Shown: piece by piece, positions 1-64,000 of the stretch
How the letters are laid out: the number at the start of each line of letters is the position of its first letter
How positions within the stretch are numbered: the stretch's first letter is position 1
Assembly (NCBI RefSeq): GCF_026151205.1
Contig: NC_087072.1
Location: forward strand, 21,232,103 to 21,296,102
Reading direction: 5' to 3'
Length of the DNA stretch: 64,000 nt
Source of the DNA: Bolinopsis microptera
Taxonomy: Eukaryota > Ctenophora > Tentaculata > Lobata > Bolinopsidae
Translations under genes and position numbers: made by a program
Notes under the pieces: generated by a model
The model's database searches: none
Told to the model about the DNA's origin: nothing
What the model saw: only the letters and a program-made list of their open reading frames with translations

Positions 1-115
1 AGGTTACCACTATACTGGACCACCAATAGTTGCTAGGTTACTACTATATTAGACCACTACTAGTTGCTAGGTGTTCAGTACCACTAATTGCTAGGTTACC
101 ACTATAACCAACATG
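1..115. repeat. Degenerate ~37-bp tandem repeat at window start
   Basis: Three imperfect copies of a unit with GCTAGGTTACCACTATA and ACCACTA. The repeat may extend to the left of the window. Confidence 0.6.
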
Positions 116-1518
116 CTGAATGCGAGACTTGTCAACAGTGCTGTCAACTCCTGCATTCCTCTACACAAACCCTAACAGAATAGTTTTCATATTGCGTATC
201 ATACTAAGTTCTTATATTGCACGCTTTATCTAATTTTTTACTTTAAATAACGTATAAACTGCTTAAATCTCATATTTCACGTACCAGACGGAATTTTAAG
301 TTTTCACTTCGCGTACTCTATTATTCTACTATAAACTTCCTTTTCTCGAAAGATTTTATTGTAATATCGATATTGAAATTACCGAAAACTGAAAAATGAT
401 TCAAAAGTTGTGATATTCGCATTTTTGGGTTCATTTTAGCTTCATTCAGTTTTAAAACTTGAAAACTTTGTAGTACGAGCAGATAATTTAAAATCTCGAA
501 GCAATTTCAAGATTTGCTAATTTTAATTATAATTTTAATTATATTATAACATTAGCTAAGTTGTCATCATAATTCATACTATACACGTAGGTGTGCCACT
601 TTTAACATAAGTTGTCAGAATTGGCCATAACTTTTAAAGTTCCCGACCTTTATGAGGCTTTTCCCTTAGTAGTTCATAACTCAGCTGACACCTCTATTTT
701 ACAAACACAGTTTCAAGAGTATAAGCTTGCAACTTAACAAGGGGGTTGCAGAAAATAACAGAGTATTTTTATGAGGATTGAATCAATGTAGGGAGCCGAG
801 TATTGGCATGCTCCAGCACATGAATACATATTATAATTATATGTATAACAACTAACACGTGCACTTCTGTCGACAGTAACTTGATCCTCTCCTAATCCGG
901 ATCTCTATACTACACTTAATTGCCTCATCCACTCCTAAAATAACCGTATATTTATTTGTGCTGCCTAGATCGTTAGCGAGCTGTTGTTATATGTAATATA
1001 ACTCGTAGTAAGCTTGCTACAACACCAGTGTACATCATCACCGCCTACCTCATACGCTGCTCTTTAAGGTTAATTAATTATCACTACAATTATCTTTACA
1101 ATTATCTCTCTTATATACAGATTACTTTTATAGCAGTTCATTTACTTTTCAGCAGTCCAAGATACAGAGCACAGAGAGCTATATATTTTATCGTATAATA
1201 TAATTGCGTAATAATCTAGCGCGTTAGTGGAGGGAATATCATCTAGTTAAATTAAATTAAAGTATATGAACTTAGTGGAACTTAAGGGGGACGTGTCTCT
1301 CAGGTGACAAAGAGAATGGGCCTCCTCTCCACTTTATCTTAGCTGTCCAGCAGAGCCCAGTAATTCATTATTCTCCTCCCCATCACGCTCTCTGATGATA
1401 CCCTACCATCACAGCCTCAGTTACTCAGTTTTGTGAGTTCATATCTCTCTCGTTCGTTCCCCGTCTGTGACTCTGTTCTTTGACGATCACCCCTCTTCAA
1501 TCTTCCCTCACTAGCAAC

Positions 1519-1543
1519 ATGCCTAGCAACATGCCATCTTCAG
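1519..1543 (+). CDS. Candidate alternative first exon A of PKG
   Basis: A 25-nt segment runs from an ATG to a consensus donor (G|GTAAGA). It encodes MPSNMPSS plus one base, so it ends in phase 1, the phase needed by shared exon 2 at 32302. The upstream sequence is pyrimidine-rich and could be a 5' UTR. Unlike the other four candidates it lacks a basic cluster and is very short, so a chance match is quite possible. The role would be to give the kinase a distinct N-terminal tip. No transcript evidence is available here. Confidence 0.35.
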
Positions 1544-3688
1544 GTAAGAACTAGTTGTTCTAGGTACACTATTGTTGGTACATGCATTTTAAGAAACAGG
1601 ATTTCCACTGTAAATCCGTGAAGGTGGGCTTGATTCTTCGTCTTGTCAAGGACTAAGGTCTTATCCCCAATAGTTCCCACCCAGAGTAGGCGGAGTTCCC
1701 ACCCAAAGTAGGCGGAGTTCCTACTTGTTGTATATATTATCTAGACAATAGATCCGGAAACAAGCAGCCTCGACAACAACTCCTGGACCTGGTGCTCCTA
1801 CAATAAGATTACGATAAATATCATATAACAAAATATAAATTAGTCAATATAGTCGAATAAAGGGCGTGATAGAGTATTACTAGTAAAGTAGTAGTTAGCT
1901 TGGCGCCCCTCTTTACCCTATCACGAGTACGTCAGTACAGCTACAAGAGCGTGTATTAAGTCTCCATATCTTGCGTTCCATTTTATCAGAGGTTGATCAC
2001 TTTTCAGTTTGAATTTTAATCTCAAACACATTTTTCATTTCTGGCTTCTGCACCTTCCTGCGTATCCTCACACGATAAAACTATAAAACTATATCCTCTA
2101 TTATTCGTTAATCGCCTCTTAATGTCCAGTTGGTATTTTACCCACGCAGGTTCTTGACAGTTGATTAGGAGGATCCTCTATTCTTGAATTGTCGTAGTCA
2201 GCCAAGTTCTTGATCTCCCAGTATGCCTTTTAAGTTTTAGCCGACTTTTATTTTCTGATAAAAACGGAGTTTTAACCTGTTGTTAGAAAACAGAATAGTT
2301 TTAGTAATGAACCGCACAATGATTATTTTCAGTGTGTTGGATCTTCGTATTAGATAACCTTTGTAGTTTGTATGTAAAAGGCTTTTCGTCACAGAAACCA
2401 TGTTAAAGTAAGTCTAAACTGCAGACCATCCGGTAGTAGGTACGACCAGGCTGTAGCAGGTACGCCACTGCACAGCAGGTAGTAGGAACCTGATACCTGG
2501 CAGTGGGTACTATCTGACACATTCCTTTACCCTCCTCTAACAGTACAGTCACCTGACCGGCCATGTTAATAACTTAATTATAGGTGAAGTGTCCAACAAC
2601 CTCAGATCCAATCTAGTTCCCCTTCTTCTAATTACAACAGACCATTATCAGATTGGTACCGGGTTGGCGTGGAAATTAGGGTTCAAGAGTGCCAGCTACC
2701 CCTTGCAAATTAGGGTTCAAGACTGCCAACTGGCTGCAGGTCGGTACCAAGATGGCGTGGAAATTAGGTGTCATGAGGTTGACAACTATATGCAGGGAGG
2801 AGGGCCTGTGGAACGCAGATAGGGGGTATGGCTGTAGAGAGGTTTTTAACTTAACTACAGAGATCAGGGTTGCAGCTGCAATACAGGAGGCTCAGGGGGT
2901 ATCAATCTACGTGTGCAGCCGACTACGTTTGGCCAACTCTTTGTTATTAATATTTAATGAGCTGTGAGCACGTTCCCCGGTTCCCTGTGCAAGTTACTGA
3001 CTGTAGTAGTTACTAGTTAGGGTAATAACTAATATCTGGGACAGGCCCCTTAAGTGTTAAGACAGGAGTCATTAGAATTGCAATTGCTCTCCAGTATTTA
3101 TTACAGCTTCGTTATTATGGTATGAGGGGTGTTGCTGCTCACTGAGATTATAAAGCTCCATGTTAGGATGTTAGGTTGTAACTTCGTGGGTTGCTTAGCA
3201 ATACTTCGTGGGTTGCTAAGCACCTCGGTGGCTGTTTATCATTCAACTTTCGACACTTAATTCTCCAAGACACGACAACCATGCCTTTTTCGCTGTCATG
3301 TTATGACGTCAATATGTTAACTCATTTGACCCCCCAAGAAGTCTTGTGAAACGCTTTCAAGCTTGCGTAACCGGGTTACTATAACCCTTCGGGGTTTTCA
3401 TTTTGAAAGTTATGACTTGGCCAAACAACAGATTAGAGACGAAAAACATATGCCAAAATACCGGTAGAATAAAAATAAAAACATGAATAGTCGCAGTATG
3501 AGGTGAATAAAGTTAAGCAGATTGTTGTTACCTCAGGTTTGCCCGCTATACATACACATAACTTGTAGTTAAGATGAAAGCTGAGGGTGGGGGGCCAGTA
3601 GATGAGAATTGAATTACACCTTCAATGACAGGGTCAAAGCAGCTCATTCCATTTTCTGTGTATTCAGTACTCATAAATCAAACCTCTA

Positions 3689-3876
3689 CAATGCAACCCC
3701 TTCTATACGACCCCTTCTATACTACCCCTTCTATACGACCCCTTCTATACGACCCCTTCTATACGACCCCTTCTATACTACCCCTTCTATACGACCCCTT
3801 CTTTACGACCCATTCTAAACGACCCCTTCTATACGAACCCTTCTGTACGACCCCTTCTATACGACCCCTTCTATAA
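3689..3876. repeat. 14-bp minisatellite
   Basis: About thirteen copies of ACGACCCCTTCTAT with point variants. Open frames rich in Pro, Leu and Tyr over it are artefacts. Confidence 0.95.
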
Positions 3877-4372
3877 GTATACGGTACCGGAGGGAGACAA
3901 ATCAAGAAAGTGGTTTTGATTTCCCACGGAAAGGAAATTAAGTAACATACAATTTAAACATTTACATTGATAGCTCATAATTGTTTCACCGATAATACAT
4001 AATTATTTCCTAATTACCTCCCCACTATATTCTATAGTCCGAATGTAATGAAGGGTAACTGCTTATGGGGCTGTAAAATGAAGCAGATAGGTTAGTGGAG
4101 ATCTCTAATAGCCTTATGTCTGCTGATTAGTACTGATCAACAAAGGGAGACAGCTTATAATCAATGATCAGCTTTCATTTGTCGTGATTTATATTCCGTG
4201 TACGCATGCTTTTGATAACGATTCGTAGTCTTGCATCCGAAATTATCAAGAGTTATTTTTCGAAAAGCGATTTTGGTCAATGAGGGTCTGTTCTCTTTTA
4301 TTTAACAGTAAACGTTTTCTGAGTGGTCATTAGTAACATTTTCAAACCCCCACACGTACACACAAACGTAGA

Positions 4373-4510
4373 GTGACACACTCACACTCACAATCACACA
4401 CGATCACACACACCGCACACACACACGAACACTTACAGACCCGCACACACTCACAGACCCCCACACACTCACAGACCCCCACACACTCACAGACCCACAC
4501 ACACATGCTC
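4373..4510. repeat. CA-rich 18-bp tandem repeat
   Basis: Copies of CACACACTCACAGACCCC within a longer ACAC-rich tract. The 139-codon plus frame beginning in it is not a supported gene. Confidence 0.88.
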
Positions 4511-7500
4511 ACATCCAGGTTCAGTGTTCACTATAGGAACCCCATTCCCCAGCTACACACAAACACACGGTGCCTGCACAGAGGGAGCTACCAATGTGCT
4601 GCACACCGCCACCTGTCCTTTCCTCAGATCACAGCTAATTCTTTCCGAACCATCTCTCATTTCGTTCCAGTTAGATCCGGCCAGTTAGTTGGTGTCACGG
4701 CTGCCTTGGATACCCAGGCTGCAAACATGTTGACAACACTAGTGCCACTCCAGTTTGTTATTTGCATTCTTTCCTGGGTTTTGTCTGCCTAGATTACTAA
4801 CATCCTACTCTTATACCACTAGCTTGCCGCTCTTCATTACCCAAACTTAAAACAATCAACCTGTGGTAAAGTTGGCCGAAAACGACAAGAAATGTTCAAT
4901 TTTAGTTCCCTGAGGTTGATGTTCTGTATACATTTCGGACGGTATAGTGACTAGTTCGGCACTTGCTCAGTCGTCATTTAAACTTGAGTTCTGGTATAAG
5001 GACACCAACCTACTGAATATTCCAGTTCAGTTCAGTAGACGAGAAGACGTCCCTCATAACTTGGTACAACCACAATTTATCGTGATCATGGAGGAGTTAT
5101 ATTTACGTCTTCAGTTTACAAATAGTGAAAGATTAAAGTTCTTATAAAGCTCAACATCATTGTATATCTCGCTGTGTTGAATGGTGATCTCAGCTAGTGC
5201 GATATACTCTATTTTAGTTTATCTCGTAATCATCAACGAATAACGTTTTGCAAGATTCAAGAAAATAATGGACAAATTATGAAATGATGATCACCTGTTT
5301 ATCGAAATATATAGTTGTAATTCCAGATGATTTTGTAGCTATATAAATGAATAATAGTGTACCCCAAGGCCAAGTATGAGAATAAGATAATGATAAAGGC
5401 TGTATCAGTACGTTTTACCTTCAATGATGCAGATTTAATACCCTTAGCCCCATAGTTTAAGTCCAAATACTCAAATATGGCACTGTAGATACTGAGATAG
5501 TGGCAAAGAATGTCTTTCGTTCATTTGATTACGACCCAGTAACTTGCAGATTAAATTGGAGAGTTGTTGTTAGGATGTTACTGTTGTGAGCATATTGTTA
5601 CTCCCTTGTAGCTCTGTGGTATTATGAAGAGTTCTCTTAGCTCGGTTACTATTGCCACGCCCTGATTGTGATAATCATAAACGCCGTTTTGACAACTTTT
5701 AGACTGGAATTAGCTGCTAATTTGGTGTTGAGATTCTGTAATTAAGCCTCATTACCTTCTTCTCGTATTGCTGGTCGTTAATATCGAGCGATGTCAGCTG
5801 ATCAGGATGTCTAAAGCTGAGAGTGCTCTTCAGTATAGGTAGTTAAATACAGACAAAATAAGAAACACACACTTAAGGTACATAAAATCAAGCCGGAACA
5901 CTGAACAGACTACAGAGTTGTCTCTTCCTTGGTTCACATTTCAGGCATCTGGTGTAGGGGGCGAGTGAGATTCTGATTAAATTCCCCTAAAAGTAGGATC
6001 TAAAAATACGTATCCTAATTATTGATGTTAGACTAAGACAATAGTCACGGTGGTAGCCTAATCTTGTAATCCTTTGTGACATGAGTGTAATTCCAGCTCG
6101 ATCTGGAGAGAAGGGATTATAATTACCAATTCTACAGGTCATTAGGCGGCATTTCTATAGAAACGTTTACCCATTTGTTCGCCTCTAGTCACTCAAGTCA
6201 GAGCATTTTTCAGCAATTATTGCAGTTTCTGGTCAAGGAAATCTCAACCCGTCAACATGTTTTCCTTCTTTTCCACGGTTAATAACTACAGCCACCTGCT
6301 CGTTAAATGAACCCAACTTTAACCCTAATTGTATACAGGCCAGCCCAGCACCTCACGTTTAACTAGTATGTTAAATGTAGTTATGCTCCCCGCCGAGAAC
6401 TAATTCCAGCTGGATTGTACGACTTTACATGTTTAAATTGCGCCACTATAAGACCCTCGTACGTCGGCTCGTCAAGTCCTCATAGAAAAGCTATATTTTT
6501 CCAATTCCATTATAACTGGCTGGCTAGTCTTCAATATATAATATAGGGAGATCTCATTACGATTTTAAGGGCTCAAATATTTAACAACTTTGCTCTGTGT
6601 CTTGGCGCCTTACACTATTTTACTATACAACGCTTCACACTGTGCCCCATACCCCCTTATTTGAGGTATGTTGTTTGGTTGTAAAGTTGGAAATTTGGCG
6701 TACATCTTGGGTTTTTCTGTTGCCTTCACCGAGCACGATACAATGTAGTAGGAATGCACATCATGAGCGCAGGGCTACTCCGCATCACGTATCGACTCAC
6801 GGAGGACATTGTTTCATTCCGGCTATTTGGGTAGGTATAAATACGTTTTATTCAGTCTACCACAAGTATTGTTCTCGCCTTTCAATGGAGCAAAATTGAC
6901 CACCACACTGATGTATAGTTTCCATTGTTTCCAATTGTTTTCTTCACCTGACTTTGCCGATCTTTTCCGTCAACTTTTCGCACGCCATTCAACCGCACTT
7001 AACCTAGTCCAATTTAGGTAGCTTGTAAAAGTTGACAAATTTTTAAAGTTTGCGGTAATTTTAACATGATCTGTAAAACTTAATAGTTTTTGTTTGTTTA
7101 AACTAACATGTTAAACCTCATCTGTAAATCTAATCTATGATGCTTATAGTTATACGTCGTTCCCAAAATGTAAAACCAGCTTACCTTGAACTATCCCAAT
7201 AAATTTGTCATACACAAAAGCAATAATGTTATGGATATGTAAGCTAAACATTTTTCATTCATAAGTTCAATAGGTAAACGACCATGGCTTTATATTTAAT
7301 TGAATTAGGTCAGAGTTTTTGTTTTTTAAAGTCAAGAGACTTTTTCAAAAGTTAAAGTATAACTTACCTTGGAGCTCGTCATTTGCACTGTCTGCTGTTA
7401 GAGAAACACCAGTCTCTAGTCTCTACAACTGCTTACTGTATTTCTACACTTCCGCTTTGCTTTACTAAGGTCCACTCAGGTCCCATTGTCTAGCTGAAAA

Positions 7501-10319
7501 AAGATTTAATAACTTAATCATTGGACTAAGGTTGGTATTTTGAAGAATTATGGCCCTTTTTGGTGCATTTTTGTTCGCTTTTGAGGTGTCTTTTGCACAG
7601 GTCACTGAACGGCTAGTTGTTATGGTTACGTCCGTAAAGATATTTTACGCGGTAAAGACCATAGAGCCTTTACTTTCAGGGGCATATAATGTCCACCCAC
7701 AAGAAATGAGGACGCAATACTTGCCCTCAAGTATTGCCCTCTTACTGTTTCTAGTATTATTTTGGTCAATTCCACGAATTAACAGTCTCTTGTAATAATG
7801 GTATACAGGTTCCTTTAAATACAGGGTGTACTAACACTAAGTACTTTACAGTTTACAGTATACACGAGATAGACTAATTAAACCTATTTTATTTGCAGCT
7901 TGTAGATACTGCCAAGCTGCTTAGGCAGAATCTCTGAATTTAAGCAAGACATTGTCACAGATTGTGCAGTCCAGTGTATATTAGACAGCCTTTATTTCTG
8001 GCTGTGCAATATTAATACAATTCATTATTTTGCGAAGTAAGGTTGTGATAATTCGTGAGCGTATTATAAAGGCGTGATTTATTTGTTTGAATTTCCTTGG
8101 AACTCCACTTATGACACGTTCATTTTACAACCGGTTAAATAAAATCGAGTTTTAATAAAATATCCGCGGTGTCACGGGAATACCTTATATCATCATGTCA
8201 ACAGCATTCCTGGAAAATATGGTCGCATATTTAAAGTGGAGAAATTAGGTTGGAAATGGCGGAGATTTTAACAATCTGTCTAATTTTGGTCTTACTCTAT
8301 TCCTATCACATCAAAATTGCTTTAAGATTGACCAAACTCGTGGAAGACTAATTATTTCGATCTTTGCTTCACTTCGATCTAGCTTCAGTAATAGTATCAA
8401 GTTGATTAATTGAAAACCTACAGTTCGAGTTATGGACAAACCAGATTAGAGAAAACAGTATCTTGTTGAAATGTACAGGTGATGGTGAACAAAACACGTT
8501 AATAAGAGCCATAGCACCAATGAGAGCCTGAATTCTGCCATCTGGAATCTGCCATCTGGATATTGTTTTGTTTTTGAAGTTCCGACACAAGTAACTCCCC
8601 GCAGTGGTCATTAGTCACTCCATTTTCAAAGTAAAAACGTAGAATTAACTGTAATGTCATGGTAACGATTTGCATAGCTTACTATTATATCCTAGTATCA
8701 TATCAAGTAATTGGATTGCCAGCAATTATTGATAATATGGAAATGTGACCACCACAAATTAGTTAACTGTAGAGCAGACAGTGTGGTATTCATTTGGACA
8801 TCATTTTAAATCAAATATCACTCTTAAAATAGTTATCTCTGGAGAAGATCTTAATTGATTCTGACGATCGTAATTGCTTTAAGTTTCATCGCAGTAACTG
8901 CTTTCAGCTGGCCAAGAGAACATGTTGATGTTATTGTTGTGTATAGTAGTAGTAGTAATAGTAGTAGTATTAGTTTACTATTCTTATTATTATTAATATT
9001 AAGATACAGTTTATTCTGATCAAATACAGCTTGTTTTGTTTCTGATAACGGCCACATTTTTGTTTTTACCGTTCCGTTCAACCTCTACCGATACCAAACA
9101 CTCTCAAAATAAACACCGCTCTTGTACAAATAAAGTAGAGCACGTGCATGTAAGATGTATAATGTGCTCGCACGTGCAGGAGTACGTTCTTCTACCAACT
9201 ACCGCGACCACAAACGTTACATGTGATGCTGCGATATATTCTTATATTAGAAGATACCATCCTCTTAGTGGTTGTACATATCGTATACTCACAGCCTGAT
9301 GCAGCCACGTATTGCATTATGCACGCAGCACATTTTGGTTTAATATACAGCAAACATAAATGTAACCTACTCAGTGTATACCTATTCCTTGTCATTTGTA
9401 TTGGGATACATGATCAGCTGTAATATCTTAAGTTTCCAATGTTATCTCTTTAGTAATAGCAGGGAACTGAAGATTACGGCAAATAACGTGTGTAACATAC
9501 CCGATAGAATGCACTCGCGACAGAAGCCCTAGAACACGCGTTAATTGTCCTGTCCAACAACTGTACTCAATGCTTCCTTGATTTGTCACCCTCTTTACCC
9601 TGCACAGTGCACATACAAAATATGAGCTTTATTATTATCAACTTTTCCTAAATTTGCAGCAACAATACAGAAATTGGAAGTGTGAATTAGTATACAGTGT
9701 TTGTGAGACCAATACGTGAGGTAGTATTGAAACAAATGAACGGATCGGAGGTAGAAGAGAGCGATGGAAGTGGGACCTGCAAATTCAGCAGTTTCGGTAA
9801 TGAGTCCATACATGTGTTCCAAATCCACTGGTTACCAGCCCAACTGGTTGCCAGCCCGACAACTTCTCATTTGTTGCCCTAATTCCACCACCAATTGCCT
9901 TGTTCCGCCTATTGATTTATTTTAGCCATCATGTGACGCTAATTTAATGTTATATACTCTAAACAGCACTAATTTTATAATGTACTAAGCCAGATCAAGA
10001 GCACGTACACTTTACAAGATATAGCATTTGAAGTTACATTTTGATCTAACAGGAAATGGTCTTGACTCCTGAAGTGGTACTCAAAGATGTGATTCGAATG
10101 TTAGGTTATTGTGTAAAACAGCTATAATTGTTTTGCAATACAATAAGATAATTTTCGCTGATTCAATCTATTTTTCGTGCTCTTACATTACATTTAATTT
10201 CATTGACACTTAGCCTAAAGTTTAAGTATTTTAATGTGCATTTGCTGTACTGAGAGTAATTATTGATGTTTTGAGTAACTTTACTTTTTGAGATCGTATG
10301 TGAATATGTTAACTAAGAA

Positions 10320-10377
10320 TCATCTCGACAACCGTGTTACCACGACAATCGTGTTACCACGACAACAGTGTTGCCGC
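10320..10377. repeat. 18-bp tandem repeat, three copies
   Basis: Units like CGACAACCGTGTTACCA, three imperfect copies about 470 bp upstream of the first-exon candidate at 10842. Confidence 0.75.
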
Positions 10378-10841
10378 AGTTACAATGTCTTAATGCTTTG
10401 CTTTCTTTCAAAGATGGCACTAAATAAGGAAATAATAAGAAATTAAAACTCCGATCATTAACCATTTAATATTAGAGTATTATGAATTAGACACAACGTT
10501 AACACCTTTTATCGTTAAACTGTTACTCGGCTCAGTTGCTTAAGAGCAAAGTTCGCCGATCATCACCACTTTATCATTTGAATTATTCATTTTGAACGCA
10601 AATGATGAGGTAGCTGAGATATCTAGCATTACAAAACTTATATTACTAGTTACTACACTTTATTACTACACTTTATTCCTAGCGTTACAGTTCTTGCTAC
10701 CCATTGTTTCAAACCCAGTTACTGTTGATACGATAATAAACTGTAAGGAGTTGACTTGAAATATGATAGGCTTGTTTGTATGTAGAACAGTGCGGAGAGA
10801 GAGAAGACACCTGTTAGCCAGTAGAGAACAACACCGTCATC

Positions 10842-10869
10842 ATGCCAATGTTCGGCAGCAAGAATAAGG
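10842..10869 (+). CDS. Candidate alternative first exon B of PKG
   Basis: An ATG is followed by nine codons (MPMFGSKNK) and then G|GTGAGT, a near-perfect 5' splice site in phase 1. Joined to exon 2 at 32302 it opens directly into the coiled-coil region of the kinase. The peptide is short, hydrophobic then basic, like exons C and E (Phe close to Lys). The ATG lies in a reasonable initiation context after a purine-rich leader. It has no second-position Gly, so N-myristoylation is not expected. The phase and consensus are seen directly; use as a first exon is inferred. Confidence 0.6.
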
Positions 10870-11170
10870 GTGAGTCTATGGTGATTATTTGCACTGATCT
10901 TAGTCAGTTGTTTTACTTCTTACAGCTGTTAACGTTCCTGGCTCCAAGTTATACATTTTCCATGAGTGAATGTTTTACTCTAAAACTTTGTTATTTTTCA
11001 ATTTGGAGTTGGATTATTTTGAGGAAACGATGTAACAGAGTCGATATATTTTAATGTTGCCATAGGGTGGCAAGTCCCCATACATCGTGGTCCGGTAGTT
11101 TCATTGCGTCTCAATATATGGGACAAGACAATTATATATTATATTATATTAATTATATAATAGACGCTGA

Positions 11171-11272
11171 AAATCCCGGTTTATTAGAAATTATAAATCC
11201 CGGTTTATTAGAAATTATAAATCCCGGTTTATTAGAAACTAGAGATCCCGGTTTATTAGAAACTAGAGATCT
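11171..11272. repeat. 24-bp tandem repeat
   Basis: About four copies of ATCCCGGTTTATTAGAAATT plus four bases, the last two diverged. It lies just downstream of first-exon candidate B. Confidence 0.93.
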
Positions 11273-12869
11273 CAGTATCACAATTCACGAAGACAATAGA
11301 TCCAGTATAGCAGGGTTCATAAGTATGTCTCTAATTTATGCGCGAGTTAATTAACCATAATGTGACAACTATAGAATTCTTAATGAGTGAGCAATTATTA
11401 AGTCGCAGGAATTCGAAGCGATATTTATGCGGTATGCTTAGACATAATATTTATCAGGTATTATATACATACTATACCTGCCATACGTGCTCTTCATTGA
11501 GCATGTTCGATTATAATAGGCGACTAAATCCAATTACACTCTTTGATGTTACTGTTCAACAGTTTATCAGTAAACGTGTCAATTGCAACTCAGTCTCAGA
11601 GGCAACTCTAAGAATTCTGCTCCTTATCTGTAGCTCTTAACTTATAATAAACTCTTCTAGTTTCTGCATAATTATTTCGCTAGTTGACATATGTGATTCC
11701 GACCGACAAAGTCTTCTCAGGGTAAAATTCCGTAATTTATGATGCACATGTCACATGGTAAACTATCACTTTAGCATATTTTATCGCCTGAAAAATGCCA
11801 CCGACCAGACTAGGTATTTACTGCCGATTTACCTGATAATTCACTTCATATCCAACTTTTGCGAGGTTTGCTTCGCAAGCCTTTAGCTCTCTAAACTTGA
11901 TAACCAACCGTTTTTGATTGCCGCCATGTGAAAAAGCGAATATTTTGCATTTCACATTAGCTTACATCAGTAATGGTAGATTCTTAAAACAGCTTTTATT
12001 TTAAACAAACTTACAAAACCCTGCAATAGACTGCCCCTTGTTAATTTTATCAACAACTTATAGATAATTAACATTGTCACACCCCTTACTATCACCTACA
12101 ATGCTATTAATACCGGATCCAACGGCACCACGAATATCCACATCAGTTGCCTTAATGTTGAGGTTTGTTCTTATGCTCACAGTGTCATCACCTGGCATAA
12201 CCACAACTCTTCTAAGCTTTCTTGATCCTAGAAACATGTTACTTCGTTCTGGCTGTAAATAAGATAGTGGGCCACCATTTAAACATGCACTGTACGGTAC
12301 ACACGACGCGACGGTGGTGGCAGGTAGAGATTAGTAACACAACTTATAGCTGAGCTGGTAGTAGTACTACGCTGCAAATCTGCAGAGTGCCGCACATACC
12401 ACATACCGCACATACCACGTGAATAACCTGGAATTAGGCTCATGTCTCCAGAGTCCAGAACTAAGTGCAGTTGACCAGGGCCTTGATAGATGATCCTCAC
12501 CATTGAGGGCTAGTATAGTGTTACTCAAAAGCATGATAATGCGCGGCGCAACGAAGCGACAACGTCCCCCAAACCAGGGCCGTAGCCATGTTTTAAGTTT
12601 GGGAGCGCAGTAAGCACTTTGTCAAGTGATGCCGCGGCTCACCGCGCACTTGCACCCTTGATGTCGCTTTCCCTAGCCAGTACCTTCGCGAAATATCAAA
12701 ACCTGGGCTAATTGAACAAAAATGTGGGGAAAAAGAGGCCCGGTATAGATAGGTACCCAATATAGAGAGGCATATAGTATTGGTAAGAGGTTTTACCGTA
12801 ATGGATTTCTCACATTACGGAGCAAAGACATGATTCACTTTTCTTTTTTTTCTTTTTTTTAAAAAGAGG

Positions 12870-13440
12870 CTGGGCCTGGTTGGCCCACGAGAGGATAGCA
12901 TATGAATGCTATGGCAGTCCTGTGGGAGGATGCCGGTGGAATTAAGATGCGTAGTCAAGGATGATGGTAAGCGTTGTGGGGTGTGTCATAGATGAACGCT
13001 TAAGTGGTGGTTGAGTGTGGAAGAGAGAGGCGAAACAAGACGGCGTTAAAATAGTCGCTATGTTACGCCTGTCTGGTCCAACTCCTCTGGCACAATTAAG
13101 CGTTTTGTGTGGTTTGCAAAGTTGACAATGGTGGAGATGTGTTGATTGTCGAATATGTCATTGACAGAGAGGTAGTAGTCCCGGAAATATTGACCTCTTA
13201 TTTGGGCAATAGCCGATTCACTTGTTAACTGAGGAAGGCATATATCTGGTTTAGGGCTCTTTCTATAGACTTGAATGCTACATTTTTGAAAGCCCCTTCG
13301 ACGTCTAAGAAGGTTAACCTAGAAGTAGAGACACCCCAAAGCTTATGATTGTCCGTTCTATTTAGTGTACATTTTTGTGTAGAGCTGTCTCAGTTGAGGC
13401 ACCTTTGACAAGACCGACTTGTATAACAGTTGTGCCCATG
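12870..13440 (-). pseudogene. Decayed non-LTR reverse transcriptase fragment
   Basis: On the minus strand, pieces of an RT domain can be read across several frames. GASTETALHK near 13400 matches the STETALH block before RT motif A. LTFLDVEGAFKNVAFKSI near 13300 is RT motif A with its Asp. A further open stretch (AQIRGQYFRDYYLSVNDIFD, EELDQTGVT) follows. In-frame stops separate them. The fragment lies in a PKG 5' intron. The clade is unclear; it differs from both other LINEs in the window. Confidence 0.6.
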
Positions 13441-13518
13441 GCACTAGCCAGTAGTTACGGGCCAGCAGTTTAGTAACCAGTAAACCTAGCTGAGACCATG
13501 CTATCCGGCTACCACAAC

Positions 13519-14182
13519 GTTTAAGTAAGAGTTAACAATAAGCTCAATAAATAACACAATGCACTTAGTCTTCTGGGCTCCTTGTACTGACTTTATGTCT
13601 TCGGTACGGTTAGAAAAGCGGTCGACTCAAGAAACGTTAACCACTGCAATTTAGTCAACCTAAAAGTGGTCTTGTAGCGGTTTAAGTATAAACTCGTTGC
13701 TTCCATGTGATGTTGTGATATAGCTGTTGACTGTTCGTTTTGCGTTCCTGCCAGTAGTTTGTAAAAGTGCATCACAGCTAGCGGATAAGCCATCTCCGGG
13801 CTCCTGAAACTAGTTTATAAACTATTTCAAGCCTCCTGAAACTTGTTTATCAATAATACCTGGCTTTAATTCAGCTCAATATTTCAACCTCACACATTAA
13901 AAGGACAAATAACAATTGTTTTATACGACCGCATTGAAACTATTTCATCATAGAAATTAGCGCTGGTGTGATGTTTGGAAAATATGCACTTTCTAAATTT
14001 ACTTTATTTGAGTATGCACTACGCATGTTGTAAATACTTAACAATTTTATATTATCAAAATTAACATTTTGTCGAATTTAAATTTTCATGATTTAATCGA
14101 TACAGCCTTGTCAGACTTGGATCGATTAAATTTCAATAGTGCAACAGTAGGGTCTTTAATCTTCATAAATTTGCTGTGTTAC
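13519..14182 (+). repeat. Diverged duplication, first copy
   Basis: Shares ordered blocks with 14334-15141, including GAGTTAACAATAAGCTCAAT, ACGACCGCATTGAAACTATT and AATTAGCGCTGGTGTGATGT. An estimated 10-20 percent divergence with indels marks an old tandem duplication or two copies of one dispersed repeat. There is no coding content. Confidence 0.8.
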
Positions 14183-14333
14183 AAGTTTATTATACAAGTT
14201 TATCATTCGGGACGATGTTTGGTTCCGTTCTTGCATCCATGTTAATTGTTAAAGTGAGTATCATGTGATCCGCCCTCGTTTCCACCCTTGTGTCCTACGC
14301 CACCCTGTACTCCACCCTTGTGTCTTATACCAA

Positions 14334-15141
14334 AACATTTAAGGAGGAGTTAACAATAAGCTCAATACATGAACACAATGATTTTATTCTCGCTGGCTCC
14401 AATTGTGCTAATGTGCTTACTTTTTGCGTTTGGTTGGAAAAGCGGTCGACCGCTGCGTTAACCACTGCAAGTTGATCAGCCTTAAATTGGTCGGTTTAAG
14501 TATAAATTCGTTTTGAGTGCCTGCCAGCAATTTGTAAAAGTGCGTCACAGCTCGCGGGTGAACCATCTCCAGTATCCCGAAATTGGTTTATAAACTATTT
14601 CCATTCTCCTGAAACTAGTTTATCAATATAAGACCTGGTCTGCAGTCGAACACTCTTCTATCTTGTATGTTTTCTTGCGCCTTTAACACAGTCCTCTCTT
14701 GATTTGAGTAGCTTGTATAACATCAATTCACAGATTTACTGTAGTTTTCCTGTGTTTTACCTGTATGTGTCTCTGTTTCACGATCGTGATTGTCTGTCTT
14801 GCGTCTGTGTCTCTAGAATATACTCTACATCTTAATATAGTTCAATATTTTAACCTCGCATATTTATAAAAGGCAAATAATAATTGCTTTGTACGACCGC
14901 ATTGAAACTATTTCATTATAGAAATTAGCGCTGGTGTGATGTTTGAAAAATGTGCACTTTGTAAATTTACTTTATTTCAATATGCAGTTGTAAATACTTT
15001 ACAATTTTATAATCACATAAGTAACGTTTTGTTGTAATTGAATTTTCATAATTTAATGGACATAGCTTGTCGTATAATTGAATCGACTAAATTTCGATAG
15101 TGCAACAGTAGTATCTTGAATCTTAATAAATTTGCTGTGTA
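14334..15141 (+). repeat. Diverged duplication, second copy
   Basis: Second copy of the 13519-14182 repeat in the same orientation. It has about 140 bp extra in the middle (about 14640-14830) that the first copy lacks. There is no coding content. Confidence 0.8.
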
Positions 15142-16073
15142 AATCACATTTTAAATACCATTCACATATTTGAATAACATGGCTGGCAGTTGGTCGGTAG
15201 TATGACTGTAAATACAGAATAATGATTAATTATAGCAGCGGATAGCAAACATCGTGTTCAATGGGAGCCGGCACTCAACCAGTGACAAGCAATCTAACTA
15301 CACCTTCACTCTGAATAATATGCAGACGAAAGTTATCCTTTAAATAAATCTAAAATACCGCATCAAACCTTACAATCATTAAAAGGTGTGTTATATTTTA
15401 AAATATGCAGGCCGCAAGACATTCTACAAGTCACCTAATCTCAGATTCAGCTTGGGTTCACGTGACATTATGCGCTTTACAGTGCTGCATCACAAGACAT
15501 GTAGTCGTGAACAAGTAATAGCTGACCCATACATAATTAATAATTGTTATTTCTTCTTCCTTCACTGCTCTCAAATGAGAGTCCCGTAAATATTCTGCTT
15601 CCTTAACCGCACACCGACCCCTTCACTGTTTCCTTGCACAGAGTATATTAGTTGTATTTGGTGGTTGTCTTAGCTGTACTACTAATTCATAATGTCGTCG
15701 ACCTGGTCGTCTCTCCGATCATCTTTTATTGTTTTATTACAGCCTATACGGGGGTTTCGTCTCAACTGAACTGTTCTCTAGCTGTGATTCCCCCGCCCTT
15801 TCCTTTCCACCCCTCCTTCTCCGCCCAAAGTACATAAGGGCCCTTCGTACGTCAATATAATAGAGACTAGAGATCCCGATATAGCAACCAATTTCTCAAT
15901 ATTTGTAGGCCGCATTGTGCGTAGCATCCCTATTTGTAATAAATACTCTTGTTTCCGCGACGATCATTGTCACAATTTGTGCCGTCTCTTTCTCAGCAGC
16001 TCTCTCACTCACCGTCTCAGTCGTATTCACTTGCTTGTCTGTTGTGTCAAGTTATTGTTGTTGTTGCCATTTG

Positions 16074-16140
16074 ATGATGGTTCACATTTTCAAAGTTTTC
16101 CAAAAAAACAAGCGTCCGGAGGACGGGGACTTGCAGGAAG
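16074..16140 (+). CDS. Candidate alternative first exon C of PKG
   Basis: Two adjacent ATGs (16074 and 16077) start a 22-codon peptide, MMVHIFKVFQKNKRPEDG followed by DLQE, ending G|GTATGT in phase 1. The N-terminal half is hydrophobic and basic (HIFKVFQKNKR) and the second half acidic. It fits shared exon 2 at 32302 in frame. The HIFK stretch resembles GIFK in exon E, which supports common ancestry or common function of these tips, such as targeting the kinase to a membrane or partner. Splicing to exon 2 is inferred from phase. Confidence 0.62.
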
Positions 16141-19100
16141 GTATGTGTTGCTTTTACTGTGTGTTTCATACCAAGTGGTTAAGCAGGATCCTTTACATCT
16201 GTCTCCAGCAGGATCCTGAAGATTTGAGTCGACCCTTCCCCCCATCTGTTTACAAATAACTGAGAGGCCCTACCCCTCGCTAATGTTTACGAAGAAGATA
16301 CCTCCCCCTAAGGTGCTAACGTAGTAATTGAGACATATGCGTCATGTGAGGTGTGGTGAGAACTGCAATATTCTGAGGAATACTTGAAGTAGTCGCCACA
16401 TTAAGAGGTTATGTACTATTGTAGTTGTCACCTGGAACATCCTCTCTGAATTGACAGTTCTTGAATGCGATCAGGATAGGGTTAACATAAAGGCAACCTT
16501 TACAACAAGAGTAAACATATTGGCTTGGAAATTTTAACGTTGATTCTAGGCTTCGTTGGTGGGCAAGATTCATTACGCACGGATTGGATGATTAGTTGAA
16601 ACGGAGTCGTCAGAGCGATGTATTTAAACGCAAATTCGCTGGTGATTTGTCGCATTCTTAACCTGCTTGCAATTGAACAGACGCATTTTTTGTTCTCCCT
16701 TCACCTCTGGCCATTTCAGCTCTTTATCGAATGCTAGGCCCTGTCCCCCTTTTGTTCATCATGCATACTGCATAGCCATCACCATCCAAGAACCGTCCAA
16801 CAACCATCCAACCCATTAGTGAGCCGTCTCCCTTGCTTTAGGTCTGAACCTGGACCTGAAATGTTAGACATGCTCTGGCGATGTTAGGGAAGCTTAAACT
16901 TTTTTTCCAGAATTTTGTGATTGGCTTGCGTTCATGGTAATTAGGACGGTCCAAATAAGGAGCCATAATGCAGCCGTCTCGAGCGTTTAGCGAATGAAGT
17001 CTACAATGCGGTACAGGATGACGCACTTCCACTATACTCAACATTTCACCTTTGTCTTATACTAAGAAAGATGCACAAAAGTTGCACAAGCTGAGCTTAC
17101 TGACATTATAATAAGCTTCTGGAATACACAGCCCCCACTCATAATATCCAATACTTGACAGGGTACTACGTTGTACTACTTTGGATAGAGCTCCGGTATT
17201 GTGACAATGTTGGACTATTTCCCGAGAGGAACTCCTACATTTTATCTGTTATCACATTGTTCAGTCCACATCGAATATATTTAATTGCCTTTCAGCGTTT
17301 ATCTAGTAAAACTTTTAACATTGAAGTTGCGGGGCTAGCATGTGGACTATTTAAAACATTCCCGTCTACATTTGGTGTACATCTCTTCTGCGATATAACA
17401 TATTTTGCTAGCATGTGTTTTTGTTATTATATTATATGTTATCCCAACAATTTCAAGTGCAAAAACATCATAACTGCAATGCGGCAAATATGTCGCAAAT
17501 GTTTCAACCCCGTTAGAGGTAATAGCATTGGAATTTGGATCATAAGTAGAAAGTGACACACGTTAAACTGTTCGTGAGCCACATGCATTTCTCGGAATTA
17601 AAGAAATCTGGAAAGAATGACATTACAAATGAGTGGGGAACGGTTAAAGTTGGCTCTGTTGGGAGAAAGCTTTTATCTCTACTTTCACATAGTACCTTGT
17701 ACCTACTCTACAAGGACACTGTCCATGTTGACGAGAGTGCCTACGGCATGACATAATTCAACATAATTCAACCTCACTAATAAATATAAGCTGCTCCACT
17801 TTATGATCATATTAGGGATATTATCAGTGCTCCCAGGTCAGTCAGTACTAACTTTCAGATGATATGTATCTGTTTAATCGATATAGCCAGCTTGCATCTT
17901 GCAATACTGATTGTACCTATATATTATGCTTGTTTCCATGAATTACACCGAGGTCGTAGAAGTATAAGCTGGTTTAAACATATTTGTTAAAAGGAAGGTT
18001 AGACTTATTGTCGTTATACCTTTGGTCGCTCTGTGCTAACTCTGCAGCCGGCCTTCATTCGGTAACTTTCCTTCGCCTTGCTAATGCTATTCATGGTCTG
18101 TTGCAGTCCTTTCCTGATAGTTTCACCCGTTTAAAAAGTAGTGCTCAGCTAAGGTTTATAAATGTGTCCATTTTAAACGTTGCAGGTAAAGTCTAACGAT
18201 ACTAATTTTCGGAACATTTTATTGCAGTTGGTCATTTTTTACCGTGTTGCTTAACTTTTTTGCAAGATTGGGAAGCAGACGATTTTTATTTATATCTTAA
18301 TTAATGCTCTTTGTAATCAAATATGTCTCGTATTTGAAACTCCAATCATATACGTCTCGTATTTGAAATTCCAATCATTTCGTATTCGAAAGATTTTCTT
18401 GGATTTTGTCAGCGTATCAGAGTACTTGATTGTGCTGCTACAGTTACTGGTACTCGTGACTGTATGATATTGGAAGTTACAACACTCGTGCGTCCAGTGT
18501 GAAATACCTCAGCTACGAAAACTTTCGTCGCGAAAATGTTTGTCAAAATAAGCGTTCAGAATTATAATTTAGGGCTGAGTATGGCCGCACATGCCCAATT
18601 TAACATTAAGCCGGCATAATAAGAGCTGAGAGGGTAATAAAGTTACATTTTTGCCATTTTTGTTCAGTCGCGCCCTTTTTATTGTAACCTGTTAGCATTA
18701 CAACAATCGAATACAGAGGTTGGTTAACTTCCGATCAGAATTTTATTGACTTTGATTATCAGTCGCAGCTGAGAGGAAACGCCGCATTCTTTGTGTGGAC
18801 AAAGGACATCTATTCTTAGAAATTAACAATAATGACTTATCAGTATGAATAATTGGCATCATCTCAGTAATTACAGGATACATTGTAAGTCTCAGCGAAG
18901 AGTTTGTGGGTACCGGGTGGGCGAAGAGATGACTGTTAGCTTGTAGAGATACTGATATAGTAAATACTATATATTAACTCAGTCAAGAAAGTCTTGGCCA
19001 ACAATTTAGTCAATAAAGTCTAAACTTATCCAATGTAGGTGCTCCAACCTATAACGTATAACGTAGTCGTTACCTTGACTACAAAGTCGTTACCATGGCT

Positions 19101-19816
19101 CCGTAGTCGTTACCACATGAAATAACAGTTCCCTCCTCAGCACTGCAATCATTACTTCGTGTACTCACATTGCCTTTATTGTGCTGCTCATTGTTGTATT
19201 ACTCTTTACTGTACGAGCTTGTATAGCCCGGACTGTCCTCGTCACTGAAAGAATAAAGTGTAAACTATCCCTACTGAGCCCGTTATAGCCTGGCTTATAG
19301 CTGGCCTCTCATTCAGCTCCACGCATTGGTTGTGCGTGCTTCCTCCCAGGAGCCACTCTGTACCAATTGCTCGGAATTTGGCCTGGCGGTTCTAACTTGT
19401 AGCTATAACTTTGTACACAAAATTAGTTAAATAGCATTCCTAGCTAGTCGGATCATAGCTGTACTTCCTCATTGCTAAATATCAACACTTAGCTTAGGCC
19501 TCCATACCACTGCGCTCTCTGCTTACCTCTCGTCACTTTTCTATTTGCCAGAGTGTAAAACCATAACAGTGCGCCTAACTTACCCTACTTTAGTCTGTGA
19601 GCCTGAAGGCGGAGACATCTCTAACTGATTGCACACGTGTCGCCCAAAGTGATCACATAATTATGAAATATTATTTTGCTCGCACATCCTATTTTTGATT
19701 AAGTAAACAAAGTGTAAACAGCACATACCCACTATCATACTGACAGTGTGTGTTTGTACAAGGGATTGTGCTTTTAGTCACCACATTTGAAGCTTGTCTT
19801 GTTGCGGAGGAGGACG
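16141..19816 (+). other. Non-coding stretch between first-exon candidates C and D
   Basis: No domain-bearing frame is seen. The longest frames (133 codons at 17155-17556 on the plus strand) start without support and have AT-driven composition. Promoter activity for exon D would be expected near the right end, but no clear TATA-type element was fixed. Confidence 0.55.
18303..18380. repeat. Short direct duplication
   Basis: Two copies of about 36 bp containing CGTCTCGTATTTGAAA and TCCAATCAT, plus a partial third. Confidence 0.75.
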
Positions 19817-19916
19817 ATGCCTATCACCAAGCTGAAGATTGGTAAGAAGAGCAAGAAGGACAGCACCAAGGAGAGTAAGAAAACTAGTGATGCAGCAGGC
19901 AGCAGTAAAGGGTCAG
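19817..19916 (+). CDS. Candidate alternative first exon D of PKG, lysine-rich
   Basis: A 100-nt segment begins at an ATG after a purine-rich leader. It encodes 33 codons, begins MPITKLKIGKKSKKDSTKES and ends G|GTGAGA in phase 1. About a third of the residues are Lys. This is the longest and most clearly coding of the five alternative first exons. The Lys clusters (KLKIGKKSKK, KESKK) could bind acidic lipid or act as a nuclear localisation signal. Joined to 32302 the frame continues into GAGQVGNG and the coiled coil. A longer reading upstream would need a TTG start, so the ATG at 19817 is chosen. Confidence 0.7.
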
Positions 19917-22242
19917 GTGAGATACATTTAATCAAAGTGCGGCTCCATAAAACACCAAGCTTAGTTGACACTCTTTTTGACACAATGTATACACGAAACG
20001 ATGAAATGGCAAATGTTAATAGACCAGTTTATAATTCCCTATTAAATGGTCTCTAATCGACGGACAAATGTTTCGTTTTGTTGTCCCGGGGCTCTATTTT
20101 AGGGTTGAACAGTTTAGTCCTTGTTCTTGTTACTGTCAGACACTCATACCATCTGGAGATGCCCTGTTGTTAGGCGCTCATACCATCTGAAAATTTGCTA
20201 CGCCCTGTTGATCGTTTAGCCAAGCGACTAGATTCTAAAAATAAATAGTCTTCATCGAATTGGGTAGAAGATCAGTTTCTTTGTTTACTTATTCAACCTC
20301 GCTTGTCCAATGTCTAAAGCCTTATCAAAATTACAACTCTACCGGTACTAAGATTCTGATCAATTGCAGTTTTATCAGCAGTTAATTGGCAGCTTATATG
20401 GAGGTTCATTCCCACAGCTATACTTGTTCTCTCAATATGTTTTGGGTCGGGGGGCTCTTTGGAGCCCACAAAACACCACCTGACTCTCAGTTGTGCCAGA
20501 GCTAGAATATATCAGCTACGAGCCCCAGGTGCCCGCCACTCGACCACTTACATAATCCTGTAATGATTGAGATGTTGCCGACATTTTAGAAGCCATGTGA
20601 TCTGCCTAATTTGGTATTGCATAACGAGAAACGTCTGAAGCGTTACTGGGTGTTTAAGAAATTTATGACATCATAAAGATGTTTTGCTGGAGGTATTTAA
20701 GCTGCCAACCAAATTTTATGGCTTTTTCGCGGGGGTTTTTTTTCAAAAAATTTATAGATTCTAAGAAATAATTTTTTGTTTGTTTCATATTTTAGTGGTT
20801 ACTCAAAAACTTAGAATCTATAAAACTTAAATACTTTAAAAGGTGAATCAGAAAAAATTAATGGTCTCTTCACGATTTTTTTTCATACTTCCGTGGTTAT
20901 TCAAAAAAATATTAATCTAAAAATCTCAAAAATTTAAAAGCTTTAAAAGGTGGATCAGAAAATAGGCTTTTTAAGTTCATCATAAATGAGAATCGATGAT
21001 CTAAAAGCTTCAAATTATAATGATCGCGTAACAATAAAAGAATACATTCTACTATAATCTTGAGCAACAAAAAAGACAGTCGATTATTCAACAAGAATTG
21101 CACGGTGTTCGTTCTTAATATAGATCTGATCCTTTCGGTTTTATTACACTTTGTTCGTTAATATTGCAAGAGAGTTTTGTGGCATCACACAGGCTCTGAG
21201 TGCCCAACTTCTACAGCATTTGTTATAACTTATAAACAGACCGCTGTTGTTCTGTGCTCTGTTAATTGCGATAGACTATAGCAAATTGGAAACTTTTAAG
21301 CAGAATTATCAAATGTTTAGTTTATAATGTTAAACTATTTCGGTTAGATATTTTAAGTCCTAGAGTTTAACATTTCTGCCGACAAATTGTCAACCGCAAT
21401 ATTAAAACGAGTTAAAAATAGATTGTAAGATAATTTCCTTGGTAGTTCGTGTCTTCAAGTAGTGTGAGTCATAAAGCTTGGTATTTTGCTACAGTAGCGA
21501 AACATGTGACTACTGACTAGTTGTAGTGTTTGCTGCTCTTTAGTGCGAGACACTTTGCCGAACTGCACAAAGTAATCTTGTGGTTTTCTGTCTGTCTTGT
21601 CAAACTATCAACGTTTGTGTGTCTTAGTGCTCTATTAGAGTATTAGAGGGGGTAGGTACTGTTGTTACCATGGTGACGCAGGTACAGCTGTTACCATGGT
21701 GACGCCACCGTGCTCTACCCCCCACTTACGCCAACCCCTCACTTCTTACAATCAACAATGGCACCCTCCCAGTAACCAGAACATTGCTGTCTGAAGAGCA
21801 TGTCTTTAGTAACTCTGATGATTGACGCTCAGTGTTCGACTAATTATCGGCAATTAATTATATGGGTCTGAGAGAGCTGCAGATGACGTTAGTTAGTTAG
21901 TGATACACTTTAGTCGCAGTCAGGATGGTAACAACATCTAATTTAGGAGAGGGAAATGGTACAGTGTGTTATTACAGTTGTTATGGAACACCATACAGAG
22001 GAACACTAACCCCATATTTTGATACTGTCCTCCTTTTTTTCGTTCACTGGATCATTGGTTGTCAGTTAGCTCACGTGACCGTTGCCAGGGAGATCCTGGA
22101 GCGTTAGCATGGAAGTACAGTGCACCTACAAGGCAAAGTGGCCTTGTTCTTGCTAGGATGGTCGCTTATTCCTTACAAGGGCAAATAAGAGCTTTATATA
22201 AAGCAATTACAGTATGAATTGGCTTCGTGTGTGAGTGGTGGG

Positions 22243-22243
<1 letters not shown>

Positions 22244-22301
<58 letters not shown>
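22244..22301. repeat. (GA)n microsatellite
   Basis: About 28 uninterrupted GA units. Confidence 0.98.
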
Positions 22302-22303
<2 letters not shown>

Positions 22304-25290
22304 TATGTCATATATAGAGTTATATAGCTGTTATGTCCCGGCAGGTTATACTGCCTGTATTCCTTGTACCGTGTATAACCCGCCTAGTTTCCTCCCTGAC
22401 ACGTGCCCTGTACAGTGTTCTGACCTTGTAGCCTGCAGCTCTCATCATTGTCATTCCTTCTCCGTCTGCTAAAATTACAGTACATTATTGCTCCTTCATA
22501 AATTTATTGCTGCTATAATATGTTCCGCTGCAGCCACAGTTAGTTCAGAGCCATTGCCTCAGATTTGTCTAAGCTATAGCAGTTGTGACCTGCACAAATG
22601 GTCTATTAGTTGCAGCTTTGTTGCCGGCGCCCCATATTATTCAAGTTCACCAGTGCTCTGACGTGGTGTTGTCAGGAGTTGCACTCCTCATTATTATATA
22701 AAGGAGATTGTTCTGCTGCTCAGAATGTTGTACATTTCTCTGACAGCCCGTACTACAGGGTTAAAGGTTATATACCCTTATAGGGTTAGCTTGTATAGTG
22801 TGCCTAGTGATCATACGCTTGGGATTAGGCCTCTAATACACAGATCCTTGAATATGACGTCGTTCGAGCATTGATGATATCGTGGCGATGTCCTTAATTT
22901 TTTTTGGAAAACAAATAGAATAATATATAACAATATAATTTACAACAATGTATATCGACAAGATTTGAATCATCAATTAATTGAGTCCATGGGACTCATA
23001 ATTAGCTAAGCTTTGATACAAATTGTTCTTCTGCTCCTTCATAAATGTCACTTTAAATCCTTAAAATATAGAAACATGGTATTGCGAATGTAGCCAATAA
23101 TAATATATGCCTGTGGTTTGAGATTAAGATGAATGGCAATAAACTGACCCCCTGTGTGATTAAACTTTAGCTTCTCCTTTTTCATTAATCTTTCTTCGCT
23201 AAAAGTAAACTTATTAAAGCTGTTCAAGTAAATCACATACAATTTACAACCATCGACCACAGTCATGTGCCCATATTTAGACTTATGTTCAGTTTTTTGT
23301 TTTATGAATATTGAACCTCCTACATGTAATAAAATTAGGAATTTCATCACTCATGTCTAAACCAAATTTATCTAAACTGTCTGTTTCTTGTGCCTTAATG
23401 TTTAGGTGAAACTAAAATATTGGCCTACCTCCAAACGAAAAACTTAATGACAATGCTGAATCTCTTCAAATTTCAGTGCAAAATGTCACCTTGAAGCGCC
23501 AATATTGAAGGTGTGGGGTTAATAATCTAGTTTATCGAGCAATTCTATTATCCAAGTAATCCAGTTCGCATGATCCATGAAATAACGTTTAGTGGACTTG
23601 CCATCCCTAACACCCTAGTTGGGTAGAATGGGGGAATTGACATTCGATCTATCTTTGGTCACTTGCAAGTCATATATATATTATATATTATAACCAACAT
23701 TTTTGGTTTACAATTTCATATCCAAAACCCGGTAGAATGTAGAAATTTTGAGGTGAATTTTGCAAACATTCAGAGAAATTTTCATAATATTTCATAGGAA
23801 TTAATGAAAGCAACTAAAGTGCTGACTTATTGATTCCTCAGTCAGGATCCCTGATCATATCAATCATTTCACGACAAAGTTTTTGTATAGCTACAAATGC
23901 ATCATAACCACAACAAATCATATTGAATATTTGTCCATACTGCTTCCTTCACCAAATCCCTTACCTTATTGTTATAGCTTGAAAGCAAAATGAGAAGTAA
24001 TGAGAAAACATTTATGCCAAAATTATACAATTTAACCACGATATTTTCAATCAACGTCATAAAGGATTGCATCTCCTCGATTTATAAATGATGTAATAAA
24101 CTTTATATACCATTATCCCACCATGAATCAAGGGAGCATAATCCCTAAAGTATTTGTCCGACCTGTCAAGGAATTGCATTGCACATTTTGTCCCGCCTTG
24201 TAATGTGACGGTCACCTGACCTTCTTGTAAGTGGTCTTGTGGCTCCTAATCTATAAGTTAGTACTGCAGTATATTATTGATTTTCTGTTTGTGAACTATT
24301 GCCAATGACTCTTGCCTCCAAAATACACTACATAGCCTCGTCACACTGCCCCTCACCCAGGATTCCACCCCTTCACTAACTCCTAACTCACAATCACCCT
24401 TCCTTTAACATTACCCCTCGACAACACTGCCTCCCTGCCCATCATTAACCACAGTAATATGACCTTATAAAATGCAAGTTGCAACCTACACTGTTGTTAG
24501 CTAGAGCTATAGTATGTAATGGTCCGCACATAGGACGGGTCCTGAGAGAGAACGGGTTATTGGAAGGACGGGGATTAGTACAAGGCGAGTGACGTACACT
24601 GGGAGTTGACGTAGCGCGCTCTGTGGTAGCATTTAGAATTTGAATCTACGTCAAACTTCCTGCACTTCCACTCTGAGAGTTAACCAGTATCATTTACCGC
24701 AATACCATTTCATAAGTTTCAAAATATACGGCTTCGAGTTACTATGCTATCAAGTTACCTTGCCAAGTTACCTGGCAGTGTCGGGGTAGTTAGGGGGGGT
24801 TAACAATCCTGGCATTCATACTCCCCATCTTACAGCACTCCTTCCCTCATTTGCCATTCATCCTCATTCCTCTACTCGCAAGTTTACATCTTCAGATATT
24901 TCACAGGATAGGCTCTGCAATCTGCATGCTTACAAGCTTACATATTTGATGGGAAGTTTGCTGGGCCTACTATATAGTAGTTCGTGACCGGCCGCATTAT
25001 GCCGAATATGCACCCTCTGTGTTTGGTCTGCATTACCCCAGGAGTATTGTAATATTTCAGATAGTTTTGGTATGACAATATTATGTTTGTGACATGTTTC
25101 TATTCATTAGTACATCTGGAAGTTTCGTGATCGCTTTGTGATCTCATTCTCGCAATTACGCTGTCATTGTTAAGCAGATAATAGTAACAGCTAGGTACAT
25201 TGTGACTAGAACCGTAGTAGGGCAAGCTACCACCCTCCAATTAGGCATAATAGTGCACTCCGCAATCTGCATACCGCACATTGCATAGGT

Positions 25291-25303
25291 AACACACACA
25301 AAT

Positions 25304-25356
<53 letters not shown>
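25291..25356. repeat. (CA)n microsatellite
   Basis: About 25 CA units with a short interrupted left end. Open frames rich in Cys and Val on the minus strand derive from it. Confidence 0.98.
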
Positions 25357-25361
<5 letters not shown>

Positions 25362-26429
25362 CACGTGCTGCTACTGGGACAATGATCTGCCTTTTTGGGC
25401 AAACACTCGCCAATCGAATTAGATGTTATTTTCGCAAACACGATGAAAGCGTTGCCTTGTTTGATGACAGATGAATGTGGCGTTTGACTGATTGCCTGAC
25501 CAGCCACTTTGCCAGACAATTTGCTGATTCACCTAACAATGATCATTTGCTGCCTCCAGATCAGTTCCAAAGCCTATTCAAAGTTGGGTATTTCTCTTTC
25601 TTGTTGTCGGTGTCCTGAGTCATGGCTCCACCACTGATTTGTCAAGTTTCTAAGGCTCCAGAGTCTTAGCTAAGATCCGCTAAACGAATACTGTCACTTG
25701 GACCAGCCCCAGCGTCCTGGCTGACACTTTGTACAGCATCTTCAGCCCCAAATTCCGGTCTCTTTTTGGATGTCATTGGGGTGTTTTCTATTGTAATTCA
25801 GTGCTTAATATAGCTGTTATATGTGTGCGAAGGAAGGTTATTTATAGGTACTTCCGAGTGTCGGACCTGCTCTCTGGTATTGATAATTCTTGTATTGTCT
25901 GAATTTGCACAGCAGCTGTCGTCTGGTTGTCTTCTAAGATTGTGGCAAATTTCGTGCTAATTTTTGCAGAGGGACTTTTGGTTTGCCATACCGTCGAGAA
26001 ATAAATTATTCATAGAAATTTGCATAGTTTCTATATGATGGTTGCGCTCAAAGAAACTCATTAACCTTCGTTCGCGTGTGCTAAATTTTGACGCGTTTAT
26101 TCCACACGAAATTTTGCGGAACATAAAATTCGAGTTTTAGCAGTATAACCAGTTGAGTTTTAACAATTTAACCAGAGAAGACTGCACAGTGATTAGCATT
26201 TGCACTCAGTACTACCACACCTGCTCACCTTCCAGCCTTCCTACTGGCTGAGAAAGAAACGTGCATAAATAAATTAGTCAATTAGTGGCTTCCGTGAGCC
26301 CAACAGCGAGACACCGCCACACACCAATGCTGCCTGGACTTGATGCTTCTTGATTTACCAGCTTCTCATTTTATATCTACTCTCATTATATCGTATCTTA
26401 TCTAATGTCGTATTTTTTCCATATCATAT

Positions 26430-26550
26430 CTTGTCCGCTCTCATATCTTGTCCAATCTTATATCTTACCTAATCTCATATCTTGTCCCATCTTATATCTT
26501 ACCTAATCTCATATCTTGTCCCATCTTATATCTTACCTAATCTCGCTTAT
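26430..26550. repeat. 34-bp tandem repeat
   Basis: About three copies of a unit with CATATCTTGTCCCATCTTAT and ATCTTACCTAATCT, fading into pyrimidine-rich sequence. Confidence 0.88.
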
Positions 26551-26766
26551 CGTTTCTCATATCTTCAGTTATTCTCTTCAGTTCATCTTTCCAATTAAAC
26601 TAATACCCCCTCCGTCCCATACCAAATATCTGTCACCACTCAATATCCTTTACCTCGTCTTTAACAGTATGTAACTGGTTAGCTTACATAAAATATACTT
26701 AGAATTTGACTTGAATTCATGTAATTACTTAACATGATAGCAATACTGACGTAGCGTACTGACTGA

Positions 26767-27663
26767 GCTGCAGGCAGCGACAGTAGCCGTCCAATAGAGT
26801 ACCTGAGCTGCAGGCAGCACCAGTAGCTGTTCAATAGAGTATCTGAGCTGCAGGCAGCACCAGTAGCTGTTCAATAGAGTATCTGAGCTGCAGGCAGCAC
26901 CAGTAGCTGTTCAATAGAGTATCTGAGCTGCACGCAGCGACAGTAGCTGTTCAATAGAGTACCTGAGCTGCAGGCAGCGACAGTAGCTGTCCAATAGAGT
27001 ATCTGAGCTGCAGGCAGCGACAGTAGCTGTCCAATAGAGTACCTGAGCTGCAGGCAGCGACAGTAGCTGTCCAATAGAGTACCTGAGCTGCAGGCAGCGA
27101 CAGTAGCTGTCCAATAGAGTATCTGAGCTGCAGGCAGCGACAGTAGCTGTCCAATAGAGTACCTGAGCTGCAGGCAGCGACAGTAGCTGTCCAATAGAGT
27201 ACCTGAGCTGCAGGCAGCGACAGTAGCTGTTCAATAGAGTACCTGAGCTGCAGGCAGCGACAGTAGCTGTCCAATAGAGTACCTGAGCTGCAGGCAGCGA
27301 CAGTAGCTGTTCAATAGAGTACCTGAGCTGCAGGCAGCGACAGTAGCTGTCCAATAGAGTACCTGAGCTGCAGGCAGCGACAGTAGCTGTCCAATAGAGT
27401 ATCTGAGCTGCAGGCAGCACCAGTAGCTGTCCAATAGAGTACCTGAGCTGCAGGCAGCGACAGTAGCTGTCCAATAGAGTATCTGAGCTGCAGGCAGCGA
27501 CAGTAGCTGTCCAATAGAGTACCTGAGCTGCAGGCAGCGACAGTAGCTGTCCAATAGAGTATCTGAGCTGCAGGCAGCGACAGTAGCTGTTCAATAGAGT
27601 ACCTGAGCTGCAGGCAGCGACAGTAGCTGTCCAATAGAGTACCTGAGCTGCAGGCAGCGCGTC
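26767..27663. repeat. 40-bp minisatellite
   Basis: About 22 tandem copies of a 40-bp unit containing GAGCTGCAGGCAGCGACAG and CTGTCCAATAGAGTA, with few point differences. Because 40 is not a multiple of 3, all three minus frames read as 120-bp-periodic open frames (up to 227 codons). These are repeat artefacts, not genes. Confidence 0.97.
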
Positions 27664-27998
27664 AGTAGCTGTTTAATCACTCCACAGAGTAGAAAGCATT
27701 TTCCATCACACATTGTGCTTGTGTGTATGTGTCAGTGTGTATTGCATATTCGGTCCGAGACTGCGGTATTTTATTAAATTTCTCCGGCATTTCTTGTCTT
27801 GGTTAGCCATGTTAGTTATATAGAGGCTTCCGTTAAACGGGCAGTTTAGTTCATTTGTGTGTAGTATCTGCTTGTAATTGCGATATTATCTCTCTGTCAT
27901 TTTGTATCTACTTATAATATCTACAGTGTGCATGCTCCAACCGCACAGTTAGTCCCTCGAGTGTATTTTACTTTGGTCATGTTGTGAACAAATCAACT

Positions 27999-28041
27999 AT
28001 GAAGCTCTTGGGGATTTTCAAGCGGAAATCAAATGAAGGCG
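27999..28041 (+). CDS. Candidate alternative first exon E of PKG
   Basis: ATG plus fourteen codons (MKLLGIFKRKSNEG) end at G|GTGAGT in phase 1. It is the candidate first exon nearest the shared body, about 4.3 kb upstream of exon 2. With it the kinase would be 775 residues, close to the length of other animal PKGs. The peptide is an amphipathic hydrophobic-basic tip. Residue 2 is Lys, so myristoylation is not expected. The segment sits directly downstream of the 40-bp minisatellite at 26767-27663. Confidence 0.72.
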
Positions 28042-28999
28042 GTGAGTATATCGTGGAGGCTTTGTTTTTTGAAAATTCATTTTATTTGTCGAAAAAATCG
28101 GGTTCTTTGTTTAAAAGTATATTGTAGATAGCATCATATTTAACTTATAAATATCAGACGTCATGCAGCGCAAATCATTTTCTGCTTCCGATTCCTAACC
28201 AATTATAAGCTGGCGCTCAGACACGACACCATTGACGTAAAGTATGAGTAACTTTGCTGACGTCACCAATCCATTGTTACTTTCAATCATTCGGCCTATT
28301 TTTCCAAGACAACTTGTCATCGTCATCTTGGACCAGATCGTTGGTTTCCAAAGATAGCGAAAAAAAATATTGAAAGGAGCAAGATTACAAGTCTAGTTTC
28401 AGAGCTACACGTACATGATTCTTCTCCCTCAAACATTGTAACAGACTTACTAAGTAGTCGGTGGCTGTGTAGATTTCACAAATATTTACAGAGATTTTTT
28501 TAATTTCTTAGTCAAGCCAATACAAGGAATGTTAGAATTTAGACTCTGACATCAAATTTTTGTAACACTGAAAAACAACTATCAACACATTTTGTTTCGA
28601 ATCTAAGCCCTCAACACATATGTCTATTATCGAGAGTGAGCTATAATTTCGTCCCTGCATGTAACCTGTAAAATTGTAAATCATAATTCCTCTCGCCTCC
28701 TATACAAAATATGAGGAGAGCCGCGTCAAGAATTCGGTATAATGTACGAATCACGCATACCTATCACACATATGCATACCTATCACACATATCCCTTCAA
28801 ATATCAGAAACACGTCCAATACATAGTTTGTACAATAATGTGGTGTACCTGTACTGGTGTTATTTAGTAACTCACATCTACAAACTCACACTTTTCAAGA
28901 GTTGTAAAATGTTCCCAAAACTGAATGAATATGAATGATGGCCAGAACAGAGCTCGTATTTAAGGTTGTAAATGTGCCATGTAGCATGTCATGATACGG

Positions 29000-29172
29000 T
29001 CCAGTGCCTCAAGTAACTGGAGCGTATCATACCTCTACCCATACCTTCCAGTGCGTCATCAAGCTAACTGAAGCGTATCAATTATCTTACGTAATCTCAG
29101 ATAAGTTCCAGTGCCTCAAGCTGCGGCAACTGGAGCGTATCATACGTCATCTCACGTACGTTCTAGTGCCTC
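29000..29172. repeat. Degenerate ~65-bp tandem repeat
   Basis: Three imperfect units, each with CCAGTGCCTCAAG or similar and ACTGGAGCGTATCAT. Confidence 0.75.
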
Positions 29173-29429
29173 GTTGCGGCAACACAGAAAAATTAGGAGC
29201 AAGTCAGAAGTTGCTTCCTTGTGGTGTGAAGTTGGAAGCTATAGAGCGTATTGTGGACATTAATTACTCTATACAATGCAGCCCGAGCCGAGTACACGGA
29301 ACCCGCACATACTGCGAATACCTACTAGGTCATTAGTCCAGACCGGAATAAACACCAACAGTTTGTTTGGTCAACCCAATATTCCTCATTAGAACTGACA
29401 GGACAAATGATATTATAATACTCAGCTAT

Positions 29430-29556
29430 GCTACACTCGGCTACTTGGCCAGGGTGTTGCTGCTACACTCGGCTACTTGGCCAGGGTGTTGCTGCTACAC
29501 TCGGCTACTTGGCCAGGGTATTGCTGCTACACTCAGCTACTCGGCCAGGATGTAGT
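29430..29556. repeat. 32-bp tandem repeat
   Basis: Four copies of GCTACACTCGGCTACTTGGC plus CAGGGTGTTGCT, the last one diverged. Confidence 0.93.
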
Positions 29557-30092
29557 TGCTGGATAGTGCATTTATTCCTTAACTTCAGGCCTAATTAAAT
29601 CTAATCAAAGCGGCACATTAATTCAGATGTGTGTCAGCGGCACAATTTAATCCAAATTGTGAGATGAACAAGATTGAAGATTAGAGCTGGTATAATGATA
29701 CTACAAAGTAGTCTTCTCGCCAATTAGCTCCAAATACAATTAGCTCCAAATACATTCACTTTGGAGAAAGGGCAATATCATCTTATACTCTTTCTTCTAT
29801 ACCCAAATTAATCTTAAATACTACAAGATAAGTCAACTATTAGCCGAAAAAACGATTGAAAGACCGCCTCTACTTTCTCTCAGGCAAATTATCTTTGTAT
29901 GATTTTATCCCAGTATAATAATTGTTGTCTCACTGTACACCAGGTATATACCAACTAGAGAAGGTACTATATATAATCTGAGTACACCTCATTGGGTAGG
30001 CTAACATTTACTGGAGTGTACAGACATGAGGCATAACTAACATATGTTTGATAATGATCTACTGATTATAATTACTTATTATCTTGCTATAC

Positions 30093-30984
30093 GATACACC
30101 TACCTGCTGCTTCACTCTCAAGAGGAGCATGCCTGGTAAGATACACCTACCTGCTGCTTCACTCTCAAGAGGAGCATGCCTGGTAAGATACACCTACCTG
30201 CTCCTTCACTCTCAAGAGGAGCATGCCTGGTAAGATACACCTACCAGCTACCTGCTGCTTCACTCTGAAGAGGAGCATGCCTGGTAAGATACACCTACCT
30301 GCTGCTTCACTCTGAAGAGGAGCATGCCTGGTAAGATACACCTACCTGCTGCTTCACTCTGAAGAGGAGCATGCCTGGTAAGATACACCTACCTGCTGCT
30401 TCACTCTGAAGAGGAGCATGCCTGGTAAGATACACCTACCTGCTGCTTCACTCTGAAGAGGAGCATGCCTGGTAAGATACACCTACCTGCTCCTTCACTC
30501 TGCAGAGGAGCATGCCTGGTAAGATACACCTACCTGCTGCTTCACTCTGAAGAGGAGCATGCCTGGTAAGATACACCTACCTGCTGCTTCACTCTGAAGA
30601 GGAGCATGCCTGGTAAGATACACCTACCTGCTGCTTCACTCTGAAGAGGAGCATGCCTGGTAAGATACACCTACCTGCTCCTTCACTCTGCAGAGGAGCA
30701 TGCCTGGTAAGATACACCTACCTGCTGCTTCACTCTGAAGAGGAGCATGCCTGGTAAGATACACCTACCTGCTGCTTCACTCTGCAGAGGAGCATGCCTG
30801 GTAAGATACACCTACCTGCTCCTTCACTCTGCAGAGGAGCATGCCTGGTAAGATACACCTACCTGCTGCTTCACTCTGAAGAGGAGCATGCCTGGTAAGA
30901 TACACCTACCTGCTCCTTCACTCTGCAGAGGAGCATGCCTGGTAAGATACACCTACCTGCTGCTTCACTCTGAAGAGGAGTATA
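30093..30984 (+). repeat. 47-bp minisatellite with repeated ATG and splice-site motifs
   Basis: About nineteen tandem units of 47 bp, eighteen with an intact GAGCATGCCTG|GTAAGA core. Each unit has a pyrimidine-rich run ending in CTGCAG or CTGAAG, then 13 nt, then GTAAGA. This reads as acceptor, micro-exon and donor in the PKG direction. It lies in the intron before shared exon 2. Units differ by few bases (GAAG or GCAG or CAAG; CTGCTGC or CTGCTCC); one has a 7-bp insertion. Confidence 0.95.
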
Positions 30985-31885
30985 CCTCGGTCCTCGTGCG
31001 ATATAATAGGGACGGTTAAACATCCGAACCAAGCTATAAATTATCATGTACAGTTATAAGAGTTGAGTTAGTAGCCCGTATACAATACTAACTAGCCTCT
31101 TCACTATCTATAACGATCATTTGGAGAATTTACTGGAGATATATACTTTTTACACGCAGAAAGAAATGAGCATGTAGAGGAAAATAAGAGTAACAACAGA
31201 CTGTTTTTACTATGTTTTCAGCATGTACAATCTTCACTTTTTATTATGTACGTTTTGAACTATTTTTAATGACTCGTACACCTGAACGTGTATAAGTTAC
31301 AGCGGTATCAACAATGTGACTGCACAAGAGAGTCCCTCTTTTGAATATATAATTGAGAAAGCTCACTCTGCCTCTGTGTAAGTATGTATATAATTACACA
31401 AAGCATCGCTTTATTACATTACTGTGCGAGCAGTACACCCAATTCAATATTAGGACGCAGAGGTCCGTGTAATATAATTAGACTATTACTACTTACAGTA
31501 TAATAAGTTACAGTTATTACTTACAGTATTGTTACTCACATTATTATTATTTACTGCATCATTACTTACAGTAAAAGTACTTACAAGCTAACTGCTTACA
31601 GCTATTAGGCTGTTAACTGTCCACTGGCTTGTCTTCGAGCTTGTCTACCAGCACGACTAGTCTACCATATGTTAGAAGCAGACCTCTCTTTAGGCAGACT
31701 GGTTTAGCACACTACACTTTACACAGAACAGTACTGAGCACAGTGTCCGGTTGTAGTTAAGTCTGGTAAATGTGACCAGACATATTCCCGTGCTGCACAG
31801 CTGCAGGTCACGTACTGTTCATTGTTAGAAGAAAGACTTTCACTTCTATTCATACTAGTCTTCACCGTAAAAGCATATAGTTCAT

Positions 31886-31943
31886 AGCAGATTAGCAGAT
31901 TAGCAGATTAGCAGATTAGCAGATTAGCAGATTAGCAGATTAC
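31886..31943. repeat. 8-bp tandem repeat
   Basis: About seven copies of AGCAGATT, about 360 bp upstream of PKG exon 2. Confidence 0.93.
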
Positions 31944-32301
31944 TAGATTTGTAGATGAATAGCTAGTGCAGTAGCTACAGACTTGGAAACACTATAAATG
32001 GGATATGCTATTTTACTGAGAGCGAGAAGAATCTAATATTGTTTGTAATTTGAGAGTGCATTTCATGTAATTCTAAAATTGTGTAAAGTGGAATTTAATT
32101 TTCACACGTTTTTTAATCCACGTGAAGGTCATAAAGTCATCAAACATAAAGTCATCAAACTAAACCGATCATCGGTAAAATACTAAGTATTTAATCAGTG
32201 GAAGTATATGACAAAGGTGATTTGTTACACAGACCCTCTTGAGTAAACTCAAAGTATTTAAAATAATTACCAAGCCAGACAATAATCCTGCCTTTCTTCA
32301 G

Positions 32302-40147
<7,846 letters not shown>

Positions 40148-43026
40148 GAAAAATTGGGTTCGATTTTGCTGTATCAGCAACACACAGAGACACTCATTTT
40201 TATCATCGCTTACCTCCCGCCGCCAGACTGACGCGTGAAAAGATAGAGGGGATCTGATCACTGATGGAGCCAGGAAAAGACGCACAACACTCAGTGTTTT
40301 TACTTTTTAATATACAAGCTAAATCTATTTTTATACCTCAACGGTCGAAAGCTTTCTCAACAAGTTAGGATGTTATTAAAAGCTCTGGAATTACAAACCG
40401 CCTGTTTCTGTCGGGAAAACCACGTGTGCTCGCTTAGCGTGCACGTGCTGAGCTTGCATTCCGAGCATACGCAAACTTTGCGTGCACGTGCTCATACTTT
40501 GTTCTTCCGCATCTATTTCGACCATCAACTGTGCTCTGTACTTGTATCTTCTCAATTATCTTAAAAGGATCTCTCTGTCTGAATAACAGAATTACTGGCT
40601 CTAGGCGATCATTTTTCTGAGGATTTTGTTATCATCGTCATTGTTATCCTTCACGTGATAAAGTCACGCGTGATACGCGTTACCTTGGTTACCGGGTGTT
40701 GTGGTGAGTGCTTGTTTTACACAGTGTTCTGAAAGTGAAGCTCAAAAGGAAGAAGGAGGTAAAGGTACCTTTGTTGAAGGTACCGTGGATTTTGACAATA
40801 CTTGTTCGTAACTTTGAGTCAATTTTTAGCGAGTTTAGAATAATTCTATGAAATGTACATTGTTTGCAACTGTTCAATTCTTTTACCTTTTGAGTGCGTT
40901 TTGTTTACCAAAGAAATGTTATCGTGACTAAATTTGACGGCAATAGGCTTTTTTCTAGGAATTAAATGGCTGATTCACAAAATGTGGATGATTTGATTAA
41001 AAAAATGCATGAGAATGCAATTAGCTGAACTTATTAATTGTAGTAGGGCTTGCTACTACGGTACGTAAACCGAACAATACATACGACTGTGAAGTTAGGT
41101 GAGACAAGATGATAATATTTGGTGATTTGATGCACCACCAGCGAGTGTTTTAAACCATTTAACGTTAGTTATATTTGAGTTTATTGTATTGGCGATATTA
41201 TTTTGATTTAATAAGCTATATACACCAAGAAGTTCAACTAATTTAATGATGTAACATTTGTCGTGTTATTATTCCTAATGCGTTTTCTCTGAACTTTGCA
41301 CTTCCGGGAATGATTTGCTCCTTTATAATACTAAATTCTATCTGACGTGATTTCTTCGTCCATCAACATACTAACATAGTCTCAATTATTATTATCATAA
41401 GTTGATGACTAATAAGTATTCAAAATCTTAATTTGTTACTGTTGTGTTGTAAAATTTGGTCTGTTTTAATACAGTATAATATCCAATCATAGTCTTTATC
41501 TGTTTATATCAAATAAACCCGACTTTTTCGTCTACCACAACTACAAATCACACAAGATGTTGATCAAATTTACTTACTTGCTACTTTAGGCGATCCTCAA
41601 TAGAAATACCGTTCACTATTTTCATTTTTCCCCCAGACTTTTCGATCACACAGCAGAATGGAGATCGTCTAACTCAAATTGAACGCCGGCAATACTAGCT
41701 ACAGCATCTAAGAATGTGAGTGGCTTAGACCGCGACCGGACTGGGGAAGTGCCAATGGAGGATGGTGGCTATGATCTGGTCAGAGGCTATCTTGCAATGA
41801 CCAGCCACCAGCGAATCTAGCACGTCTTTGTGCGAGTACCGATTACCGAAGCTAATGCTATATAATGCGGTATAGTTGGTGTCCAAAGATTTGCTTGAGC
41901 GTGGGATGTTTTTTTTTTCAGGATATATTCTTGCCCTTCAATTCACAAGAAGTCGAGTAGAACATCCTTTTAGCATGTAGGCGTTTTTCAAACTGCTTTT
42001 TCATAGTACAAGTTTCGCCCTTTTTTGGTATGAGAATGAAGCCGTTTTCCAGGCCTAAAGTATAAGGCTTCAATTCTATTAGAGCACTGTTTGCTGTTGC
42101 AAAGGGAGAGGGGATGTTCATGCAGACAGAAGAGGAGTTTCCAGACTGAAGGAGGATTCAAATTCAGAAAAATTATAAGGGGAGGGGCGAAAAAATACAG
42201 CGGCACAAAGGTACGTTTTGGCACTGGCCACAGCATTCAGGCATCGATCGGCTATTATACATGATCATTGATACAGTTCTGGGTTCAGTTAAAATTTTCA
42301 GGCTAAACATGCGCACACACATAATGATATGCGGCATTGGACATGCCGCAGATATTAGGTTTTCCGCACCTTGTACTCGATGCATATCCAATATAACACT
42401 CACAGTCAAATTTTCTTTTATTTGATATTCGCTTTGGTCATCATAGTCATACCTTGATAATTCATGAATATGCATCTAATAACTTCTATAAATAGCGTTC
42501 CATAAAATAAAACGGAAAACCTAAAATACGACTGTTGGGGCCGGGCCGGGGCATATCCAATCATCAGACATTACGTTACAGCTGAAACCATGAACGTCTT
42601 TTGCCCCATTTTCAACATTATATTAATGATTAACTCCGATATCCATGTCCACCAAGTTTTCGGACAGCTTTTAAAGTCCAATTAAAAGATCCTTACGAAT
42701 TTTCAGAATGATATCATTCCAGGAACCGCGAAGATATGACGGAACAATACGACGAAAATCAATTGTCAATGAATTTCGTCAAATTACGCGACTTTCACAC
42801 TTATTACTGAAGCCACGCCTCATTTAATATGGCACCTATGCGAAACTCACTGATCATTCCAAAAAGGTATGACAAATTTGGTTTTGTGAAAAATCTCACA
42901 CTCTAGAAGTAGAAAACAATGGTACGTACCAAACAGTGGCGTAACGTTGCCTGTTGCCATAATAACCAGTTCCCAAGTCTTCTTGTATCACGTCGTGACC
43001 CCCATTATCGTTTACTAACAAAAAAT
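40148..43026. other. PKG 3' UTR and intergenic sequence
   Basis: The first few hundred bases are presumably PKG 3' UTR. Beyond that no gene, RNA or clear repeat is recognised. Minus frames at 41918-42475 lack any recognisable feature. Confidence 0.6.
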
Positions 43027-43332
43027 ACTATTAGCGCACTTCCCTGTGACCGCGGGTTTTCTAGTCTTACTTATAATTCAGAGAATTATTTCTGTACACT
43101 GTACAACCGCCCACGTGCAAATTAGATGAAAAATAGGAATTTAGGTAACAACCAAAAGGTTCCATAGCAACGGTGTTTTAATGCACACATGCACGTGCAA
43201 AGATTTTGTTAACGTCATTTTGATCGGTTTTGTGATAATTACGTTTTGTTTAAAGTGTTTTATATTTAATCGGCTGTATCTTCGGTTGAGATGGATGTTT
43301 TTTGATGCGATTAAAACTTTCTTTCAAAGAAT
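43027..43332 (+). repeat. Dispersed repeat, left copy flanking the LINE block
   Basis: About 305 bp matching 49654-49962 in the same orientation, with shared blocks such as CCGCCCACGTGCAAATTAGA and TTTTAATGCACACATGCACG. The two copies flank the 43361-49585 block as direct repeats. Confidence 0.88.
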
Positions 43333-43673
43333 TCTATTTATCTGAGGACCCCAGGCTTTAGGGGTCGTTCGCATATTACGTAATCAATATTTTAGCCATT
43401 TTTACCCCCCTCCCCCTTCCGTAATCAACCATAATCTAAGACCCAACCCCCCCCCCCCCCCTCCTGACAGCAATATTACATAATCATGGCCTGACCCCCC
43501 CCCCCCCCCCCCCCCCCCCCTTGACTTTTTTTCCTAGAAAACACTTTCTCTACGTTTCATGCTACCCTGATCATTGATCATGTTATCATGATGAGCCGAA
43601 TTGAAATCATTGTTATGATATCCGGCCAAGCACCTTCTAAACTACTTACACAAGTGGTTGTACATTATCTGAA

Positions 43674-45629
43674 ATGGAGTTATCGAATGAATTATCAATC
43701 GGGAACTTGCTTCTCCGTGCGGGAACGAACGAAATAGTTAAACAAGTCATCTCGAAGTTTGATCATTCAAAAAAGCGAGCTGAAAATCTCAAAGCATTAA
43801 AGTCGTCTAATCTTGAAATGTTGGAGCATTGTGCTGAATTTTTGTGTATTAACTTAGCTGACAGTGATCGTAATAAGATTTACACAAAGGACACACTTGC
43901 CAGTAGAATACTGTTCCAGTTAAACGCTTTGCTCCCCTCACAATGCCCGGAGTGTAACCAGAAATACGTGATAGATCTCGAGCCGGAACAGAAACCGCTT
44001 TTTCACTGCCATATGTGTTTTCGGGGATCTCACGATTGTGCTGTTGTATCTGGTTTACATGATGTTTTAACTCAGGCTTCGATAGACCTACCTTCTAGCT
44101 ACGTTTGGCTGTGCAAATCTTGCAACGAGTCTAGTTTGCCTATTGTGTCTAGAAAGAGGAAACTCCCCATGATAGCGTGAGTATCACGGACCCCGCTATC
44201 CTTGCGAGACTTAATGCTGACACTATATCTTCTTCGCAAGTTTCCTCGCCTCACAACGAAACATCGGAATCTTTCAAGCAGAACCAGGAGAAGTTAAATC
44301 TTAATGATCTCAACTCAAAACTGGATAAAGTTGTCAGAGAACGGGTGTGTGAGAAGTATAAGCGAGGAAAATGTCCGCATGGTTTAAGGGGGAAGAAAGA
44401 ACATGAAGGACGTGTCTGTGAGTTCGAACACCCTAGATACTGTGATAAGTACTGCCGCTTTGGTACTCAGCGTAACTTCGGGTGCAATAAGGGTTCCAGC
44501 TGCAAGTTCTTTCACCCCGTGCTCTGTAAGTTCTCTGTCAAGAACAAGCTGTGTACTAACTCAGAGTGCACATTTATCCACCTGAAAGGGACCCGGAGAA
44601 AGGAGAATGGTGATGCTCCTCGGCCCAAGAAAGGTGATAAAGCTGCCCCCGCCCCTACAGCTACCCAGGATTCTACCTCAGTTGCTGATTTTGGGGCTTC
44701 TTTTTGGGGGGGGGGGGGGCCAACCATATTAAAGTATATTAAAATGTAGGATTTTTCCCGATTTTGACCCGGGGATATACTTTAATATACTTTAATATAC
44801 TTTAATATACTTTAATATATCCCTATCTCCTTGGAGGCCTACATCAAAAATTGTTGCCCAAAATAAGCTTGAAATGCAATTCTTAATCGATTCCAAAAAG
44901 TTCTTGAAAAAATATTGAAAACTGATGGAGTTATTTAAATTTTAATGAAGTCATTTTGGCTAGTATTCCGAACCGAGATATTATGTGCAATTTTCCCAAT
45001 TTTGTTCATGGAGGTCTTTTTACTTATTATCCACTATATTCAACAAACACTGAGTTATATCTTTCACATAGAATTGGTCTCATTAAAAAATATTGAAATT
45101 TTATCGAATTTGGGCAAAAGGGAATTTGGGCAAAAGCGTATGCCCAAATATGGGCATATTTTTTAAAGCTCATAGCTCAGCCAATTTTTGACCAATCTGG
45201 ATGGAAATTCATGTACTAGTCCTAAAACAGGCTTATCTTGCGAATCAGAGTGAAAAATATAGTTCATCATGTAAATCTTAACGAAGAATATAAATCTTCT
45301 AATTGTAGGTATATTAAAGTATATTAAAATGTAGGATTTTTTCCGATTTTGACCCGGGGATATACTTTAATATACTTTAATATGGTTGGCCCCCCCCCCC
45401 TTTTTTAGAGTTAGCGAGACTGATGGACAGGATGCAAACCTGCTTCACTCGGGAAATCTCGGAAATCCGTGCCAGTCTCCGCCCCAACCCTCAATACCAG
45501 TTTCCCCCACCACACCTTCAGTCAGGATTGGCGTACCCACAGCACCAGTACCCCTACCCGACACCTCTGCTCCCTACCCATGCCCAGATGATGCAGAACG
45601 TGCCCACTATTCCTCATGCCTTGTCTTAA
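43674..45629 (+). pseudogene. LINE ORF1, PHD-like plus CCCH zinc fingers, broken
   Basis: Frame A (43674-44180) begins MELSNELSIGNLLLRAG and has a PHD-like zinc-binding set: CPEC, FHCHMCFRGSHDC and WLCKSC. It stops at 44178-44180. The next frame (open through 44177-44705) carries three Cys/His clusters (CEKYKRGKC with CEFEH, CDKYC with CKFFH, CKFSVKNKLC with CTFIH), a CCCH-like array expected to bind RNA. A MITE at 44706-45400 interrupts it. Beyond the MITE, the frame resumes as LARLMDRMQTCFTREI with a Pro/Tyr-rich end and stops at 45627-45629. ORF1 proteins of LINEs bind the element's own RNA. Confidence 0.85.
44706..45400. mobile_element. G-tract-terminated MITE inside LINE ORF1
   Basis: The element begins with 14 G then CCAACCATATTAAAGTATAT and ends with the inverted arm TATGGTTGG followed by a C-tract. 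A TTTTT target duplication flanks it. Removing the element with one TTTTT restores the ORF1 frame across the site (GASF then LELARLMDRM), which fixes the boundaries. A subterminal module of about 40 bp (TGTAGGATTTTT, GACCCGGGGATATAC) is present at both ends in the same orientation. The core carries GTATGCCCAAATATGGGCATA, shared with the element at 51487. Confidence 0.88.
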
Positions 45630-48621
45630 ACGTGCAGTCCATGAATCCGAGCGCTTCAAGTACAAGCCGTTGGAAGGTGCCCGATATTTCCGCTTACATT
45701 AACGATGAACGAGCGAGAAATCATTCCTTACCTTTTGTAGCGCTCACTGAGACTTGGCTGAAACCCTATATGGCTGATGCCCAACTACATGTTCCAGGGT
45801 ATACAGTCTCCCGATGTGACCGAAGTGGGCGGGTCGGAGGCGGAGTTTTGCTCTATTCCCACATCAACATACCTGTAAGTGAGTGTGATACGTTTGATGA
45901 TGGTACCTGCGAGGGTTTATTTTGCAGATTCAGCACGATTAATACATGTGTTGTAGTGGCTTATCGACCCCCAAATGCCACCCTCAGCAGTTTATCTCCA
46001 CGTGTATTCACCGTGTTAATGATGAAAGCTACGATATTATGCTCACAGGTGACTACAACTTACCCTCAATAGACTGGCAGACTGTATCCGTGTCGTCAGG
46101 AGGTTCCAGTGAGACTCAGCTATCAGCTCACTCCCTTCTCAACTTCATGGCCAAGCATCTGCTGAGTCAATACGTCCTTTGTCCAACCAGCGGTAACAAT
46201 GTTCTAGACTTGTTCATCACGAATAACAGCAGACTTGTTACTAATGTTCAGGCACAAGCTACCTCACTGTCTGACCATCATCTGGTGGATGTTATGCTCG
46301 CTACCAATCCGCTATCCCGAAAGGAGGCTACCATCCCTAAGTTTGACGAAAGTAGCTTCAGGTCTCTTGACTTTTTTAAGGCGGATTTTGATGCACTAAA
46401 GGAGGAGTTACAGGAAGTTAACTGGTCTCAGCTTCGTGACTCATGCTCCTTTGAGGAGTTTCCTGCTCTTTTTACGGAGACCCTGTTCCAGATTTGCTGT
46501 TCGTGTGTTCCTCAGAAATCGGTGCCCTCTGGACGTCCTAAGCACAGCAACGCGTTGAGACGGAAATGCAACCGGCAAAAAGCACGACTCCAAGCATTAA
46601 TTGACAAGAATGCTTCAGAAGACCAGATCAAGGCAGTCAGGAATAAAGTTGCACTCTTACAGTACGACATCATGACTGCACACACCAAGAAACTGGATGA
46701 GAAGGAGAACAGAGCCATCGAGAAGATTAAAAGTAATCCGAAGTTCTTCTATAGTTATGCCCGATCCCTCTCAACTATCAAATCCAGTATTAACATGCTA
46801 TTTGATGCAAACCAGGAGATCACTACTGACACAAAGCAGATGGCAGACTTACTTCAGGAGCAGTTTAGCTCCGTGTTCAGTGATCCAAGCTCTCCTGATA
46901 TCAAGGACCCAGATTTCCCGTTACCTATGATCGAACATCCGCAAACTCTTGAAGATTTTTGCATCATGGATGACGATATCATATCTGCAATTGGGAATAT
47001 TCCTCCTAACTCTGCTAGCGGACCTGATGGAATACCTGCTATCCTCTTAAAGAGCTGTGCAAAAGAGATGTGCGAGCCGATACGGCTCATCTGGAGCGAA
47101 TCCTTTGAGCGTGGTGAAGTACCTAAGTTCTACAAAGATACCTACATCACTCCTCTATACAAAAAGGGTGATCGGGCGAGAGCTGTCAACTACCGGCCGG
47201 TGGCGCTCACATCTCACGTTATAAAAGTGTACGAACGCATACTGCGTGGCAAGATGGTTAGCTTCATAGAGAAGAACGGATTACTCTGTGATAATCAACA
47301 TGGCTTTCGATCTGGGCGGAGCTGTCTCACCCAACTGCTCAGTCACGTTGATGACATTGTTCAAGGATTGGTGAAAAACGCTGATACTGACGCCATATAC
47401 CTTGACTTTGCGAAAGCATTTGATAAAGTGGATCACCGACTGCTTATTAAGAAACTTAGAAGAATGGGAATTCACGAAAAGGTGGTGTCGTGGATCGAAT
47501 CCTTCTTAAGTGACCGCACACAGTGTGTTGTGTTGGACGGGATGTCATCACTTGCTGCAGCAATCATAAGCGGAGTGCCACAGGGTACAGTTTTGGGCCC
47601 GCTGCTTTTCATTTTGTTCATTAATGACATGAAGCTGTGCATCACAGGATGTGTCATTAGATTCTTTGCTGACGATACACGGATTTTGAGGCACATCTAT
47701 ACACTTGAAGATGCAAGTATACTGCAAAATGATCTCAACTCTGTCATCGACTGGGCAAGATGCAATAACATGTCATTGCATGAGGATAAATTTGAGATAC
47801 TCGTGCACAAACACTGTCCCCAAAACAGCTTGCAAGACCTCCCGTTTGCCATCCTGACGCAAACTTATCAAGTTTCGCATGGTAACATAATGTACCCTAC
47901 GGATGCAGTCAAAGACCTGGGGGTTTTGATCTCGGCGGACTTGTCTTGGAGCTCACATGTTACTATGACAGCAGATCGTGCCCGTAAAGTTGCCTCTTGG
48001 GTTCTGAGCGCTTTTAGATCGAGAAACAAGATCACTATGCTGACCCTCTACAAGTCATTAGTCAGAAGCCATCTCGAGTACTGTTGTCCCCTCTGGAATT
48101 CAACTAAGCAAGCTGATATCGCTGAGCTAGAGGGAGTACAACGTACATTTACGTCCAAAATACATGGTGTGCAACATCTGAACTATTGGCAGAGACTGAA
48201 GGCCTTAAAATTGATGTCACTTCAACGGAGGAGAGAACGTTACACTATCATTCATATGTGGAAGATCCTACACAAGAAGTGTCCTAATGATGTCAACGTT
48301 CAGTTTACAGATACACTCCGTTATGGCCAGAAAGCAGTAGTCCCTAGCTTGTCAACGTCCAGTAGCCAAAGGAATCAATCGATCTTTGACAGCTCATTTG
48401 TAGTGATGGGGCCTCGATTGTGGAACATCATTCCCGCAAACCTGCACCTTATCGAGGACCCCCTACGTTTCAAGTCATTGTTGACGGAGTTTGTTACATC
48501 TATTCCGGACGAACCTCCTGTTACTGGATATTGTTGCCAGAACGGAAATTCGTTATTTAGTAGAGGCTCTTACGGGCATTGTCTGCTCGATACGTTAGGG
48601 ACCCCAGATACACCTTACTAG
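45612..48621 (+). pseudogene. LINE ORF2, endonuclease and reverse transcriptase, one frame break
   Basis: The endonuclease domain starts at LNVQSMNPS (ATG at 45641) and has ALTETWL, GGGVLLYSH and VVVAYRPPN. Near 45990-46010 the frame shifts by -1 and continues with LTGDYNLPSIDW and SDHHLV. All expected EN catalytic residues (N, E, D-N, SDH) are therefore present across the break. RT motifs follow: NYRPVALTS, GFRSGRSC, IYLDFAKAFDKVDH (motif A), SGVPQGTVLGPLL (motif B), FFADDTRI (motif C) and DLGVLISADLSW. Stop TAG is at 48619-48621. The protein would nick target DNA and prime reverse transcription. The break makes this copy probably inactive unless the shift is programmed. Confidence 0.9.
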
Positions 48622-49576
48622 ACGTATTTTTGACCGTAGAATCGATTGAAAGTGGTTTCAAGATGATTGGACTGATTGTTCTGGGGTAAAATCGCAAAAA
48701 AACCGATTTTTGGGCCAAAAATAGGCCAAAAAAACCATGTTTTTTGATATTTTGAGCAAGTTAATTTTGTTGGCATGTCGGCAAAACTTGCATAAAGATA
48801 GCTAAAAGACAGCCGCACAAGATTGTATAAAAATAAAACAAATCCCTCTATTTGTTCTGAGGTAAAAATCCAAAAAAGTGGTAAAAATTTTGACTTTTTT
48901 GCTTGAAGTTTGAATTAATTTTTTGCAGTTGTATTAAATCAACCCAAAAATAGTCACATCGTGTTTGCCTAAATTTTTCCTTTCCGAGAAGTACCCACTT
49001 CATATACTTTATCGAAGTTTGAATATTGTCACTCCGCAAGCGTTTTTGCCAAATTTTCGACGCGCACTACGCGCAAAAGCATTTAGTTGTTATCAATTGG
49101 CACCCGCGCGTTCATCATAAATTTCAAACAGCTATAACTCAGCGAGATTATGTCCGTTCTAGCTCATACTTTCACACTAAATAGAAAATAATGTGATCTT
49201 ATTGCTGACAAAATATGAATATAATTACTCTATTTGCCTTAGAGTAATAGACTGTCAAAGTTTAAAACGCGCATTGGTATAGCACGTGACTAATAAGTCC
49301 AAATTTATACTTCTTAACATATTATCGATCCTTAGACATCATACTATTGTGTCCAATTAGCGGTTAGGTCTCTAAACTCGTAGCAGAAAACACGTCTTTT
49401 TGCCCGTAAGAGCCTCTACTAATTGAACTGGAGCGCAGAAAATACAGCAACTTCGCTGCACGGGTGGTCAGCCGTTCTGATGACCCGATAGAGGATCTAT
49501 GAAGCAACCCCAAGTAAGTAGTACTATTATAGCCGGATATTCGATCAATTTCTAAATTTTATCACTATCAGAGTGA
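48622..49576. other. Sequence between LINE ORF2 and the right TIR
   Basis: AT-rich, with no coding signal. Probably LINE 3' UTR followed by the right arm of the enclosing element. A 22-bp stretch (TTAGTAGAGGCTCTTACGGG plus CA) near 48557 recurs inverted near 49400. Confidence 0.5.
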
Positions 49577-49653
49577 AACGACCCCTTAATGTTGATTAAC
49601 AACATAGAATAGAGATTAGGCGGAATGACAGGCTGAGCGCGGCCCAGTAAAAT

Positions 49654-50003
49654 ACTATTAGCTTCGTCCCTGTTACCACGGGCTTTCTAGTCTCTACTAT
49701 ATAATTCAGAGAATTGTTTTTGTACACTGTACGACCGCCCACGTGCAAATTAGATGAAAAATAGGAATTTAGGTAACAACCAAAAGGTTCCATAGCAACG
49801 GCGTTTTAATGCACACATGCACGTGCAAAGATTGTTTTAACGTCATTTTGATCGGTTTTGTGGTAATTACGTTGTGTTTAAAGTGTTTTATATTTAAATC
49901 GGCTGTATCTTCGGTTGAGATGAATATTTTTTGATGCGATTAAAACTTTATTTCAAAGAATATTACTAGCTTCGTCCCTGTTACCATGCACGGGCTTTCT
50001 AGT
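49654..50003 (+). mobile_element. Dispersed repeat, right copy, with terminal direct repeats
   Basis: The second copy of the 43027-43332 repeat. It is bounded by two copies of AGCTTCGTCCCTGTTACCA followed by a GC-rich stretch ending CGGGCTTTCTAGT (49660-49691 and 49968-50003). The CTAGT end after a small GC-rich hairpin resembles Helitron 3' ends, but the direct repeat at both ends is not classical. It is a non-autonomous element of uncertain class. Confidence 0.6.
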
Positions 50004-51482
50004 ATAATATAATATAATTAATTAATAAATATATACGTACGTGATTCAGTAGCGCGATAAAGATATGGAATATAAAAGCGCGCGTTACAAATGAGTATTT
50101 TGAACTGTGACCGCCCCTGTGTGAATAAAGAATTTCGTCCGGACAATTAATGTAGCCGATTGGTGGTGAAAATTTGCCTTAATAAGCGATCAGCACGTAT
50201 AATTGGTCTTGATTGTACGTTCAGTAAGGGTGGCTAATTATAAAAGCAGGAAGTTGTAAGGAGGGAACTCACCTACTTAAAACGGGAGCGGAAAGGTTAA
50301 ATTGTTGAGTTCGCAGTCAGGTTGATGCATTATGACTTATGAGGCGATTAGACACCCATTCTGATAATCACGTGTAAGGTGAATATTTCCTTTTCTGAAA
50401 GATAACGTGCTTTTTGGTTTACATTCAACAACAATGCAGTTTGAATATGCTGTAAATGCAAGGTCAGATTGAAAAAGTAGCATTAATTATAAATCAAAAG
50501 ATGGGTCGTTATTGTGTAGTAGAAAACATTAAATAAGAATTACATTAGCAAGTACCAAAAGTGAATTGCAGTGACATAAAATTCATATTTATTACCTTTC
50601 TGATAGCAAAAACATACACATCTGAGTATCTAAACATGCTTCGTATACCACAAAATCATGCTTCAAACATTTCTAAAGCTTGAGAGAATCAAAGAAAAGC
50701 AGATTGAATAGCTTGTTGTGTTAGAACTGATAGCAATCAGACTTTGGTTAAAGCCAATAAAGAATCAGTCAATAATATTTGCAAACATCTTCAGCAGAGC
50801 TTTTAGTAATTATCTAGCAATCTTAATTTATATTTTAGTTGTTTATAACCTACTGTACAGTGTACACGAAATAAAAAACGCATCATGTTCAAAATGGAAA
50901 TTTGGCACAATATCAATCAAAAGAAAGAAAATAGGTTTACACTGGTTCCAGATAGCAGCAATATATCTATAACTTCTACTCTACACAACCAATAAGTTTA
51001 AAACTAATTAAGTGTTACCACCTATCATTAATTAGGAACCTAAATACATTTGAAAAAGTACCCAAGTAATTATATATCTGCAATATACACAGTTTATCAA
51101 CAACAAAACATACTGATGGTGCCATAGAAAAGCGAAAATAGGTGGTTACAGACGAGCATTAATACTTAATTCTAATTTTTTAGAGAAAGTTGAAACAAAT
51201 ATTTTACAGTTCAATAGGTCGTTTAAATACATATTTTACATGTACAAAACTCTTAAATAGAAAATAGGGCAAGCAAAGGCAGCCGAGGTTTATGGAAAGT
51301 ACTTACAAGTATTATAATATCTAACATCTCAGATATTAATTATGCTAATAATTTTGATGACATTAATTATCCAAATTTATAACACATGCATCAGAAATCA
51401 GCTCAATGAATGCTTATTGCTTGCTGATCAAAACATGAACCCTGATTTTCTACATAGCAGCTCAAAATCTTAATTAAAGTTC
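50004..51482. other. Intergenic AT-rich sequence
   Basis: No gene or clear repeat recognised between the element ending at 50003 and the palindromic element at 51487. Confidence 0.6.
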
Positions 51483-51486
51483 TTAA

Positions 51487-52843
51487 GGGGGGGGGCCAAT
51501 GGGTATTTTTTTGTGAAACTTGATTTCGAGATAGCAGTTGACCAACAAACTAGGACCAGTGACCGAACTTTTGAGGGGGTCCCGGACCCCAACCGCCAAA
51601 CGGTGCGCGTAGGGCAGCCACGCCCATATTTGGTCCAAATTAGGCCCAATTTAGCCAAATACCCTGTACATGCCCCAAACCCAGGTTTATGGTGCTCTAC
51701 TTGTAGCTAGTGGTCTCCTGAACTCGTATATGAAATTTCATCAAGATTGGACAAAAAATGACTGAGTTATGAGCCAAAAACCATATGCCCATATTTGGGC
51801 ATACGCACCAAATTTGGTAGATTTCGTCCCATAAATTGGTCAAATATCAATATTTTTGAATGAAACTTACTTTATATGAAAGGTAAGCCTAAACTACATA
51901 TTCTCTGTAATTTATAGCTTTATATCTGTTTAAATGTGGATACTAAGGCGAAAAAACCACAAAAAATGAACTAAATTGCCCATATCTCGGTTCGCGATAT
52001 TCGCGGAATTGATCTCACCAAAATTGTAACAACTCAATCAGTTTTCAAAATTTTTGCATGAAATTTTTGGAATCGACTCGAAATCGCATTTCGACCTTAT
52101 TTTAAGAACGGATTTTTGATTTAGGCCTCAAAAAAAATTTGGCGGCCAAATTCCAAAATTATATTACAGAAATTCAGAATTTGGCCGCCAAATTTTTTTT
52201 GAGGCCTAAATCAAAAATCCGTTCTTAAAATAAGGTCGAAATGCGATTTCGAGTCGATTTCAAAAATTTCATGCAAAAATTTTGAAAACTGATTGAGTTG
52301 TTACAATTTTGGTGAGATCAATTCCGCGAATATCGCGAACCGAGATATGGGCAATTTAGTTCATTTTTTGTGGTTTTTTCGCCTTAGTATCCACATTTAA
52401 ACAGATATAAAGCTATAACTTACAGAGAATATGTAGTTTAGGCTTACCTTTCATATAAAGTAAGTCTCATCCAAAAATATTGATATTTGACCAATTTATG
52501 GGACGAAATCTACCAAATTTGGTGCGTATGCCCAAATATGGGCATATGGTTTTTGGCTCATAACTCAGTCATTTTTTGTCCAATCTTGATGAAATTTCAT
52601 ATACGAGTTCAGGAGACCACTAGCTACAAGTAGAGCACCATAAACCTGGGTTTTGGGCATGTTCAGGGTATTTGGCTAAATTGGGCCTAATTTGGACCAA
52701 ATATGGGCGTGGCTGCCCTGCGCGCACCGTTTGGCGGTTGGGGTCCGGGACCCCCTCAAAAGTTCGGTCACTGGTCCTAGTTTGTTGGTCAACTACTATC
52801 TCGAAATCAAGTTTCACAAAAAAATACCCATTGACCCCCCCCC
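51487..52843. mobile_element. 1.36-kb palindromic element with G-tract ends
   Basis: The element opens GGGGGGGGGCCAATGGGTAT and closes with the inverted arm ATACCCATTGACCCCCCCCC. TTAA flanks it at 51483-51486 and 52844-52847. The two halves are inverted copies over almost the whole length, meeting near 52160, so the strand can fold into a very long hairpin. Open frames at 51513-51710 and 52620-52817 are the same sequence read from each arm. No transposase is present. It shares GTATGCCCAAATATGGGCATA and adjoining sequence with the MITE at 44706. It is an MITE or fold-back element. Confidence 0.9.
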
Positions 52844-53100
52844 TTAATTAACAAAGTGGCAATGGCTTTATAAAGCAAAGCTATCACTCGCAAACATATA
52901 AGTCAAATCAAATTTAATATACTATTCTTTGTTATAAATTAGTGCAAGGAAGGTAGAACTTAGAAAGACGGAATGTCACAAAATAAAGATTCTAAGCACT
53001 CCGTAGCAAATTTGCTAAAAGAAATTCCTTCCAAATTTTTCAAATCAAAATATTTCACAGTCACAAGATCACAAATTAGTCCCTACTTTCTGTAAGTAAA

Positions 53101-53612
53101 CAACTGTAATCCTTGCTAACTAAACCTCAGTTTAACAGTGATCCCTGCTAACTAAACCTTAGTTTAACAGTGATCCCTGCTAACTAAACCTCAGTTTAAC
53201 AGTGATCCTTGCTAACTAAACCTCAGTTTAACTGTGATCCTTGCTAACTAAACCTCAGTTTAACAGTGATCCCTGCTAACTAAACCTCAGTTTAACTGTG
53301 ATCCTTGCTAACTAAACCTCAGTTTAACAGTGATCCTTGCTAACTAAACCTCAGTTTAACAGTGATCCTTGCTAACTAAACCTCAGTTTAACAGTGATCC
53401 TTGCTAACTAAACCTCAGTTTAACTGTGATCCTTGCTAACTAAACCTCAGTTTAACTGTGATCCTTGCTAACTAAACCTCAGTTTAACTGTTTAACTGTG
53501 AGCCTTGCTAACTAAACCTCAGTTTAACAGTGATCCCTGCTAACTAAACCTCAGTTTAACAGTGATCCTTGCTAACTAAACCTCAGTTTAACAGTGATCC
53601 TTGCTAACTATA
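53101..53612. repeat. 32-bp minisatellite next to the GOLGA7 3' end
   Basis: About fifteen copies of a 32-bp unit (GATCCTTGCTAACTAAACCT then CAGTTTAACAGT). Copies vary at CTT/CCT and ACAGT/ACTGT, and one has an 8-bp duplication near 53490. The array stops within about 70 bp of the GOLGA7 stop codon and may lie in its 3' UTR. Confidence 0.96.
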
Positions 53613-53677
53613 CCACAATAGTGACTGTAGGTATTCCGTATTACAGTTTCCTTGCTGACTATTGGTTCACAACATAT

Positions 53678-55555
53678 CTACACAGGTTTAGTAGGTGGTG
53701 GGTACACAACAAGTTCGATACAGCGGAGACCGCGCAACATCGGCTCAACAATGTGCACTCCGCGTGGGTGGTATATCTCATCATTCTGACGTTGGATAAA
53801 CAGGGATATCTGCTTCATTTCCTGAAGTTGGGTTATGTGTGTCATTCTTTATTACAGGCATGGACCCTTATGAAATTAGTTGGTTAAAACTATGAACGTT
53901 GTATTTCTGTGTACAACATTTTAGGAAATAATTCATTAGTTGAGAAACAATATTAACACCTTAAAATAATAACATTAATCATTTATTACACAATTGTTAT
54001 TTAAGTAAGCTATTATAATTACCTTGCTGTATTTAGTGTCAATACAGAAGTACAGTAAGTAGCCGGTGAGGCAAGATAAGCAGCCCTCAGTGTATGTGGG
54101 ACATCCTAGCTCCTCTGACCTCTCCAACAGTTCGTTTATCTTGTTTACTGTATCTGTCAACGTTTCACGTGCTATCTGGAATAAACTATTGGTTAGCATG
54201 GTTACCAGGCTCTAGTTTAGAGTCATAGCTCGGAGAACAAAAATTGTAACAACAATACCGTAACCACACAAATGGTAACACATGGTAACACATGGTAACA
54301 AATGGTAACACATCACACATGGTAACACATGGTAACAAATGGTAACACATGGTAACACATGGTTACACACAATAACACATAGTAACACATGGTAACACAT
54401 GGTTACACACAATAACACATGGTAACACATGGTAACAAATGGTAACACATGGTAACACACAATAACACATAAAAACACATGGTAGCACATGGTTACACAC
54501 AATAACACATGGTAACACATGGTAACACATGGTTACACACAATAACACATGGTAACGCATGCAATGTTAACACATGGTTACACACAATAACACATGGTAA
54601 CACATGGTAACACATGGTAACACATGGTAACACTAACCACTCCTTCCAGCTGGGCGGGGAAGTTAGTCTCGTATTTACACTCAGTGCCGTGAGTATAGTC
54701 CCGCTGTATGAACACTTTCTTAGGCGAAGTCGTCACTTCTCCGGTCGCGGTCGGCTGTAATTAATTATATCATTAAGTTCTTATCATTATTTTACTAGTA
54801 TGGAGAGGTCTTGACTCTAGAATTTCAAAATAATATAGCAATCATTAATTCTAAACCCATCATGATTGGTCAACTTCTCCTATCTAACGTTTATTTGAAT
54901 GTTGAGGTTTGAAACTTTATCAACAATACGATTCTCTTACATTTCCTGACGTTTATTTGAATGTTGAGGTTTAAAACCTTATCAACAATACAATTCTCTT
55001 ACATTTCCTGAGACTGGTGATAAATATCCCCCTATTAGGATCTCTGTTTTAAAGTTGATTCCCAATAAAATTGGTTGTGACCAGGCGTACAAGACAAGAA
55101 TGGCTAATACACATCATGTAATGCACTGTTTTAGGTATAGTGTACAGTGTACAGTGTACATTAATTCACAGTATGTACTTCTCATGTACCGACCATTTCC
55201 TAGAGTGATATATACTATATAGCTCAGTGTACAGAACAGTACATTGTGGTCATTTAGTAAAGTGCAGGGGTTGTATGCTAGTACGCTATTGGGTGGTTCA
55301 TACCCACAGCCACTGATAGGACTAGAGTGTTGTGGTTATTACTGTGCAAGGAACTATTCAGCTTATTTAACTGTTTTGGGCCAGACATGTCCAGAAAGAT
55401 GTAAGTTACTCGCAATAGGGCAAAAATGACGATTGATATCAAATTTTGCCCTTCATGTATATATTTTAATACAAAAGTCAATGTCACATGTGGTTTATTG
55501 TTGAAATTTAGTTTAATAAATGCTAAAACAAAAGTATTACCTCGTTGGCAGCCAT
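53678..55555 (-). CDS. GOLGA7: GOLGA7/ERF4-family protein, palmitoyltransferase accessory subunit
   Basis: Four minus-strand exons: 55555-55541 (MAANE), 54754-54638, 54175-54023, 53821-53678. All are joined in phase 0 at GT-AG sites and encode 142 residues. The start is the ATG at 55555-55553 in a good context; the stop TAG is at 53680-53678. Recognisable family blocks are KKVFIQRDYTHGT, NFPAQLEG, YTEGCLSCLTGYL with the paired cysteines, IDTKYSK, and EIYHPRGVHIVEPMLRGLRC. Animal GOLGA7 (GCP16) is a Golgi-associated protein that binds DHHC palmitoyltransferases such as DHHC9 for Ras-type substrates. Length is close to the human protein. The C-terminus is short and Pro-rich (VVYPPPTKPV) rather than the usual YEDRG-type end. 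Confidence 0.94.
54266..54632. repeat. 10-bp minisatellite in GOLGA7 intron 2
   Basis: Runs of ACACATGGTA and variants (ACACACAATA, ACAAATGGTA) fill most of the intron between the GOLGA7 exons at 54638 and 54175. The Cys/His/Val-rich minus-strand open frames here are repeat artefacts. Confidence 0.95.
54889..55012. repeat. 61-bp direct duplication in GOLGA7 intron 1
   Basis: Two nearly identical adjacent copies containing GTTTATTTGAATGTTGAGGT and TCTCTTACATTTCCTGA. Confidence 0.9.
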
Positions 55556-55739
55556 GACTGGTTCCACTCTCCACTACAGCATCTAACCTAATAATTTAAT
55601 AGGTTGATATCTTTTACTATAATATGTTTGTATTTAAGGGATTGATTTAAGGGGTTTTAATTGCAGGGACCGAATACAGATAATCATTCCCACAAATTAT
55701 AACATGGAAAAATAAGTCAGTAAATTAACACATGCTTCC

Positions 55740-56533
55740 CTACACAATGTCCTTATCATCTGATTTGTCAGTTAATCTAACTGCCTCTTCATTAGACTCC
55801 TTAACCATACTCTCGTCGTCCGAGTCGTCTTTGTTCAGATTGTTCGGGGTAAGGTAATATGAGTTATGTGCCTCGCCGGGCTAAAGTAGTGGATGACCTT
55901 GCTGTACGGCAAGTTAAACAAGGATCTGAAACTACTAGGTTCCGTACAGACTCAACTCTGCACCCGTGTCAATATGTTCAATATATGCAAGCCTCTTGAT
56001 TTATAACCAATAACCAATCAGGAGGGAACTTGAGCTGATATATATTTCGTAATTAATGGCTCTTCACTCTTCAGTTGTATTTGATGATCAAGTTGATTTC
56101 TACGTTTTCCGGCAGGAGGCTCAGTCTGCTATCCAGTATCCACTACAATGTTTATCGCCACCTTGAGAGCCCTTTCACTTGCGACTGAGAAAGGAGGTGG
56201 ACACATATAGATCCAGACAAGCTGATTCAGATACAGGGTACAGAGTGTCCTTTAAATATCTGGTAACCTCGTCCCTTACCACATTGTTCAGAGATCCGTC
56301 GATCCGGGCCCTGTCTGAAGTACTGCTTAGGAGTTGGTCAGTTGGTTCCAAGTCGCTGTATCATCGTCAATCTCTCTGACTGAGTCGTTAGTATCACTGT
56401 TTCTTCCCTTCTCGATATCACTGTCTGCACTGATTCTTGTACTCTTTCTTTGTCGGAAGCCCACCTCTCTCTTAGACTTGGAGATCAGGAACTCTTTGGT
56501 GGCTTGAGATTGCCTTGTAGGCAAAGAGTCGCT
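55740..56533 (-). CDS. Two exon-like segments of an unrecognised charged protein
   Basis: Segment 1 (56533-56280) starts after TTTATCAG and ends at a strong donor (GTG|GTAAGG). It reads SDSLPTRQSQATKEFLIS and on through KSTRISADSDIEKG. Segment 2 (55880-55740) starts after CTTTAG, reads PGEAHNSYYLTPNN, is acidic (KDDSDDES) and ends DDKDIV with TAG at 55742-55740. Phase 0 joins the two at GTAAGG. Segment 1 is 254 nt, one short of a multiple of three. Its upstream frame stops at TNS while the frame that fits the donor (YSDLEPTDQLLSSTSD) opens within the same stretch. A one-base deletion, an assembly error or a pseudogene would explain this. It looks like a hydrophilic cytoplasmic tail; no family recognised and no 5' exons found. 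Confidence 0.45.
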
Positions 56534-57564
56534 CTGATAAAACACAACGCGACAGCTAATCGGACTCCAACAGATTCGAATAACCAAATACGATAAGTAT
56601 GTTTTAAGCTATATTATTACATTTAGAATATTCTAAAAATCCGATGCACTGATCAACCAACTTGCTGACATAGCACATTGTATAAATACTGCACCTAACA
56701 CCATTATTGATTATACATTATAAGATCAAAGAATATTGAAAGTAAAATTTATGTTAGCTACGATCCTGGTCCCAATCCCGGCTTAATCCCGGTCTTATTC
56801 CCGGTCTCAGTCTTATTCCTGGTCCCGGTCTTATTCCCGGTCTAGGTTTAATCCCGGTCCCGGCACTTTTTTTCGAGTCCCGATCCGGCCAAAAAAGCGG
56901 TCCTGGTCGATCCTTGCATATGGGTCATGAGCATTAAGTATGAAAAAAAGCAAGAGTGTGTAAGAGCATAAGCTTCGCAGTATTTTCAAAATGAAAAATC
57001 AAAAATACTAACTAACTGTTTGCGGGTGAAAACTTCAATAAAACAAGAAATTTCTGTCCTGGAAATTTTATCTTCAAAAACTTAAAATGGGACAGAGAAA
57101 ATAAAAGGACAGTACGATTTTTGGTCGCATAACTACCATCCTCAATTACCATCCTCAGTTAACTTCCAGCAAAAATTCCATCAAATCTGTCAAAATATTA
57201 TATTATACATGACAGTGACTCTGGGTTTTTATTTGTCAACAGTAAATATTGAAATGGCTAACGTGTCAGCAACAATACAGATATATTATAATTATATATT
57301 GAATCAATTTCAATTATGGCAGAATTTTCAACGAACAGATTTAAAATCTTTTTAAAATCCTATCTGAATTTTTAAATCTTTTTAAAATACTATCTGAATT
57401 TTCTTTCAAAACCTATTAAATTTATATTTCTAATAGTAATAAGAGACCTAATTTCAACAATTATAGACTATAGAGTCGCCAGGGATGTTCCCCACTCACC
57501 ATTTCCGTACGTCATATTTGTGGTTTTTGTACGCTTTTATATTTTGAACTATGATTATTGTAAA
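56534..57564. other. AT-rich sequence with no recognised gene
   Basis: Would hold upstream exons of the charged-protein gene if they are close, but none could be supported. Contains the minisatellite at 56764-56870. Confidence 0.5.
56764..56870. repeat. Imperfect minisatellite, CCCGGTCTTATT type
   Basis: Several imperfect copies of TCCCGGTCTTATTCC and GGTCCCGG. Confidence 0.8.
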
Positions 57565-57566
57565 TA

Positions 57567-58419
57567 CAGGGTGGCCCAGAAGTAACTGCCCACATGCAAT
57601 CCTTCAATAACTCACGTAATTCTTCTTAGAATTGCACAGAAATGTCAGAGGTTAAAGATATAGGTCAAACTTAGATTTCCTGAAAGTTTCGTCAAATTTA
57701 ATTAATTACAGTGGGTGTGGCACGCCAATCCCTCTTTTTCGCTATTGTCACCACAAAGTGAGAAAGATTTCAGCTAGGAACTTCAAAGTTTCTAGACATA
57801 TTTGGTTTGATAATTGAAGTGCTTTCCCAAAAGTTCAAGTTGGTTGTCCACAATTTAACCAAGTTATGACCCTTTTAAGATATTGCAGATACGTGATCTC
57901 GGCACTTAATCATTGATTTCGTCACCCAATCAGTAATCTCATCGGGAGCTATTTGCTAGCGAGCAACAATGAGCCTCATTAGGCGGTAACAAGCATGTCG
58001 GTGGATGACGATCTGATCACTTTGAGTGAATACTGATAGTGACGTTAAGCAGTCTCCAACCAATCAGGGCATTGATTGAGTGAAGATATCACTGATTAAG
58101 TGCTGGCTCACGTATCTGCAAGATCTTAAAAGGGTCATAACTCAGTTAAATTGTGAACAACCAACTTGAAATTTGTTTAAAAGTTTTCTAGAAACTTTGA
58201 AGTTTCTAGCTGAAAGCGTTCTCACTTTATGGTGACAAAAGCGAAAAAGAGGGATTGGCGAGCCACACCCACTGTAATTAATTAAATTTTACGAAACTTT
58301 TAGGAAATATAAGTTTGACCCATATCTATAATCTCTGAAATTTGCGCAATTCTAAGAAGAATTAAATTACGTGAGTTATTAAAGGGTTGCGTGTGGGCAG
58401 TTACTTCTGGGCCACCCTG
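57567..58419. mobile_element. 853-bp mariner-type fold-back MITE
   Basis: The element starts CAGGGTGGCCCAGAAGTAAC and ends with its inverse GTTACTTCTGGGCCACCCTG. TA flanks it at 57565-57566 and 58420-58421, as for Tc1/mariner elements. The inverted arms pair over most of their length, for example the AATTAATTACAGTGGGTGTG block near 57700 and its inverse near 58265. No transposase reading frame is seen. Confidence 0.9.
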
Positions 58420-58847
58420 TAACATTTTTAAGGCGTCTCTTTGTCCAGATTTATTTAACAACAATCATTAAAAACTGTGCGGCATTGTGATAAATCGAGT
58501 AATAATCAAACACCTAATACGTAATATATGTCCAGTCATTTATGGACATATTTGGTTTGGTACCTGCAAATATCTAGATACTCCTGAAACTTTGCACAGA
58601 CCTTCCTTATGGTATAAATGACTGATTTCTGGTTGAAGACAATTTTTTTACCATGGGCAACACCCAGGAGCGCCACGCCCATATTGGTCACTCAATGACA
58701 CAACTGACTTTTTGCTTCTGAACGTCGTAGAGGCGACTTCGGAATGAAAAGATGGCGCCAAACAGTTCATTGTGGTTGTCAGGTGGGTCTCCCTGACAGA
58801 TTAGTAGGCAGGGCTTCCTTGTCGAATATGTGTTATCCTCATGTAGG
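58420..58847. other. Spacer between two mobile elements
   Basis: Nothing recognised in this stretch between the mariner-type MITE and the G-tract element. Confidence 0.5.
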
Positions 58848-58934
58848 GATATTGGGGGGGGGGGTGTCATGTCCGTCTATGTCCGCCTATGTCCTGTCCT
58901 TTTTGGATTCTATGAGACAACGGACGTGTTTTTT

Positions 58935-59115
58935 GGGACATAGGCGGACACGGACGGACATTGGCGGACTCGGACGGACATTGGCGGACTCGGACGGACA
59001 TTGGCGGACTCGGACGGACATTGGCGGACTCGGACGGACATTGGCGGACCCGGACGGACATTGGCGGACTTGGATGGACATTGATGGACATTAGCAGACA
59101 TTGGTGGACATTAGC
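58935..59115. repeat. 20-bp tandem repeat
   Basis: Unit CGGACTCGGACGGACATTGG, about eight copies, degenerating at the right. The short open frames on both strands here are repeat artefacts. Confidence 0.92.
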
Positions 59116-59149
59116 GGACAAAAATTTTGAGGACTGAAGAGTACTGAAG

Positions 59150-61140
59150 AGTACTGAGGAGGATGGCTGAGAAGGATGGCTGAGGAGGATGGCTGAGGAG
59201 GATGGCTGAGGAGGATGACTGAGGAGGATGACTGAGAGGGAGGAGAAGGACCAGGAAGACCTAGGAGGAGCACCCAGAAGGAGGACCTAGGAGGAGGAGG
59301 AGAACTGAGGAGGATGACTCAGGAGGAGGAGGACTCAGGAGGACTGAGGAGGACTAAGAAGGAGGAGGACTAAGGAGGATGGCTGAGGAGGATGGCTGAG
59401 GAGGATGGCTGAGGAGGATGACTGAGAGGGAGGAGGAGGAGGAAGAGGACTGAGGAGGATGAGGAGAAGGACTGAAGAGGAGGAGGAGGACCCAGGAGGA
59501 GGAGGACCCAGGAGGAGGAGGACCCAGGAGGAGGAGGACTCAGGAGGAGGACTGAGGAGGACTAAGAAGGAGGAGGACTGAGGAGGATGGCTGAGGAGGA
59601 TGGCTGAGGAGGATGGCTGAGGAGGATGACTGAGAGGGAGGAGGAGGAGGAAGAGGAGGAAGAGGACTGAGGAGGAGGAGGAGAAGGACTGAGGAGGAGA
59701 AGGAGGACCCAGGAGGAGGAGGACCCAGGAGGAGGAGGACCCAGGAGGAGGACCCAGGAAAAGGCCCCAGGAGGAGGAGGAGGACTGGGGAGGAGGAGAA
59801 CTGTTGAGGACTGATGAGGAGGCATGAGGACGAGGAGGAGGAGTAGGAGGAGGACTGAGGAGGGGAGGAGGAAGAGGACTGGGGAGGATCAGGAAGACCC
59901 AGGAGGACCCAGGAGGAGGAGGAGGAGGAGGACCCAGGAGGAGGAGGAGGACTGAGGAGGACTGAGGAGGAGGACTGACGATGACTGAGAAGGAGGAGGA
60001 CTGAGGAGTACTGAGGAGGATGGCTGAGGAGAATGGCTGGGGAGGATGGCTGAGGAGGATGACTGAGGAGGATGACTGAGAGGGAGGAGGAGGAGGACTC
60101 AGAAGGAAGAGGAGGAGGACTCAAGAGGAGGACTCAGGAGGAGGACTTAGGAGAAATGAGAAGGAGGACTGAGGAGAACTGAGGAGGAGGACTGAATAGG
60201 AGGAGGAGAAGGAGGGGGACTGGGAGAGGACTGGGGAGGAGGAGGACTGATGAGAAGGATGAGGAGGAGGACCCAGGAGGAGGAGGACTGAGGACCGAGG
60301 AGGAAGAGGAGGAGGATGAAGAGGAGGAGGAGGACCCAGGAGGAGGAGGACTGAGGAGGAGGACTGAGGAGGACTGAGGAGGATGGCTGAGGAGGATGAC
60401 TGAGAGGGAAGAGGAGGAGGAGGAGGAGGACTCAGGAGGAGGAGGAGGACTCAGAAGGAAGAGGAGGAGGACTCAAGAGGAGGACTCAGGAGGAGGACTT
60501 AGGAGAAATGAGAAGGAGGACTGAGGAGAACTGAGGAGGAGGACTGAATAGGAGGAGGAGAAGGAGGGGGACTGGGAGAGGACTGGGGAGGAGGAGGACT
60601 GATGAGAAGGATGAGGAGGAGGACCCAGGAGGAGGAGGACTGAGGACCGAGGAGGAAGAGGAGGAGGATGAAGAGGAGGAGGAGGACCCAGGAGGAGGAG
60701 GACTGAGGAGGAGGACTGAGGAGGACTGAGGAGGATGGCTGAGGAGGATGACTGAGAGGGAAGAGGAGGAGGAGGAGGAGGACTCAGGAGGAGGAGGAGG
60801 ACTGAGGAGGACTGAGAAGGAGGAGGAGGAGGAGGACTGAATAGGAGGAGGAGGAGGGGGACTGGGGGAGGACTGAGGAGGATGGAGGACTGAGGAGAAG
60901 GATGAGGAGGAGGACTGAGGAGGACTGAGGAGGAAGAGGAGGAGGATGAAGAGGAGGACCCTGGAGGAGTACTCAGGAGGAGGAGGAGGACTGGGGAGGA
61001 GAAGGACTGTTGAGGACTGATGAGGAGGACTGAGGACGAGGAGGAGGAGTAGGAGGAGGACTGAGGAGGGGAGGAGCAAGAGGACTGAGGAAGATCAGGA
61101 AGACCCAGGGAGAGGAGGAGGAAGAGTAGGAGGAGGAAGC
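59150..61140. repeat. 2-kb purine-rich minisatellite
   Basis: The plus strand is almost purely A/G with units such as GAGGAGGACTGAGGAGGAT and GGCTGAGGAGGAT, the minus strand polypyrimidine. A higher-order tandem duplication of 352 bp (60101-60452 and 60453-60804) is nearly identical. Ser/Pro/Leu-rich minus frames of up to 228 codons are artefacts of composition. Confidence 0.95.
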
Positions 61141-61285
61141 ATCTAAATGTTATTTCCATTTTTGTCCGTTTTTGTCCGTTCTATTTTTTGTCCGTTTTGA
61201 AAATATAGGGTACCGAACGGACAAAAAACATGATCCCCCTATAAAAGCAAAAATTGAACATTTTATTTAGCAATTTAAGTGTCCA

Positions 61286-61376
61286 TTAATGTCCGCCTAT
61301 GTCCGCCTATGTCCGTCTATGTCCGCCTATGTCCGTCTATGTCCGCCTATGTCCGCCTATGTCCGCCTATGTCCTG
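61286..61376. repeat. 10-bp tandem repeat
   Basis: About nine copies of GTCCGCCTAT or GTCCGTCTAT, near the right end of the G-tract element at 58854-61449 and matching its left end. Confidence 0.92.
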
Positions 61377-61856
61377 TCCTTTTTGGATTCTATGAGACAA
61401 GCGGACATAGACGGACGTGACACCCCCCCCCCCCCCCCCCCCCCCCCCCGATATTGGAGCACGGAATTTTATTATCTTGTAGAGCTCGAGATAACAGTGG
61501 TATGTATATTGTATAGAGATTTTGGATAGCTAGAATATTATTATGCTAGAATATCGGTTTAGTGTGCTCTTTTATGAAAAATGTTTGGTCAAGTTTCTGG
61601 TGTCCTATATATATAATAGGCCTAGTATGTGCACAAGTCTTAAACTTATCAAGGTATGCCAGCCTATGGTAGATATTAAGAATTTGGGTAGGTAGATATT
61701 AAGAATTTGGTAGATTTATTAATTGTATGACTATTTCCATTATTGAGACGTTTTAAATATTTAATTTAAGAGGATTTTTGAAATTTTTATAGGACTGGTT
61801 CACAGTGTGAACAGATTCCAGATTTATATATTTTTAATAAATGAATAAAAGAACCA

Positions 61857-61857
61857 A

Positions 61858-61889
<32 letters not shown>

Positions 61890-64000
61890 AAATATGCAAC
61901 CTACTAAAACCAATGGAGCCCTCCTCGGGTCATTCCTCTCGCATTTGCGAAAGTCGTCCCGAAGGTGTAAAAGGAGGACAGGATTTGTTCCCGCCAAGCT
62001 CTTACATCGCTAATTGTCGAGTGTCGACCATCGGCCTTCACTGAAGGTAAGTTTTTTTTAGAGTGGAGGCCGACAGTCAGCATGGGATGCAGGGCCAAGC
62101 GGGAAACAACGTCAAGGCCCCCTTCCACTTGGGCCATGTTGGTTTTGGCAGATACTGTGGTAATAAAATATGAAGTGAATGAGTGAAATGAAGTGAGTGA
62201 AAAGGGTTTAAGAGAGGAGGCTGGAGGAGCCTGTAAGGAATTTAGGAAAGGAAGGAAGCAGGGCATGTACTACAAAAAAACAGCTACTACTAGTAGTACT
62301 GCAAGATTGTAACAATAACCGATAAAAATTAAATAACATAGACAGCAATAAAGATGGAGTGGACATATTGCCCTAATCGGCCAAGATCGACACAATAGAA
62401 CTTTTGTGACCTATTTTATCTCCTGTAAGTGATAGCTTAAGAAGTTTGATATACCCCTGCACTGCCAGATCGGCAAGTCTCCTGCCTGAAATTTTTTGCT
62501 AATGTACCATTTGGCAACGATATTAAAATAATTTATAATTTGTGAAGTGTGATTACAGACTATAAAATTAATTTTAGTGGGATCTTCGTAATTACTATCG
62601 ATTTTCCTTTTAATAAAGTCTTCAAGTATTGTGATGAAGCTATTTGTGTGAATACAATAGAGGTAAATGTGAGGAATTGTTTCTAAGTATATGTTACACA
62701 GGCTACACATGGGAGTATCTGTAACAATTTTCATCTTATGTATCATGTATCTACACGTTGTGATCCTCATTAAGAGTTTGTATTGAAATTGAATCAACTT
62801 AAAGTTTTTAGATACTAAGAAAAACAGGTTGCTTAGAACGACTGCCCAATCGATGGAATGGCTGTTCAAGTCAACAACCCATTGACGTAAAGGAGACAGC
62901 TCGTTTGGACAAATAGAATCGTACATTTTATCCCGAATTTTGCTTCCCTTCACCTGCCCAGTTGCAGAATGTAAAAATCGAAGTTTTATATTCGGGTCAA
63001 CAAATTCGATATTCCTTGAGTTAATCGTGGGACAGTTATATCTCCGTATCCCCATGATAATGTTACAGTAATCAATTTTGGAAATCGTATTCGGAGACAG
63101 CTCCCACTTGTTCATGAACATATCGTAGTTAAGGACTGTACTTTGATCTATAGAAAGGAAATCTGAGATGTAAAATATTCCCTTATCAATAAGATGATTG
63201 TTCCAAAGTTTGGACCCGATGTCAGTTATTGCTGGGTTGGACCACACACAGTGATCAATAGAGCCCAAGGCTGCATTAGCCGAACTAATCTTCCACTCAG
63301 TGTAGCAATCAAGTACGTCCTGTGTAAAATAACAGTTGATATTTGCGAGACCGTTTTCTACAGAGATGGTGATATGCTCGGGAAATTTCAGTTGCATTAT
63401 CATAATATCTTTCCAAGTGTGGTGAAAGGAATCATTTAGTAGCTTTGAAATAAGACTAGTTTTAAGACCTATAATAAATCGGATAAATAAAATAGTCCCA
63501 GGCCTCCATGTTCCTTGTTTCGGGTTATGATTTCACGTTTTATTTTATCCCGTTTGCAACCCCAAAGAAAATGGAATATAATCGTGTCAAAAGTTCTGAT
63601 AAAAGAAGCATCTGGTCTGGGGAGAGGAGGAACCAGGTATGTTAATTGGGAAAAGAGGAGAGTTTTGATAACTGTACATTTACCCATTACCGTCAGATCC
63701 CTCTTGTTCCACCTGTTAATCCAAGACCGAACCTTAATCAATTTATCATTATAATTACTGTTGACTATATCCATAAGTGAGCCATCATTCCTATAAACTA
63801 TACCCAAAGCCGTAAAGTTATTTGTAATAAAATCATCGCCGTAGTCCATTTGAAGGGACGCTAGAAGAGTTGTATTAAGGCGAGCACGACCTAAAGGAAT
63901 ACATCTAGTTTTGTCGATGTTAGCTTTACACCCCGAGCACTGAGCAAACGTTCTGAGTTCTACCATAACTGCCTCTACACTCTCTATTGAAGCTTTCAGA
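61857..64000 (-). mobile_element. L1/Tx1-like LINE, 3' part, running off the window
   Basis: The minus strand carries the end of an RT ORF (62411-64000), a 3' UTR (about 61883-62410) and a poly(A) tail, seen as a T-run at about 61859-61882. This order fits a LINE with an L1-type 3' end. A 120-codon minus frame at 61904-62266 sits in the UTR and is probably not a gene. The 5' part of the element is beyond position 64000. Confidence 0.82.
62411..64000 (-). pseudogene. L1/Tx1-like LINE ORF2, C-terminal part, frame-broken
   Basis: The first part (64000 to 63469) reads through VMVELRTFAQCSGCKANIDK, then SWINRWNKRDLTVMGKCTVI, FDTIIFHFLWGCKRDKIKRE and HGGLGLFYLSDLL, followed by TAG. This is the RT thumb region of L1-like elements. 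The continuation lies in another frame (LKTSLISKLLNDSFHHTWKD near 63460-63405) and runs to TAA at 62411 as HLQEIK. It contains the L1-type C-terminal Cys motif CSLCNIYLETIPHIYLYC. The frame change at about 63450 shows the copy is defective. Confidence 0.82.

Follow-up and report, generated by a model that had tools for sequence, protein, structure and literature searches.

How does the PKG gene in this stretch of DNA begin: with a single first exon, or with several that feed into the same body? An earlier note on the window (by which we mean the whole analysed stretch of 64 kb) proposed five alternative first exons, used from separate promoters. The best explanation we can offer is a PKG I-type gene, probably of a ctenophore, in which several alternative first coding exons lead into one shared body, and to which we assign a probability of roughly 0.6. 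The central idea of the earlier note thus survives as the preferred reading, while its mechanism and the quality of its members need correction.

Judged by its sequence, the gene at 32302-40147 is an intact PKG I-type (foraging/PRKG1-like) kinase. The gene model consists of 15 exons and 14 GT-AG introns and yields a product of 757 residues (including the junction Gly), of which residues 127-757 align to human PKG I beta, the best solved relative of the body (E 3.6e-238). As is defining for the class, a single chain combines tandem cyclic-nucleotide-binding domains with an AGC kinase domain behind them; the PKA catalytic subunit has no cyclic-nucleotide-binding domains in its chain. A Pfam scan of the exons returned two exons for cNMP_binding and two for Pkinase, with no match in exon 2 and the exon at 33763. 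By eye, coiled-coil-like sequence and an autoinhibitory-type segment can be recognized ahead of the first nucleotide-binding domain. The body is divided as follows:

32302..32481, + strand: shared exon 2 with phase-1 entry and coiled-coil/zipper start (named by eye), based on the gene model and frame
32639..33606, + strand: exons 3-4, second coiled-coil-like and autoinhibitory-type segments (named by eye)
33763..35646, + strand: exons 5-10, two cyclic-nucleotide-binding domains, based on Pfam in two of three scanned exon frames and the alignment
37520..40147, + strand: exons 11-16, kinase domain and C-terminus ending GWDADF, based on Pfam, the gene model and the alignment

Exon 2 starts at 32302 behind its acceptor (ttcttcag/GAGCTG). 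Its reading frame is set by the 15-exon model and must be entered in phase 1, as had been claimed; followed upstream, this frame reaches a stop at 32283 without an in-frame ATG before it. Translation that begins before the zipper therefore depends on a phase-1 donor located elsewhere. Within exon 2 an in-frame ATG is present at 32352 (purine at -3, G at +4); an ATG in similar context but out of frame comes earlier, at 32320.

All five ATG-led segments that had been put forward (candidates A-E) are indeed present on the + strand with one spare base before GT each. Their lengths (25, 28, 67, 100 and 43 nt) are all 1 modulo 3, and their donors are, in order, GTAAGA, GTGAGT, GTATGT, GTGAGA and GTGAGT. 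Two more phase-1 candidates, F and G, lie upstream of the 64-kb window, their donors being at C1:21220188 and C1:21230984; F has a lysine-rich tip and donor GTAAGT, and G is given below with the five:

1519..1543, + strand: candidate A, MPSNMPSS plus spare G, donor CAG/GTAAGA (donor score 7.15)
10842..10869, + strand: candidate B, MPMFGSKNK plus spare G, donor AGG/GTGAGT (combined rank 11/268)
16074..16140, + strand: candidate C, MMVHIFKVFQKNKRPEDGDLQE plus spare G, donor AAG/GTATGT (rank 8/268; second-ATG start at 16077)
19817..19916, + strand: candidate D, MPITKLKIGKKSKKDSTKESKKTSDAAGSSKGS plus spare G, donor CAG/GTGAGA (rank 1/268; most secure)
27999..28041, + strand: candidate E, MKLLGIFKRKSNEG plus spare G, donor GCG/GTGAGT (donor score 4.0, rank 79/268; weakest)
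12 kb upstream of the window, + strand: candidate G, MGCSQSRNAKYK, starting MGCSQSR, donor CAG/GTAACG

Each of the seven junctions from A-G to exon 2 reads open. With at least two candidates of compatible phase taken as the mark of alternative first exons, seven ATG-led segments in phase 1, each with a donor, are present at the locus; F and G may thus enlarge the set of five.

The individual candidates differ largely in quality. Coding-codon p values are 0.004 for D, 0.044 for C, near 0.045 for F, 0.12 for B, 0.19 for E and 0.70 for A, and combined by Fisher they give 0.0016 over A-F and 0.0046 over A-E (for F the coding term is 2.2 under one codon model and 0.1, about zero, under a second). 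Four of the tips had been described as basic: this is correct for D (Lys+Arg p 0.008) and borderline for E (0.054), and C (0.17) and B (0.23) are unremarkable. The tip of C carries four basic and four acidic residues, with a hydrophobic moment p of 0.052. Candidate A has the best donor among the listed five, zero basic residues (Lys+Arg p 1.0) and no coding signal; it overlaps a 12-bp tandem repeat (1511-1535) and lacks a score row in the scan of 268 segments, likely due to repeat masking (in an unmasked scan it ranks 57/149). Position -3 of the ATG is A in candidates A, B, D, E, F and G and is another base in C, and two ATGs sit between E and its best upstream acceptor. Candidate G has a weak donor (score 2.5) and fits the N-acylation pattern (M-G, position 6 small or Ser/Thr, a nearby Cys); with this PROSITE-style pattern it is the only one among 268 donor-linked segments to show a myristoylation-type start. 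We think that D is a real first exon. Candidates C, B, F and G are probably real as well, A is possible, and E is uncertain. The support for B and C comes from their donors and the combined scan. Candidate E is at chance level, as is A by its coding signal.

As a class, phase-1 ATG-led segments are probably more numerous than expected by chance. In 32.3 kb of the window we count four segments (A-D) with a donor score of at least 5.9 against 0.64 expected (P 0.004), and eight at the donor score of E against 4.1 expected (P 0.06), where the expectation is derived from the other strand/phase classes and background. Sixty second-order Markov sequences gave means of 0.62 and 2.5 at these two cut-offs, with maxima (4 and 8) equal to the observed counts. 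In the 52-kb territory, the + strand phase-1 class has seven segments with a combined score of at least 6, and the five remaining classes have 2, 2, 1, 1 and 1; including 100 kb of control DNA, 1.46 are expected (P 0.0008), and at four other cut-offs P ranges from 0.003 to 0.035. The combined score includes donor, codon and start-context terms, with donor and codon models partly trained on the PKG gene itself, and every enrichment cut-off was picked after inspection. Using donors alone, the class reaches a marginal P of 0.04-0.07 in the 52 kb. The argument that repeated matches are unlikely to arise by chance is thereby no more than moderately supported, with P between 0.0008 and 0.07 for the various scores and cut-offs and with the maximum of 60 Markov sequences equalling the observation. 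Two segments that were absent from the earlier note, MPVELRCVVKDD (12930) and MKGNCLWGCKMKQI (4048), outscore F and G, and the stretch at 12906-12966, which overlaps the former, has a coding p of 0.040. Neither was promoted, as there is no other support besides the score; their scores show the softness of the lower ranks.

The dominance of D leads to the strongest of the rival explanations, in which one true first exon (likeliest D) is followed by a long ordinary first intron and the remaining ATG-led segments are chance. Candidate D scores 21.0 against 9.3 for the next + strand phase-1 segment, the donor-only enrichment drops to P 0.15-0.20 once D is removed, and the count at the donor score of E (P 0.06) is equalled by the largest of the Markov sequences. 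Nonetheless, with codon and start context included the class remains enriched without D (P 0.004 at a cut-off of 6, 0.013 at 5 and 0.024 at 7), and neither the coding signals of C and F nor the myristoylation-type start of G fit well with chance segments. We consider a single first exon unlikely.

If several first exons are used, they would span about 40 kb, from G to E, each splicing in phase 1 onto exon 2. Kinase body and zipper would then stay constant, and the products would differ solely in the 8-33 residues that precede the zipper. The choice of tip would most likely be made by different transcription starts or by different spliced-leader acceptor sites. The polybasic tips of D and F might direct the kinase to anionic partners such as acidic membranes, and the hydrophobic-basic tip of C might place it at membranes; with G the kinase would be membrane-bound through myristate and palmitate, whereas tips A and B would leave it essentially soluble. 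We infer transcription, splicing, acylation and targeting of these tips from sequence features. Tentatively, the roughly seven exchangeable first exons might even act as an addressing code for one unchanged dimeric kinase, with tips that are dual-acylated, polybasic, hydrophobic-basic or soluble.

The separate promoters of the earlier note are not a necessary part of this scheme. Ctenophore mRNAs are often trans-spliced (in Hormiphora the leader is reported on at least 56% of Iso-Seq reads [PMC8527503]), so alternative leader acceptors could do equally well. Chromatin profiles of the kind that mark promoters (ATAC-seq or H3K4me3) exist for Mnemiopsis (PMC12221973). It might accordingly be argued that the tips are real and that trans-splicing of a leader selects among alternative acceptors on one or a few long precursors. 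A good 3' splice site is found 77 nt before the ATG of C (p 0.019 against random ATGs) and another 98 nt before that of A (p 0.083), whereas the upstream acceptors of B, D, F and G are no better than those of random ATGs (p 0.34-0.87; E 0.20); over the tips, Fisher gives 0.075 and C alone stands out. Moreover, cis-splicing of an upstream tip to the acceptor of a downstream tip should then compete, and the published Hormiphora leader end gave four matches with three mismatches against one for the control, which is uninformative. The leader sequence AATTTGAGGT is absent from the window. Selection by trans-splicing seems quite unlikely to us.

Very improbable is the reading that some tips are small nested genes in the PKG intron or 5' UTR exons, with translation from Met 32352: hundreds of intronic nested genes are reported for Hormiphora (PMC8527503), the ATG in exon 2 has a suitable frame and context and short exons may escape Pfam, but an out-of-frame ATG precedes it, the 52-kb territory has no + strand Pfam match above cut-off, and the phase-1 excess is left unexplained. 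That scan covered the + strand from C1:21212103 to exon 2; applied to the body, the same method finds PKG domains in two frames, and it can miss short exons (the last 74 codons of a neighbouring gene went unflagged). Matches to TetR_C_14 and DUF3915 in 14901-29898 fall below their cut-offs and we judge them to be chance.

Returning to alternative first exons, we also analyzed where the tips could come from. Each of the seven tip flanks has one genome match, which is itself (simple repeats and very common words were skipped), ruling out an origin from dispersed repeats. Exon duplication was likewise rejected, with no clear likeness among the flanks (best E 0.15), and no exact upstream word is common to the flanks beyond chance. 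No processed copies keeping a spliced junction were found, exon 2 matching only itself in its own genome. Among further searches, COX1 gave no match, and neither did a nuclear-receptor zinc finger; as the control genomes lacked the latter too, its absence is suggestive at most.

Alternative N-termini are a known route for PKGs to new places or partners. A close likeness is with Drosophila foraging, a PKG I-type gene with 5'-end variants, for which four minimal promoters, four start sites and 22 transcripts varying only at the 5' end are described (PMC10299703). The N-termini given there have 215-560 residues, some lacking zipper and autoinhibitory segment (PMC10299703), in contrast to the 8-33-residue tips predicted here, where zipper-like and autoinhibitory-type segments sit in shared exons. 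Vertebrate PRKG1 is described as a single gene with two isoforms whose only difference is the N-terminal domain, of 89 or 104 residues, in which the zipper lies (PMC10299703); in the present gene all products would share the zipper-like segment, with as many as seven short tips in front of it. In foraging and PRKG1 the variable part is thus reported to be the whole zipper-bearing N-terminal domain (PMC10299703). In human PRKACA (two 5' exons) and PRKACB (four), short alternative first exons are reported to be spliced to an invariant exon 2, with one myristoylated start, and the 5' exons of PKA catalytic subunits are said to be very diverse in invertebrates (PMC5526564); those exons are backed by transcripts and conservation, and the present ones are predicted from sequence. 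Toxoplasma PKG is described as a dual-acylated membrane form and a cytosolic form of one body, with 15 N-terminal residues sufficing for the membrane (PMC5414004). The membrane form is a prediction in our case, and the cytosolic form of Toxoplasma is reported to arise from a second downstream methionine rather than an alternative exon (PMC5414004).

If the preferred reading is true, a constant zipper with swapped short tips, one of them acylation-type, would split addressing from dimerisation. It would also point to an early origin of placing cGMP signalling by isoforms; Ctenophora may be the sister lineage of the other animals. Vertebrates split membrane and cytosolic PKG roles between PRKG2 and PRKG1, and under the tentative addressing code both roles would be combined in one ctenophore locus. 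The effector side of cGMP in ctenophores looks little described: a search for 'Mnemiopsis' with 'cGMP-dependent protein kinase' (one wording only) returned a single paper, on luciferases by its title, and 'PKG' and 'protein kinase' are absent from the main text of a ctenophore NO paper (PMC10073611). Among titles and abstract starts on cGMP-dependent kinase alternative first exons, ctenophore alternative promoters and foraging promoters, nothing concerned the present locus.

Finally, a paralogue sharing the same tips was considered. A PKG-like gene is located 3 Mb away, at C1:24.27 Mb, and no related tip was seen there. Its zipper exon carries its own ATGs and the gene appears to start within that exon; consequently, the arrangement of tips would not be common to both PKG genes.

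The PKG gene downstream of the five ATG-led segments is complete: the shared model comprises 15 exons (32302-40147) with 14 GT-AG introns and yields a product of 757 residues (junction Gly counted). Human PKG I beta aligns to residues 127-757 (E 3.6e-238), and cyclic-nucleotide-binding or kinase family matches occur in four of six scanned exon frames, so that the frame of exon 2 (the first shared exon, starting at 32302 and holding the start of the zipper, named by eye) is secure. Reading backward in this frame, a stop at 32283 is reached before any ATG; hence a start ahead of the zipper needs another exon, in phase 1, just as the earlier note had assumed. The in-frame ATG at 32352 within exon 2 could also serve as a start, but an out-of-frame ATG (32320) lies ahead of it.

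The earlier note had listed five candidate first exons (A-E), all of which were found as described. The same segment scan applied to the 20 kb upstream of the window yielded two more, F and G.

Candidate first exons of the PKG gene (C1, contig carrying the window at C1:21232103-21296102; other positions are window positions)
A, 1519-1543, + strand: ATG-led, open, one base beyond whole codons, GT next
B, 10842-10869, + strand: ATG-led, open, one base beyond whole codons, GT next
C, 16074-16140, + strand: ATG-led, open, one base beyond whole codons, GT next
D, 19817-19916, + strand: ATG-led, open, one base beyond whole codons, GT next
E, 27999-28041, + strand: ATG-led, open, one base beyond whole codons, GT next
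F, C1:21230900-21230984, + strand, 1.2 kb before the window: phase 1, lysine-rich MSLKKGNSTKIPTTNKKLPKLPKLPESS + A, donor CAA|GTAAGT, start context acaacaATG
G, C1:21220122-21220188, + strand, 12 kb before the window: phase 1, MGCSQSRNAKYKPQQDQDPNDP + G, donor CAG|GTAACG, ttcag six bases ahead of the ATG

All seven N-terminal peptides (tips) stay open when joined in silico to exon 2. Within the PKG 5' region E is flanked by two large minisatellites, at 26763-27672 (40-bp unit x 22.7, 96% matches) and 30093-30987 (47-bp unit x 18.9, 95% matches); the latter yields false donor-linked frames in naive scans.

After masking of tandem repeats, ATG-led segments of every phase and either strand were scored over the 52-kb territory and in ten 10-kb control pieces, one from each of ten further contigs and always at the same position. 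Among the 268 segments, D ranks 1st, C 8th, B 11th, G 26th, F 27th and E 79th (A carries no score). Two + strand phase-1 segments absent from the earlier list, 12930-12966 (MPVELRCVVKDD, rank 18) and 4048-4090 (MKGNCLWGCKMKQI, rank 19), stand above F and G and have no other support. At scores >=6 the + strand phase-1 class holds 7 segments, whereas the five remaining classes of this DNA have 2, 2, 1, 1 and 1; some control segments resemble real exons by eye, which biases against this finding. The corresponding P values are soft, because cut-offs were picked after the data had been looked at and the models were partly trained on the same PKG gene: 0.0008 at this cut-off (1.46 expected), 0.035, 0.003, 0.005 and 0.02 at cut-offs 4, 5, 7 and 8, and, without D, 0.013 (cut-off 5), 0.004 (cut-off 6) and 0.024 (cut-off 7); for the donor score alone, 0.069, 0.068 and 0.042; and for A-D at a donor cut-off of 5.9 in 32.3 kb of the window, 0.004, where the maximum over 60 Markov sequences is also 4.

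Codon likelihood favours D (p 0.004), C (0.044) and F (0.046) over B (0.12), E (0.19) and A (0.70); an unlisted segment, 12906-12966, gives 0.040. The basic character proposed for four of the tips holds for D (Lys+Arg p 0.008) and is borderline for E (0.054), but not borne out for C (0.17) or B (0.23); A gives 1.0, and outside the window F adds support (0.041). The N-terminus of G begins MGCSQSRNAKYK, which is of myristoylation/palmitoylation type and in frame with exon 2. A loose myristoylation pattern fits 25 of 3238 ATG-led open starts (G included) and MGCxx[S/T] fits 2 of 3238; of the 268 donor-linked segments, G alone fits the pattern.

Overall, the best-supported reading is a single kinase body supplied by alternative first exons. 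We put the probability that two or more of the seven are true alternative first exons at roughly 60%, and the odds that all five listed ones are true are low; the earlier interpretation is supported in part. The tips suggest a range of putative addresses: polybasic for D and F, hydrophobic-basic for C (and for E, should it be real), acylation-type for G, and soluble for A and B. Published accounts describe four foraging promoters with transcripts varying at the 5' end, and PKG I alpha/beta as a precedent for alternative N-termini (PMC10299703), short alternative 5' exons in PKA catalytic subunits, one of them myristoylated (PMC5526564), and a dual-acylated beside a cytosolic form of Toxoplasma PKG (PMC5414004). 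These precedents together show each element of the proposed arrangement; unlike in any of them, the zipper would here be constant and the short tip alone would vary.

From C1:21212103 to exon 2, no Pfam match over cut-off was found in the three + strand frames, so no other known + strand domain competes for the tips; two PKG-body frames treated alike gave kinase and nucleotide-binding matches. The scan also overlooked the final 74 codons of the upstream neighbour gene, so short or unfamiliar nested genes may have escaped it. Either promoters or spliced-leader acceptors would decide which tip is used. Leaders occur on at least 56% of Hormiphora Iso-Seq reads (PMC8527503), but of the seven tips C alone is preceded at short distance by a clearly good acceptor.

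The flank of each tip matches the genome once, at itself (264.65-Mb assembly, 232 contigs); among the seven flanks neither clear mutual resemblance nor an exact upstream word common beyond chance was found. When residues 1-423 of the PKG body served as query, a second PKG-like gene appeared at C1:24.27 Mb (C1:24269900-24285000; two matches, 52-53% identity); two further matches, at C1:2.63 Mb and at C2:6.54 Mb, were weaker. The zipper exon of the second gene holds its own ATGs (MVNSAAMGDKDRRI), where it apparently starts, so multiple first exons seem not to be common to both PKG genes. Its next candidate exon contains a poly-glycine run.

The nearest recognisable upstream genes are cathepsin-L-like frames (by eye) ending at about C1:21212326, leaving about 52 kb before exon 2. 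This protease cluster (C1:~21196650-21212326) comprises one broken pair and four long single frames, each some 470-530 codons between stops, with frames on both strands. Beyond the PKG 3' end (region 43641-48618) we noted, by eye, a Cys/His-rich CCCH-like frame (44153-44746) and, after it, an open frame of 892 codons that resembles a non-LTR retroelement (45943-48618).
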